Assembly: GCA_946894095.1 (NCBI GenBank)
Contig: OX335660.1
Location: 1,431,001 to 1,495,000, forward strand
Length of the DNA stretch: 64,000 nucleotides
DNA from: Incurvaria masculella
Lineage: Eukaryota; Arthropoda; Insecta; Lepidoptera; Incurvariidae
Direction: 5' to 3'
Shown here: in pieces, positions 1 to 64,000 of the stretch
Layout: each line of letters starts with the position of its first letter
How positions within the stretch are numbered: position 1 is the stretch's first letter
Made by a program: the position numbers and the translations under genes
The notes under the pieces: generated by a model
Seen by the model: only the letters and a program-made list of their open reading frames with translations
Told to the model about the DNA's origin: nothing
The model's database searches: none

Positions 1-2325
1 ATTAGTATTAATTTTTCCCGGTTTATGGATTATTTCATAATCAAATTCTTCTAATTGAAGTCTCCATCTTACTAATTTACTACCAGGGTCTTTAGAGTTA
101 AAGAGCCAGGTTAAGGGTCGATGATCAGTTACTATTTTAAATTTTCGCCCGTAGAGATAGGGTCTAAAGTGTTTAACAGCCCATTTGATGGCTAATAATT
201 CTTTTTCAGTGGTGTTATAATTACCTTCTGCACTGTTTAACGTGCGAGAAGCATATCCGATCGGTGAGTCTTTGCCTATTTCTCCTTGGCTTAAAATAGC
301 ACCAATAGAATGATTACTAGCGTCCGTTGTTAAAATAAATTCACGAGAGAAATCAGGGTATTTTAAAATTTGAGGAGAAACGAGTATATTTTTTAAATGT
401 TCAAAAGCTGATTGTTGTTCTTTGGTCCAATTAAAAGGAATATCTTTCTTTAAAAGTGTCGTGAGAGGTTTGGTAAGTTTAGAAACGTTTTCTATGAATC
501 GTCTATAATATCCAATTAGTCCTAAGAAAGATTTTATTTCTTTTGGGGTTTTGGGGACTGGAAAATCAGTGATAGTTTTGGTTTTATCAGGGTTTGGTAG
601 TACACCTTGGTCCGTTATTATGTGTCCTAAGTAAGCAACTTCACGTCGCATAAACTCACATTTGTCGGGTTGTAATTTAAGTTTATTCTCTTTCAGTTTT
701 TCAAACACAGTTTTAAGTTTTTTATAGTGATCTTCAATAGAATTAGCGTAAACGACTATATCATCTAGATATACAAAACAATATAAGCCTTGGATTCCAC
801 TCAACACATTATTCATCAATCTTTGGAAGGTTGCAGGGGCATTTTTCAATCCGAATGGCATCCTGGTATATTCATATAGGCCAGAAGGAGTAGAGAATGC
901 AGTTTTAGGAATGTCTTTAGGGTGCATTTCTATTTGATGAAACCCACTAGCAAGGTCGAGGGTTGTGAAATATTTAGAATGACTTAGTTGATCTAAGATT
1001 TCGTTTATATTGGGAAGAGGATAAGCATCTCCTACAGTAACATCGTTTAATTTACGGTAATCAATTACAATTCTCCATTTAGTTTTTCCGGAAGCATCTT
1101 TTTTCTTGGGTATTACCCAAAGGGGTGAAGACCACGGACTGACTGAGGATCTTATTATCTTTTGTTCTAACATCTTAGTGATTTGAGAATTAACTTCATT
1201 TTTATGTATTTCTGGATATCGATACGTTTTGCTTTGGATTGGAGCAGGGCAACTAGTTATGATTTCATGTTGTATAGTGTCAGTGCTCGTTAATTCATCT
1301 CCATCCAGATAAAATATTGAGTTGTAAGATTTACATAAGTCTAAAAGTGAAGATTTTTCTTCTAAATTAAGATGATCTGTTCTTAGTTGAGTTAAAAGAT
1401 TGTTTATTCTCTTATTTTCTGTAAAGGTTTTCTTTTTATCATATAACTTATCATAACTTAACATAGATTGAATGTTCAAATTTTCATTATCAAAATCATC
1501 AAGAGATTTGTTAATAATTGAAGGATCACGATTTTTTTTATCGCTACAATATATTTTCGAAGGATCACGATATATTTTATCGCTACTACAATTTTTTAAA
1601 GGATCACGACAGATTTTACTATCGCTACTGTATATTTTCGAAGGATCACGATACGTATTATCGCTACTTTTAAAATCTAACGGTTCAAGAACTAAATCTA
1701 ATCGTTTAATGTCTACTTTATTTTCAGTAGTATTTAGGATAGACACGAAAGCTTGATTATTTTCATCTACTTTGGTTATAGCATTTGATAGGAATACGCC
1801 ATCTTTTACTTTTATATCATATAAAATTCCTTCTTTTATTTCAGGGTTACGAATATTTGCTTTGATTATGGTTTCACTTCGCGGGGATAAAGTATAAAGG
1901 CAAGCTCCTTTGGTCTCAGAATCGTTATTTAATGGGATTGTTATATTATTAAAGGAAATTGTTTTATAATTATAGTCAATATTGGCTTTTACCTTTTCTA
2001 ATAGATCGCTTCCTATTATTCCATCGTAATCAAGAGATATTTCTTGCAAATTGTTTATTAGGTGAAATTTATGAACGAATGTTTTAGAAGTTAGAAATGA
2101 ATACCCAAAAGATTTACACGGGGTATCAGATTTGTTAATACCTCTGAGGGTTACAATTTCATTAGGGTAGACTTGTGTTTTAGGATCTAATTTTTCAGAA
2201 CGCATGATAGATATACTTGCACCTGTATCTATAAGGAATTTAATTGGAAAACTTTCTTTGGTTTCTTTTATATGTACATTTATGTAAATGGCGTTATCAG
2301 GATCGTTAATTATTTGGTGATTTAT
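1..2325 (-). CDS. pol: Gypsy-type Pol polyprotein (protease, RT, RNase H), partial
   Basis: Pol is read in the -1 frame relative to gag and overlaps its stop, which suggests programmed -1 ribosomal frameshifting. The aspartic protease motif IDTGAS lies near 2229. The reverse transcriptase has the catalytic YLDD motif near 762 (context FVYLDDIVVY). RNase H shows TDHRPLTW near 126. All three sit in one frame, so about 775 codons appear uninterrupted up to the window edge, where integrase should follow. There is no start codon of its own, as expected for a frameshift product. The enzyme would copy the element RNA inside virus-like particles. The family call is firm; current activity is not known. 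Confidence 0.88.
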   Translation of the reverse strand, partial: MNHQIINDPDNAIYINVHIKETKESFPIKFLIDTGASISIMRSEKLDPKTQVYPNEIVTLRGINKSDTPCKSFGYSFLTSKTFVHKFHLINNLQEISLDYDGIIGSDLLEKVKANIDYNYKTISFNNITIPLNNDSETKGACLYTLSPRSETIIKANIRNPEIKEGILYDIKVKDGVFLSNAITKVDENNQAFVSILNTTENKVDIKRLDLVLEPLDFKSSDNTYRDPSKIYSSDSKICRDPLKNCSSDKIYRDPSKIYCSDKKNRDPSIINKSLDDFDNENLNIQSMLSYDKLYDKKKTFTENKRINNLLTQLRTDHLNLEEKSSLLDLCKSYNSIFYLDGDELTSTDTIQHEIITSCPAPIQSKTYRYPEIHKNEVNSQITKMLEQKIIRSSVSPWSSPLWVIPKKKDASGKTKWRIVIDYRKLNDVTVGDAYPLPNINEILDQLSHSKYFTTLDLASGFHQIEMHPKDIPKTAFSTPSGLYEYTRMPFGLKNAPATFQRLMNNVLSGIQGLYCFVYLDDIVVYANSIEDHYKKLKTVFEKLKENKLKLQPDKCEFMRREVAYLGHIITDQGVLPNPDKTKTITDFPVPKTPKEIKSFLGLIGYYRRFIENVSKLTKPLTTLLKKDIPFNWTKEQQSAFEHLKNILVSPQILKYPDFSREFILTTDASNHSIGAILSQGEIGKDSPIGYASRTLNSAEGNYNTTEKELLAIKWAVKHFRPYLYGRKFKIVTDHRPLTWLFNSKDPGSKLVRWRLQLEEFDYEIIHKPGKINTN

Positions 2326-3332
2326 GCCTGAATTACATTTTCTAGACTCACAGATTCGGCGACATCTGCAAGCTCTTTGGAGTTTAAAAGGTTTATGTTT
2401 CTTGGAGGGTTAGAATTATCATGAGTATTATTACGAGGGGTAAAATTATTACTTCTCTGATTTTTATATAAATTATCATTGCGTTGTTTCAAAAAACATT
2501 TTTCCAATATGTGACCTTCCTTTTTACAATATCGGCAAAAGATTTTGTTAGAATTTTGATTGTTTGGTTGTTGAGAATTATTAGTATTAGATCGATAGTT
2601 ACTTGGTTTAAAGTGATGGACTGGTTTGCTTGAGTTGTTAGAATTCCTAGGGTTTTTATAACAATTATTCGAAATATGTCCTGGTTTATGACAAATATTA
2701 CAGACTCTAGTGTCCATGAATTTTTTTGAATGTAATAACATATTAAATTTTTCTTCCTCTAATGCAATATTGAAAGCGTCATTTAAGTTTAGTGGTTCAC
2801 GAGATCTCAACATTTGCGAGATTTGAGGTTGTGTACCCAAAAGAAAAGTATGTAATGCGAGGTTGTTAGTACTTTCTAATTGTCCAGGTAGTAAGGCAGG
2901 ATCCTCACATGATTGTTTAAGACAAGTTAATAAACGTTTTAGGCAAGTTTCAATGCGATAAATGTATTGAGACATCGGCTCATTGTGGTTTTGTTTACAG
3001 TTTTGTAATTCCAACATTAAGTGTGTAGGGTGTTTCTTATTCCCGAAACGAGTTTTCAAAAATTGTTTAAGGTCCTCCCATTTGTCGAAAATGGAATTAG
3101 CACAGGTAGATTGAGCTTTGTCGTGCAATTTGTTTAAAATAAAAGCAAAAATTATTGAATGTTGATCTGGTTGAGCTAATGAAAATGTTCTGTCACAATT
3201 GGTTAACCACGCACTAAGGTTGTCGCGATTTCCATCATAAGGTTCTATAAATTTAATTAGGGTGTCGATTGATAAACGATTTTGTGGTTGATTCGTAGTG
3301 GTCGAAGGGGTAGTATTATTTGAAGTAGCCAT
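2322..3332 (-). CDS. gag: Gypsy-type Gag polyprotein with two zinc knuckles
   Basis: A 336-residue Gag starts at the ATG at 3332 after an S/T/N-rich N-terminus. The middle is the retrotransposon capsid-like region (about residues 30-180). The C-terminal part carries two CCHC zinc knuckles, CNICHKPGHISNNC and CRYCKKEGHILEKC, separated by an N/S-rich linker; these bind the element RNA. The stop overlaps the start of pol in the -1 frame. Intact over its whole length. Gag forms the particle in which reverse transcription occurs. Confidence 0.9.
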   Translation of the reverse strand: MATSNNTTPSTTTNQPQNRLSIDTLIKFIEPYDGNRDNLSAWLTNCDRTFSLAQPDQHSIIFAFILNKLHDKAQSTCANSIFDKWEDLKQFLKTRFGNKKHPTHLMLELQNCKQNHNEPMSQYIYRIETCLKRLLTCLKQSCEDPALLPGQLESTNNLALHTFLLGTQPQISQMLRSREPLNLNDAFNIALEEEKFNMLLHSKKFMDTRVCNICHKPGHISNNCYKNPRNSNNSSKPVHHFKPSNYRSNTNNSQQPNNQNSNKIFCRYCKKEGHILEKCFLKQRNDNLYKNQRSNNFTPRNNTHDNSNPPRNINLLNSKELADVAESVSLENVIQA

Positions 3333-3960
3333 TTGTTAATAAAAATATAAGATGATTTGAAATTTAAAGAAAAGGATTAACAGCAGTATTCGAAAGGAGT
3401 TTACGATTTTCGAATATGTTATAGTTGACCAATAGAAATATTAGGCACTCACAGGATTATGCAGAAGGGTACGTTGAACATGCTGAACAGTTGCAGTTGA
3501 AGGTGATGGGTGACTGCAGGAATAGCGGTTGTCCCAGTAGTGCTGCTGCTGCCTCAGGTACGTCTAGTGCGGTGATGAAAGGTGTTGGAGTTGGAGTACG
3601 GAAGTTTTGCGTTGATTCCGGCGAAAATCTCCAAATTTTAGTTGATAGTAGATTAGCTGAAAGGGTTAAATGAGATTAGAAGTTGTTCACTTTGATCTTC
3701 CCTAAGTCGAGCCGTAGGACTCGGGTTTCGTCGAGGAAACGAGACTCGTCGAGGAGTCTTCAACTGGTCTTCAGGCCTCCAATGTTCCTTGAAGCTCGTC
3801 GGTACTGCCTTTTCGTCTTCGAGAAGGTTGCAGGTAGACCGGATGAATCGAAGGTGTTTTGTCACGTCTTGAAGGGTCTTTTTTCCGTTAAGGCTTGGCC
3901 ACCTCGAAGTCCTTGTAGTCGCGAAGGCTGCTTCTGCAAGGTTGACTTCAAGTTAGAAAT

Positions 3961-3981
3961 GATCCCACACTTCTGACACCA
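3961..3981 (-). other. Primer binding site (tRNA-Leu-like)
   Basis: On the reverse strand the site starts TGGTGTCAGAAGTG, five bases after the LTR. TGG followed by GTGTCAGAAGTG resembles the complement of a tRNA-Leu 3' end, the usual minus-strand primer position. tRNA identity is from memory of tRNA 3' ends and should be checked against the host tRNA set. Confidence 0.7.
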
Positions 3982-3986
3982 AATTT

Positions 3987-4692
3987 TGTTATGTATCCTT
4001 TCAATAAAACTGAATATCTCGTGAAGATGAGTTTTATTTACTAAGTTACAACAATTTACAATTTTAAGACAATGTGACAATTAACAATTGGGGCGACTTA
4101 TGCGGGAGTGAACTACTATTTAACGTGAGAAGTGGCTAGGATGAGAGATGGATATCAACTGTCCTTTAGAGCAGTGGTTAGTCTCCTTTTATACAATTCA
4201 ATTATCTCTGAGCTATTGATATTGGAGTCAAAGTAGCAATCTTTGAAGCTCCGCTCAAAACAACTTTATCTTTCTAATGAGCAAGATTATTCGACTAATT
4301 TAGGTAAGGCTTACAATGGGCCTTACTCTTTAGAGGTTACTGGTAAAGTTCATCACGTCGGAAGATAGTAGCTCTTAATAGGTAATTGTTCTTTTAGTTT
4401 GGGACAATTTATTAGGTTTGACTCGAAGGTCATATGATAGCGGTATGTTTTTAGGATAACTAATTTATTAGCTTTGACACTGAGGTCAATGTGATAGCGG
4501 TGTGTCTTTAGGGATAACTAATTTATTAACGTTGACTCGCAGGTCAATTCGATAGCGGTATGTCTCTGAAGATAATTCTACAATAAAGTCTTAATAGAAA
4601 GATAGGAATACAATGAGTTATTATGAATTAAGGTACTTACATTGTTAGCAGATAATAACTGGTAAACCATTCATTTGGTAGAGTACATAACA
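3987..4692 (-). repeat. 5' LTR of the reverse-strand Gypsy element
   Basis: The 706-base LTR is bounded by inverted TGTTATGT and ACATAACA, the canonical TG...CA ends. On the reverse strand it ends five bases before the primer binding site. AATAAA-type signals occur near 4003. The partner LTR is outside the window, so LTR identity and insertion age cannot be judged. Confidence 0.8.
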
Positions 4693-5079
4693 GTGGAGTT
4701 ACTTGCGATAGTTGTTTCTTCAGAGGTCGAGTTATTTCCAGCAGTTGTTTTTTCAAAAGTCGAGTCTTTTTCGGTAGTTTTTCCTTCAGAGTGGAAGTCC
4801 TTTATAGTAGGCGCTCTTTCAGTAGAATTATTTTCCTCTGCAGACGGCATCGATGTGGATGTTGCACTTGATTATATGCTGGTACCTTATGTGTTTGTGG
4901 CCTCGCCTGGACCACTAGAAAAGAGACAAACTGTGTAAGCATTTGATTTAATCCCCAGATTCTGAAGCCTGGCTAGAGTTGAAACAGCTTTATGAAAATA
5001 TTGAAACAAACACAAATATAAACATAAACTAGAAAATTTAAACAGTGCGCTATGCGCGCCTTAAAGCCTGTGCGTCACA
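4693..5079. other. No gene seen between LTR and minisatellite
   Basis: This stretch flanks the Gypsy LTR. A short forward open frame runs to 4938 but is S/V-rich, begins inside the LTR and shows no domain. I treat it as noncoding. Confidence 0.5.
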
Positions 5080-5272
5080 CCCACAATTTTCCTGAAAAAC
5101 AAGCACCCTAGAATGATCGCTCCATTGTAAGATACCCACAATTTTCCTGAAAAACAAGCACTCCCAGAATGATTGCTCCATTGTAACACACCCACAATTT
5201 TCCTGAAAAACAAGCACCCCTAGAAAGATCGTTTCATTGTAACACATTCACAATTTTCCTGAAAAAGGAGCA
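5080..5272 (+). repeat. Minisatellite, 55-56 bp unit, about 3.5 copies
   Basis: Units begin at 5080, 5135, 5191 and 5247 with CCCACAATTTTCCTG or a close variant, and each contains GAAAAACAAGCAC. The copies differ by a few substitutions. A reverse-strand open frame over the array is only a translation of the repeat. Confidence 0.9.
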
Positions 5273-8200
5273 CATGGACTGCGCTACTGTAGTCATGAGT
5301 GATAAAAAAATTCTTCGAACTGATGTTAGGCAACTGAGAAATAAAAACAATAATAATCAGGCCCGTAACCACGCCCGGTTTTCATGTAGTTAAAACAATG
5401 GTGTAATCATTGGTTATCTCATCAAGCTAATAAAGAAATCTGAAATGCCGACAGAGCTCGCAAGAAAAAGAGATTGACTCCTGATAACAATCTTTAAGAA
5501 AGCACGATCACTTCCGACATATTTTCTAAAGGAATTGTAGCAGTCACATTCCACGGAATGTCATTCGATACCCCAACGCTACCGTGCGACCATAATGCTG
5601 AGGCGCGGGAGGGGAGACCCCTCTCCCGCCGCGCGCGTCCCTGCCGCACCACCTCACTCCAAGACAGTCTATATATGGCACTCGGCCGATCCTAACGTGT
5701 CAATACATGTTTTACTGAACAATCCTCTTTTATTGACGTGAAGACGTCAAAGAATGATACTATTAAATTATCCGTATTCCGCCCAAAGAATGATGTGAGA
5801 AAAATACCACACTGAAAAAAAAGTTTTTGATAATCAAAATACAAAGTATCACCGAGTATTATATAATCACAATACCAAGTTTTTTTGATTATCAATAAAA
5901 ATATTCTGAGGAGAAAAATACTGTTTTTTCAGTGCAGCTACCAAAAGAAATGTTCAAATCTATTTTTGAAGCTCTGAATAAATATTCATTGGGAAATCTA
6001 ATTTTAATAAAGAGGTTCGGAAGTAAAGATTTGATGCTAAACATGATTATCATACCACCCACATTTCCAAATGAATTAACAAGTAACATCGCACTTAATC
6101 TCAAATCCGTATAAAGTAACAAACATCTGACAGCAGCTTAGAAAACCTAATTTGTTTTCTTTATCCCAGGAAGAAAGTACGTACATTCGGCATCAATTGT
6201 GAAGCCGAAAGTCTAACATTTATGCATTGATAGAGGCGCGCATGCGCACTGCTTAGGTGTGCCGAAATAAATTACTAATGCACTGACACCGAGATACGAG
6301 GCGGCCAAAAGTGTCAGTGGTCGCTTACTCTGTTGTCTATTACTTTTGTTTCTGGTATAACCTCATATATGAGCTTGCTATGAATGTATCCGTCTTTTTA
6401 TGTATCAATGAATTCAAGTTAAAAAATGATGTTTAGTAGAAACAAATATTTATTTCATTATAATAAGGCTCGTTAAATATTAAAAATATTTTTTAAAGAG
6501 TAAAAATAATTGACTTTATACTAATGAATATTATTATTGATTAAAAAATATCACCACTCTAGCATACATACTATGTCTTTTTCACTTCGCTACCAAAGTA
6601 TCGATATTTTTGTCAATACCGCCTATCCCTAGCCTCATAACTCGATTGATTGGCGCATTCCCCTTAAAAACAACATGACATTTATGTTCAACAGTCATGT
6701 AAGAAAATTAGCAATTTTTGAACTGCCTAGACATTCCTGAGCAAGGCATTGGCGTTGATGGATCTATGTGTACGCTCGAACAAAAGGGGTAGACAGACTG
6801 GACAATTTACATAAATTATAGTAAATCTATCTAGACCCTTTATGAAATTCCGCAGTATAACACGGCCTAAGGTTCTGTGATTAAGTGACCGCCCTATCAA
6901 AAAAATCCGTATGAGAAACAAGCCTGGATTCCCACATGGATTTCCAAAGGCCGTTTTCGGATAGATTTCCATATCGTTTTCTGTAGGAATCCAAAATAAG
7001 ATCCTACTTGTGGAAGTGGAAGTAACACAAATTAAGTATTTTTTATTTTCTCTCATGTCATTAGCCATGTTTGAATTATTTTTTTCAATGCGTAAATGAA
7101 TTAATCACTGCTCATCATCGTTCCCTTAAGTACACTGAAATAAAAGTATTTTTCCACCTAAGAAATTTGTCCCTCCCGTAAAAATACTGGTATTTTTCGC
7201 TGGAAAATACCAAAGTTTTTTTTCCACGCTCATACGTATACTGATTATTAGAAAACTCGGGTTTTTCCTCAGCAAAATACCAGAATAACAATATGGCTGA
7301 CTTAACCTCACTCAATTGACACAGATGCAAGTGATGTGTTTATAATCCTACGGATCTTCTTTATTATAACTAATCAATTAGTAATTAAATAATGAATTAA
7401 TAATTAAATTTATATTATATCAGCCTAGAGAACCAATACTGTAAAAATAACTAAATAAGTAAATAAATAAATAAATAAGTAAATAAATAAGAGAAACAGC
7501 TAATCTGGTTGTATGTAGCTGAATTTAGATCTGGCTAGATATAATCAGATCTGATCAACCTTGGCGTTGTATTCAGTTTGAATACAGTTATATCTGATCA
7601 GATCTGATGAGATATAATCAGATCTATACTTATTTATCGAATTTTATTTATTTCGATTGATTTCAATAGAACACGAGTTAATTTTTAACTTGGCGCTCTA
7701 ATTCATTTTACTATGGTACATTTTAATTTGTATCATATACTACAGAAAACTTTACTCGCAACTGAAATTACTATAGGCCATTATAAAATTTGATGTTGGG
7801 AAATAGATATTTTCGACACAGGTACCTAAAGTGAGGGATTTTGGTATGCTTGAATTTGCGACACGAGCTTAAGGTTATGATGTATCCACAACGGGAGCGC
7901 GGACGTTGTTGTCTGGCCGAGCGTAGCGAGCGAGATAACATTATTTTTTGTGATTCCAATTGCTAAAGGATGACTTTAGTGAAAAAATTACCGACAATTT
8001 TAATAATTATATTTATTTATTAGTCATATGAAAATTGTTTATTTGGTGTTGAACTTATTTGCATGAATCGATGTATATTAACGTCGGATTTTTTTCGAGT
8101 TTGGTGCCCTCTTGGCGAGCGATTTTATAAATAGGAATACTTTTCGCAGAACTATAGTACTTTTAAGATTCATATTAAAAAGTAGAGACAGTAGACAGAA

Positions 8201-8445
8201 AAAAACAGAGAGAGAATGACTTTTCGCATACCTGCGGATGAAAAGTGTTGAAAGTATAGATTGTCAAAAAAGGTATACTTTAGGCCCGGTGAACATACCT
8301 CTAAAGTCATACTTTAGCGGTTGGAATTACAAAAATAAAGTTCACCGGTACTACGTACGGTAGTATAAAGTGGTTTCCATGGAAAGTAAAATTCATTAAA
8401 AAAAAATCACAGTGTAGTGTATACTATTTCTGGAAATTACCGAGT
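5273..8445. other. Noncoding AT-rich DNA, small repeats only
   Basis: No coding region could be supported. Notable items are a GC-rich patch at 5588-5680 followed by TATATATGG near 5671, a hairpin element at 5810-5934, tetranucleotide AAAT/AAGT tracts near 7450-7495, and a patch rich in AGATCTGAT-type words at 7525-7630. All open frames here are short, AT-biased and without a recognisable domain. Confidence 0.5.
5810..5934. repeat. Possible 125-bp MITE with CACTGAAAAAA ends
   Basis: The left end CACTGAAAAAA (5810-5820) is mirrored by TTTTTTCAGTG (5924-5934). An inner inverted pair (TTTTGATAATCAAAA type, about 5824-5839 and 5882-5898) means the unit can fold on itself. A similar CACTGAAATAAAAGTATTTTT start occurs near 7134. 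The size and terminal inverted repeats suggest a small nonautonomous DNA transposon. Only one full copy is visible. Confidence 0.4.
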
Positions 8446-8487
8446 CCGATTCAGTGTATAAAGCTCTGGCTTTATACACTGAATCGG
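8446..8487. repeat. Perfect 19-bp stem hairpin, TCTG loop
   Basis: The arms at 8446-8464 and 8469-8487 are exact reverse complements and leave a four-base TCTG loop. A further partial copy of the arm (CTATACACTGGCTCGG) follows within 20 bases. Function is unknown; cruciform DNA, a small RNA hairpin or a transposon end are all possible. Confidence 0.85.
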
Positions 8488-8628
8488 CTCTATACACTGG
8501 CTCGGGTTTATTCTTTGCTTCAGTGCGCTTTCAGCATTGGTAAAAAATCACAATTAATTATGTTTTGTATGTATTATCAAAATGAAAGAAATTTACAACA
8601 AAAAGATCTTCTTTATTATTACCAAAAT

Positions 8629-9325
8629 TTAGTACAAGTATCCATAACTCGAAAGCCGACAATTAGATAAGCTTAGACATTTAAAAATGAGTAGAGTAAA
8701 ATACCACTAAAAACGTGCTCGTATCTTATGGGAGTGTTCAACATCATCGGTCAAATTGAATTAAACATTCGGAACAATTAGACTGTCAAGTTTTTACTTA
8801 GATTTAGTACAAGTATCCATAACTCGAAAGCCGACAATTAGATAAGCTTAGACATTTAAAAATGAGTAGAGTAAAATACCACTAAAAACGTACTCGTATC
8901 CTACGGGAGTGTTCAACATCATCGGTCAAATTGAATTAAACATTCGTAACAAGTAGACTGTCAAGTTTTTACTTAGATTTAGTACAAGTATCCATAACTC
9001 GAAAGCCGACAATTAGATAAGCTTAGACATTTAAAAATGAGTGGAGTAAAATACCACTAAAAACGTACTCGTATCCTACGGGAGTGTTCAACATCATCGG
9101 TCAAATTGAATTAAACATTCGGAACAATTAGACTGTCAAGTTTTTACTTAGATTTAGTACAAGTATCCATAACTCGAAAGCCGACAATTAGATAAGCTTA
9201 GACATTTAAAAATGAGTAGAGTAAAATACCATTAAAACGTGCTGGTATCCTATGGGTGTGTTCAACATCATCGGTCAAATTGAATTAAACATTCGGAACA
9301 ATTAGACTGTCAAGTTTTTACTTTA
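8629..9325 (+). repeat. 175-bp satellite, four tandem copies
   Basis: AGTACAAGTATCCATAACTC recurs at 8631, 8806, 8981 and 9156, giving an exact 175-base period. Each unit ends with GACTGTCAAGTTTTTACTT. Copies differ by scattered substitutions. A single unit of the same satellite sits at 45113-45305 at the matching edge of the second composite repeat, so the array expanded in one copy only. Confidence 0.95.
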
Positions 9326-9924
9326 TTGGCTTCGGCCTTGTTTCGAAAATCCTGTCCATAAAATTCCTCATATTTATGAACTCTTGAACTTTTGCAAGAG
9401 ACTGAACATAGATATAATAGGCATTTTCGAATTCATGGTAATCTATAAGTTTCTCTATCTGCAGTACATCTACGTAGCGGCAGATCTTGTCTGGAGTGGC
9501 ACAAACTCTGTTTCCCGGGCAATCGCAGTGAAGCTGTATCGTTGATGAACTGCTGTTTCTCGGTTGTTTCTCCTCACAACATGGTTATGATAACAATCCA
9601 CACTGAAAATAAAAATGACTGTAAATCTAGCGGACATTGAATATTTTTTAGATATAAATATTACATTCATTTATTAATAGAAAAACTCAATACTGTAGGG
9701 GCCCACTTCGAAGCTGTTACCAACCAAAACGCTAACCTGGGAAAGGAGAAACACATTAATTTGGTAAACATTAAATTTCACAATTAAAAGAAAAACTTTT
9801 ACAGGACTCTTTATCAAACAAAACTCTTGTCCAATTCTCGGCTACAAATCCCGCCTCATTCCCCTAAAACACCGAACCAGATTATTTTACTTCTTACGGC
9901 GACCTTATTAAAATATTTAGAAAA

Positions 9925-10765
9925 TTGAACAACAATAAATCCACAAGCTTCGACGGTATTCCTAATATCGTCCTAAAAAATCTACCTCCTAAAATCATCC
10001 AACTCTACACTATACTTTTGAATAACGCGTTGAACCACTCTTACTTCCCAGATCAATGGAAAGTAGCGAAAGTCGTAGCCCTGAGGAAAAAAGACAAAGA
10101 CATCTCCGACCCTTCTAGTTATAGACCCATAAGTCGTCTACCTAATATTAGCAAAGTTTATGAAGTATTAATCAACAAATCCATCCTTAAACTCTGCAAA
10201 GACAATAACTTATTTGCTGACCATCAGTTTGGTTTCCGGTACAAACATTCCACAATACATGCAATAAATAAATTTACTTCAGACATTTGTTGGCAACTTA
10301 ACGCAGGAAACTGTGCTGGGGCCTGCTTCATTGACATTGAAAAAGCATTCGACACAGTATGGCTGGATGGCTTCTTCTTCAAATTAATCAAAACATTTCC
10401 TTATCATTTAATAAGAACCATCTAGAATATGGTACATGACAGATCATTCAAAGTAGCTGAAGGTCACACACTATCATCCCTTTTATTCAGAATCTCCAAT
10501 GGCCTTCAACATTTTAACTCGCCCCTACAATTTGAACAACAGTAACAAAAGAGCAGTAGCATTTGCAGACGGTCTTTTAATTTATATCTCAGGCAATAAG
10601 TCCTCAGTAATTAACACGCAGCTGCAGAAATTCTTCGAAAATATACAAAGCTATTTTCATACCTGGAAGTTAAAAATCAACACTCTGAAATGCGAATCTA
10701 TTTTATTTCACCCCCTTATAAAAAAATCACACAAAGACGTAGCAACAAACTGGAAATATTTTTAA
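9925..10765 (+). pseudogene. Jockey-like reverse transcriptase remnant, copy 1
   Basis: The frame contains RT fingers/palm motifs such as SYRPISRLPNISKVYE, HQFGFRYKHST and a DIEKAFDTVW catalytic block. A stop at 10423-10425 and deletions relative to the 46 kb copy interrupt it. The second catalytic block reads AFADG here, where copy 2 has AFADD, so the active site is damaged. No endonuclease domain precedes it. It is a dead fragment of a non-LTR retrotransposon carried inside a duplicated repeat. Confidence 0.8.
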
Positions 10766-11953
10766 TTAAAAGAAAATACCAACTCAAACATTCTAGTACC
10801 ACACAAACAATTAGTCCGATATCTATAATTCTATTTAGATTCTCATCTTAACTTCAAAGAACACATTAACATTCAACTTAACAAAGCCAAAAAAGCATTC
10901 AAATGTCACTCACGACTCTTCTACTCCAAATATTTGAACAATAAAGTGAACATTCTTTGCTATCAACTGTTAATCAGGCCAAAGATATCAAATAAAGATA
11001 AAACCCAAAAACCCGCAAAAGGCAAACACTACTGGTGATTAATTTCATAATAAAAAATTTAAACCAATAAAATATTATGCATTGTAAATGTCATATTATG
11101 AAGCATAAAATTATAACAAAATTGTTAAGTTCATAATATGTAAGAAGTATGTATATGTAAATTAAGTTTATAATCATACACAATACTAAGTTAATTACCC
11201 ATCAGCAGGTTATCTGCTCGTTTTTTTTTCTTTGTTTTATTTTGCGTTCTTTATGTTGAAATTTGTTTATTATTTTATGTAGTTTTTATTCCTTGTTATC
11301 CACGTAACCCTTTCAATACTGTATGACTTCTTGCCTCTTCCTCACCGCTTTTAGGCTAGTAAATATCCCAAAAACTAAGAAGGTTGTATCCATAAACGCG
11401 CACTATATTGAATTATTTTAAGTTAATTATAAATTGTACTGCATTTGTAATAATATTCAGGTGTCGGACCATTTAATGCATTTTCTATGAGAGCCCTCAC
11501 GGGCCAGGGAGACTCAATGTAGACATAAGTTTATAAATAATTATCCTAGGTTTAGTACGTTTTACCTATGTAAAATGTATTGTAATGGAATTTGTCTTAA
11601 ATAAACGTGTAAAAAAAAGGACCAGTGGGCAGCATACAGGACTTGCAATCAGAAGGACTCTGTAATGAATCCACCCTCCTGCAACAAACTTTTCGGCCGG
11701 ACTCTTTACATAAAGGCAACGTAATCGTCTGAGTATCCTACATTTCCGTAGATGTTCAGATTCAAGCTAAATCGTCAGAATTATATTTCATAAATAATCT
11801 TATTATTTATTTCACATGGTCATAATTATATTTGATAACCTTTTATTCGTATCCTATAATGTAAATGTTGAGATGTATATGTCAGATTTGTTTCATGAAA
11901 TTTACTTTCAATGAATCGTCATGTGCACTTATCAGATTCATTGAGTATCTTAA

Positions 11954-12069
11954 TATACAGTGTCGGACTCCAAAACTTGTGATTTTGGATGCTCGCTTAA
12001 GGGATCCCTTAGACTCTAAAAGAGCCTCTCAATGGCCATCGACACTCACGTATATCCGACACTGATATA
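11954..12069. repeat. Small CAGTGTCGGA-ended inverted-repeat unit
   Basis: TATACAGTGTCGGA (11954-11967) is mirrored by TCCGACACTGATATA (12055-12069). The unit recurs in copy 2 at about 47637-47752 with an internal deletion. A related CAGGTGTCGGACC lies at 11459. It looks like a MITE embedded in the composite repeat. Confidence 0.6.
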
Positions 12070-12596
12070 TGTAATTGATTCAAACCATATTGAATGGGTC
12101 CTAATTCTTATGTAACCGATCAATGTCGTAAAACATTAGATATTGTTCAATCATTTATTTAAAATTGGAAGTTGTCTGCCCACATTAGAAGGTTATAAGT
12201 ATTTCATAATAATAATAATACATTTATCCATGGCTGTTTTGAGCGCAACAAACAAACCCAGAGTAATAGGAAGTCAATTATTCGAATCGCGGTGACCTGT
12301 AACGCCTTAGTTCACCAATAGACAAATTGACATATTGAAGGTTATTATACGTACTGATGATGAGTATTTCCGGCATATTTATATGAATGGTTAGCTTATA
12401 TACTGATCATAAAATGTGTTTTAACATCAGTTCAGCCAAAATAATAGATTAAGGAGAATAGGCTGCATAAACACTTTAATCGGGGGCTCAATGCACAATA
12501 ATAGCAAATCAATGAAGTTATAAAACCCATTAAATCTCTTTTAAAGGCTCAATACACAGTAAGAGATGATAATAGATTAATTAGACTTTATTAGAT

Positions 12597-13585
12597 TTAT
12601 TATATTATATTAAAGTTGATACAGCATTTAAACAACCACTCATAGAAATAGAACATTTACATAGGAAATACTAGGAGAAGGTTATGTGGCCGCCATTTGT
12701 AATCAACCCAGCGTGTGTACACTGTGTCTTTAAAGGAACAATAAAATTTTGAGATGTCCCATTTTTCGAACTATTGTTCAATTTTTATTAACAATAATCT
12801 GAAACTTTTGACTTTGACAACTGCTGGGCCATGTAGTAAACACTTCAAAAAGTAATCCAGAATTTTTTAAGATTTTTTGGATGACTAGAAAACTTTGAAA
12901 ATATGACGCTTCTTTAAAAGACCCAGTCTACATGACGTGCATTCGAAAATTAAGTGTTAACACGTAGAGTTAAGTTTGTCATAGACGCCATTTTGTGGTG
13001 ACAAAAACTTGCTTGTATGTTCATATAAAGTAATTGTTTCTGAATATTTTTCCTGTTATTAGTAATAAAAGAGGAGGTATATATATATATTAAAGAAGTG
13101 AAGTGTGTTGTGGTTTTACAAAATAGTTAACATCTTTTACTAATCCTTTCTGATGTATATAATTATTTGTTTATCGCATTCTTTACAACATTGTATGCTT
13201 GTGGAAGTGAAGTTTTACTAAATGAGCGGGAATTTCAATCAATAACCGACAAAGAAAATCTGAGGTGGGAATCTGACAGTTCAGGGCACAAACAAAAACG
13301 AATATTTATAACTGTGATATTTTAAGGAAAATGTGCACAAGGACGCTGGTGCCAACCTACTTTGGACGAATCTGAAATCCCCTTTACATTTTCATTAGAA
13401 ACTCAGCATTTACAAGACTCCAAAAACTCGAAGTGAATTTGACGTATTTACAAAATGATGACATTTACATATTTTTTTTTTCTGAAAATGGCTAGTATTT
13501 TGTTAATCCATATTATTATTTTTTAACCAAACGAGCACAACACATTGATCAAACTAACGATGAAACTCTGCAGCTAGAATGAAAA
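12597..13585. other. Noncoding stretch upstream of R4-like LINE
   Basis: No coding region seen. AT-rich sequence with a (TA)n tract near 13079-13090. It may include the 5' untranslated region of the LINE that follows, but no element boundary or target duplication could be placed. Confidence 0.45.
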
Positions 13586-16410
13586 ATGTCTGAAGAAGCT
13601 GCTGGTTTATCTGATACGAGAGGGCCCACGAATCAATTTACAATGGAAGATAGAAGACGTATGTGGTCAAAGGATGAGTTAATGGAACTTATGTACTGTT
13701 ATTACAAATCGAAGTCAATGGGAATTGGATATCTGGCAAGATTAGAGAAAATGTTTAAAGACCGAAGCAAGGATAACCCTAAAAGCACATCTTTTACAGG
13801 AACAACTTTATCAACTCAAGCTAGAAGAGTTATTAGTTATGAAATGCTCTCAAATCAACTTCTTAATGAGATTGAATACAAAGCACAAAATATCGACGAT
13901 AATATTCAAGAACCAGATAATAATTCTCTGGAAAATCTAACCTTGAACCCAAATTTAGAATATCCACCAACTTCAAGAAGACAGTGGAATAAAGCTGAAA
14001 TGTGTGAACTGATGTTTTGCTACTTCAAAAGCAGAGAAGGTGGCCGGGGATACTTGAAGAGATTAAATGAACTTTTTAAAACGAGAAATCCAAATAATCC
14101 AAAAATAAGAAAATTTAATGGTAACACCCTTTCTAATCAGGCCAGAAAGGTAATCACCTATGGCATGCTTCCATCAGAAATGATAGAACAAATTCAACAT
14201 CTGCCCGAATCAACAGAAGACATTGCACAATTTTTAGATAATAGACCTGATGAAATTTCCGAAGATATTATTACTGGCCATTCAAATATGATGAACATTT
14301 ATTTTGATAGAAAATGTTCTACTTGACCTACATGTTGACGAAAATAATATTATTGAAATTACGGATACAACTGACTATCTAGAAACACAATATGAAATCG
14401 TTCAAAGCGAAAACAATAATTATGACAATGAATTCGCCCAAGAAACAAACCCACTAGTACGACATTTTCTAAATAACTTAAAAGAAATCAAAGAAAAGGA
14501 AATGCAAGCAAGACTATTTCTACCAAAAGCATTAATCAATAAACATTTTGTAGATAACCTCAATACGTTAAACCAATTTATACCGAAAATTATTAAAGGC
14601 AATATGAAAATTACTGAAATAAACTACATACTATATGCCGCTGCCATGACCCTCTTAGAAGAAAATCATCAACAATTATATAACAAAACAAAAAGTATCA
14701 CGAATTCAACACCACAATGGAAAGTAAGAATACAAGAAAAAGTAGAAACATTACGAAAAGATCTAGGACGACTTATAGAAATTACAAAAGGATCTATAAG
14801 CAGGAGAATGATTAATCTTAAACATATACTGTACAGAAAATATAAAATAACATCAGATTTAATTTTACAAAATAATATAGAGCTAATTAAACAAAAAATA
14901 AAAATGTATGCCGGTAGAATAAAGAGATAGGAAAAAGAAAATGCAAATAAAAATGAGAATGTTTCATTTAAACGCAACGAACATAATTTTTACAGAAAAC
15001 TATTTGAAAAAAGTACCTTACCAACACAGATACCTACGAAAAATGATATCGAAAACTTTTGGGGTAAAATATTTACAAAACCGAGAGAAATCCTTAAACC
15101 AAATGATTGGATAAATAAAATTGAAGAAAATGTGGTCATAAAAGAGGAATCTCAATTCAAAGTTATTAATTTACAAGCATTTAAAGATAGTGTTAAAAAA
15201 CTTAATAACTGGAAAAGACCAGGAGTGGATAAGGTCCACAATTATTATCTCAAATATTTTACAAACATGCATTTAAGCATTTTAAAAAGTTTTAATAACA
15301 TGTTAAGTGAACATGAAGAAATTGAATCATGGTTTACCACGGGAATGTCGACATTAATACCAAAGAATCCCGAAACCCAAGAAGCTAAAAATTGGCGTCC
15401 TATCGCGTGTTTACCGACGATGTACAAACTACTTACTGCTATTTTGTATGATGAATTATACGTTCATTGTGAAAACAATAATTTACTAGCGCCACACCAA
15501 AGAGGCTGCAGACGCCGGACAAGAGTATGTAAGGATCACCTCATTCTCAACAAAGCTATTTTGGAAGATGCACAAAACAACAAGAAAAATTTAAACATGG
15601 CCTGGATTGATTATAAAAAAGCCTTCGACTCAGTTCCTCACGAATGGATTTTAAAAATTCTGAAAATTTATGGTTGCTCAGAAATAATTACAAATTTTAT
15701 CACTAAGTCGATGAGACAATGGCAAATAATAATGACTACTGCGAGTAGTCACTCCGTTACTACAACCGACCCGATCAAAATAAACCGAGGTATTTTCCAG
15801 GGAGATTCCTTGTCACCATTTATATTCTGCTTATGCCTAAATCCTTTGTCAACCATGTTGAACTCACACTCAAAATCTGGATACATATAAAAAAATGGAA
15901 ATATATTTAACCATCTCTTGTACATGGATGATATTAAATTATATGCGAAAAATAAATACGAAATGACAACTTTAATCGACACGGTAGAAATATTTACAAG
16001 AAACATAGGCATGGAATTCGGACTAGATAAATGTAATGTTATTGAATTAAAATGTGGCAAACGGATTCAAATGAATGATGAAAATCAGATTCTTTTAGAT
16101 GGAAATAAATTTGAATTTCTTGAGACAAATCAAAATTACAAGTATCTGGGAATAAATGAAAGCGGAGAGATTGATCACCAAACAATTAAGGCAAATAAGA
16201 CAAAAGAATATTTCAACAGATTAAGAAAAATACTTAGAACACAATTAAATTCGCGTAACATTGTTAGGGCAATAAACAGTTACGCTGTGCCCGTTCTTAT
16301 ATATACATTCAACGTTATAAATTTTCATGTGCGGGATTTACAAAAAATTGACATAAAAACACGCACGTTATTGAATATTTATAAAATGCACCAACAAAAG
16401 GCCGACGTCG
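13586..16410 (+). pseudogene. R4/Dong-like non-LTR retrotransposon ORF, broken and truncated
   Basis: The N-terminal part carries two tandem copies of a W(S/N)K..ELM.CY(Y/F)KS ... TLS.QAR(R/K)VI domain (residues about 27-90 and 132-195), seen singly in my recollection of R4/Dong proteins. The RT follows, with NWRPIACLPTMYKLLT, MAWIDYKKAFDSVPHEW and YMDDIKLYA. One frameshift near 14310 and in-frame stops at 14928 and 15888 disrupt it. It ends abruptly after HQQKADV, just before the C-terminal zinc finger and restriction-like endonuclease expected in this clade, at a poly-C tract. It is therefore a dead, 3'-truncated copy. Confidence 0.85.
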
Positions 16411-16424
16411 CCCCCCCCCCCCCC
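16411..16424. other. Poly-C tract at LINE/GC-rich segment junction
   Basis: Fourteen C residues separate the truncated R4-like RT from the GC-rich gene-dense segment. Base composition and gene style change at this point. The tract may mark the edge of viral DNA integration or a later rearrangement. The exact C count is prone to sequencing error. Confidence 0.6.
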
Positions 16425-16455
16425 ATGCTCGAGTGTTTCGCAGATCCTTTGTAAG

Positions 16456-16758
16456 ATGACTCTTGATGAAATTGTCAAATTGTTGATCTCGGCCAAGGAA
16501 TACTCCGACCCTTCCGCCATCGACGATTACCTCGCAGATTTCAAAAATATTTTCGAAGCCCGCCAGCGTCCACAAATCGGTCCCAAAGCGTGGCGGCAAA
16601 TTGCGCTCTGCTTCAACAATGTCGGGTTCGCGTGCTACACTCTTTTTGTGGGTGCGAGTCACCAAAGTCCAAAATACAAACGCGATTTGGAGAAATGGTG
16701 CAAACTCCACTCGGAAATGACGGCTGATCTTTTGGAAGACATCACCCTTGCGGACTGA
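16456..16758 (+). CDS. Virus-like hypothetical protein, 100 aa
   Basis: First gene of the GC-rich segment, starting at an ATG 32 bases after the poly-C tract. It is short, predicted mostly helical and charged, with no membrane segment or recognised motif. A W-Q-I-A-L-C-F-N-N-V-G-F core and an acidic C-terminus are visible. It is followed after about 100 bases by another small same-strand gene, in the compact style of the segment. Function unknown. The reading frame is intact. Confidence 0.55.
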   Translation: MTLDEIVKLLISAKEYSDPSAIDDYLADFKNIFEARQRPQIGPKAWRQIALCFNNVGFACYTLFVGASHQSPKYKRDLEKWCKLHSEMTADLLEDITLAD

Positions 16759-16856
16759 TTACCGCTATTACGTAATTTGATGTTGCTTGGCCCAGGAAAA
16801 ATTTGATAAAAACGTTTCTTTTACAATTACTGGCCGTAAATAGTACATAAGGTGAA

Positions 16857-17141
16857 ATGGAGGACCCCCTGACCAAGGAATTCACAGAATACGTGCAGAA
16901 TCGAAAGCACTTGGAAGATAAATTCGGACCGATCGCTGGCTCAAAACCTACTACTGAATTTTTGAAGGTTTTCAATGAAATAATCTCGATTCTCTCCGAC
17001 GAGCGTTTTGCGTTGGAAGTTTTGGACAAGCAAATGGTTGTTAATTTCGCCGCTCTCGTCTGTCGCGCCAATTGTGACGGAACGGTGGCGGTGGCGGGGG
17101 CGACCGGGTCGCTGGTTAAAGAATCTCGTCTGAAGACATAG
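16857..17141 (+). CDS. Virus-like hypothetical protein, 94 aa
   Basis: A small same-strand ORF between 16456-16758 and the nuclease gene, starting at the ATG at 16857. The N-terminus is rich in charged helical residues; the C-terminus is an A/G/V-rich tail ending ESRLKT. No domain was recognised. It lies 75 bases before the nuclease start, so co-expression is plausible but not shown. It could be a remnant rather than a working gene. Confidence 0.5.
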   Translation: MEDPLTKEFTEYVQNRKHLEDKFGPIAGSKPTTEFLKVFNEIISILSDERFALEVLDKQMVVNFAALVCRANCDGTVAVAGATGSLVKESRLKT

Positions 17142-17215
17142 CTCCTCTCCGCCCTATCAAATCGCGCGCGGTCTCTACCGCCGGCCGGTCACAATAGCTC
17201 CGACGCCCGAGCAAG

Positions 17216-18404
17216 ATGGTCGTCCCATTTGGAAAATTGAACGTTTTCAATAACTTTGAAATATTTCCGCAGTACAAAAATCTTTTAAATAAACACGAGA
17301 ATTTGGAATTGGTAGAGCCCAAACACGTTTACCGCTACAAGACGGACGACGACGGCGACAGCGACTCGGACGGCGACACAAATACTGGGGGGGCGCCCCC
17401 ACAGAAAAAGGCACGCGGCCACACGAAACTACGCTACCTCAAGAGCTCCGTGACGGGTGTTTTAAAAAAAAATTTTCCCTTTGATGACATGATGGTGTCA
17501 AAACGGATCGCAACCGGAACGGGATTCAGCCGCAGTAAATATTACCGGTCGTGTGGGTTCAACAGCAACGGCCAAAGATTGAGCAGTGAACTGAGCGCTC
17601 AAAAAATCCGCCAAGTCTGGAAGAACCGCGGCGCACTGGGTACGGAGCTGCACGCGCGTATTGAAAAACACATTTTGGACGAGATTGTGACGAAAGCTTC
17701 CGCGAGTGTTTGTCCACCGGAGGCGGAGGCGACGCCGCGTTCGCCCTTCTCCGCCGCTCTTGTCAACAGAGCCCGCACCGGCGGCGGCGGCGGCGACGGG
17801 TCCACCACCGGAGCCTAAAGAGGCAGACGCAAGCGCGAAGGAAGCTGCCTGTGCCGCAACCCCCACGACTGAGGCGAGGATGTTGAAAATTCTGGCAGAA
17901 GCGAGTGACGACGTGATCTACGCGCTTGCACCGGGCGATGTTCTCGAAACAAAGCCGGCGGCGCTCCCGACCAACTTGACCGCGTCCGAGGTGCTCGCTC
18001 TCGAACCGCTGTTTTCGATGATGGCGGAAAACGGCTGGAGAATTTTCAAACCCGAATGCCGTATAATGGACAAGCGCCTGGACGCGGGGGGCACTATTGA
18101 TCTCTTGGTGGACGAAAACGGAAAAGCGGTGATTGTCGACTGGAAGAGGGCGGCGCTCTTGTACGACCTGTTTCGGCCCGATCCGGATAACATGTGCTCG
18201 GCCCCGTTCCAAAACTACCCAAATACTAATTTTTGGAAGTATTCCGCACAACTGACCATGTACTCGTTAATTTTAGAACGTTGCTACGACATTCAGACGG
18301 TGTCGATGCTGCTGGTCTCCATTGCAGACGATTTTCACGTCACTTGGCGTCCAGCCGCAATGATTCCCGAGCTCGTACCCATGTATAAAAAAAACTTTAA
18401 TTAA
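17216..18404 (+). pseudogene. RecB/Cas4-type PD-(D/E)XK nuclease, frameshifted
   Basis: Two overlapping frames make up one gene. The N-terminal frame (17216-17818) has YLKSSVTGVL and GTELHARIEKHI, typical of the helical start of RecB-family nucleases. The C-terminal frame (to 18404) carries the core: AGGTIDLLV (metal-binding Asp), VIVDWKR (the D-x-K signature) and SAQLTMYSLIL (the Q-x-x-x-Y motif). The frames meet in a low-complexity GC-rich linker around 17700-17815, where a single indel explains the break. Such enzymes process DNA ends in viruses and phages. The active-site residues survive although the frame does not. A sequencing error in the linker is an alternative. Confidence 0.75.
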
Positions 18405-18784
18405 ATGTGTATTCTTTAATAACTTTGAATAAACATGCACGCATGCTTGCTCGGCGCAGTTTCATTTATGCTTGTGTAGTGACAACAATATTTTTCCAAG
18501 TGACTGACGCCGTTCACTGTCCGTCCGCCAGCCAGCACCTGAAACGAAAGAAACAAAAATTGTAATATTTTCTCAATTAAATGATTTTTTTTCCACACAC
18601 CGCTTGTCGACTGCTCGAAGCCGACTATGCAAATTGCGCTCAGCGCGATCGCGCTCTACGGCAAATTATTTAATCTGTTTGGTAAAACAATTTGCTCATC
18701 TTGGATTAGTCGCCAACACCGTAAACGTGGCCCACCCATCCGCTTTAAAAAAAAGAGGTAACTCGTCGGATGCATCATAAGCAT
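18405..18784. other. Gap with one possible 44-aa basic ORF
   Basis: This is AT-rich relative to neighbouring viral genes. The only candidate is a tiny ORF at 18627-18761. No promoter or RNA gene was recognised. Confidence 0.4.
18627..18761 (+). CDS. Possible micro-ORF, 44 aa, basic C-terminus
   Basis: ATG at 18627 to TAA at 18759-18761. It encodes a hydrophobic N-terminal half followed by a strongly basic tail (RQHRKRG then RFKKKR). Small basic proteins are common in DNA viruses, but length alone gives little support. It stands just downstream of the convergent membrane-protein gene. Confidence 0.25.
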   Translation: MQIALSAIALYGKLFNLFGKTICSSWISRQHRKRGPPIRFKKKR

Positions 18785-20023
18785 TCACAAGTTAAAAAAA
18801 ATCCAAAGGTCGGCCCCCCCTGCCGTAATCTGGGCCGACGCCATCGCCTTCGGAACACACGCGTAAAATATTGTCGTCGTAAAGTTGCTCGGGGATGCGT
18901 AAAAGGGACAGTGCAAATTTTGTTCTCGAACCGCGTGATAATGTTTCCACTGGTGGTGGTGGTGCTGGTGGTCCTCCTGGGGCACGGATGCGCCACCGGC
19001 CCAGAAGACATCTCTAGTTACGATCGGTGCAGTCGATGCGTTTGCCTCGCGCACCAGACCGTACGCGTGCATCGCACTTAGCGTGCGAGCCGCATCGTAC
19101 GTAATATTATCGAACCGGGCGTTCGCTCCGCTTTGGCTTTCGGTCAAGTCGCGTTGCGAAGGGGCGACGGTCAGTTCCAAGGTCTGGCACAGAGCAACCT
19201 TGGCGGTCTCTCCCGCTCGTGCGACAAACAGATCGATGCCGTCGGCGACGACATTCCAATTTTCACTCGCTATCGCGGCCAAACGACCCGAAGGCCTCAT
19301 ATTGAACGTGGGCGGAGGTGCGAACGGCGCCTTGGGCTCCAGCCTTGCCAGAAACCGAAGAGCGTCGGCGGCGACGACGGAGGTGATGCGAGCATCGTTG
19401 CACCGGCCGAGGGCAAGAATTTCTCGAATGCGCGGCAGTAACTCGTCGCGGAGCGAGGGCATCTTTGCGCCCAAAGCCAGTAAATGTGCCAGCTCTAGAG
19501 GCGCAGCGGAGAGGCGGGAGTAGTCGGGGACCCGTTTGACCATGCCACTCGCCATTTCTGTAGGTGTAGAGAGCGCGCTTAGGCAATAAATTTCGCCCTG
19601 CGGTGCAATTCGTACCAATGCTTTAGTTTCGTGTTTGAACGTGGCCTCGAATTCCACGCCATCGGAGACGGAAGGGGCGGACGCTGGAAGCAGACGCGTA
19701 AAAGTGGCGTCGAATCGCACCCGCTTCACAGACTCGTCCCAGGCGTCGAAATAGGGTGCCGAGGCCGGTGATGGTTTGGGATAAATACTGAGCGTTTCGT
19801 ATGGCGGCGGGGGTGGCGGCGGCGGAGGAGTCGGAGGAGGCGGAGACGGCGGCGGAGGAACCGGAGGCGGCGAATCCACGACGACGTCCGCCGGGCATGA
19901 CGTTGCCGACCCCCGATTGGCGACTGGCGTTTTCGAAAGCATCGAAAACATTCCCAAAACAAGCGCCACGTTCAAAGCGACGATTATCGAGAAGAGAAAA
20001 ATTAGCACATACCCTAGTTTCAT
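18785..20023 (-). CDS. N-terminally anchored membrane protein, 412 aa
   Basis: Start taken at the ATG at 20023, since upstream in-frame codons include only a GTG at 20062. Residues about 4-30 form a hydrophobic segment (VLIFLFSIIVALNVALVLG), an uncleaved anchor or signal peptide. A proline run (about residues 55-78) leads into a large alanine-rich soluble domain with few cysteines, then a His-rich patch near the C-terminus. Topology and neighbours suggest a virion envelope protein. I considered per os infectivity factors but see no family signature. The frame is intact. It is the most downstream gene of a reverse-strand run of four membrane proteins. Confidence 0.65.
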   Translation of the reverse strand: MKLGYVLIFLFSIIVALNVALVLGMFSMLSKTPVANRGSATSCPADVVVDSPPPVPPPPSPPPPTPPPPPPPPPYETLSIYPKPSPASAPYFDAWDESVKRVRFDATFTRLLPASAPSVSDGVEFEATFKHETKALVRIAPQGEIYCLSALSTPTEMASGMVKRVPDYSRLSAAPLELAHLLALGAKMPSLRDELLPRIREILALGRCNDARITSVVAADALRFLARLEPKAPFAPPPTFNMRPSGRLAAIASENWNVVADGIDLFVARAGETAKVALCQTLELTVAPSQRDLTESQSGANARFDNITYDAARTLSAMHAYGLVREANASTAPIVTRDVFWAGGASVPQEDHQHHHHQWKHYHAVREQNLHCPFYASPSNFTTTIFYACVPKAMASAQITAGGADLWIFFNL

Positions 20024-20076
20024 GTCCCAACGCCTTACCGTAAAGCTGAGTAAAAAAAGCACTTTTCAAATACACT

Positions 20077-20169
20077 TTATTCGGTGGTGGTCAAGAGAAC
20101 ATCGAGGTTGAACACAATTATACTCGCAATCGAAAGCATCATCCCCAAAATTGTCCACCACCGCTTCAT
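20077..20169 (-). CDS. Micro-ORF, 30-aa single-pass membrane peptide
   Basis: ATG at 20169 to TAA at 20077-20079, starting MKRWWTILGMM. Basic/aromatic N-terminus, then one hydrophobic helix (about residues 6-22) and a short polar tail. It fits exactly in the 123-base space between two larger membrane-protein genes on the same strand. Position and topology support it; its size is a caution. Confidence 0.4.
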   Translation of the reverse strand: MKRWWTILGMMLSIASIIVFNLDVLLTTTE

Positions 20170-20185
20170 TTTGACGGTAAGCTAC

Positions 20186-21118
20186 TTAGACCTGTGGAAA
20201 ATGCCTTTCCGGCTCTTTTTCGCCCGCCCCTTTCATCAAGTCAACTCTGGTGTTGGTGTCTCTGAGCCACTCGTTGAACCACAACGGGATTATTTGTTGA
20301 TTTTGCAAGTCGACGGAAAAGAGATTGTACTTATTTTCGGTGGGGAATATTCGCGTTCGAGCGCTGTCCACACAGAGCGAAACCGCGCGTCTATGCGCGT
20401 ACGGAGTGCCGCAAGTGGGAATCTCTTTGAAACCCTTGAACACTACGTTGATCGGCACAAACACCACGACGGGTAACGTTCTTAGTTCGGTGGTGGCTAC
20501 TAAAAATTTCGACAATTTTCGGTGCAGCTCCCTCCAAACCGGGCGCCAATGGATGCGCGCGCCTCCCGCGATTCCGCCGATTGAGAGACGGCGCCCGACG
20601 AACCATCGATTGTGGCACACGGCCAGAAATAGTTGATCGCCGCCCCCTCCCCGCTTTTCATTATTTTTTGCTCTGATTTGTAAAATTTTGCACGAGACCG
20701 GTTCGTACAAGCACGCCACCGACTCGGGCGGCGATTTTGCGTCCGCGTAGCCGCCGTCCCACTCGGCCATCTCCGCATCGGACACTAGCTCCCGCGACAG
20801 CCTCTGGACGTTGGCGCTCTCGCAGCACCACCCGGCGCCGGGCTCGAATAGAATGTCCTCCTGGCCGCCCTCGACGCACGCCAAGCGGACGAGGGCCTCA
20901 GGATGGGGTAGCGCAGAGACGGTCGTCGTGGTGCCCGCGGCCACGACGCGTCCATCCCACAGTACTAGGCCGCCGGTAGTTTTGATAGTCTGCTCCTCGC
21001 GACGTTGCTTCTGGTGGTGGTGGCGGGAAGGCCACGCGGCGGCGGCCACGATGCACAGACCGCACACCAAAATGATGCCGGTTAGAAGAGGCCCTACGTA
21101 AAAGTGGCGGCGGGGCAT
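20186..21118 (-). CDS. Cysteine-rich N-anchored membrane protein, 310 aa
   Basis: ATG at 21118. A short basic head (MPRRH) is followed by a hydrophobic segment (about residues 8-28), then a long ectodomain with about nine cysteines, including a CC pair near residue 97 (GWCCES) and C-rich stretches at VACLYEPVSC and PTCGTPY. This pattern is typical of disulphide-bonded virion surface proteins. It lies between two micro-ORFs for membrane peptides, all reverse strand. No family was recognised. The frame is intact, with GC-rich codons like its neighbours. Confidence 0.65.
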   Translation of the reverse strand: MPRRHFYVGPLLTGIILVCGLCIVAAAAWPSRHHHQKQRREEQTIKTTGGLVLWDGRVVAAGTTTTVSALPHPEALVRLACVEGGQEDILFEPGAGWCCESANVQRLSRELVSDAEMAEWDGGYADAKSPPESVACLYEPVSCKILQIRAKNNEKRGGGGDQLFLAVCHNRWFVGRRLSIGGIAGGARIHWRPVWRELHRKLSKFLVATTELRTLPVVVFVPINVVFKGFKEIPTCGTPYAHRRAVSLCVDSARTRIFPTENKYNLFSVDLQNQQIIPLWFNEWLRDTNTRVDLMKGAGEKEPERHFPQV

Positions 21119-21141
21119 TTCTTATCACCAGGCGCATTGTC

Positions 21142-21300
21142 CTAGAGACCGATCGCGCGGTCCACCGCTCCTCCAAACAGGGCGCGCACACCCTCGCAAA
21201 CGACACCAATCGGCCCGGTTTTGTAGGTACTTTTGATGTAGCAAACGATTAATATGAGCGTCATCACTTGCAAAATTATACAAATAAGCGACCCGATCAT
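21142..21300 (-). CDS. 52-aa single-pass membrane protein
   Basis: ATG at 21300 to TAG at 21142-21144, starting MIGSLICIILQV. Residues about 4-23 are a continuous hydrophobic helix ending in CYIKSTYK; the C-terminal half is small and Gly/Ala-rich. It fits between the cysteine-rich membrane protein (23 bases downstream) and the divergent gene at 21321 (20 bases upstream). The tight fit and clear membrane helix support a real gene. Role unknown, probably envelope-associated. Confidence 0.55.
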   Translation of the reverse strand: MIGSLICIILQVMTLILIVCYIKSTYKTGPIGVVCEGVRALFGGAVDRAIGL

Positions 21301-21320
21301 CTTATTCAAAGTAAGACGAA

Positions 21321-21677
21321 ATGATTTTCCCGTGGGCCATCATTTGGCTGGCGTACGTCTTGTTTTACATTAAATTGTCAGACTGCGAGGGCCGCCTCGA
21401 CCGACCCGGCGACACGGCCGCATTGACCACGATAGCGGGATCGCTGCTCGAAGAGCGAAGGCTTCAAATGCGCACGGTTCAATACGAGCTGACGCCGCCC
21501 AGCGCGATCGGAACGAGCCGCGTGCTCTTCGTAGACGACCACCGACGACGACCAAAGCTACAATCGCAAGACGGCGGCGGCGGCGGCGCCCAGTCGCCTC
21601 CTCCGAGCTCCGCCGCCGCCGAAGTCGTCGCTCCCGCACTTGTGGTGTTTGAGACAATGTCGCTGCGCGAAGACTAA
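21321..21677 (+). CDS. N-anchored membrane protein, 118 aa
   Basis: ATG at 21321, only 20 bases from the divergent micro-gene at 21300, so the two likely share a promoter region. Residues about 3-19 (FPWAIIWLAYVLFYIKL) form a signal anchor. The remainder is polar and R/Q/P-rich with a Gly/Pro/Ala low-complexity segment near residues 85-105. No domain recognised. It starts a forward run of three small genes. Confidence 0.6.
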   Translation: MIFPWAIIWLAYVLFYIKLSDCEGRLDRPGDTAALTTIAGSLLEERRLQMRTVQYELTPPSAIGTSRVLFVDDHRRRPKLQSQDGGGGGAQSPPPSSAAAEVVAPALVVFETMSLRED

Positions 21678-21797
21678 TTGTATTCGCGCAAACTTGTTGA
21701 AATTTTAAAAAAGCTCTGTCCTCGCGGCATGAACGGTGGGCGGTAGGTGGGTGGTGCGCCGTGTTGTCCGCTGCGGACACGGAGGCGGCGTGGTAAG

Positions 21798-22202
21798 ATG
21801 GCCAAGTGCACCTTTCGCGCTCTTCTATCGCATCGCACGATGCGGCCCGTGCGCTTCGACAGTCACTTTTGCACGAGCGCATTGAAAATTTCACACTTGA
21901 GCGACCTCGCCTCTCTGTGGGAGTTCGAGTGCCTACCGTACGAGGATTTGCGCTCCGCCAGCGCCGTGATTATTCGGAAAAGGCGCGGTTTACCCTCCAT
22001 TGCCGAATTCGAGTTCCGCCTGGAGCGGGAGGCGACTGGCGAAACGGTTCATCTCGTGCCCGTGTTTAATCGCATGTGGCTGAGGGGCAACTCGTTGGAG
22101 ATTCGTGTAGATTTCGAGAGCAGCGGCCCGCTCGAGGAGGGGGCGGGGGAGGCGGCGGAGGCAATGGCCCTGCAATTTTCAATCGCGGAGCGCCGCGTGT
22201 GA
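21798..22202 (+). CDS. Virus-like hypothetical protein, 134 aa
   Basis: Start placed at the ATG at 21798 (MAKCTFRALL), because the upstream extension is R-rich and lacks a clear initiation context. It has no membrane segment. The sequence is mixed alpha/beta in character with several W/F/Y residues (LWEFECLPYEDL, EFEFRLERE), then an acidic Gly/Ala/Glu patch near the end. It stops 35 bases before the next small membrane gene. No family was recognised. Confidence 0.6.
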   Translation: MAKCTFRALLSHRTMRPVRFDSHFCTSALKISHLSDLASLWEFECLPYEDLRSASAVIIRKRRGLPSIAEFEFRLEREATGETVHLVPVFNRMWLRGNSLEIRVDFESSGPLEEGAGEAAEAMALQFSIAERRV

Positions 22203-22236
22203 GGTTATTGTGCGCGGTCTGAATTCCGGAAACCCC

Positions 22237-22404
22237 ATGGCGTTTCTAATCATTGGCGCAATCGCATTCGTGGCCCTGATGCTCTCCTGCTTGATTCTGT
22301 ACAACATTGGTCGGCGCGCGCAGAGGAGACGCGTACGGGGCACGCTTCTGACGCGGCCGCCACTCGACGGTACTGCTCCCCGTACGTCCTTTCCAAATCT
22401 ATAA
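22237..22404 (+). CDS. 55-aa single-pass membrane protein
   Basis: Start placed at the ATG at 22237 (MAFLIIGAIAFVALM), since the upstream in-frame codon is GTG. Residues about 2-22 form a transmembrane helix, then a highly basic stretch (GRRAQRRRVRG) and a short Thr/Pro tail. The positive-inside pattern suggests a cytoplasmic or virion-inside tail. It closes the membrane-protein cluster of 18785-22404. Confidence 0.6.
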   Translation: MAFLIIGAIAFVALMLSCLILYNIGRRAQRRRVRGTLLTRPPLDGTAPRTSFPNL

Positions 22405-22541
22405 AGTACGAATATTCCAAGAGGGCCGTCATACTACTATTTACATATTTACCCTAACAAATGGGGATACAGTTTCCCTTAAAAATATACAAAAATATAA
22501 TACATTGGTGAACGCACGCAACACGATCCAAACATTTTCCC

Positions 22542-23246
22542 TTAGAGACCTAAGGTTTTTGTACAGCGCGGAGTATGTGCGTACACGACTTGGTTGACAT
22601 GTTCGTTGGCGGCGCTGCTCTTGATCGACGCCTTCGCCCCGTGCTTGCGCAGGCTGAAAACGAGGAGACGCACCCGACTCGACCGGTCGGCCAAGTCGCG
22701 GCACCGCGTAGACAGCTGCGCCAGACTCCGGCCGTCCGTGCGGTCGAGGTGCTCCATCGCCAGAGCCTGGTGCTCGGCGGGGCACGCGCTCGCCTCTCGG
22801 CTGGCTTGTATCAACAGTTGGGCCAGGCTCTTGTAGGCCTCCCCGACCCGGTGATAAGACCCGGCCAACGCTGCCAGCCCGTTGGCGTTGAGGGCGTCGT
22901 CCTCGTGAGCGGCCAAATTCACGTGGATGTTACGGCTCGCCCGCTCCGCCGTGGCGTTTGTGGCGAACGCGTTCCGGGCCGCCCCCACCAATTCACTCAT
23001 GGCGTCCCCGAAGGCCTTCGCCGCGGCCAAGTAGGCCTCGACTTGGGGGAACGCGTCGAGGCCCGTCAGGTCGCAACTGAAGGCGTTCCTCGCGTGCTGC
23101 GCGGCGTCTATGGCGCTTCGCAGCGTCGCGGTTCGGTAGTCGGCTTCCTCCAACTTCTTTTCGGCCACCGAATGCGCCATGCCGTTCTTGACGCGCACCA
23201 ACACACTCAACGCCACCGCCGACATTTGGGAAAATACCGCCGACAT
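22542..23246 (-). CDS. Family A protein, copy 1 (intact, 234 aa)
   Basis: ATG at 23246 (MSAVFSQM). An alanine-rich, probably all-helical protein without membrane segments or recognised domain. Shared family landmarks are KKLEEADYRTATLRSAI, VEAYLAAAKAFGDAM, the AEHQALAM helix, DRSSRVRLLVFSL and a VNQVVYAHT C-terminus. A TATAAAA box lies 80 bases upstream. An inverted, near-identical copy is at 39152-39903, cut by a LINE, and a diverged broken paralogue is at 24381-25677. Expansion suggests a dosage or host-interaction role, but the function is unknown. Confidence 0.7.
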   Translation of the reverse strand: MSAVFSQMSAVALSVLVRVKNGMAHSVAEKKLEEADYRTATLRSAIDAAQHARNAFSCDLTGLDAFPQVEAYLAAAKAFGDAMSELVGAARNAFATNATAERASRNIHVNLAAHEDDALNANGLAALAGSYHRVGEAYKSLAQLLIQASREASACPAEHQALAMEHLDRTDGRSLAQLSTRCRDLADRSSRVRLLVFSLRKHGAKASIKSSAANEHVNQVVYAHTPRCTKTLGL

Positions 23247-23325
23247 CTTGGAAAATTAAATTGTTATACGCGCCTTCCCGAAACGTCCTGTGCGGAATGA
23301 ATGCCGTCGTCGGACGCTCCGTCGT

Positions 23326-23332
23326 TTTATAG
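23326..23332 (-). promoter_or_regulatory. TATA box of family A copy 1
   Basis: TATAAAA on the reverse strand, 80 bases before the ATG at 23246, inside a block conserved in the inverted copy at 39172. Conservation extends to about 23354, just upstream of the box, so the promoter was duplicated with the gene. Confidence 0.7.
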
Positions 23333-23354
23333 TGCCGGTCGTCGGGGAGTGGTT

Positions 23355-24380
23355 GGGTTAGCGTGCACAACACGTGTGTCGAGGGAAGGTGGCCGCCGGT
23401 GCCGAGGTAGACGACCGGTTGCTTCACGCGGCGTTTTAGGCTTCTGTTAATTATTTTTCAACCACAAGAAAAATGTATACGGGTTGTCGTTGTTCCATTG
23501 AATATAGAGATCGACATATTTTGTAACAAGCGTTGTCGTTTTAATTACCAACCAGCAAACCTTTACCAGCAAACCCTTACAAATATTAATCAAAGTAAAA
23601 TGGGTATATGTGTAGTAAAATTGGCTAATCTCGCAGCATTCTTACGGTTTGTAAAACGAACTTATAGTACGATTTACAAGTGGCTATGCAAACTTGCGAT
23701 TACTAAATGATTTGTCGCTCGCTGCCTTCCGGGGCAAAAGTCACCGGGGAAGTTTTTACTTTTTTTTTCATCAAACCCATTTCAGATTTAACACGCCCCC
23801 CCCCCCCTTTGAATTTGATAGCTGCCCCCCGTACAGCAATACGATTTAAATTTGACATCTGCCCCCCGTGCGAAAAAACTACCGAGCATGAGTTGCGAGC
23901 AGCTAAAATGAAATGCCACGAGAATTTGTCGTTATGACGGAGTTTTTTTGGAACTTTTTACCAAAGACCGTTGCCTTTGAAAGATTTCATTTTTACCAAA
24001 GACGAAAGAATTCAATGCCGCCTAGATGTATTTTGTGAGGAATTAAGCTTGTTTTTTTTCTCATTGTATAAAAAATACAATTGTCGTTTTAATTTCACCT
24101 TGCGCTCTTTTGCAACGGTGCCCATTTCACAGGTGTAAGCATGAAGAGGTGGTTTTCGCGCCAGGCGAGGATTTTACATCACGCCAAGGCCATTGCGCTG
24201 TTGCCCGACTTGAAGGCGTTAAAACATTTCTTATTAACAAAAGTCCCGGGCGACTGGGGACTTTTGTTAATATTAAGAAGTCGACGCGCGATGAAATTAT
24301 GATTATTTTTGAATTTAAACAATTTTTTATCGACATAAATTTATTATCAAATTTAAACAATATCACAGCAAAGTAGGGTT
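23355..24380. other. Lower-GC intergenic stretch with hairpin
   Basis: Composition drops compared with neighbouring viral genes. Two short C-runs with the word GCCCCCCGT occur near 23806-23870. Small open frames at 23600-23710 (36 aa) and 24110-24376 show no domain, and the latter contains the hairpin at 24232-24272. I do not support a gene here. It may be viral regulatory sequence or inserted host DNA. Confidence 0.45.
24232..24272. repeat. Perfect 16-bp stem hairpin, 9-base loop
   Basis: Arms at 24232-24247 and 24257-24272 are exact complements, built around TTAACAAAAGTCCC. The loop is GGGCGACTG. The surrounding DNA carries no supported gene. It could be an RNA hairpin or a cruciform-forming site. 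Confidence 0.85.
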
Positions 24381-25677
24381 CTATAAGTCGTAAAAGACAT
24401 CGAGGGCAGAACCGGCGTCGGTGGGTTCATTTTCCGTCACGGACGGAAACCAATCCATTCTTTCATCTTCCGTCCACGACCACCCCATTCCCTCCAACGC
24501 GGCGAGCGTTCGCTCCCCCGGCGTCGTCGGCGGCAGCGGTGACGGCCCAAAGGAATCGCAATCCATGCCCCCCAACGCGGCGAGCGTTCGCTCCCCCGTA
24601 GCCTCTGCGGCGCCATCCTAGTCGTCGCACGGCGACGTGAAATTCGGCGACGCGGGCCAATCGACGTCCAACGCGAGGTCAAAGACGTGCCAAGGCGCCG
24701 TCGACTCTGACGCCGCCACGGCCGCGTCCACGGCCGCCGACGTCTCCGTCGCCATCTCTTCTTCTGCCCCCACTTCTGCCGCCATCGCCTCTGCCGCCGC
24801 GAGGTCGAATTCTAGCCAAGACCCCGTCGGCTCGGACGCCGCCATGGCCGCCAAGGCCGCCACCGCCGCGTCCAGTGCCGCCGACGCCTCCGCCGCCAGC
24901 TCCGCTTGTGCCTCCGCCTCGGCCGTCGCATAGTCAAAGCCCAGCCACGACGCCGTCGACTCGGACGCCGCCAAGGCCGCCGCCTCGGCTTCTGCCGCCG
25001 CCGCCGCGGCCTCCTCCTTCTCCTTCATTTCCGCCGCCACCTGCTCTGCAGTCGCCACACCCTCCGCCGTCGCCTCCCCCTCCTCCGCCGAGGAGGCTCG
25101 TGTGGACGGTCTGGTCAATCGTTTGGTTGGCGGTGTCGCAAGCGATGTTCGCCTTCGACCCGAGCGCCGGGATGGTCAAGACGAAGAGCCGCACCCGGTC
25201 TGACCTGGCGGCCACGTCGCGGCAGCGCAAATACAGATGCTTCCGGCTCTGGCCGTCCGATAGGCTGAGAAGGTCCATCGCCAGAGCCTGGTACTCGGCG
25301 CGGCACACGCACGCCTCTTGGCAGGCCCGTGTCGTTAATTGGGCCAGGCTGTTATAGGCCACCGCAGCCGCATTATAGGAGCCGGCCAGCAATCTCAGCA
25401 GGCCGCAAGGTTTTTTGTTATGTTGCTGCTTGAAAGTTCCGCCGCACCGTACAAACAAAATGCGTTCTTGGACGCCTCGGACAATTCAGCCACTGCGTCC
25501 CCGAAGGCCGTCGCCGCAGGCAAATATGCCTCGACGAGGGAAGACGCAGATTCTTGACCGGTGGACAGCAGCCCGTAGATGCATCGTTTTATAGTCACCC
25601 CCCTTTAGATTTTTTGCCTTGACTAAACTCACAAAATCGCGTTTCAGTAATTTCAACAAAAATATGACCACCGACAT
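24381..25677 (-). pseudogene. Family A paralogue with acidic W..FD repeat tail, broken
   Basis: Homology to family A copy 1 is spread over three frames from the ATG at 25677: a KAKNLKGGDYKTMHLRAAV start, then VEAYLPAATAFGDAV, then AEYQALAMDL and DRVRLFVL through NQTIDQTVHTS. Breaks lie near 25560 and 25420, with another shift near 25100. The tail is extra: alanine/glutamate-rich sequence holding three SE(S/P)T..W..FD repeats (24620-25000), an in-frame TAG at 24618, then two GERTLAAL repeats. Repeated acidic-aromatic motifs resemble transactivation-type segments, an inference only. The gene is clearly dead in this copy. Confidence 0.7.
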
Positions 25678-25782
25678 GATGTGCCGTGCGCCGACGCTTA
25701 AGCTACAACGCGGACCGTGCGCGGACCGTGCGCCGACGCTGAAGCTACAACGCGGAATGAGAGCCGCGTTAAAATTCACTCG

Positions 25783-25789
25783 TTTTATA
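25783..25789 (-). promoter_or_regulatory. TATA box of broken family A paralogue
   Basis: TATAAAA on the reverse strand about 100 bases before the ATG at 25677. The leader holds two copies of a word containing GCCGACGCT(T/G)AAGCTACAAC (about 25692 and 25733). Spacing matches the other TATA-led genes in the segment. Confidence 0.55.
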
Positions 25790-25811
25790 GGCCTTTGGTA
25801 GGCAGCTGCAA

Positions 25812-26040
25812 GGCGACGCGACGCCCTCTAGACTGTCGGCGGCCTCGTCAGCGGGCGTCTAAGGCGGACCTGTTCTTGATGCAGCGAAGCGCGCACGTTT
25901 GTGGCCCTTGGCCAAATGACAAGGTGACGCGACGCCCTCTAGACCGTCGGCGGCCTCGTCAGCGGGCGTCTAAGGCGGACCTGTTCTTGATGCAGCGAAG
26001 CGCGCACGACGACCCGAGACTGTCGGCGCGCGCGTCGGCG
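25812..26040 (+). repeat. GC-rich direct repeat, 111-bp period, two copies plus partial
   Basis: Blocks starting near 25812 and 25923 share ACGCCCTCTAGAC through GCAGCGAAGCGCGCACG. A third, degraded block (GACTGTCGGCG) begins near 26019. The words GTCGGCGGCCTCGTCAGCGG resemble repeats near 38730. It sits between the TATA boxes of flanking genes and could be an enhancer/origin-like viral repeat. Confidence 0.75.
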
Positions 26041-26094
26041 GGCGTCTGGAGGTCGCACCGGATGCGGTTTACTGGTCAATAGGAATGTGTCATT

Positions 26095-26532
26095 ATGACA
26101 ATGTGCCGCAGACGCCGACCGGAAGAGTGCGTTGAACAGTGCACGCGCAAAACCAACGTGGCCCTTTCAGACTATCGAGCGTGCGTTCGCAGGGGTGAAG
26201 TGTCCGTGGCCAATTTCGAAAAACAAATTTGCAAGTATCAGACGTATTTGGCCGCGGAGGAGGGTGAGGAGGGTGCCGTGGACAGTGACGCCTCTTCGAC
26301 CGACGCCGCCCTTTCCGCCGTGGCGGCCGTAGCCGACGCCTCCATTTCTCCCGACACACTGGCCAGCGCAGAAAACATGAGGGCGAAACTGTTGGTGCTG
26401 TTGAAGCACCGCACACAAGACCGCGAAAACCGGACAACGCACTGGCAGATAATGCACCGTGAGAAGGCGAGTGTGTGGAAAAGTGCATCGAAAGCGAGAC
26501 CGTCTCGGTGCTTGCCCTCTGGCCCGGCTTGA
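26095..26532 (+). CDS. Virus-like hypothetical protein, 145 aa
   Basis: ATG at 26095 directly after the 111-bp repeats. The N-terminus is basic with four cysteines in the first 50 residues (MCRRRRPEECVEQC). A long acidic Ala/Ser/Asp stretch follows (about residues 55-95), then a helical basic C-terminus. It converges on the GERIA-domain gene, whose stop is about 80 bases away. No family recognised. Confidence 0.5.
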   Translation: MTMCRRRRPEECVEQCTRKTNVALSDYRACVRRGEVSVANFEKQICKYQTYLAAEEGEEGAVDSDASSTDAALSAVAAVADASISPDTLASAENMRAKLLVLLKHRTQDRENRTTHWQIMHREKASVWKSASKARPSRCLPSGPA

Positions 26533-26610
26533 AAAGTATCGTAAACGTGGGTCGCAATTTGCAAGTGCTGTCTAAGAAAAACTTTATTTGGGACAGCAAG
26601 GCGAGAAGAA

Positions 26611-27966
26611 TCACCACCGGCGACCCCGACGACCGTGGCGAGCGCGCCACCTCCTCGAGATCCTCCGCAGGGATGCGATCCGCTCGCCGGCCACGAAGCG
26701 AGTAGAGTCGAACGCGATGGTGGGGCGATCGTGGTGTAGGCTTCTGCGGGTTCCCGCTCGCTGGACCAAACACCGTTTGTTGCCGACGTCGCAGACGCAA
26801 CGATGAATGCCCGCATTCCTCGCCCGCCGCATCCAGGCTTGCACCGGTCCAGGTGCACGGACGGATTTTTCGAATGTTGTCACCGATTTTGATGCGCCTC
26901 GGCTTGTTGGCCATAGACATTTGAAAAGCAGTTTCGGCGTCACCGCTTCGGGCGTGTCGGGCGTGGGCGGTTCGAACACGTAGACGAGGATATCAAACAT
27001 TTTGCCGGTGATTTCATCCACCACCGGCAAGAGTATAAACCGCAACATGTCGTCGCCTTTCTGGTATATGTGATAAAATAAAAAGATGCTATCGCTTGGT
27101 GAAGGGTTGTTCGCCGCATCACAATAAACTTGTCCGGCAGCGTACGACGCAAACCGCCCACAAAGCAACCGTTGGTTTGTAGAAAGGATATTAGCGACCA
27201 GGTTTTTGGCCACCAGAAACCCTTCCACACTGCATGGCTCCCTTTTAGCGCACCACAACCACACTGCTATTGGGGCGCACCAAGCGTTTCGAGTCGGGTC
27301 GTCCACCACGCCGGAACAAGCCGCCCGCGGCCGGCGATACGCCAGTCTCCGAAGTCGCTGGGCCGGAAATTCGTTGTAGGAAAACGCCAAGGAGTCGGTG
27401 CACCGGGTCATCTCCCACTTCCACGATGGCGTTGGCCGCTTCATGTCCGCCCGCTCGATTGCCGCGTAAAGTTGCTGCGCCGAAACTTCAAGCGAGCTGA
27501 CCACAATTATATATTTAGAAAACGTGCGTAGGTAGTCGGATTCCGTCGTAACCGCAAACGTTTCCCGACAGTTTTGGTAAAACTGTGCCCCATTCAGGTT
27601 GCGAACGCGGAAGTGACGCTTCATTTTATCGTGCAGCAACATTGACGACAGATCGCTATCCCGTCGTGCTCTCAGCCAAAACACCACCGTAGCGCTGCGG
27701 AGCCCGGTTTCGATTCGACCCGCCACGCAGGCCGCCATGGGACCAACGATAAACCCCGGGCGAGACGGGTCGAGCCAGTGGGCAATGCGCTCTTTGAGAC
27801 TCTGGATGTTTTCGTAGGTCTCCAAGTAATCCTCCTTGAGGTCAACACCGCCGCGGAGGCGACACTCGACCGCGTCGTACGGTCGTAGATTTTCTTTTGA
27901 ATCCGGAGCCGAACCGATGATCAGCTGGAGTGCCGCCGCCATCTTCGATTCTTCTACAGCTGCCAT
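26611..27966 (-). CDS. GERIA-domain protein, long form (about 451 aa)
   Basis: The frame is open from GTG 28008, but I place the start at the ATG at 27966, downstream of a TATA-like box at 28058-28065. No known domain was recognised. The C-terminal half matches the separate gene at 57788-58426: IFLFY, then TGK, then AW(M/L)..AR, two RC motifs (HRC and KRC), and GERIA-LR---RRWRA. The basic tail after RRWRA differs, and alternative frames near 26860-26920 suggest possible late damage. The N-terminal half has no partner here. Role unknown; the paired RC motifs could bind metal. Confidence 0.65.
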   Translation of the reverse strand: MAAVEESKMAAALQLIIGSAPDSKENLRPYDAVECRLRGGVDLKEDYLETYENIQSLKERIAHWLDPSRPGFIVGPMAACVAGRIETGLRSATVVFWLRARRDSDLSSMLLHDKMKRHFRVRNLNGAQFYQNCRETFAVTTESDYLRTFSKYIIVVSSLEVSAQQLYAAIERADMKRPTPSWKWEMTRCTDSLAFSYNEFPAQRLRRLAYRRPRAACSGVVDDPTRNAWCAPIAVWLWCAKREPCSVEGFLVAKNLVANILSTNQRLLCGRFASYAAGQVYCDAANNPSPSDSIFLFYHIYQKGDDMLRFILLPVVDEITGKMFDILVYVFEPPTPDTPEAVTPKLLFKCLWPTSRGASKSVTTFEKSVRAPGPVQAWMRRARNAGIHRCVCDVGNKRCLVQRAGTRRSLHHDRPTIAFDSTRFVAGERIASLRRISRRWRARHGRRGRRW

Positions 27967-28057
27967 CCGTTCGTGCAATTGGACTCGTGCAATTGGACTC
28001 CCGGCCACTACGTACTGTGCGCGCGCGAATGACTATCTTTTTGTCGCGCCCGCCATC

Positions 28058-28065
28058 ATATATAG
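28058..28065. promoter_or_regulatory. ATATATAG box in divergent promoter region
   Basis: A near-palindromic TATATA lies between the GERIA-domain gene (reverse, ATG 27966) and the LCAT-like gene (forward, ATG 28191). It could serve either or both. Distances are about 95 and 130 bases. Confidence 0.5.
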
Positions 28066-28190
28066 CCGCTCGCTCCTCGGGATACCCGAGGAGTAGGGAT
28101 AACACCGACGGCACGCGCACACACACCACGCGACGAACGCCGCACCCGTCTCGACTTTCAACGTGCCCGCACGTGCGACGACGCAATAAG

Positions 28191-29300
28191 ATGCTGATTT
28201 TGTTTATCCCCGGGTTGGGGGGCACCGAACTGTTGGAATCTTCAAACGGCGGCGCGCGCCTGTACCCGCCCAAGGCGTCCGCTATATTGAAAAACAAGTT
28301 GTCGGACAGGGTGTTTGCCGACCTCTTGGTGCATCCCCTCGCGCCCGGCCGCGTTTTGGGATCGATTCTAGGAAAATCCATTTACGAGCGACTCTACGAA
28401 CGCTTCAAAAGGGCCGGCATTGAGCAGTTGGACGTGCGAAAGAAAAACGGCTTCCGCGCCTTTCGCAAACACCCCCTGAGCCATTTTCTGGTATCGGTCG
28501 GCTGGAATTGGCTTCAGTCGCATCGCGAGGGCGTCGCCGCCGTGGACGCGGTGCTCGACTGTCTCGCGGCACAACTGCCTGGCGCGGAGAAACCCGCCGT
28601 CGTGCTGATGGGCCACTCGGCCGGCGGTCTCGTCGCCCGGCTGCACGCGGCGTACGGACGGCACGCGTCGCGAGTCGCCGGCGTCATCACCGTAGACAGT
28701 CCCCGCTGGGGCTCTCTGGACGCGTACGAACTGGTCGTTAACGGCGCTTTTACGAGTTTCGACATTCCGGGATTGAGTAGGCAGCAACTGTGGCGGCTCT
28801 CGGAGCGCCGCGACAGCACGATTCTCTATGAGCTGTGCCCGTGGCGAGAGCTCGTCGCCCTACAGTGGGCGCGACCCGAACACATTTGCCCAATTAAGGT
28901 GCGCACGGCACTCAAATTTTGGGCCGACGTCTCGAAGAGGCCCTTCAACGCCAACGCCACCGTCATTTTCTTCAACCAACCGCGCACGGAGCGCATGCAC
29001 GAGTCGATTCTCTCGTGGGACCTGCACCGCTACACGCGCCCCGAGCTGCATCAGGCCACCCGCGACGCAAACGAGCGACCGGGTGTCGTCTTCCAACCGC
29101 CGGTTCGCCTGGACTTTGACACGGATTCGTACGAGCCGGTATTGCACGATGACCAAATTTCCACAAACGTCGCCACCGCCTCTGGCGCGGTGCGCCACGT
29201 CACATTTTCGAGCGGGAAAAGACACGCGTTTGTATTCAACGACAAAAAGTTCGTAGACCGCCTGCTCGGTATCATCGTGGGCACCTTTGAGCAGGCGTGA
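28191..29300 (+). CDS. LCAT-like alpha/beta-hydrolase (lipase/acyltransferase), 369 aa
   Basis: ATG at 28191. The N-terminus FIPGLGGTELL matches the oxyanion-hole block of lecithin:cholesterol acyltransferase-like enzymes, and VVLMGHSAGG at residues 137-146 gives the nucleophile elbow with Ser143. Candidate Asp and His of the triad lie in the C-terminal third (near DTDSYEP and KRHAF). There is no signal peptide, so a cytosolic or virion role is likelier than secretion. Such enzymes move or release fatty acyl chains on phospholipids. An LCAT-like gene is known from the wasp virus LbFV, as I recall. Intact, GC-rich; its stop precedes the next gene by about 30 bases. Confidence 0.85.
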   Translation: MLILFIPGLGGTELLESSNGGARLYPPKASAILKNKLSDRVFADLLVHPLAPGRVLGSILGKSIYERLYERFKRAGIEQLDVRKKNGFRAFRKHPLSHFLVSVGWNWLQSHREGVAAVDAVLDCLAAQLPGAEKPAVVLMGHSAGGLVARLHAAYGRHASRVAGVITVDSPRWGSLDAYELVVNGAFTSFDIPGLSRQQLWRLSERRDSTILYELCPWRELVALQWARPEHICPIKVRTALKFWADVSKRPFNANATVIFFNQPRTERMHESILSWDLHRYTRPELHQATRDANERPGVVFQPPVRLDFDTDSYEPVLHDDQISTNVATASGAVRHVTFSSGKRHAFVFNDKKFVDRLLGIIVGTFEQA

Positions 29301-29329
29301 ATGGGCGACGCCGCCGCTCTGTAAGTGCG

Positions 29330-30247
29330 ATGGGCGAGAATAGGGTGAAGAAAAAGCTGCAGCGCGCCTACGCCATTGTGCAATTAAGAAAGATTGTGCA
29401 ATCGTATAGTCACATTGCGGCGCTAGTGGATAATGCGACCGCCGAACTGGAGATGCTCAACGCCACCGTGAAGGCGGCCAATCCCGTTTTTGTACGTTCC
29501 ATCGAGAGCAAAGCGCTGTTTGACCTCAAAGGCGCGCGCGTCAAACAACTGGCTCAAATTAGACTGCTGGAGCGGCGCAACGCAAACATCAATGGTGCCC
29601 GGCCCGCATATCGGGCGCGCCTCCTAAGTGAGTTGGGCCTCTCTGCCGGCACCGGAGCCGGACGTCTGTGGAACCTCTTGGAGGCGTTGCGAAACACAAA
29701 AATAAACAACGATAGTAGAAAAAAAACAACGGTGGTTAAGATGTCCGTGTTGATGGAGTTGATGACGAGTTTTTTCGATCTTCGCCGCGAGGCAGAGGAG
29801 ACGCCGACCTCCGCGAGGACGCCGCGTGCCGCCGTCAAGCAGGCCGAAGAGATTGTCGTTCAGTTTTTTAAAGTTTTGGTACGCGAAAAGAGAGCGGCTC
29901 TCGTACGGTTCCGCCGCTCTTTGGATACGCCTCAGCGGAAAAGTGATTTTTTTAAATTCTACAACGTCCTCAATCGGGTTCTGGTGCCGAAAATATTGCA
30001 AAGCGACGACCTCGTCCACCAGCACGCCGGGTCGCTCGCCGTGTTGTCGGCCGTGTACGTGGAACTACTGCAAGCCCCGGCGGCGGATGCGCCGCCGTTG
30101 CCCTCTGGCGCCCGGCTCGCCGCCAACACGGCGACGGCGCTGATGGCCTACGGGGGCGGCGTGGACGAGATTTTCGGAGCAGACTCGTTGGCTTTGCACA
30201 GTTTCAACTTTTCGCTGCCGGCGCTGCGGGTGATTGACGCCGCTTAA
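29330..30247 (+). CDS. Virus-like hypothetical helical protein, 305 aa
   Basis: Start placed at the ATG at 29330; the upstream in-frame GTG at 29297 overlaps the LCAT-like stop. The protein is rich in A, L, R and K, predicted mostly helical, with a coiled-coil-like N-terminus (KKKLQRAYAIVQLRKIV) and no membrane segment. A lysine-rich insert lies near residues 125-140. It probably shares a transcript or promoter with the LCAT-like gene. No domain recognised. The frame is intact. Confidence 0.65.
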   Translation: MGENRVKKKLQRAYAIVQLRKIVQSYSHIAALVDNATAELEMLNATVKAANPVFVRSIESKALFDLKGARVKQLAQIRLLERRNANINGARPAYRARLLSELGLSAGTGAGRLWNLLEALRNTKINNDSRKKTTVVKMSVLMELMTSFFDLRREAEETPTSARTPRAAVKQAEEIVVQFFKVLVREKRAALVRFRRSLDTPQRKSDFFKFYNVLNRVLVPKILQSDDLVHQHAGSLAVLSAVYVELLQAPAADAPPLPSGARLAANTATALMAYGGGVDEIFGADSLALHSFNFSLPALRVIDAA

Positions 30248-30430
30248 TGTTCATTGTACCGTAAAGGCGGGCGGGTCGTATTTTTGTAACTGGCGGCCCG
30301 AAGGAAACACGAGTGCCGCAGAATAGCGGTGGCAGTACCCTTGTGATTCATTCGTTGGCTTCAAGTTGAGACTATTCTCTCGCAAAAAATTACGTCTAGA
30401 CGAATGCTCATTACCGACCGGAGACGGCGT

Positions 30431-30514
30431 GCGGAGGTGACCGCTGACCAAGGCCGGCGGAGGTGACCGCTGACCAAGGCCGGCGGAGGTGACCGCCGGC
30501 GGAGGTGACTCGGC
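30431..30514 (+). repeat. GC-rich 26-bp tandem array
   Basis: Units begin GCGGAGGTGACC at 30431, 30457, 30483 and 30499 (26, 26, then 16 bases). The core CTGACCAAGGCCG also appears, inverted and diverged, at 38636-38652. It marks the right end of the main viral segment, followed by AT-rich DNA and the Gypsy insertion. Confidence 0.85.
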
Positions 30515-30566
30515 AAATCGAGACGGCCTTTGTCCAGCGTTCTATTATGATTTTTAAAAATTTTAC

Positions 30567-30690
30567 TGTTGTGTGATGCCATGCAATATTAAGAAGAATA
30601 ATCTTTCTGTCAGTTGTCAACACATTTAATATGCAAATACAATGGTGCTTTTCTAAGCAGATATTTTACTTCTAAAATAACTACTCAACA
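30567..30690 (+). repeat. 5' LTR of Mag-like Gypsy element
   Basis: 124 bases, TGTTGTG...ACTCAACA. A primer binding site starting TGGCGACGAGG begins two bases after it and overlaps the gag ATG, an unusually compact arrangement. Confidence 0.93.
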
Positions 30691-32037
30691 ATGGCGACGA
30701 GGACAGAAGAAAGCATTGAAAAATGTAAGAAAAATCGATCTACAATTCGAGGCCAACTAACCCGGATACAATCTATATTAGACGATTCCAACAAACATTT
30801 TTCGAATGAAGAATTACAACTACGAATTCAAACGGTAGATGGTTATTGGAATAAATATCGATTTATTCAACAGATTATTGATGAACAGACAGTCTCTGAA
30901 GAGCAAGAGAGTACAGAAATAAATACTCGTTTCAGTATGGACGAGGAGTTTACCTACATACAGTCAAAACTGTTGAGCATGCAAGCTGCAAGCTCGCAGC
31001 CCATCGCGAGCGTGACTTCTCCCGGCGAAACACTGCGCAGCTCTAGGAGTGTCGTACCGAACTTCAAATTTAAGCTTTATCAGGAAGATGAGGCATTTTC
31101 CAATTTCGTGAAGCGACTAGAACTTTACATGACTGTGAATGGTATCACAGATGCAAAGATGAAAGTTTTTTCCTTATTAAGTGCCCTACCACCAAGAATT
31201 TATCAAAAACTATGTGATATATACATTCCAGACAATCCAGCTACTCTACAATACAACGAGTTAGTAAAAACTTTACTGGAATATCTTGAGCCAAAACCCA
31301 GCATTTGGGCATCACAACACAAATTTGTATGTTACATGCAAGGCCAGGGTGAATCGGTCATAGACTATGCTACACAGTTAAGGCAACTTACTACGAATTG
31401 TGAATTCAATTGCATAAATCCGGATTGCCAGAAATCCGTGGCAGAATTATTCCTTAATTTACAGTTTATACGAGGTCTACGCGATAATGATATAAGAACT
31501 AAGCTACTACAAGAACGATCAAAACTAAGCTTCAATAGAATATTACAGTTGGCATCAGCTATTGAAATGTCAAAATTGGAAAATACGGCTATCGCAACAA
31601 CATCAAATGACATGACACATCTTGCAGAAAATTTCAATATCGCTAAAAATTTAGTAGAAAAAGGTAAAATAAACAATCAACCTTATAAAAAAACTTCTCC
31701 ACATACAATATAGGATTTAATGGGAAGATGTTACCGATGTGGGGACGAACGTCACAGAGCAAATGTATGCAAGATGATAAATGAAATCTGTCATAAGTGT
31801 AAACGGATCGGGCACATTTCAAGAGTTTGTTTGAACAATAATTTGAATAATAATAATACACGAAATAGAAGAGAGGTAAGAAACATGGAAGATAACAGTA
31901 CATCTGATGAAGAATTATGTGAAATAAACCTCATACATTCAAGAATTAATGATAAATTTAACGTCAACTTACAAATTGAAAACAAAAACATTAAAATGGA
32001 ACTTGACACAGGAGCTTCACTTAGCTCTATTTCATAA
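30691..32037 (+). pseudogene. gag: Gypsy gag and protease, two in-frame stops
   Basis: Gag runs from 30691 through a capsid-like region (FKFKLYQEDEAFSNFVKRL, YLEPKPSIW). A TAG at 31711 interrupts it just before two zinc knuckles (CYRCGDERHRANVC and CHKCKRIGHISRVC). The same frame continues into a protease with ELDTGAS, then a TAA at 32035. A single frame for gag, knuckles and protease argues that the ancestor made one gag-pol polyprotein. The element cannot make it now. Confidence 0.85.
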
Positions 32038-32441
32038 AAACAATATAAAGGACTTCAACTAAATAAACATATTTTCAAGACACAAGTACAAATGCGCACG
32101 TATACAGGTGAAATTATCAAACCATTGGGAGCTGTTTATACTAAATGTACCTATAAAAACCAAGTTTTTTATGGAAAGCTGTACATAATCAACCGAAACG
32201 TAGACCCTATTTTTGGTAGGGAATGGATGAGGGAAGTAAACTGGGCTGAAATAAATATGATTGAAGAAAAAGACAAAACAAACTTGAATGACTTAATTTC
32301 AGAATACAAGGAGATATTTTCAAATGATTTAAGTCCAATACCAAATCACTATGCACATCTACACATGGAAGAAAACACTGCACCAATATTTGTAAAACCT
32401 AGAAGGGTTCCGTATGCCCTTGTACAAAAAGTTGAAGATGA

Positions 32442-33907
32442 TGAGACAGCCGCCTCAAATATATTTGTTGAAATACTGCGTATGCATATGTATATGGTAG
32501 GGCCGCAGCGGGCTTCGTAGCACTCAAGAACAATTGCGTTGTCCCTGCTAGAGAAAGCGGTGATTTACGATTTCCGGGTGTTTTTGGGGGCTGCGCGAGC
32601 GCGGGAGTTTGGCATTCGAGTTCGGACAGCGGTGCAGCGCGCAGGCGGTGACGCACGCTATCGGCGGGAAACGCAAATTTTCTCAACCTTGAATGTATTC
32701 CGATATTCGATCAGTGGTGGTGTGAACTGTGATAATGCTAGGAAATGAACTGTGACCATGCTAGGGAGTGAATAGATTAATTATAGGATCGTGATATGAA
32801 AGACTGGTTCCTGAGGACAATTACAACTGTACGAGGTGGCTGGATCGTGTTGCAAGCAGATTGCAGAGGATGAGTGCTCTCTTCATTACACTGTTTATTA
32901 CTAGATTGATATTATTGATGTAACCGGATAAATTACCGTCGCGCGTTGTCGGAATTAGGTGCGTTCGCGTGATGCCCTATTTTGCGGTACGGGAATGGAA
33001 TTCGATTACGGACGGTTGCGACGGAACTTTACTGAGCGGCTATGTGGAAGTCCACGGCGACCGCCGTAGCGATGGAAACCGCCAATTGCTCAAGGTGCCT
33101 AATCTATACAATTATCATAACGGTTCGACAGATTCGTTCGGTTTACAGAGTGGTTGTGCAATATTTTCCAAACGGCGTGGGCCCTTGCGAATCTATTCCG
33201 CCAATTTTCCAGCAGAGCATCGGGACAGAGTGGTTGTGCAATATTTTCCAAACGGCGTGGGCCCTTGCGAATCTATTCCGCCAATTTTCCAGCAGAGCAT
33301 CGGGACAGAGTGGTTGTGCAATATTTTCCAAACGGCGTGGGCCCTTGCGAATCTATTCCGCGAATTTTCCACAAGGTCATCGGGGGGAAAATTCCCTTTA
33401 CGTTGTAAGCGCGGGCAAAACATAGAATAATTCTAGTACCTAAGTTAGCATAAGGTCTTGCTTTGTATAACTGTGTAAGCTTGTAGCTAGTGTCAGGAAG
33501 TAAAATGTCTTAGACCTAAGATAGCTGACATGACTCGGCCGATGACAGACATGACATTAGGCGCCTGCCCATAGTCTCTCGCCTCTACGTGGCGGCAGGT
33601 AGAAACGTCCATTCTAAATTGATATATTCTTGTACTTAAAATTTCATTCGATTTATATCCATTCAATCATACGAAGAAGTCTAACAGACGGAATGGCGGC
33701 CAAGGAGTGACCATTAGTTCAAATCTCCATGGCCCATAACTTACTAGACGATCACATGTTAATAACTTTGGCCAATTTCAGATATTAGTTAATTAAGTAG
33801 CAGCACTAGACCTTTCTAAGTATGGGCTATGCGAGACTTGATATAAGTTAGCTAGCAGACAGGTTAATTGTAAGATAAATAAGTAAGATAGGGGTAGGGT
33901 CGTCACA
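32442..33907 (+). mobile_element. Solo LTR inserted in Gypsy pol (TSD ATGA)
   Basis: The 1466-base insert starts TGAGAC and ends GTCACA, is flanked by ATGA (32438-32441 and 33908-33911), and contains no retroviral gene. Removing it together with one ATGA rejoins the RT frame exactly (VED to ELDRLEKTG). These are the marks of a solo LTR left after LTR-LTR recombination. It carries an internal 80-bp triple repeat. Confidence 0.85.
33145..33384 (+). repeat. 80-bp tandem repeat, three copies, inside the solo LTR
   Basis: ACAGAGTGGTTGTGCAATAT begins each unit at 33145, 33225 and 33305. The first two units are essentially identical; the third diverges at its end. Open frames through the array on both strands are by-products of an 80-base unit. 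Confidence 0.95.
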
Positions 33908-36308
33908 ATGAACTGGACAGACTAGAGAAAACCGGAGTGATCGTTAAAGTAGAGAACGCAGAATGGGGCACGCCAATTGTTCCCATTGTTAAGCCTAATG
34001 GAAGTATTAGACTATGTGCCGATTACAAAGTAACTGTAAATAAATACCTTAAAGACGAAAACTACCCGATGCCAAGAATTGAGGATATATTTGCACAGAT
34101 GAATGGAGGAACGTTGTTTTGTACACTTGATCTTAGCCAAGCCTATTTACACATGGCTATGGATGAAGAAAGCTCTTATCTACAATCTCTTAGCACTCAT
34201 AAAGGAATATATAAAGTGCAAAGGCTAATGTTTGGAGTGAAAGTGGCTCCGGCACTTTGGCAGAAATACATGGACAAACTATTACAAGGACTGAAAGAAG
34301 TACAGTGTTTCTTCGATGATATCATTATAGCGGGATCAACGTACGAAGAAATAATTCAAAGACTGAAACTAGTGTTTCAAAAGATTCGAGAAAGTAATTT
34401 AAAATTGAACAAAGACAAGTGCAAATTTCTACAGAAAAGTATAAAATATCTCGGACATACAATTGATGAACACGGCATTCATAAGTCGGAAGAAAAAGTA
34501 TCAGCTATTCAAAAAACAGTAAGACCAAAAAAATGCAGATGAACTACGTACTTTCATTGGTATGGCTAACTACTACAATAAATTCATACAAAATTTAGCA
34601 AGTCTGCTTAATCCACTGAACAAGTTGCTACGAAAGAATCAGACATTTGACTGGACAAGTGATTGCGAATACAGTTTCCAAAATTATTCCTAATTTCCAA
34701 AGTTAAGTCTGAAATAGTAAGTGAACGACTTTTAGTTAATTTCAATCCAGATTTGCCAATAATAATCGCTACAGGTGCATCACCGATGGGACTTGGAGCC
34801 GTTTTATCTCACAGACACCCAAACGGTTCTGATAAACCAATCGCATTTGCTTCAAGATCTCTGACGAAGAGCGAATCAAACTACAGCCAAATTGACAAAG
34901 AAGCTACAGCAATTTACTGGGGACTAAAAAATTTTTTTCAGTATTGTTACGGCAGAAAGTTCATACTTGTGACTGACCACAAACCGCTTGTCACAATCTT
35001 TCATCAACACAAAACACTACCGGCACTCAGTACGATGCGACTATTTCATTACGCTCACTTTTTATCGGGATTTGATTACACAATAGAGTACAGAAGGGGC
35101 TTAGACAATGCAAATGCAGATTTTTTATCAAGATTCCCAGTAGAACCTGCCCCGAGAAAAAATGCCGATGCACATTAAATACTTCAGGCAAACCAACTAG
35201 ATGTTTTACCATTTACAAGAAACAGAATTGCTGCAGAAACAAAGAAAGATCCAAAATTGAATAACCTGCTGACCGCGCTTAAAATGGGACAAAGCATAAA
35301 ACGGTATGGATTTAGAGAGGACGAAGTAACCTTACAAGATGATTGCCTATTTAAAGGAAATAGAGTCATGATACCTAAAACGCTACAAGAATTTGTGCTA
35401 AAAGAACTTCATATTGGTCATCAAGGTATTGTAAAAACGAAACTACTTGCAAGAAGTTACTGTTTTTGGGTCAATATCGATAGAGATATTGAGGAATGGG
35501 TAAAATCATGTAGAGTATGCTGCCAGAAACAAAATGAGCCAGAAAAAGTAGAACTTCACCCATGGGAGACTCCAGCAGGACTGTGGCAACGCATCCATAT
35601 TGATTTTGCAGGGCCTATTTACGGAATCAACCTTTTTATAGTGGTCGACGCCTACAGTAAATGGGTCGAAGTCATACCGACAAAGAACACTAAATCAGAA
35701 TGGTGCACGAATGAACTAAGACAACTTTTCAATACTTTCGGATTCCCATATGTTTTGGTTTCTGACAATGGGCCTCAATTTATTTCAACAGAGTTTGAAA
35801 ATTTTTTACGTAATTTCAATATCACTCATAAGACATCAGCCCCATACCATCCAGCAACAAACGGGCAAGCGGAGAGGTTCGTGCAAACAATCAAGAAAGC
35901 GCTGAAATCGTTGGAGGGAGAGAGAGGGACAATACAAAACAAGTTGACAAGCATCATTCAACAGCTGCGATCAACACCGAGTGTTGATGGGGAATCGCCT
36001 TATCAACGTATGTTTGCTAGACCTGTCAGAACAAGACTAGATGCTATGGTTGACGGTCCAAGTTCACAACCTAAAAAAATAATACCGACAACTGAGACAC
36101 AAAAACAAAAAATCAGAGTTTTCAACTGTGGAGATAAAGTCATAGCTAGGAATTACGCGAATGATGGAAGAAAATGTTTTTTTGGAACGGTGACAGCAAA
36201 ACATGGCATTCTACACTACGAAATCGAAATTGAAGATGGTAGAAGAATAAGAAGACATATCGATCAACTTCGACGCTGCGCCGGCGATGGTCAAACTACG
36301 GGGGGAGC

Positions 36309-36432
36309 TGTTGTGTGATGCCATGCAATATTAAGAAGAATAATCTTTCTGTCAGTTGTCAACACATTTAATATGAAAATACAATGGTGCTTTTCTAAGC
36401 AGATATTTTACTTCTAAAATAACTACACAACA
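36309..36432 (+). repeat. 3' LTR of Mag-like Gypsy element
   Basis: 124 bases, TGTTGTG...ACACAACA, nearly identical to the 5' LTR (visible differences include ATGAAAAT for ATGCAAAT and ACACAACA for ACTCAACA). High identity implies a fairly recent insertion despite the coding damage. Confidence 0.93.
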
Positions 36433-36437
36433 TTTAC

Positions 36438-36839
36438 TAATACGCTTGATGAAGTAAACGTTGAAATTAAAACAACAATTTTATTTTATTTTTTTATAAT
36501 GATATGTAATATAAGGCTTGACGATTTAAATTTTCTTAACAATTACACACACAGCTTTCGATTGGTAAAATATTTGATAAAATCGTTTCAGCAGTTTTTA
36601 AGATTACCCCGTGCAAACAAACAAACATATAAACATTACCTCTTTATTTAAAAGTGTAGATTGTAGAAACATTACAAAAATATTTTAGTTAATTAATTTG
36701 TAATATAAGGCTTGACGATTTAAATTTTCTTAACAATTACACACAAACAATTACAAATACACAATTACAAATACACAATTACAAATACAACTACAAAATA
36801 CAATTAAGATTTTGAAGGCAGCGCGCAACGCTTGCCGTA
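36438..36839. other. AT-rich stretch with short direct repeats
   Basis: No gene seen. The phrase TAATATAAGGCTTGACGATT occurs at about 36508 and 36701, followed by CAATTACACACA and then ATTACAAATACACA repeats to about 36800. It separates the Gypsy 3' LTR from family B copy 1. Confidence 0.6.
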
Positions 36840-37598
36840 AAGCTATCTTGTAATAAAGCTATCTAGGCATTCAAATTCCTCACAACACGCAATAAAGATT
36901 TTAAAGGAAGCGTGCAACTCTTGCTGTTGCGCTCTAAGCATGGCGCCGGCGAGGTTGCCGTGCGGGTAGTAAGGGTAAGGGTCCAACTTTTTGATCGGGC
37001 GTGCTTCCTGTTCCGCCGCCGCCGCCCAATTTGAAGACGTCCGTCTGGTATCGGTACATCATGTATGCTGGCCGCCATTCTTTGGCTGCAATCCTATAAA
37101 GGGCTCTGTACGTTTCCTCCAGTTGGCACAGTTCGAGGATCGCAAACTTCACTGCGCGGCTAACTCGGGGTTGGGAGCTCCTTTTTCGTCGAATTTTAAT
37201 ATCTTGCCTATTCGATGCGTTCGTTTCATAGAGGACCGGGCGAGAATCCGGATGTCTTTCATCGTGTCCTCGGCCCCCTTCCAGGCTCCCCTTGCGGCTC
37301 TGCACGCCTGCAATGCGGAAGCAGCATCGAATGGGCGGCTCTTTAACGCATTGAGGGCCAAATCGTTAGTTTCGACCAAAGACTGCGTATCGTAACACTC
37401 AATGAGCAGTCTACGAAAGTGGTTCAGAAACATTTCGATCGGCGCCAGCATCTTGCACACCCCAATCGGGACGACTCCGGTTCGTAATAAAAGCATGCAG
37501 AATAAATGTACATCGCGTTGGCCGGGAAACGACCGGACCACACGCGCCAGTTGCAATAGATTTAGAATTTTTTTGAACAAGAATTTTTTTACAAACAT
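36840..37598 (-). pseudogene. Family B protein, copy 1, two frameshifts
   Basis: ATG at 37598 (MFVKKFLFKKI). It aligns with family B copy 2 throughout: L..ARVV, then a LQACRAARGAWK helix, RIGKILK, then in a second frame LEETYRALYRIAAKE.RPAYM.Y..QT, and in a third frame LDPYPYYPHG and QQQELHASFK. Breaks fall near 37175 and in a GGC run near 37020. Predicted helical and basic, no membrane segment. A TATAAAA box lies 92 bases upstream. Function unknown. Confidence 0.7.
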
Positions 37599-37689
37599 TT
37601 TACTTTTGCAAAAGGCACAGAACGAACGAAACGATGTATGTAGGCGCGGTGCTTAGACCGAATGGTGTCCATGCACCGCGCCTCGCTCA

Positions 37690-37696
37690 TTTTATA
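37690..37696 (-). promoter_or_regulatory. TATA box of family B copy 1
   Basis: TATAAAA on the reverse strand (context GCGTATAAAATGAG), 92 bases before the ATG at 37598. The same GCRTATAAAAT context precedes copy 2 at 38574. Confidence 0.65.
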
Positions 37697-37767
37697 CGCA
37701 CGCTCAGCAGGATGGCGTCACGGTTTGGCGAGTGGGGAACCGTATTTTTGTATTTTGCAAGGTGACA

Positions 37768-38504
37768 TTAAATACGAGGTTTGCCTTTCAATATCCTCTG
37801 CAAGTAGGCACATTGCAACTCTTTCCGCCACGCTCTATACATGACGTCTTCAAGGTCGCCGTATGGGTCGTAAGGGTCCTCCAGAATTTTTCGATCGGCC
37901 AACGCGGAATCGGTCGTGCTTCTAGTTCCGCATCGCCGCTCAATTTGCAGATGAACGTCTGGAATTTGTACACCATGTATGCTGGCCGCCGTTCTTTGGC
38001 TGCAATCCTGTAAATGGCTCTGTACGTTTTCTCCAGTTGGCGCAGTTTGCGACGCAGTTCGCGAATCACTGCCGGGCCAACCCGGGGACGGGGCGAGATT
38101 GTTTTGCGTCGATTCTTTAACAGGTTTCCGATTCGACGAGCCCGTTTCACAGAGTACAGGGCTAGATCTTTGATATTTGTCAATGTCTCCTCGGCCACCT
38201 TCCAGGCCGCCCTCGCGGCTCTGCACGCCTCCAAAGCGGCTGAATCTTCGTATGTGCTGCCCTCTAACTCCTCGGAAACCCGACCGAAATGGTCGGCCAC
38301 GCGCTTTATTATGTCGCAACCAATTAGCAGCTGCATCATGCATTGGATAAATGCATCTACCGGGGACAATGACGTAAATGCCCCACTCGGGGCGAATTCG
38401 ACTCTCAAACGACGCATCAACGAGAACTGCAAATCGCGATCGTCGGGTTGCAAGCTGACCACACGCGCCGATCCCAACAGCTTTATGATTTTTTCCAAAC
38501 GCAT
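37768..38504 (-). pseudogene. Family B protein, copy 2, late frameshift
   Basis: ATG at 38504 (MRLEKIIKLLG). One frame is open to 37788 (238 aa), with LEACRAARAAWK, KRARRIGNLLKNRR and LEKTYRAIYRIAAKERRPAYMVY. Comparison with copy 1 shows that the ancestral C-terminus is in another frame (KILEDPYDPYGDLED to RILKGKPRI, stop near 37768). A one-base loss in an A-run near 37888 explains the shift, so the last part of the long frame is probably aberrant. Helical, basic, no membrane segment. Tandem with copy 1, same orientation. Confidence 0.7.
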
Positions 38505-38573
38505 TTCGTGCGCAGAGAAAACAGTGTCTGTCGGCGCGGAGAGGCAGTGTGGCCGTGCAACGCGTTGTGCGTA

Positions 38574-38580
38574 TTTTATA
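38574..38580 (-). promoter_or_regulatory. TATA box of family B copy 2
   Basis: TATAAAA on the reverse strand, about 70 bases before the ATG at 38504, in a context matching copy 1. Leader lengths of 70-106 bases recur across TATA-led genes of these segments. Confidence 0.65.
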
Positions 38581-38619
38581 TGCCGGCTTCATTCGCAAAA
38601 CGAGTTCCGCTTGGGGAGG

Positions 38620-38800
38620 CGTCTCGGTCTGTCGACTGAGCGGCCTTGGTCGGTGCACGATTAAAATTTTACAAACAATTGCGACGTCCGCTTTGGGGAT
38701 AAACCGTCTCGGCCTAAAGCCGTCTCGGGCCGACTGACCGGCCTCGGTCAGCGGGCACCTTCGCCGGCTTTGGCTCCGCACGCCGTCGCGGTCGGCGCTG
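38620..38800. repeat. GC-rich palindromic repeat region
   Basis: Contains GAGCGGCCTTGGTCGG (38637-38652), GCCTAAAGCCGTCTCGGGCC, and a CTGACCG/CGGTCAG hairpin with loop GCCT (38734-38751). The core words match, inverted, the array at 30431-30514, and GGTCAGCGGGC recalls 25840-25855. Candidate viral homologous-region repeat. Confidence 0.55.
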
Positions 38801-39151
38801 CATTTTAAATGAGCATACGTCTTGACGCAATCATTTTTGATTGCACTTCCTAGATATAGTCGATTTAGGGTACAGATAAAACTTTAGGTAAATTTAAGTA
38901 TCGAATTATGAAAACCGACTGGTTATTATTGTATAATTAAGGAGCCGAAAGATGTTTATCAACGTAACAAGAACACTGAGCGTATCGTATTCGTAATTAT
39001 AGACGAACACAACATTCACTAAAAATTGATATCTAACCTCGCACAATTCGAGCTATTTCAAAATATGGAACAAGAAGATAAATGTGATATGTTTTTTTCT
39101 TTTAACATATGTTTGGATAAACTCGATGCCATTCCAGAACACACGGCGCAC
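38801..39151. other. AT-rich gap between viral pieces
   Basis: No gene supported. The composition is host-like. Family A homology begins sharply at about 39152 (CCACTCCCCGACGACC), so this is probably inserted or junction DNA. Confidence 0.5.
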
Positions 39152-39903
39152 CACTCCCCGACGACCGGCACTATAAAACGACGGAGTGTCCGACGACGGC
39201 ATTCATTCCGCACAGGACGTTTCGGGAAGGCGCGTATAACAATTTAATTTTCCAAGATGTCGGCGGTATTTTCCCAAATGTCGGCGGTGGCGTTGAGTGT
39301 GTTGGTGCGCGTCAAGAATGGCATGGCGCATTCGGTGGCCGAAAAGAAGTTGGAGGAAGCCGACTACCGAACCGCGACGCTTCGAAGCGCCATCGACGCC
39401 GCGCAGCACGCGAGGAACGCCTTCAGTTGCGACCTGACGGGCCTCGACGCGTTCCCCCAAGTCGAGGCCTACTTGGCCGCGGCGAAGGCCTTCGGGGACG
39501 CCATGAGTGAATTGGTGGGGGCGGCCCGGAACGCGTTCGCCACAAACGCCACGGCGGAGCGGGCGAGCCGTAACATCCACGTGAATTTGGCCGCTCACGA
39601 GGACGACACCCTTAACGCCAACGGGCTGGCAGCGTTGGCCGGGTCTCATCACCGGGTCGGGGAGGCCTACAAGAGCCTGGCCCAACTGTTGATACAAGCC
39701 AGCCGAGAGGCGAGCGCTTGCGCCGCCGAGCACCAGGCTCTGGCGATGGCGCTCCTCGACCGCACGGACGGCCGGAGTCTGGCGCAGCTGTCTACGCGGT
39801 GCCGCAACTTGGCCGACCGGTCGAGTCGGGTGCGTCTCCTCGTTTTCAGCCTGTGCGAGCACGGGGCGAAGGCGTCGATCAAGAGCAGCGCCGCCAACGA
39901 ACA
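39152..39903 (+). pseudogene. Family A protein, inverted copy, 3' end cut by LINE
   Basis: Near-identical to 22612-23354 on the opposite strand, promoter included. ATG at 39257; the frame is open but stops matching at ...SSAANEH, where an ATTT-repeat LINE tail begins and adds a foreign FIYLFI tail. Coding differences from copy 1 are very few (for example CAAEHQALAMALL for CPAEHQALAMEHL). About 20 residues of the family C-terminus are lost. High identity implies recent duplication or homogenisation, before the LINE arrived. Confidence 0.85.
39172..39178 (+). promoter_or_regulatory. TATA box of inverted family A copy
   Basis: TATAAAA, 79 bases before ATG 39257, within the block duplicated from 23326-23332. 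Flanking bases (GGCACTATAAAACGACGG) are identical between copies. Confidence 0.7.
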
Positions 39904-42566
39904 TTTATTTATTTATTTATTTATTAAAAGGAAAACTTACAGCTAAAAAACAAGTTACACAGAATACACTAGAAATAATAAAATAAGCCTAACAAGTTTT
40001 CACAAATATAAATGAAACTATTGATCGCTCTTAACTATAGTACATGGGAAAGATATGGAGAGAAAGAGAGTGTATTAGGGCGTGTGTGTGTGCGTGTGTG
40101 TGAGGGTGTGTGAGGGTGTGTGTGTTTGTGTGAATGGGTGTGTGAAATTGTTGTCGTGCGTTATGTATGTGGGTAAATCCAAATTCCTAAAAATGTATGC
40201 ATGTTTACGTTTAATTTTTTTTTTAAATAAATATATCAAGATCCATTTCATACATATCTCAGACTTAGCTATTGACTGATGACTCAATTTAAAGAAAAGA
40301 TTAATTGTTTCTTGAAAGCAGACTTTGTGCTACAAAACAAGTCTATGTGTCCAAATCTTTTGTTGTACGTATCACAAATTCTAATAATTGCAGCATTATT
40401 GGTATATTTTTTGTTACATTTGCGTGTATTGAGTAAATATGGCTTCCGAGTGCGACGGCTTGGAACATTGATTCTAATCATATTTATGAGGTCCGGACAG
40501 TCTAGATTACTGTTAATTATATTATACAACAGCATCATATCTGCCGCTGTCCTGCGCTCTTCGAGACTCAGTAATCCGTGGAATCGAATAGCCTCATCGT
40601 ATGATTCGAACGTTCTTTTGGCTCTGAAGTTTAGATTTTTTATAAATTTTTTTTGGATTTTTTCTAGACAGTTTTTGTACACTTCATAGTGCGGTGACCA
40701 GACATTACTAGAAAACTCCAGAATGCTTTGCACGTAAGCATAGTATAATACTTTTATACATTCCGGATCGTTGAACGGTTGGCAAACCCTAATAAGGAAG
40801 CCTAAATTTCGATACGCTCTGTTACAAATGTTGTCTATGTGTTTATTAAACATGAATTTTGTGTCAAGTAGGACACCGAGATCTCGGACCTCTGACACAG
40901 TACGTAATTTTTTATGATTTATTGCGTACTCAAAATTAATAACGGTTTTATTTCTGGAAAACGTGATTTGTTCACATTTGGCCTCGTTGACTTTATTTTT
41001 ATTTACGTAACAATATTCTGCAACCCTGTTGAGGTCCATTTGGAGTTTCTGGCAATCATCAATGTCCCTTACAGCTTTGTATATTTTCTTGTCATCTGCA
41101 TATAAAAGACATTCAGAGAAAATGAAACAATTATTAATATCATAGATATACACATTATACAAAAGTGGTCCTAGATGTGATCCTTGTGGGACTCCAGATG
41201 GAACCTCAACAAAGTTTGCTCGATAACCGCCTACGACGACTGCCTGTTGACGCCTTGCTACGTAGGAACAGAACCATCTGTGCAAATCACCGTGTATACC
41301 TAATTCCAAGAGTTTTTTCAAAAGGATACCATGATCGACCCGATCGAACGCCTTCTCATAATCCGTATAAATTACGTCGACCTGCAAACCTTTGTCCATA
41401 TTCTCGAGAATATATTCGGTAAACTGAACGAGATTAGTCGTCACAGACCTTCCCTTAAGAAAACCGTGTTGGCGGGTTGTAATAGCTTTAGCTAAAATAG
41501 AGTAGACTTGGTCGTACACTACTTTCTCGAACAGCTTACTGAATACATTCAGAATTGATATAGGCCTGTAATTTGCTACTTCTGTTTTAGACCCCTTTTT
41601 ATGGATAGGTATCACGTGTGCTTCTTTCCATTTTTTCGGAAATATACCACTACTAACGGATCTACAAAAAATTAGGTATAAGGGATATGATAGACTGCCG
41701 CTGCATCTGGTAATAAAATAAGTCGGTAGACCATCACTACCTGCACCTTTCTTTCGATCGAGCTTATTCAGGTATTTTAAAACAATTTTAGGAGACAGTT
41801 CAATGGAAGACATATTATAATGTGTGGTTTGAAAGCTTGGTAAAACCACGGGTAACTGCACTCGTTGAGTTTCAGTATAATGTGTAGTATACACACTTTG
41901 AAACTGTGCGGAAAACCCTTCACAAATGTCTAATCCGGTATTCAAACATGAGTTTCCACGCCACATGACGCGAGGATACGAGGATTCAGCTCTTTTACTT
42001 TTGAGATAGGACCAGATTAGTTTAGGGTTATTTTTTAACGCGTTTTGGGTGGACAAGGTAAATGTTTCAAAGCATTTAGCTTGTAAACGCTTTTCTCTTG
42101 ACCTAAGGAGTGCAAATGTGTCATAGTCTAAGGGGTTTTCAAATCGTTTCCATTTTCGGTGGTATTTATTCTTTTCTTTTATAACTTTAATTAACGAGCG
42201 CGAGTACCAACGAGGGTAATGAGTCTTACCACCGACTACGGTACATGGTACATAATCGTTGAGCGCTTGGTTAATAACTGAGTAGTAAATTTCAACACAT
42301 TCATCTACATCAACGCATTTTGAAAAAAGTTCGTACCAAGGCGTTGAAAATAAAACATCATTTATTGCATCATAATTTGCGCGAGCGAAATTAAATCTTT
42401 GTCTTTCGGATTCAACCATGGATGGAACAAAGAGGTCCGAAGCAGTAATATTTAAAGGTGGGTGAAAAATATCTTCTTTGGTCAGTGGATTATGAGACCG
42501 ACAGACATTTACTTCAAAATTAGTTAATATTAGATCTATAATATTACTGCTTGAATTGTGAATAAG
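39904..42566 (-). mobile_element. 5'-truncated Jockey-like LINE
   Basis: Reverse-strand element with its 3' tail, an ATTT/AAAT repeat, at 39904-39926 and a 5' end truncated inside the endonuclease domain at about 42566 (NIIDLILTN visible near 42540). It carries an open RT frame and about 360 bases of 3' UTR, including a GT-rich microsatellite at 40080-40142. It ends exactly where family A homology is lost. No clear target duplication was found, so a deletion may have accompanied insertion. Confidence 0.85.
40284..42419 (-). CDS. LINE ORF2 fragment: endonuclease end + full RT, 711 aa
   Basis: Open from 42419 to 40284, and coding similarity continues upstream to about 42560. RT blocks are clear: NYRPISILNVFSKLFEK, QHGFLKGRSVTTNL, IYTDYEKAFDRVDH, SGVPQGSHLGPLLYN and the catalytic LLYADDKKIY. 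A conserved C-terminal part follows (YVQSILEFSSNVWSP). Together these place it in the Jockey/I-like group. The RT has no stops, so this copy is young, but it lacks most of the endonuclease and cannot move by itself. Confidence 0.88.
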   Translation of the reverse strand: MVESERQRFNFARANYDAINDVLFSTPWYELFSKCVDVDECVEIYYSVINQALNDYVPCTVVGGKTHYPRWYSRSLIKVIKEKNKYHRKWKRFENPLDYDTFALLRSREKRLQAKCFETFTLSTQNALKNNPKLIWSYLKSKRAESSYPRVMWRGNSCLNTGLDICEGFSAQFQSVYTTHYTETQRVQLPVVLPSFQTTHYNMSSIELSPKIVLKYLNKLDRKKGAGSDGLPTYFITRCSGSLSYPLYLIFCRSVSSGIFPKKWKEAHVIPIHKKGSKTEVANYRPISILNVFSKLFEKVVYDQVYSILAKAITTRQHGFLKGRSVTTNLVQFTEYILENMDKGLQVDVIYTDYEKAFDRVDHGILLKKLLELGIHGDLHRWFCSYVARRQQAVVVGGYRANFVEVPSGVPQGSHLGPLLYNVYIYDINNCFIFSECLLYADDKKIYKAVRDIDDCQKLQMDLNRVAEYCYVNKNKVNEAKCEQITFSRNKTVINFEYAINHKKLRTVSEVRDLGVLLDTKFMFNKHIDNICNRAYRNLGFLIRVCQPFNDPECIKVLYYAYVQSILEFSSNVWSPHYEVYKNCLEKIQKKFIKNLNFRAKRTFESYDEAIRFHGLLSLEERRTAADMMLLYNIINSNLDCPDLINMIRINVPSRRTRKPYLLNTRKCNKKYTNNAAIIRICDTYNKRFGHIDLFCSTKSAFKKQLIFSLN

Positions 42567-42629
42567 ATTATGTTAGCGAATCCTGCGGGCGATAATGTGT
42601 ACACTGCGAGCCGGCGTATAGTTTGGTGA

Positions 42630-42902
42630 CTATACCGGCGACGTGTATTGCGGAGGGGCAGCGCACGGTTGTTGTTGACCTCGCATAGCCGCAACCTCTT
42701 TCCGCACCCGTTTGGACAGCAGCGTTTTGACCTTGCCGAAGCACAGGTATAACACTAGTAACCCAAACAGCATGACAGTGGCCACCGACGTCAGCGTCAG
42801 CCAGTACAGCGTGTCACTGGGCCCGGCCACGACTTGGTTCGTGCTTGTGAGCTTGGCGCCGATAACTTCCTCGTTGTTTTGGTGGGAATTATAATTGCCC
42901 AT
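42630..42902 (-). CDS. Putative N-myristoylated membrane protein with PPxY, 90 aa
   Basis: ATG at 42902. MGNYNS is a good N-myristoylation start (Gly2, Ser6). A single transmembrane helix spans about residues 31-56, followed by a basic segment (KVKTLLSKRVRKEV) and a C-terminal APPQY that fits the PPxY late-domain motif recruiting WW-domain ubiquitin ligases. A TATA-like ATAAATA lies about 90 bases upstream. Such architecture suits a budding or envelope protein. It lies just beyond the LINE that cut family A. Function is inferred from motifs only. Confidence 0.6.
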   Translation of the reverse strand: MGNYNSHQNNEEVIGAKLTSTNQVVAGPSDTLYWLTLTSVATVMLFGLLVLYLCFGKVKTLLSKRVRKEVAAMRGQQQPCAAPPQYTSPV

Positions 42903-42950
42903 GACGACGACTTTTAATTAATGAAATGAAACTGTTTAACACTCGAGATG

Positions 42951-45106
42951 CCTCTGTATCGTAATAACTGAGATATGGACTAACACCTCATATTTATGCT
43001 GTAGGTTAACCAGGTCAGTGCAGCAGTAGGTCAGGCGAGCAGGCATCAGTTCGACCTAGTGACAACAAAAAATTGCACTAGAGCAACCTAGATGGCAACT
43101 GACCATGCGCTGATTGTATGCATGAGGAAGTAGCAACGTGTGTTAAATGTACGAGCCGTACTGAAGGCTTTAGCATAGATAATTTTAAGTTATTTTTGTG
43201 TTTTTTGACTTTTGTAAGAAAAAAATTATTTTTTTTTAGTATTTTTTGAGGGTGGAGTATTGTGGCGGTCTGACACACGGTCCGACACCACGATTGCGGG
43301 CGGTGGGAATTACCTCGCCCCGCGCGCGCGCCTCCTTGCCGGACCGCACTGCCACGGTACTCCAGTCTTCCTGAAACAGCGACCTAGACGGTGCGCATGC
43401 ACCTCGTCGCGAACGGTCTTTGAGACCTCGTGTTTGTGACTCCATTGGATTAATATAAATGTAAATGTAACATAACTAAATTTAACTAAACTTAAATTTA
43501 ATTAATAAAATACCAATATCATTATAGACTGCTTTCATTTTCACACGTACAACACGCAAGACAGTTTGACGAGAACTATAAACGTTAAACCAGCATTTGT
43601 TGTATTATTCAATTCAGGACTTTCAGGAACAATGATCAAGTTACTGTTGTCATGTGAGTGATTGCCCGATGTATTAGCCACGCTCAACCCTTGAAGATTG
43701 TCCATGTCATTTTTATTTGAAACAGTCGATAGCAGGAAATTTTCAGGACTGTCTGTAAAACAAACACACCACCTTTATTTATGCTGTCTGGGTACGGCAA
43801 CGTAAAAATAAAACAAGTGGTACACTTCATTTCTTCCCATGCATGTCGTAATAGTAGACTAAGAGATTCTTCGTTCGTGGTTCGCATTCCCCTTTAACCA
43901 GTAGGTCGCCTTCCTTACTTACTAGTGGTAGGGTTAATGCCGCCCGGGTAGGTACCACCGCATTGCATAAACGATGCGGCCATCAATGAACCGACCAAGC
44001 GGGAATTAAACTTGTCCTTGTTTTCCATCCAGTTCAATATAGTCGTGCAATATAAGGAAGGTCCTGGCATGGCACCCAGTTCTCATGTGTTGTAATGAGC
44101 TGATATCATAACTGTGGGTGTGGCCCATGTGGCATCATAGCCATCATGTCTGGGTTCCATAATAAAATATCACAATAACACTTGTTAGGTGAGGGCCTAG
44201 AAAGTTGATCTTTCATTCTATACATCCAGCTAACTACAAAAAAGTTGTTTGTCTTGTAATCCCCAGCCCCTATAACACAACACCGCATCGTACCATGTGA
44301 CTGGCAAACGAAATCCGCTAGCGCCGTCCATTAGTAAATACAACATTTAGTTTGAATACACACAATGGAAGCACGGATATAAACAATTGCAAACATAAAA
44401 GCAATAATTAAGGTTATATTTGTGCAGGTAGGTACTTACTCGCAGCAAAGCAGTCCGAAGTTTCATCACGCTGAGTTGAACTTTCCAACAAGGAAATTAT
44501 CTTTATTGTCCTTGTGTTTTGTATACGCTTCATCACGAAGAGCAATATAACTAATTGAAATCTAATGCCAGTGCATGCCAGAGATGCAACGCAATGAGCT
44601 GTGTTTTCAATAATGCAATCAGCTGTCAATATTTTTTATTGCTAGTCAACTACTTAAAGGGAACGGAAGATCCATTTGCCATTACAAGTGGAACATGCAT
44701 TGTCCGATGTGAGTTGTGTGTGTATGGCGTGAGAGCAAGTTTTTAACAGGTAGAAAGTTTTAAAAAAAATTATACGAAAATATGTTTATTCAAATAGATA
44801 TTTGACTTATCTGTGTTATCAATAAATAATTTGCAAGGCAAAAGAAGATATGTCATAAATATCTGTTTTTGTCGAGAATAATTTTCGAGACAAAAAAAGA
44901 TATGTCAGACTTATCTGTATTTGCCAAATAATTTTTATTGAGTTGTGTGACATGTTTGAAATTGCCGTCTTAATTTCGATACCTTCCCGATGGGATTGAC
45001 ATGTTTGCTTTTGCAAAGTTATAAATGATTTTTTTTTTCAGTAGTTTGGCATCAAAACCTGTGTTCAAGGAAAAAGTGACATGTCTGCTTCTGCCATATT
45101 GCCATG
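42951..45106. other. No gene seen; AT-rich with one GC patch
   Basis: Short open frames only. A GC-rich patch at 43255-43440 (CGCGCGCGCG, CGGTCTGACACACGG) resembles neither the viral genes nor a known element. Imperfect repeats of AAAGA(A)GATATGTCA occur at 44838-44910. Confidence 0.5.
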
Positions 45107-48079
45107 GAATTAGACTGTCAAGTTTTTACTTAGATTTAGTACAAGTATCCATAACTCGAAAGCCGACAATTAGATAAGCTTAGACATTTAAAAATGAGTA
45201 GAGTAAAATACCACTAAAAACGTGCTCGTATCCTATGGGAGTGTTCAACATCATCGGTCAAATTGAATTAAACATTCGGAACAATTAGACTGTCAAGTTA
45301 TTACTTTTTTGGCTTCGGCCTTGTTTCGAAAATCCTGTCCATAAAATTCCTCATATTTATGAACTCTTGAACTTTTGCAAGAGACTGAACATAGATATAA
45401 TAGGCATTTTTGAATTCATCGTAATCTATAAGTTTCTCTATCTGCAGTACATCTACGTAGCGGCAGATCTTGTCTGGAGTGGCACAAATTCTGTTTCCCG
45501 GGCAATCGCAGTGAAGCTGTATCGTTGATGAACTGCTGTTTCTCGGTTGTTTCTCCTTACAACATGGTTATGATAACAATCCACACTGAAAATAAAAATG
45601 ACTGTAAATCTAGCGGACATTAAATATTTTTTAGATATAAATATTACATTCATTTATTAATAGAAAAACTCAATACTGTAGGGGCCCACTTCGAAGCTGT
45701 TACCAACCAAAACGCTAACCTGGGAAAGGAGAAACACATTAATTTGGTAAACATTAAATTTCACAATTAAAAGAAAAACTTTTACAGGACTCTTTATCAA
45801 ACAAAACTCTTGTCCAATTCTCGGCTACAAACCCCGCCTCATTCCCCTAAAACACCAAACCAGATTATTTTACTTCTTAGCGCGACCTTATTAAAATATT
45901 TAGAAAATTGAACAACAATAAATCCACAAGCTGCGACGGTATTCCTAATATCGTCCTAAAAAATCTACCTCCTAAAATCATCCTACTCTACACTATACTT
46001 TTGAATAACGCGTTGAACCACTCTTACTTCCCAGATCAATGGAAAGTAGCGAAAGTCGTAGCCCTGAGGAAAAAAGACAAAGACATCTCCGACCCTTCTA
46101 GTTATAGACCCATAAGTCGTCTACCTAATATTAGCAAAGTTTATGAAGTATTAATCAACAAATCCATTCTTAAACTCTGCAAAGACAATAACTTATTTGC
46201 TGACCATCAGTTTGGTTTCCGGTACAAACATTCCACAATACATGCAATAAATAAATTTACTTCAGACATTTGTTGGCAACTTAACGCAAGAAACTGTGTT
46301 GGGGCCTGCTTCATTGACATTGAAAAAGCATTCGACACAGTATGGCTGGATGGCTTCTTCTTCAAATTAATCAAAACATTTCCTTATCATTTAATAAGAA
46401 CCATCTAGAATATGGTACACGACAGATCATTCAAAGTAGCTGAAGGTCACTCACTATCATCCCTTTTATTCAGAATCTCCAATGGCCTTCAACATTGCAC
46501 TGTTAACTCGCCCCTACTCTTCAATCTTTATACAGCTTCTCTACTTAATCTTTACAATTTGAACAACAGTAACAAAAGAGCAGTAGCATTTGCAGACGAC
46601 TCTTCTACTCCAAATATTTGTACAATAAAGTATACATTCTTTGCTATCAACTGTTAATCAGGCAAAGATATCAAATAAAGATAAAACCCAAAAACCCGCA
46701 AAAGGCAAACACTACTGGTGATTAATTTCATAATAAAAATTTAAACCAATAAAATATTATGCATTGTAAGTGTCATATTATGAAGCATAAAATTATAACA
46801 AAATTGTTAAGTTCATAATATGTAAGAAGTATGTGTATGTAAATTAAGTTCATTATCATACACAATACTAAGTTAATTACCCATCAGCAGGTTATCTGCT
46901 CGTTTTTTTTTTCTTTGTTTTATTATGCGTTCTTTATGTTGAAATTTGTTTATTATTTTATGTAGTTTTTATTCCTTGTTATCCTCGTAACCCTTTCAAT
47001 ACTGTATGCCTTCTTGCCTCTTCCTCACCGCTTTTAGGCTAGTAAATATCCCAAAAACAAAGAAGGTTGTATCCATAAACGCGCACTATATTGAATTATT
47101 TTAAGTTAATTATAAATTGTACTGCATTTGTAATAATATTCAGGTGTCGGACCATTTAATGCATTTTCTATGAGAGCCCTCACGGGCCAGGGAGACTCAA
47201 TGTAGACATAAGTTTATAAATAATTATCCTAGGTTTAGTACGTTTTACCTATGTAAAATTTATTGTAATGGAATTTGTCTTAAATAAACGTTTAAAAAAA
47301 AGGACCAGTGGGCAGCATACAGGACTTGCAATCAGAAGGACTCTGTAATGAATCCACCCTCCTACAACAAAATTTTCGGCCGGACTCTTTATATAAAGGC
47401 AACGTAATCGTCTGAGGATCCTACATTTCCGTAGATGTTCAGATTCAAGCTAAATCGTCAGAATTATATTTCATAAATAATCTTATTATTTATTTCACAT
47501 GGTCATAATTATATTTGATAACCTTTTATTGGTATACTATAATGTAAATGTTGAGATGTATATGTCAGATTTGTTTCATGAAATTTACTTTCAATGAATC
47601 GTCATGTGCACTTATCAGATTCATTGAGTATCTCAATATACAGTGTCGGAATACAAAACTTGTGATTTTGGATGCTCGCTTAAGGGATCCCTTAGACTCT
47701 CAATGGCCATCGACACTCACGTATATCCGACACGGATATATGTAATTGATTCAAACCATATTGAATGGGTCCTAATTCTTATGTAACCGATCAATGTCGT
47801 AAAACATTAGATATTGTTCAATAATTTATTTAAAATTGGAAGTTGTGGGCCCACATTAGAAGGTTATAAGTATTTCATAATAATAATAATACATTTATCC
47901 ATGACTGTTTTGAGCGCAACAAACAAACCCCGAGTAATAGGAAGTCAATTATTCGAATCGCGGTGACCTGTAACGCCTTAGTTCACCAATAGACAAATTA
48001 AATTAAAACCCATTAAATCTCTTTTAAAGGCTCAATACACAGTAAGAGATAATAATAGATTAATTAGTCTTTATTAGAC
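45107..48079 (+). mobile_element. Composite repeat, copy 2
   Basis: Same orientation and content as 9293-12596, with one satellite unit instead of four. Internal deletions of about 345 bases (after AGACGA at 46600) and about 195 bases (near 48000) are visible by comparison. It carries the RT remnant with an AFADD motif and the CAGTGTCGGA unit. The two copies lie about 36 kb apart and flank the main viral segment. Confidence 0.7.
45908..46657 (+). pseudogene. Jockey-like reverse transcriptase remnant, copy 2
   Basis: Nearly the same protein as at 9925, with the same stop after HLIRTI (46406-46408), then a second piece with SPLLFNLYTASLLN and AFADD. The shared stop means the RT was already dead before duplication. 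Copy 2 keeps the 5' part of the thumb lost in copy 1 but has a deletion right after AFADD. Confidence 0.8.
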
Positions 48080-48193
48080 AACCTTACCAAATGTTTGCTT
48101 CCATGGCTCAATACACAGTGTCAGCAATCCATTTGGCAATATATTTTAAAAACCCATTAAATCTCTTTTAAAGGCTCAATACACAGTAAGAGA
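48004..48193. repeat. Duplicated ATCTCTTTTAAAGGCTC repeat
   Basis: The phrase CCCATTAAATCTCTTTTAAA, continuing to AGTAAGAGA, occurs at about 48008 and 48154, and once at 12524. Its ends ATCTCTT and AAGAGA are inverted. The second copy abuts the Merlin-like transposase fragment exactly, suggesting an element end or a recombination site. Confidence 0.55.
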
Positions 48194-49103
48194 CGCGCCA
48201 CTGCGACTCTATCCGCTGCGTGTGCGTCCCGTCATCCTTCACAAATCGTTGGCTTCTGTCCGGATCACTGTGGTTGACGGTTTTGTGCACGTACCCATTT
48301 GCCGCCAATCAGTTGTACGCACGCCAACAATCGGTGTGGATTTCCGTTCCGGGCCGCACGTGCTTTTGAATTAAGAGCAGCAGCGTTTCTTGGCTACGGT
48401 CATTATAAATACATAGCTCCAACCGCAAGTCTTCAGAGCCATCCTCTATCATGCCCAAAATCCAATGTCCTTCGACTCGGCGACCTCGGTGATATTTTCT
48501 GTGCCCAAATTTGGACTCGTCGATCTGGACAATTTTGCCTGGGCCTCCAATCTGTCCAACTTCTTGCTCCAGTTGTAGATAAAAACTAACGACCACCTCA
48601 CGTCAAAAATTGTACCAGTCGTTTATAGTTCGTGCCGATAAAACCCCATGCTGCATATCAAGGTCGTTCAGCTTGACCAAATCGTAAGATAGTTGGTGAA
48701 CAAAACACCACATCAAATAAAATACACGTGGCAAGCTCAAATGCACGTTTTCGAACCACGTGCCTGTCGCGCGACTAGTACGTGCTCGAACAGTATTGCG
48801 ACACAACCTCTTGCGGCACGACCACGATCCCACGGTATTATTCCCCTCCAAAGTTTTGAGCATGGGCACACGATGAACACGGCAAATGTTAACGTCCTTG
48901 AAAAGTCTTTGCTCCTCCGCAAACTGAATGCACTGTTCGCGCGTCCCTAACTCACGAACTATCCGAGGAATGTTCCACATCTCGGCTATTTCGCACGAGT
49001 AGAGATGGCGCGGCACATATTCAGTTTCAGCTTCTTCAAACTCATTCAGAACACGCGGTGCAGGCCCCGCAGCAGGCCCCGCAGCCTGTTCCTGTTCCGC
49101 CAT
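48194..49103 (-). pseudogene. Merlin-like (IS1595/ISXO2) transposase, two stops, 3' truncated
   Basis: Start at the ATG at 49103 (MAEQEQAAG). A zinc-ribbon-like part (CRVH ... CRKRLCRN) and TGTWFENVHLSL precede the ISXO2 catalytic domain: VQIDESKFG (first Asp), HTDCWRAY (second Asp), a YVHKTVNHS block and THTQRIESQW (Glu). An in-frame TGA at 48603 and another at 48309, where an Arg codon is expected, break the frame. The coding region ends at the 48194 junction shortly after the Glu. GC content is like the viral segments. No terminal repeats were found. Confidence 0.75.
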
Positions 49104-49239
49104 GACAAACAAAGGGACTCGACGCGTTAGCGGAGTCAACCTGTTGAATGCGTAGCGGCGTAGATGCTAGCTGTGTCTCGGTGTATAGCGACAACGAAGG
49201 ACGAAGTAACGCGAACGACACAGGACGGACACAGACTAA

Positions 49240-49282
49240 GAGTAAGTCCACACGGCGCGTTGCGTTGCGTTGCGTCGTCGCA
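49240..49282 (+). repeat. Harbinger left TIR
   Basis: Begins GAGTAAGTCCACACGGCG. It matches the complement of 57333-57375 over 43 bases with two differences at positions 4-5. Subterminal GTTGCG/CGACGCAAC words recur at 57254-57290. Confidence 0.95.
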
Positions 49283-49821
49283 ACGCAAATATTTTGACGC
49301 ATAGCCGGCCACACGGGCGCTGCGCCATCGCAGCGTTACTATGACGCAGTCTTAACGTTCCGTCGGCGCAGCAGTCTATAGCAAATCATGGATCGGAAAA
49401 GACGTCTAGCATTGCTCCTATTACTACGTCACCGCCGAAATCGACGCAAGATCACAAGACGGTACTGGATCAGTCCTTTCATTTCATTAAGAAATCGTGA
49501 TGGACTTTTTTTTTTAGAATATCGGGAGTTGCTATTAGACGAAAAGAAGTTTTATAATTTTTTTAGAATGAGTGTATCCAGCTTCGAATGTTTATTGAAG
49601 TCCTTAGAACCACACATACGAAAAAACTATACTAATATGAGGAATCCAGTGGAACCAGTAGAAATGCTGGGAATTACTTTAAGGTAACTATATAAATATA
49701 TTTAAGTAATAAAAATATAACAGTTTTTTTGGTTTGTTTAATTAGTAATCAGCTCACAAATAATCAGGAATTGTCATAATTTTAAATTTAGACATTATTT
49801 AAGAGAGATATCATCCAGTAA

Positions 49822-52800
49822 TTACAAATTAGAAAAATCGTATTCAGTTTCTTCACTTGCTTGAGATGTTTCTGGAGATGTAATTGAATTATTATAATCA
49901 GAAATGTATTTACTTTGAAAATTTGCTGTTTGATACCCATATGATGGTTGGTGAGACGTTGATGGGCCACTCACATATGATGATGTTTGTCCATACCGCA
50001 TTTCATCTATAATTTGTATAACTTTACTTTGGAAACGGAGAGTTTCTCGGTCGGAAAATTCTTGAATAGATGGCAATATAGCTCTGAAAAAGGACATATG
50101 GCGATTTTCCGGCTCCTTGAGAAGTTTTAGTCCTTCTCTTTCAAACTCATCCATTTGCATTGCCCTTTTGCGCGCGACTGGAACATAGCGCGGAGTGTTG
50201 TCTGTGATAATGTCATCATTTGTAGACGTAGATTCATTGTTGATTTCTCTAGGCGAGTCTAAGCTAGATTCGGTGGCATTTTGTTCCACTTTTCTCAAAA
50301 AAAGAAGTTGATTATATAAATGATACTTCTTCAGTTTCGTAGCGCCCGAGCCCGATTTTGATGCTTCTTTTAATTTTTTTGAATATCTGAAGTAATTATC
50401 TTTTACACTTCTCCATTTCTTTATTAAATCATTACCTGCAAAACCAATAGTAAACATGATTTAATAATTTATACATAGTGAATTACTCGATAAAATTTAA
50501 TGACATATTCAGATATCGTTAACAAACACTATGTGATCGACTCTGGAATCGTGAAAATATAACAGCTGTTACATACAAAAAGCAATACCTACTGAATCAA
50601 AATGTATGCAACAGCTGCTATTTTTTTCGCGATTCCAGAATTAATTGGTTACACAGAGAAAGTTATTTGCTATCGATGTCTGAATATGTCAGTATTTTTT
50701 TTCGGGTATCTATCTATCTCATAAATGCATATTATGAAAATGAAAATGAAAATGAAAAATGAAAATGAAAATGAAAATTCATTTTCGTTTCAGATACCTA
50801 GGAAGTGGAAATTCAATAACTGATTTACATTTCAAATTCAAACGGGGAAAATCTACTATTGCATATATGATACAAAGAGTTTGTCGTGCTATATGGACCA
50901 ATCTTCTTCGAGACAACATCCCTTTTTTTCCTCTGTGGGTAGTTGAAAAATATAGACGTGTTTTTGTACCTCAGCTGGATTATTATCAATATATATTAAT
51001 ATTGTAACGTTATTATATTAAATACTATTGTAAAGTGTTGTGGTACCTGCTATCTACATGCAGTAGTGTAGGCAGACCCTGCCAGCATAAATAACTCTTT
51101 CCAAACAAGGAAACAGAATTTCACATTCACAAAACCATTTTAAGTGCGTGTAGCCATGTCGAGGGTGATTGACGTAGCGACGGAAGTGGCAGAGCTGCAG
51201 ACAATGATGGAGGAGCGGATGAGTTCTTTCGAGGCGCAACTCAAGTCAGCTACCAGCAGCAAGCCGGCCGATCTCCCCACATTGGCGGCGGACTTCAATT
51301 TGTTCAGGCAGTTCGCCTGGAAGGCTCTGAGCGTGGTGCGCTCTCAGGTGGCAGGCCTTGCGGAAGTAGTGGACGCGCAAGAGATGAGGTCGCGGGCGAA
51401 AGTACTACTTATCCATGGTGTAGCCGAGGACAAGACTGATGACTTGACGCAGAAGGTGGTGGTGCTAGCGCGCAGTAAGATGGGGCTAGCAGACTTCAGT
51501 AGCGACTGTATTAAGCTGTGCCATCGTCTGGGAGTGAATTCTCGGGCTCCGACACGCCCTCGTGCAATTTTGGTCCGCTTCACACAGCTCAGCAGCCGTA
51601 CCGCGGTTTGGAAGGCGAAAACGTCACTAAAGGGCTCCGGCATTACAGTGTCCGAGTTCCTCACGCGGACGCGACACAACGTCTTCCTTGCGGCGCGGAA
51701 GCACTTCGGGATGGCGCACAGTTGGACACAAGAGGGTCGCATCGTCATCCAGTTGAAAGATGGAACCCGCATCAAAATCGTGACGGCTGCTGCGTTGAAG
51801 GTGCTGACCGACAAACACCCTGCGGTCTCAGGCGGTGCCGATGGTGTTGCTGATAGGCAGAAGCCCAGGTCCTCGGACCGTATCAACAAGGGGAAAGCTA
51901 AGTGAACTTCGGAGCTACTTCTGACGGACACAAGCACTATACCAAGCAAAATGATAAGCTTTCACAATTTTGCACATTGTTTCCAGATATCCAAACTGTG
52001 CTGAAATGTTTCTGGAAAGTCTGTATAGATAATATACTTGTTTTACTTTTATTATCACTCAAACTAATATTTTACTCAAGTACTCATATAGTCTGTGCTA
52101 CTCAGTCTTTGTCACAAATTGGTTCTTGTAACCACAGAGTGTATTCAATAGTTTGTGCTCAATAGTGTTTTTATTTTCTCAAGCGGAGAGAGAAAAGGCT
52201 CTCGCCGTTTATGCTTGTTCGGGCAACCACTTTACGGTCAATTAATTATTTTAGGCCATATACTTTTATTCTTTTTTTTTCCTTAAACTTATCAACCATT
52301 GTTTTGTATACTTTTGTGTATTTTAGGTCTCAGAAGTGGTGTTTTACTGGGCATACTATTTTCCTGTGTCTGTAAATTTAATTAGAGTAAATTTTTCTTT
52401 TTTTTTCCATTGCTTGTGAGATAATGGTTTTGTTTAGTCTATTGATTATTTCTGCAAGGTGTTTTACTATATGTTTTAAGTCTCATATTTGTTATCCTTT
52501 TCTTGTGCCTTTGCAGTTTGTTTATGTTTCCTGTATTATGTGTTTTTTTTTTCTTACTTTCCACAATGCTGGCGGGTGATGAGGTACTGCCTGCGGTTCG
52601 GCAGCTATATATATCTTTTATTGATTTAAATATATATATATATACATTTTTAATTATATTATAGTAAATATTTATTTATGTCCACAATATCTGACAATTC
52701 AGATAATTATTTTTCTATTACCTCTTCTGACGAGTTTTTCAGTGACAATACTTCTGACAGTGAATGTGTTCTTCCTATAGATGAACAACTTGACTTCACA

Positions 52801-55800
52801 TTTTCCAAATATCCCAAAAACTTCAACTTTGTGCATATCAATGCTCAAAGCATACCCTCCCACTACCCCGACCTTCTCAGGACATTTCCAAGTAAGCACA
52901 TTCATGCGTTATTTGTTTCGGAAACTTTTCTCAAGCCTACATTACCATCCACTTCTTTTTCACTTCCCGGGTTCCACCTGGTCCGTAATGACAGAACGGG
53001 GAAAGGTTGCGGTGGTGTTGCTATCTACCTCCGAAGCAATATTCCTTTTACGATAGTTGCCCAGTCTCCTACTCAGTATTCGGAATCACCCGAATACCTT
53101 TTCCTGGAAATCATCGTCACCTGCTTGATCAAAGATGATCACCGCGCTAGAAAACTTAAGTCCCTCGTGTCTTCAGTCAATATGAACATTCTTCCCCTGG
53201 ATGCGACACATCATTTTCCTAATTGTGAACCTTCTTTGCTTGATTTGATTATTACTTCTTCACCTAACCATGTAAGTGAACATGGTCAGCTCCCAGCGCC
53301 TGGTTTCTCCCATCATGACCTAATCTATCTATCCTATAAGGTCCGTCCTCCTAAAAACAGACGGAAGGTTCTCTTGCAACGTAACTTCAAGGACATCAAT
53401 CTCGAACGCTTAAGGGAGGACGCGCGTGGCTTGGATTGGTCTGTTATACTCAATTCCTCTTCCACGGATGAGATGGTCGAGGACTTCACCTCCAAACTCA
53501 CTGCACTCTTCGATGTTCACGCACCTCTTCGTCCCACACGAGTAAAACATTTTCCAGCTCCGTGGTTGACGGACAATATTCGGATAATGATGGTGAAAAG
53601 GGACAAAGCCAAAATTAAACTAAGACATACATCCACGGACGAAAATCGCACCAAGTACAAGCTGCTCAGGAATCGGTGTAACAGGATGTGTAGAGATGCC
53701 CAAAGACACCACATTCACAATACCCTCGAAAATTGCTCTCCCGTGAATGCTTGGAAGTTTCTTAAAACTCTTGGAGTCGGTAAGAAATCATCTTGTAGTA
53801 AAAATAACATCGATATCAACTCCCTTAATAGACATTTTTCCTCTCCTCCTGTCACCATCGATCAAGTGGTAAAGTCTCAAACTCTTTTTCAGCTTTCAGC
53901 TTTACCGACTCCGGAGCACAATTCACTCACTTTTCGCCCAGTCACTGACCGTGAAGTTAAGATGATCCTGAATTCCATTTCTACAAAAGCTGTTGGTGCT
54001 GACTGCATTAGCCTTGACATGCTGTTACCACTGCTGGATGAACTGTTACCAATAATAACTTATATTTTAAACCATTCCCTCTCCAGTGGATCTTTTCCAA
54101 GTACCTGGAAAAGGGCTTACGTTATTCCTCTCCCAAAAATTTCAAATCCCTCCTCTTTCAGCCAATATCGCCCTATTTCAATTTTACCGGTTTTGTCAAA
54201 AATCTTGGAACGCATTGTTCACCAGCAGTTGGCCGACTTTCTTACAGATAACCACATACTGAACCTAATGCAGTCAGGTTTCCGACCTGGTCACAGCACT
54301 GTCACTGCCCTTGTCAAAGTCACTGAAGATGTCCGTACAAATATGGAAAATAAGAATGTTACAGTTTTAACGTTGCTGGACTTCAGCAATGCTTTCAATA
54401 CAGTTGACTTTGACATTATGCTAGGTATTCTAAGGACACTTAACTTATCTCCGGTAGTGCTTGACTGGTTTGATTCATACCTTCGTGGTCGTCATCAGTG
54501 TATCAGGATTGACAATGAATATTCTGACTGGGCTGATTTGACTGCTGGCGTTCCACAAGGTGGCGTGTTATCTCCTTTGCTGTTTTCCATCTTTATAAAT
54601 CTGATCACGAATCTGCTTACTTCTCTCTACCACCTTTACGCCGATGACTTACAGTTGTATTTGCATTGCTCCTTAGATAACCTGGCAGATACCGTATCTG
54701 AAATGAACGTGAACCTGGAACATATACTTACTTGGACAAAATCATTTGGCCTGCTGGTAAATCCTACCAAATCACAAGCCATAATAATAGGCAGCCCTAG
54801 ACTTCTGTCGAAGGTTGATTACAGCACATTGCCAGCAGTGATCTACAATGGAGTTGTCATACCATACTCCAAAACAGTCAAGAATTTAGGAATTTTCATT
54901 GACGAAACTTTATCGTGGGTGCCCCAGGTAAACGAGGTCAGCAGAAAAATCTTTGCCGCCGCCCACTCCTTAAAGCGCTTGCAGAATTTCCTCCCAGTCC
55001 GAACCAAAATTACTTTGGTGCAAACTCTCCTCTTTCCGATTTTGGACTACGCAGATGTTTGCTACTTGGATCTAACTGAAGTTCTCCTAGACAAGCTGGA
55101 TCGTTTGCAGAATCTCTGCATTCGCTTCATATATGGTCTGCGTAAATATGACCATGTATCGCAGTACCGTCGAGAGCTTAAATGGCTACCCATCCGTTTC
55201 CGAAGGAACTGTCATTTACTAATTCTTCTTTACGGAATTCTAAATAACCCTAACTCTCCTGAATATCTTCGTTCCCGGTTTATGAACCTCTCTTCACACG
55301 GTCTCCCTTTGCGATCTAGCAATGACAGTATCCTTGCGATTCCTCGCCATACGACGTGTTTTTTCTCTAACTCCTTTACTGTTCATGCCGCACGTCTGTG
55401 GAACTCGTTGCCCATCACAGTCCGCTCCTGTCAAACTATCAGCTCTTTCAAACTTAAAGTCAAGGAGTTTTACTTAAATGAAATGTAAAGATGATAATAT
55501 GTTCTCACTGTATATATATATTTAATTTTATTGTCCTTCTAATAGTACTGATTTTAGAATCAATGGTAATAGTTATTATAGGTTTTTTTTCCCTGGTTTG
55601 TGGATATAATAATATGTATTAGTGTATTGTATCATATATATTAGTATATTCAATTATATGTATAAATATGTATATATTATGGTATATGTATGTTTATGGA
55701 GTTAATTTTTTTTTCTTTTCAAATTCTGGTGTGTCACCTACCTACAGATATTTCTATTGCCTTTCCTCATCACCCCAAGGGTTGACTGGAAGAAATCACT

Positions 55801-57126
55801 CTTAGTGATAAGTCCGCCTTTGTGCAGTATTGTTGTTTTGCTGTATGTTTTCTCTGAAATTGTATTTTTGTTATGCACAATAAAGAATTTATTCATTCAT
55901 TCATTCATCCCTGAACTGACAACTGAAAGTTTCCAAACAATAGCGAGGGGTTTTGATGTAAAGGCAAATTTTCCTCACTGTGTTGGTGCCATCGACGGCA
56001 AACACATCCGCGTGTGTAATCCTGCAAATAGTGGCTCACTTTTTTTTAATTATAAAGCCTTTTTTCCATTGTGTTGCTAGCTATTGTGGATTCAAATTAC
56101 AAATTCGTATTTGTCGACATCGGTGCATACGGAAAAGAATGCGATTCAACCATATTACAAAATTCTAAACTGTACGAGCTAATGATTAACAACAACTTAC
56201 CACTACCTCAACCTCAGCCACTCTCTGGTAGCAATATACCAACCCCGTATGTATTTGTGGGTGACGAAGCTTTTGGACTGAGCAAACATATTATGCGTCC
56301 ATATGGCGGTCAAAATCTCGACTTACAACAAAAGGTTTTCAATTACCGTCTAAGCAGAGTCAGAAGATATGTCGAATGCGCTTTTGGGATTATGGCTAAC
56401 AAATGGCGCATTTTTCACAGACCGATAGACGTGTCCTATGACTTCGCTACTGACATTATAAAAGCATGTTGTGTATTACACAATTTTGTCGCTGATCGAG
56501 ATGGTTTTAGACAAAGAGATAAATTTGCTATAAGTGTTGATGAATTTCTCCCAATACAACCCGCACATGAAGAACAGACAGCACCGAATGTCATAAGACA
56601 GCAATATGCGACCTATTTTATGACTAGAGGAACTCTGCCTTGGCAGCTAAATAAGGTATAATTGTATTATGAGGGTTTTCAAGATTTCTTGCACCGCCAA
56701 TGCCGCGATCAGTAAAAAAATAATATTTTATACCTACTCAGCGTAGTCTAGGTTAGTTTTGAGCTAAGTAATAAAATAGTACTCACGCTAATCTAGATTC
56801 CCTTAGTTTTAAAATTTTAGAGTGTCGAGATATTAATTTTGTACTGATCGCGGAATTGGCGGTGCAAGAAAATCTTGAAAGCCCTCTTAAATAAAAAAAA
56901 ACATAAATATCTGTACTGTGAACTCACCAACTTTGTTTTTTCGTTCAGCTGTGAAATTCTCGTAATCAGGAAATAAAACTTTTGATATGTCTTCCCAGGC
57001 TTTTGTTTTTAAATTTTTATTTTTAAAATCTACGTTTGACTTGTCCCATATAATTTCCCTTTCCTGTATCAATGTAATCAAGTAATCTATGTCAAGTTCT
57101 TCAATGGTATTCATTTTACCCTGCAA
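49822..57126 (-). CDS. Harbinger MADF-domain accessory protein, two exons
   Basis: Exon 1 is 57126-56928 and exon 2 is 50435-49822. Splice signals are G/GTGAGT at 56927 and TTTTGCAG at 50436. The join keeps frame and completes a MADF (Myb/SANT-like) DNA-binding domain: ELDIDYLITLIQE...W, KAWEDISKVL, then LIKKWRSVKDNYFR across the junction. Total about 270 aa. The rest is a linker and a C-terminal region with FFRAILPSI (BESS-like position), then an S/Q/Y-rich tail. Its 6.5-kb intron contains transposase exon 2 and the LINE, while its own exon 2 lies within the transposase intron. Likely binds element ends and assists the transposase. Intact. Confidence 0.88.
51156..51905 (+). CDS. LINE ORF1 protein, RNA-binding, 249 aa
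   Basis: Start at the ATG at 51156 (MSRVIDVATEV). A predicted coiled coil covers about residues 5-35 (ELQTMMEERMSSFEAQL). An RRM-like/Transposase_22-type region follows: KVLLIHGVAED, CHRLG, RPRAILVRF and a basic C-terminal domain (FLTRTRHNVFLAARKHFG). Such proteins coat LINE RNA and act as nucleic acid chaperones. Intact. Confidence 0.75.
   Translation: MSRVIDVATEVAELQTMMEERMSSFEAQLKSATSSKPADLPTLAADFNLFRQFAWKALSVVRSQVAGLAEVVDAQEMRSRAKVLLIHGVAEDKTDDLTQKVVVLARSKMGLADFSSDCIKLCHRLGVNSRAPTRPRAILVRFTQLSSRTAVWKAKTSLKGSGITVSEFLTRTRHNVFLAARKHFGMAHSWTQEGRIVIQLKDGTRIKIVTAAALKVLTDKHPAVSGGADGVADRQKPRSSDRINKGKAK
52678..55488 (+). CDS. LINE ORF2: partial endonuclease + reverse transcriptase, 936 aa
   Basis: The N-terminal APE-type endonuclease begins FNFVHINAQSI and SETFLKP and ends SLLDLIITS and FSHHDLI. 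The middle block expected between them, including the GDFN motif, is missing: the sequence jumps from LFLEIIV to RKLKSLVSSVNM near 53110-53160 without breaking frame. RT is complete (YRPISILPVLSKILER, QSGFRPGHSTVTAL, LLDFSNAFNTVD, GVPQGGVLSPLLF, YADDLQLYL) with a conserved C-terminus. The deletion should abolish endonuclease cutting in this copy. The frame is otherwise open. Confidence 0.9.
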   Translation: MSTISDNSDNYFSITSSDEFFSDNTSDSECVLPIDEQLDFTFSKYPKNFNFVHINAQSIPSHYPDLLRTFPSKHIHALFVSETFLKPTLPSTSFSLPGFHLVRNDRTGKGCGGVAIYLRSNIPFTIVAQSPTQYSESPEYLFLEIIVTCLIKDDHRARKLKSLVSSVNMNILPLDATHHFPNCEPSLLDLIITSSPNHVSEHGQLPAPGFSHHDLIYLSYKVRPPKNRRKVLLQRNFKDINLERLREDARGLDWSVILNSSSTDEMVEDFTSKLTALFDVHAPLRPTRVKHFPAPWLTDNIRIMMVKRDKAKIKLRHTSTDENRTKYKLLRNRCNRMCRDAQRHHIHNTLENCSPVNAWKFLKTLGVGKKSSCSKNNIDINSLNRHFSSPPVTIDQVVKSQTLFQLSALPTPEHNSLTFRPVTDREVKMILNSISTKAVGADCISLDMLLPLLDELLPIITYILNHSLSSGSFPSTWKRAYVIPLPKISNPSSFSQYRPISILPVLSKILERIVHQQLADFLTDNHILNLMQSGFRPGHSTVTALVKVTEDVRTNMENKNVTVLTLLDFSNAFNTVDFDIMLGILRTLNLSPVVLDWFDSYLRGRHQCIRIDNEYSDWADLTAGVPQGGVLSPLLFSIFINLITNLLTSLYHLYADDLQLYLHCSLDNLADTVSEMNVNLEHILTWTKSFGLLVNPTKSQAIIIGSPRLLSKVDYSTLPAVIYNGVVIPYSKTVKNLGIFIDETLSWVPQVNEVSRKIFAAAHSLKRLQNFLPVRTKITLVQTLLFPILDYADVCYLDLTEVLLDKLDRLQNLCIRFIYGLRKYDHVSQYRRELKWLPIRFRRNCHLLILLYGILNNPNSPEYLRSRFMNLSSHGLPLRSSNDSILAIPRHTTCFFSNSFTVHAARLWNSLPITVRSCQTISSFKLKVKEFYLNEM

Positions 57127-57332
57127 ATAAAACTAAATACAAAAACGTAAACTTCCGTGTATCCTCTCTGTCAACGCACAAGCAACTGAGCGCTGGCGCT
57201 CCGACGTCGCACGAGTACACCCCCTCTCGCTTCGTCTCGGGGGCTGCTGTCCGTCATGTGTGCGTTGCGACGACGCAACGCGCCGTGTGAACACCTTGGT
57301 TATTTGTATGTAAAACAACGCAAGGACAGCGC

Positions 57333-57375
57333 TGCGACGACGCAACGCAACGCAACGCGCCGTGTGGACTGGCTC
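57333..57375 (-). repeat. Harbinger right TIR
   Basis: Ends GTGTGGACTGGCTC, followed directly by the TAA target duplication. See the left TIR for the match. Confidence 0.95.
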
Positions 57376-57378
57376 TAA

Positions 57379-57787
57379 ACTGTACAGTAACAAAACAAAG
57401 TAACTAGTCACGCGTCGGTCGCGCCTTCGCCTCAACATAACTAGTCACGCGTCGGTCGCGCATTCACGTCACGTCGGACGGCGGCGAGGGAGCGAGTGCT
57501 ATAAAGCTAGTCCGCTCGCTCTAGGTGGGACCCAGTCGCAGCGCGCTCATCGTAGAGAACGTGTCGTGGAGCAGCATGCATCGTGGAGCAGCACGCGTCG
57601 TGGAGCAGCGCGCAATGGGGAGGGAGGAGCCCGCAGTGAGGAAAACGGGTTGCAGACACTTATACGCAATCGTTGCTCAAGCGGGCGAGAGAAACGAACG
57701 AAGCTTTACCGTTTGATGCACCGTTTGAACGTCCTTATAATAATGTCCTTTCCTCGCTCAGACGACACGAGGTCGTGAGGGTCCACA
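57379..57787. other. Viral-style upstream region with repeats and TATA box
   Basis: Two 24-base repeats (TAACTAGTCACGCG words at 57401 and 57438) precede a TATAAAG box. Three 17-base units starting TCGTGGAGCAGC follow at 57564, 57581 and 57598. Short frames here are mostly repeat translation. One of them continues in frame into the 57788 gene across a TGA at 57776, so the gene may once have been longer. Confidence 0.55.
57500..57506 (+). promoter_or_regulatory. TATA box upstream of the 57788 gene
   Basis: TATAAAG in a GC-rich context (GTGCTATAAAGCTAG). The distance to ATG 57788 is about 280 bases, longer than other leaders here, which fits loss of an original upstream start. Confidence 0.5.
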
Positions 57788-58426
57788 ATGATGTACGGGC
57801 CGCATGCGGCACGCGCCGCCGGCCTCCTGGAGAATTCAGACGGCCCGGACACGCCCGGCTGCAACTTTAAGGACATATTTCTGTTTTACGACGTACATCA
57901 TCAGCATATTTTGAATGTGCATGGGGTGCCTGATGTGGGATACGATGACAATTTTTTAAGCCACCGATTCCCGTTGACCGGAAAGAGGGTGCACTTGCTG
58001 TATGCCCACAATTTGCCCGAACCGGTGGAGCGTGGGCAACTTTATTCCGGGATATGGGCGAAAGCTGAGGGAGGCCGATCGCCGTTTGAAGTGCACGCAG
58101 CCAAGTCGGCGGTGGCGCAAGCCTGGCTGCAGAAGGCGAGAAACCTCTCGTGGCCCCTCAAATACCGGTGCTTTTACGACTTGGACGGCACACGGTGCAA
58201 CATTGGAACGGCCGCGGGGAACCGCAGGAACGCGCGTCTTCTTCTCCGCCATACAGACACGTGCCTCTCTGCTTTCCGTACGGGCGAGCGGATCGCGTTG
58301 CTGCGATGTAAAGCAAGGAGGTGGCGCGCCGGCTGCTGGGTCCCCGACTCGAAGGCGACCGAAGCTCTCCTTGAACGGTACCACGACCACGAGCTGTTTC
58401 AACCCTTGGCGTCCATGCATCGGTGA
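57788..58426 (+). CDS. GERIA-domain protein, short form, 212 aa
   Basis: ATG at 57788 (MMYGPHAARAAG). The whole protein corresponds to the C-terminal half of the gene at 26611-27966: KDIFLFY, LTGK, VAQAWLQKARN, YRCFYD.DGTRC, and FRTGERIALLR with RRWRA. Identity is moderate, so these are old paralogues, not a recent copy. An in-frame upstream region ends in TGA at 57776, suggesting a longer ancestor. No known domain. The paired RC motifs and basic residues could form a small metal- or nucleic-acid-binding fold, which is speculative. Confidence 0.65.
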   Translation: MMYGPHAARAAGLLENSDGPDTPGCNFKDIFLFYDVHHQHILNVHGVPDVGYDDNFLSHRFPLTGKRVHLLYAHNLPEPVERGQLYSGIWAKAEGGRSPFEVHAAKSAVAQAWLQKARNLSWPLKYRCFYDLDGTRCNIGTAAGNRRNARLLLRHTDTCLSAFRTGERIALLRCKARRWRAGCWVPDSKATEALLERYHDHELFQPLASMHR

Positions 58427-58430
58427 CATC

Positions 58431-58512
58431 CACCATCTCCTCCCCTCCACCATCTCCTCCCCTCCACCATCTCCTCCCCTCCACCATCTCCTCCCCTCCA
58501 CCATCTCCTCCT
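58431..58512 (+). repeat. 17-bp tandem array, five copies
   Basis: CACCATCTCCTCCCCTC starts at 58431, 58448, 58465, 58482 and 58499, directly after the GERIA short-form stop. Pyrimidine-rich strand. It lies between two viral genes and may have grown recently, since the units are identical. Confidence 0.95.
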
Positions 58513-58558
58513 TCGCCGCCACCGCCCAATATTTCGTCAGTCGATCTCCGGCCGCGCC

Positions 58559-58917
58559 ATGAATGCGTCGCGCGGCGCCAAAAAAGACACGCTGCTGCAC
58601 ACGCTCATCAGAAATCCTTTGTTCACTGGACGAAGAAGGGAAGGCGGACGGTGCGACAGTGCTTTGCGGTACACGGACGCGACGGTTGTGAAAATACTTT
58701 GTCTGAGACGTCCCGGAATTCTCCTCGGATCGGACGCGGCTCGCGCGCTTGGCCGCTTTGACCAGGACGACGACGACGACGATGACGATGAGGCGGAGAT
58801 GGACGCCTCCAACGAAAATGTATTTATACTCTACCAATTGATGGCGGAACCGGAGGAAATTATCCGGCCCGAGACGTGTTCGCGAAATCTCCTGCACGCC
58901 TTCCTCGTTTTGTTTGC
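58559..58917 (+). pseudogene. Virus-like protein truncated by a LINE
   Basis: ATG at 58559 (MNASRGAKKD). About 119 viral residues are visible: a basic N-terminus, ATVVKILCLRRPGILLG, a run of eight Asp, then ENVFILYQLMAEPEE. After LLHAFLV the frame enters LINE RT sequence (LFADDANALI), so the 3' part of the gene is lost and the predicted C-terminus is foreign. No domain recognised. Confidence 0.6.
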
Positions 58918-59897
58918 AGATGACGCAAATGCTTTAATAAATAGAAGAGAACAAATAACTACTAATCCAAAAAATACAACGTGTTTTATCTAAACTAGAT
59001 CATTGGTTTTCCGCTAATGGCCTTATCCTAAATCGTAACAAAACAAATTGTGTTTATTTCAGTATCTTGGAAAACAAAATTAGCACGGAACATCTAAAAA
59101 TAAATTTTTATAACGATATTTTAAGTTTCGCGAACCAAACCAAATTTCTCGGATTTATCTTAGATAATACTCTAAGGTGGAACGTACAAATTGATTCAGT
59201 CTGTGAAAAACTCGTCAAGGCATGCCACTGTCTCAACATTCTCACAAAATCTAGCGACCTAAATGCTCTTAAACACGCATACTATGGCTATCTATTCTCG
59301 ATACTATCCTACGGTATCGAGTTTTGGGGTACTAATGGGAGTATAGAGAGAGTATTTAAACTACAAAAGAGAGCATTGAGAACTATTACAAAATCGAAGT
59401 GGGACGCCAGTTGCCGTCCTTTATTCAAATCTCTTAAATTTCTTACAGTTTACGATATTTATGTAAAAAAGTAGCACTATTTTTCCGGAGCAACCCTCAG
59501 GAATTTGACTGTCTACAACACATTTACAATACAAGAAATAGAAGTCAGCTGCAGCAAGTAAAGCACAAAACAAAAAAAATTCAAACTGGCTTACATTTTA
59601 ATGCCACAAATATTTATAATAAGCTACCAGAAAACATCAGAAATGAAAAAATAAATCATAAATATAAAAAAAAGTTACATGACTGGCTGTTAAGTAATTC
59701 ATTTTATAATCTCAACTATTTTAGAATTATTAGTTAAATTAAGTTTTTTTCTTAAACTTATATAAAATAGGTATAGTATATACACATGCAGGTACTTTAT
59801 ACTCATTTCAAACTCGACAAAGGTAAATACTAAGAATTTTTGTACTATACATTCTGTGTACTTTATCTGATTAAAATATCTGAATCTGAATCTGAAT
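58918..59897 (+). mobile_element. 5'-truncated LINE fragment, RT palm to 3' tail
   Basis: Begins at the FADD catalytic motif and continues through FSANGLILNRNKTN, FLGFILDNTLRW (59067-59474 open), stops, and a (CTGAAT)n tail at 59878-59896. It belongs to a Jockey-type LINE distinct from the others here. Truncation right before FADD put it in frame with the viral gene at 58559. Stops at 58991 and 59472 show decay. Confidence 0.8.
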
Positions 59898-59941
59898 GCT
59901 AACGTCTATAGCGACGGCCATTTTGCAATGAAGCAAACCCA

Positions 59942-60177
59942 TTGGCAGAGGCACCCCGATATTTGTTTCCATCTTTTGTTTACGACGCACGCCGCGACCC
60001 CCCAGCAAATTTACCAGTGTTTTCTAAATTAAAATTTAGACTGCGTCAAGTCGTCGTCGGGTTTCGAATGTTTTGCGGACGATTCGCTTGTGGCGACACA
60101 GTGGCTACTCGACTTGAAGGACGCGTGTCCAACTCTAAAAGCGACAAAGTGTGAGCAGCCATGCAATTATAAGGGAA
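59942..60177 (+). pseudogene. gag: Gypsy gag 3' remnant
   Basis: Frames read ECFADDSLVATQWLLDLKDACPTL-like Gag sequence, then KCEQPCNYKGNA, the Cys-rich motif that often precedes the protease in this Gypsy group. Broken by stops and frameshifts. The capsid part is mostly missing. Confidence 0.55.
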
Positions 60178-60199
60178 ACGCCAAATAGAATATGGTGCG

Positions 60200-63100
60200 G
60201 TGGATCCATACACACACCACGTAGACAACCATCGTTTAAGTGTTACAGACCGACAAAGTGGTTTACGTTTCCTTATTGACACAGGCGCGAACGTTTCAGT
60301 CCTTCCTAAATCAGCAGTTGTTCCCGCCAGCCGTATTTTAAGTGATTATAAACTGTACGCAGCAAATGGAAGTGAAATAGACACTTATGGTGCAAAAAAA
60401 ATTGAACGTTAATTTAGGATTGCGAAGGGATTTTACTTGGACTTTCATAGTAGCTAACATACAACAAGCTATAATCGGTGCGGATTTTTTAAGACATTTC
60501 AAATTGTTAGTAGATTTAAGTGGAAAAAAACTAGTGGATGAAATAACAAACTTAAATATTTTGTGTTCACTAACTAATGTACAGGTGGACTCCCTAACTA
60601 CAATTAGTGCGCAGCAACCATTTCGCGAACTTTTGGAGAGGTTTCCAGACATCACTAAGCCGACCTCATTCAAGGAACCGCCCCAACATACCGTCGTGCA
60701 CCACATAGAGACAACGGGACCACCGGTGTTTGCACGCCCGAGACCATTACCCCCGGACAGGTACGCTAAGGTAAAGAAATAATTTAAACATATGATTCAG
60801 ATCGGAATATGCCGACCTTCCAAGTCTAGCTGGTCTTCCGCACTCCACGTCGTTCCGAAAAAGGATGGAGAGATCAGGCTTTGTGGAAATTATCGGAAAC
60901 TTAACTCTATAACAAAACCTGACCGGTATCCTATCTTCCGACTGCAAGATTTCACGTATGTATTGAACGGAAAAACTATTTTTTCCAAAATTGATGTTAC
61001 TCGAGCATACCACTGAATACCAGTAGCTCCGGAAGATGTAGAGAAAACTGCGATAACGACCCCTTTCGGATTATTTGAATTCACAAGAATGACATTTGGA
61101 TTACGAAACGCAGCACAGTCATTCCAGAGATTCATGAACAACAGTGTACTTCAGGGTCTCGATTTTCTATTCACGTACCTGGACGATGTTATTATTGCGA
61201 GTTCAAGTATTGCAGAACATCGTAAGCACTTAGAGAAAGTGTTGGAACGATTTAACGAATTTGGAATTACCATCAACCTTAAAAAGTGTATATTTGGCGA
61301 GCAGGAAATAGATTTCTTAGGTTATCATGTGACCACGAAGGGAATCACACCTATGAAAGAGAAAGTTACTGCAATCACGAATTTTCCCAAACCAAAAACA
61401 GTCGAAGAGTTAAGAAGATTTCTCGGGATGATTAATTTCTACCGCAGTCATATTCCCAACGCCGCGGCCGAGCAAGCCGAGTTACATAAATTCATTCACA
61501 GTGCGAAAAATAAAGATAAGACTGTAATACAATGGGACGCGGCGGCAAACGAAGCATTCGATAAGTGTAAAGTGAGCCTTCAAAGCGCAATTACATTATC
61601 GCACCCGGCGCTCAACGACACGCCACTCGCATTGTTTGCGGACGCATCGGATTCGTCCGCTGGTGCAGTTTTACAGATTAGAAATGACAATGCATGGAGA
61701 CCCGTGGGGTTTTTTTCTTGTAAATTCAGCAAGGCGCAGCAGCGATACAGTACTTACGACAGAGAACTTTAAGCCATATATATGGCAGTTAAACACTTTA
61801 GATATTTAATTGAAGGAAAATCTGTTACCATTTACACGGACCATAAACCGCTAACTTACGCTCTTAATAAAAACGTTGTTAGCGGTACTGATACGCCAAG
61901 AAGAATCAGACACTTGAGCTTTATAAGTGAGTTCTGTACAGACATTCAACATATCAGTGGTTCCGAAAACGTCGTTGCGGACGCACTTTCTAGAGTAGAG
62001 GAGATACGCATGCCAACGCAATTCGATTACGATGAGCTCGCAGAGACACAGAAAGGAGACGGCGAGTTAAGAAAACTTCGCGAGCAAAACAATCTAAAAT
62101 TCATAGAAATGGCGACACCTTCAGGAAGACGTGTAATAACATGCGAAAGTTCGACGAATCGAGCCAGACCATACCTACCCAGTAAATATCGCAAAGCTGC
62201 TTTCGAAGCACTTCACGATTTAAGCCACCCGGGAGTATCGGGTTCCCGGCGACTGATAACGCAGCGCTATTTCTGGCCTTCGATGAATAAGGACATCGGC
62301 CAGTGGGCTAAGACTTGTATTGCATGCCAACGTGCAAAGGTGCAACGGCATATCACAACACCTCTCGGCGAATTTCAACAGGCATCCCGCTTTGAGCACA
62401 TTCACTGTGATATTGTAGGGCCGTTGACGATATCAAACGGAAAAAGATACTTGTTGACAGCAATCGACAGGGCCAGCCGCTGGCCGGAAGCCTGGCCGGT
62501 AGAAGAAATAACCGCAGAGGTAGTCGCGAAGACTCTGTACGAAGGTTGGATATGCCGCTATGGGACACCGGTTCGGATCACTACGGACCAAGGAACCCAA
62601 TTTGAGAGCGACCTCTTCAGTTGCCTCATGAAGAAAATGGGTATCCATAAAATCCACACTACAGCGTATCACCCACAAGCTAACGGGATGGTGGAAAGAT
62701 GGCACCGGACCCTTAAAGCGGCTATTATGGCGAAATGTGAAAGTGAAAAGTGGGCCCGAAATTTGCAAACAATACTTTTAGGATTGAGAGCAACACTGCG
62801 TGAGGACTCAGGAGTTAGTGCAGCCGAGATGGTTTATGGCACAACACTCCGACTGCCTGGGGATTTTTTTGAGAACAACAAAACACGTGAAAACGATCCG
62901 GATTTTGTTAAACAGTTCCAGGAAACCATTAGAGGGTTTACACCGCCCCAAACGCGCGCTCATCGAAATCGCTCCGTTTACGTACCGACTTCGTTAAACT
63001 CTTGCTCTCACGTATTCTTGCGCAACGATATGGTCAGAAAATCGCTCGTGCCACCGTATTCAGGACCTCATAAAGTTTTAGCACGAGACTACGAGAGAAA

Positions 63101-63210
63101 TTTTTCACAATCCAGTTACCCAATAGGATAACGGTCGTCTCCGTGGATCGTTTAAAACCCGCCTTCTTGCTTCACGACATAGGCGAAGGAACGTCTGAAA
63201 GCAGTGCATG
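60200..63210 (+). pseudogene. pol: Gypsy pol (protease, RT, RNase H, integrase), decayed
   Basis: Protease has FLIDTGANVSVLP. RT has LDFLFTYLDDVIIAS. RNase H has ALFADASDSSAGAVL and YTDHKPLTYAL. Integrase has a finger (HDLSHPG ... CIACQ) and D, D, E at IHCDIVGP, ITTDQGTQF and ANGMVERWHRTL. A frameshift near 60400, stops at 60780, 61014 and 61770, and an indel near 63100 break it. The ancestral C-terminus, ending RVVRPVVRFG, is readable further on. All catalytic residues survive, so decay is recent relative to divergence. Confidence 0.88.
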
Positions 63211-63777
63211 AAAAAAGACACCGGCAAATAACCCCGCCACGGTGTTGCCGAGCGCAGCTAGCAGCGGAGAGCCGACGACGGCGCCTGCTGCATCGACACA
63301 AATCACTCGAGCCGGCCGCGTCGTAAGACCAGTGGTACGGTTCGGGTGATGACCTTATTGTGAAACAACTTTCGACTGTGTGTTCTGTGTAAGTAATGTA
63401 GTGACGCTCAAGGTCCCTACCCAAGTGATAGAGATGTCAGTAACGTAGGGACGCTCAAGGTCCCTACCCAAGTGATAGAGATGTCAGTAACGTAGGGACG
63501 CTCAAGGTCCCCACTAATGTGAGATGTGCGAAGCGTTGTCTGTTGGTCAGTTCTTTATATTGTGTTCACTTTTAATTTTTGTGTGTTAATGTTATCAAAA
63601 ATGTATATGTTTTTATATTCAGGAACTAATTTGTAGTCTACTCATTTAAAAAAAAAAAATTATTGCAGCTCGTAGACACGATTTCTGTCTTAATGTGTGT
63701 GTAACTTTTGAAATTGGTGAAATGGAATATGTGTTTAATTTTTTATTATTGTGTTTTACAAAAAAAAAGGGGAGGGC
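63211..63777. other. Gypsy 3' untranslated region with 49-bp repeats
   Basis: GACGCTCAAGGTCCCTACCC, followed by AAGTGATAGAGATGTCAGTA, repeats at about 63405 and 63449, with a partial third at 63498. The polypurine tract closes the region. Confidence 0.7.
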
Positions 63778-64000
63778 TGATGTGGTGGTAGAGAAATGCA
63801 ATGCAGCGATATAGTGTATCAACGCGACCGCCTCACACGGCTGCAACCGCCAAGTCAGTCATCGTACGGGACTCGCCCGAAGCGGTTGTAAAGCGTGTTT
63901 TTTTTTGAAGTAATAAAAGATAATACAAGGATATGAGTATTCTTTATTCGAGATACTTCCAGTAGTAATAGCTACTGGAAGTATCTCCTCATATACTCAA
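63778..64000 (+). repeat. Gypsy 3' LTR, partial, with a terminal hairpin
   Basis: Starts TGATGTGGTGG right after the polypurine tract. AATAAAAG near 63914 is a likely polyadenylation signal. A perfect 16-bp hairpin lies at 63950-63987. The LTR runs off the window. Confidence 0.65.

Follow-up and report, generated by a model that had tools for sequence, protein, structure and literature searches.

GC-rich gene islands in the genome of the lepidopteran Incurvaria masculella as probable pieces of an endogenised virus with baculovirus-type upstream signals

The window analysed here, a stretch of 64,000 nucleotides of Incurvaria masculella (assembly GCA_946894095.1, contig OX335660.1, positions 1,431,001 to 1,495,000 of the forward strand), carries three GC-rich islands with dense intronless genes on both strands, island 1 at 16425..30540 (GC 0.559), island 2 at 36810..39904 (GC 0.531) and island 3 at 57376..58916 (GC 0.578), amounting to ~18.8 kb, whereas positions 1-16410 have a GC of 0.334. 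In island 1, predicted genes take up 73% of the sequence. ATG-to-stop open reading frames (ORFs) of at least 200 aa numbered nine in island 1 (16411-30540) against a mean of 0.49 and a maximum of 3 in 200 dinucleotide shuffles, four in island 2 against a mean of 0.07 and a maximum of 1, and one at 57150-58993 against 0.04, a count that was reached by the shuffles too (maximum 1). Codon-position GC in the main island frames mostly followed the order GC3 > GC1 > GC2. The original prediction of GC-rich, intronless genes on both strands within AT-rich, transposon-filled DNA was confirmed by the GC values, the shuffles and the coding share.

Island 1 begins with two plus-strand orphan genes without Pfam match, one of 100 aa (16456..16758) with GTAAG immediately 5' of its ATG and one of 94 aa (16857..17141) with ATAAG 9 nt 5' of its ATG. 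They are followed on the same strand by a nuclease of RecB/lambda-exonuclease type. Its N-terminal piece (17216..17818, GTELHARIE seen by eye) had no Pfam match alone, and its C-terminal piece in another frame (17691..18404; GTIDLL, VIVDWK and QLTMY seen by eye) matched the phrog_298 exonuclease at 4.2e-8; the RecB-type nuclease foreseen earlier is upheld to that extent, but Pfam PDDEXK_1 (0.0014) stayed under the cut-off and the parts lie in two overlapping frames. Three orphans with an N-terminal transmembrane (TM)-like stretch come next, of 412 aa (18785..20023, minus strand, TATAA at -99 and GTAAG at -14, without Pfam match), 310 aa (20186..21118, minus, ATAAG at -6) and 118 aa (21321..21677, plus, GTAAG at -9), together with an orphan of 134 aa (21798..22202, plus, GTAAG immediately 5' of the ATG) and a TM-like protein of 55 aa that is a weak gene call (22237..22404, plus). 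The expected clustering of membrane proteins was borne out, as four of the 14 proteins tested have a 19-residue stretch above 1.6 hydropathy and are grouped at 18.8-22.4 kb; a fifth with such a stretch is an uncertain ORF at 42.6 kb, where 42567-43440 is possibly viral. Another orphan of 145 aa (26095..26532, plus) had no Pfam match. The lipase-like alpha/beta hydrolase of 369 aa (28191..29300, plus, ATAAG immediately 5' of the ATG) bears a GHSAG motif and matched Pfam PGAP1 at 3.9e-7, over the curated cut-off, when scanned from an upstream ATG at 28029; the enzyme had been called LCAT-like, and its lipase/hydrolase nature held while LCAT itself was under the cut-off (E 0.041). It is followed by an orphan of 305 aa (29330..30247, plus, GTAAG at -8) with no relative in IMG/VR viral contigs.

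Three paralogous families were also found. Family A comprises a copy of 234 aa (22542..23246, minus, TATAA at -85 and -22), a second copy cut by a LINE (39257..39904, plus) and contained in an inverted duplicate of 22599-23353 (755 nt, 98% identity), and a third split among several frames (24937..25604, minus). Family B consists of a first copy (37149..37598, minus, TATAA at -98), which is broken because the homology runs on in another frame (36937-37365), and a second of 238 aa (37788..38504, minus, TATAA at -76). Family C has copies of 451 aa (26611..27966, minus, TATAT at -98) and 212 aa, the latter shortened (57788..58426, plus, TATAA at -52), with 26% identity (E 1.4e-6). Families spread across separate pieces were thus obtained for A, linking islands 1 and 2, and for C, linking islands 1 and 3, but not for B, which is confined to island 2. 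The dN/dS values were 0.51 for the first two A copies (13 changes), 0.26 and 0.87 for two pieces of the first and third, 0.84 and 0.89 for family B and 0.30 with a dS of 2.1 for family C, a mixed picture from which selection is therefore not claimed. GC-rich repeats were present as anticipated, including an intergenic repeat of 26-nt tandem units (30383..30496, plus) with a second copy in island 2 (38738..38839, minus), 30383-30483 and 38738-38839 being about 70% alike (E 2.5e-8), and a 17-nt tandem repeat of 4.9 copies lies at 58429..58511. Palindromes numbered 14, 0 and 1 in islands 1, 2 and 3 in a scan without control, from which hr-type repeats are not claimed.

Host transposons, R4/Dong-like elements among them, surround and interrupt these pieces. 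At the left junction, a run of 14 C (16411..16424) has a LINE reading frame to one side and island 1 to the other. In correction of the earlier annotation, the viral DNA apparently truncates this LINE on the 3' side, so that it looks like older target DNA. An LTR retrotransposon (30567..36432, plus), flanked by the target-site duplication (TSD) TTTAC at 30562-30566 and 36433-36437 and with LTRs differing at 2 of 125 aligned bases, occupies AT-rich DNA separating islands 1 and 2 rather than viral DNA. A minus-strand LINE (39905..42566, RVT_1 2.7e-25, its end at 42566 adopted from the earlier annotation) has a (TTTA)n tail abutting the second copy of family A. A Harbinger-type DNA transposon with a nested LINE (49240..57375) shows 48-nt inverted ends, DDE_Tnp_4 at 1.6e-19 and TAA on both sides, in line with the TSD rule of Harbinger elements, and a plus-strand LINE piece (58917..59900) begins within its reverse transcriptase, where the LFADD motif was seen by eye. 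A convincing TSD was sought for the LINEs at 39905 and 58917, and none was found. The proposal that one viral genome was split by transposons holds for the LINE tail that truncates family A, with LTR, LINE and Harbinger elements all present, but the LTR element sits beside island 1. At the sequence level, the foreign genes abut host DNA, and transposons of the host break them up. Support for a viral origin and for fragmentation by transposons comes from the gene density, the paralogs common to islands and the LINE tail truncating a family A copy; a single integration behind all the pieces is likely. In the present host the viral pieces are probably a fossil.

Insects are already known to harbour endogenous filamentous and nudivirus-like viruses, discovered via conserved genes. 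Among the island proteins here, only the lipase and the two-frame nuclease matched domain models. No relative was found among 5.8 billion proteins for the lipase at E 0.01, or for the C-terminal nuclease frame and the longer family C copy at E 0.1 each, nor in IMG/VR viral contigs for eight protein pieces from outside family A and the short genes, nor in GTDB contigs for the lipase. Against PDB, the lipase gave weak hydrolase matches only (best E 0.013) and the nuclease piece none; NCBIfam gave nothing close to its cut-off for ten proteins, Rfam and tRNA scans found none, and an AlphaFold2 model of the lipase from its single sequence had a pLDDT of 34.7, too low to be informative. Pfam scans of 24 island ORFs lacked pif0/p74, pif1, pif2, pif3, pif5, DNA polymerase, p33, lef4, lef8 and lef9, in agreement with the original prediction that no core gene is recognisable, an absence that applies to about 18.8 kb of island sequence and not to the whole virus.

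TAAG is the core of the baculovirus late promoter. It occurred within 14 nt upstream of 8 of 19 hand-picked starts where 0.28 was expected (P 1.4e-10; P 6.8e-8 against intergenic background), at a distance of 4-14 nt from the ATG and preceded by A or G in 8/8, and it ranked first of the 256 tetramers upstream of starts in all three window sizes tried. Overall, 19 of the 433 island ATGs have TAAG in that position, giving a hypergeometric P of 1.5e-7 for the gene starts. The idea came from inspecting upstream sequences, and its test drew on almost the same starts, for which the tetramer ranking and mechanically chosen ORFs are a partial remedy: among such ORFs of at least 90 aa, 6/19 had TAAG (P 2.4e-7 with island and 2.2e-5 with intergenic background), the signal weakening to 4/16 at ≥120 aa and 3/12 at ≥150 aa, and control ORFs from the transposon side in the rest of the window gave 1/21 with 0.93 expected. 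Across the 100-nt regions preceding 17 starts, TAAG was 4.0-fold enriched (9 vs 2.2) at the top rank, followed by ATAA (3.2) and TATA (2.6). The scarcity of TAAG within islands (observed/expected 0.45) is not specific because TAAC (0.44) and TAGC (0.33) are equally or more scarce. TATA boxes 70-106 bases before starts had been claimed, and some exist, but TATAW 51-110 nt upstream (5/18 starts, where intergenic DNA would give about 2.5; P 0.09) is not significant alone, and the box that precedes 16456 falls within the LINE side of the junction. TATA is associated with the paralogous families and TAAG with the single genes, since TATAW precedes 4/5 family genes and 1/13 others (Fisher 0.008) and TAAG 0/5 and 8/13 (Fisher 0.036).

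The TAAG signal is suggestive of viruses that transcribe their late genes in the baculovirus manner, narrowing a lineage that had been left unidentified and for which no core gene speaks, and the islands are probably fragments of an endogenised virus whose early and late transcription was of the Lefavirales type. It is rather unlikely that they derive from a large DNA virus of another group (asco-/iridovirus-type NCLDV, nimavirus or herpes-like), with TAAG being chance or another signal. Lipases and PD-(D/E)XK nucleases are found in many large viruses, the poxvirus TAAAT late start resembles in position a TAAG directly 5' of the ATG, and no core gene ties the islands to Lefavirales; against this, TAAG ranks first of all tetramers, and in the published test different upstream motifs are the top or functional ones in WSSV, HHV1, vaccinia and ASFV (PMC1550435).

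DNA gained horizontally from bacteria or another non-viral source, or a rapidly evolving cluster of host genes, would fit the match of the lipase to general hydrolase models, but is improbable given that neither the lipase, in proteins or GTDB contigs, nor the nuclease piece and family C, in proteins, has a relative, that introns are not needed, that both strands are packed and that islands share paralogs. The C14 run and the abrupt GC steps could also suggest that contigs from an infecting virus were wrongly assembled with host DNA, which is very improbable in view of the viral gene copy interrupted by a LINE tail, the Harbinger-type element with TAA on both sides bordering island 3 and the several broken island genes.

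In the favoured reading of a virus with Lefavirales-type transcription, there would be two promoter classes on the baculovirus pattern. TATA promoters on the multigene families would be read by host RNA polymerase II, these families probably acting early and against the host. The single genes, including the lipase and the membrane proteins, would carry (A/G)TAAG start-site promoters read by a virus-coded RNA polymerase and would probably act late. As TAAG nearly touches the start codon, late leaders would be only a few bases long. The virus may lie within Lefavirales or next to it, perhaps close to the GC-rich viruses of the bee filamentous and ant labial-gland type. That a new GC-rich family there is seen in these islands for the first time, with (A/G)TAAG abutting the ATG, near-leaderless late transcripts and genes without known relatives, is a tentative possibility; if true, a viral fossil could be placed by promoter grammar alone where protein homology fails. 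The genes are nearly uninformative here, and the promoter signal offers a testable placement and an approach to classifying orphan viral fossils; it predicts that more islands, bearing core genes and TAAG starts, exist in the same genome or in relatives.

In the same kind of upstream test, TAAG is also the top tetramer in AcMNPV at 4.0-fold, with TATA at 2.3 and ATAA at 1.9 (PMC1550435); the islands differ in having TAAG 4-14 nt from the ATG and no baculovirus gene was found in them. DTAAG, present here, is typical of baculoviruses and not universal in Lefavirales, since the RNA polymerase of HzNV-1 reportedly does not recognise it (PMC3280521). Lefavirales/Naldaviricetes are further characterised by a large circular dsDNA genome inside an enveloped rod or filament; the islands are fragments within a chromosome.

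Of known viruses, those of the GC-rich bee filamentous and ant labial-gland type show the closest resemblance. Apis mellifera filamentous virus (AmFV), with a GC of 50.8% and ORFs over 65% of its genome, is similar in its GC near 51%, genes on both strands, ~65% coding share and mostly orphan genes (PMC4517127), and in numerous short tandem repeats and a protein, gp122, with an endonuclease domain that most resembles bacterial RecB (PMC10655722); this likeness is to the published description and not gene-by-gene, and the PGAP1 lipase of the islands and the AmFV Abhydrolase_3 are different Pfam families. TAAG is nowhere mentioned in the main text of the papers on AmFV and labial gland disease virus (LGDV), and the LGDV paper mentions neither lipase nor nuclease (PMC12548425). 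Five genes exclusive to AmFV and LGDV are listed in the latter. The island GC of 0.53-0.58 lies near the 50% typical of the AmFV/LGDV clade, weak evidence alone. Endogenous LGDV-related copies in ants contain stops and transposons as the islands do, but were found through homology to known genes including core genes (PMC12548425). The ant viruses CjLGDV and AgLGDV have dense genes, a GC of 52% and inverted repeats more than 98% alike (PMC12548425), for which the 755-nt inverted copy, 98% identical, is the island counterpart.

Three GC-rich islands, at 16425-30540 (GC 0.559), 36810-39904 (0.531) and 57376-58916 (0.578), sum to about 18.8 kb and are set in AT-rich, transposon-filled DNA (GC 0.334 in 1-16410). 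Open reading frames (ORFs) of at least 200 aa number nine in island 1 and four in island 2 versus means of 0.49 and 0.07 in 200 shuffles, 73% of island 1 lies within predicted genes, and the codon-position signature of real genes is present in the island frames. The GC contrast and ORF excess bear out the original prediction of gene-dense pieces.

On sequence grounds, the three islands belong together. Paralogous family A is represented in islands 1 (22542-23246 and 24937-25604, minus strand) and 2 (39257-39904, plus), and family C in islands 1 (26611-27966, minus) and 3 (57788-58426, plus). A 755-nt stretch of island 1 recurs inverted in island 2 with 98% identity, and a GC-rich intergenic repeat (about 70%) is common to both. 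The predicted spread of families over separate pieces holds for A and C but not for B, whose two copies (37149-37598 and 37788-38504, minus) lie in tandem in island 2. Gene damage was also observed: the first B copy continues in another frame, the third A copy is broken and the second C copy is short. An AT-richer stretch of island 1, 23354-24400, which may be a small insertion, begins at the end of the 755-nt inverted copy.

Inspection of the DNA upstream of starts raised the idea of TAAG, the baculovirus late promoter core, which was then tested against all 256 tetramers. It ranked first: of 19 starts, 8 have it no more than 14 nt ahead of them where 0.28 would be expected (P 1.4e-10; the set includes 42902, outside the islands, and omits the duplicate start 39257), with P 6.8e-8 on an intergenic background and 1.5e-7 against all 433 island ATGs. 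Mechanically chosen ORFs gave 6/19 (P 2.4e-7 or 2.2e-5, depending on background), and 4/16 and 3/12 at higher length limits; in the rest of the window, the control, TAAG preceded 1 of 21 ORFs (expected 0.93). The preceding base was G in five cases and A in three; in AcMNPV, a baculovirus, DTAAG is reported as enriched and CTAAG not (available text of PMC1550435). Copying that published enumeration over 100 nt upstream placed TAAG first (4.0-fold), followed by ATAA (3.2) and TATA (2.6), the AcMNPV values being TAAG 4.0, TATA 2.3 and ATAA 1.9.

The predicted TATA boxes upstream of starts were not significant alone (P 0.09), but TATA preceded 4/5 family genes versus 1/13 others (Fisher 0.008), and TAAG 0/5 versus 8/13 (Fisher 0.036). 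The most economical reading is that a virus with baculovirus-like polymerase use became endogenised; its early genes would have been transcribed by the host polymerase and its late genes by the viral one. Against this reading, the HzNV-1 polymerase did not recognise DTAAG, as far as the available text of PMC3280521 goes; elsewhere the motif is reported as previously identified in HzNV-1 (PMC11728702, in part), and motifs of this type for 64% of late MdBV genes (PMC4169385, in part); and TAAG is absent from the main texts on Apis mellifera filamentous virus (AmFV) and the ant labial gland disease viruses. In GC, density and orphan content these are the best described match, and AmFV also has a RecB-like endonuclease domain (accessible parts of PMC4517127, PMC10655722 and PMC12548425); AmFV-like endogenous elements are already published for ants (PMC10259472 and PMC12548425, in part). 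The Lefavirales core-gene test was negative within this fragment, so the islands are likened to Lefavirales for their promoter use, without being assigned as a member.

Among 24 island ORFs, Pfam matched only a lipase (28191-29300, plus; PGAP1 3.9e-7, the sole standout above the curated cut-off) and a nuclease. The predicted RecB-type nuclease is supported by phrog_298 (4.2e-8) and motifs read by eye, but its Pfam match falls below the curated cut-off and it is split over two overlapping frames (17216-17818 and 17691-18404, plus). The predicted membrane cluster was recovered as four TM-like proteins at 18.8-22.4 kb. No relatives were found for three proteins among 5.8 billion or for eight pieces in IMG/VR; since these collections may cover insect viruses incompletely, the lack of matches argues only weakly for a new lineage.

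At the left edge, a LINE frame with reverse transcriptase (RVT_1 1.4e-22) is followed by a run of 14 C and viral DNA. Pattern searches did not recover the 3' part of this LINE at any other place in the window, so the viral DNA seems to have joined an older LINE. A LINE (TTTA)n tail terminates within the second A copy; its target-site duplication was looked for and not found. Between islands 1 and 2, an LTR element (duplication TTTAC; LTRs differing at 2/125 bases) sits in AT-rich DNA. Next to island 3 is a Harbinger-type transposon whose inverted ends are flanked by TAA on both sides, left of this transposon lies a Merlin/IS1595-like transposase piece (48312-49166, PF12762 6.3e-8, GC near 0.5), and a LINE piece, read by eye only, runs from 58917 onward. 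A retroelement right of island 3 (60387-63131) carries integrase and RNase H domains (scan covering 61782-63131). The GC-moderate piece 42567-43440, with a 90-aa TM-like ORF (42633-42902, minus, GC3 0.68) and an LTR-like stretch, may be viral or retroelement in origin. A repeated AT-rich element at 9126-12595 and 45108-48078 has copies 96-97% alike, with 175-bp tandem repeats (8627-9323).
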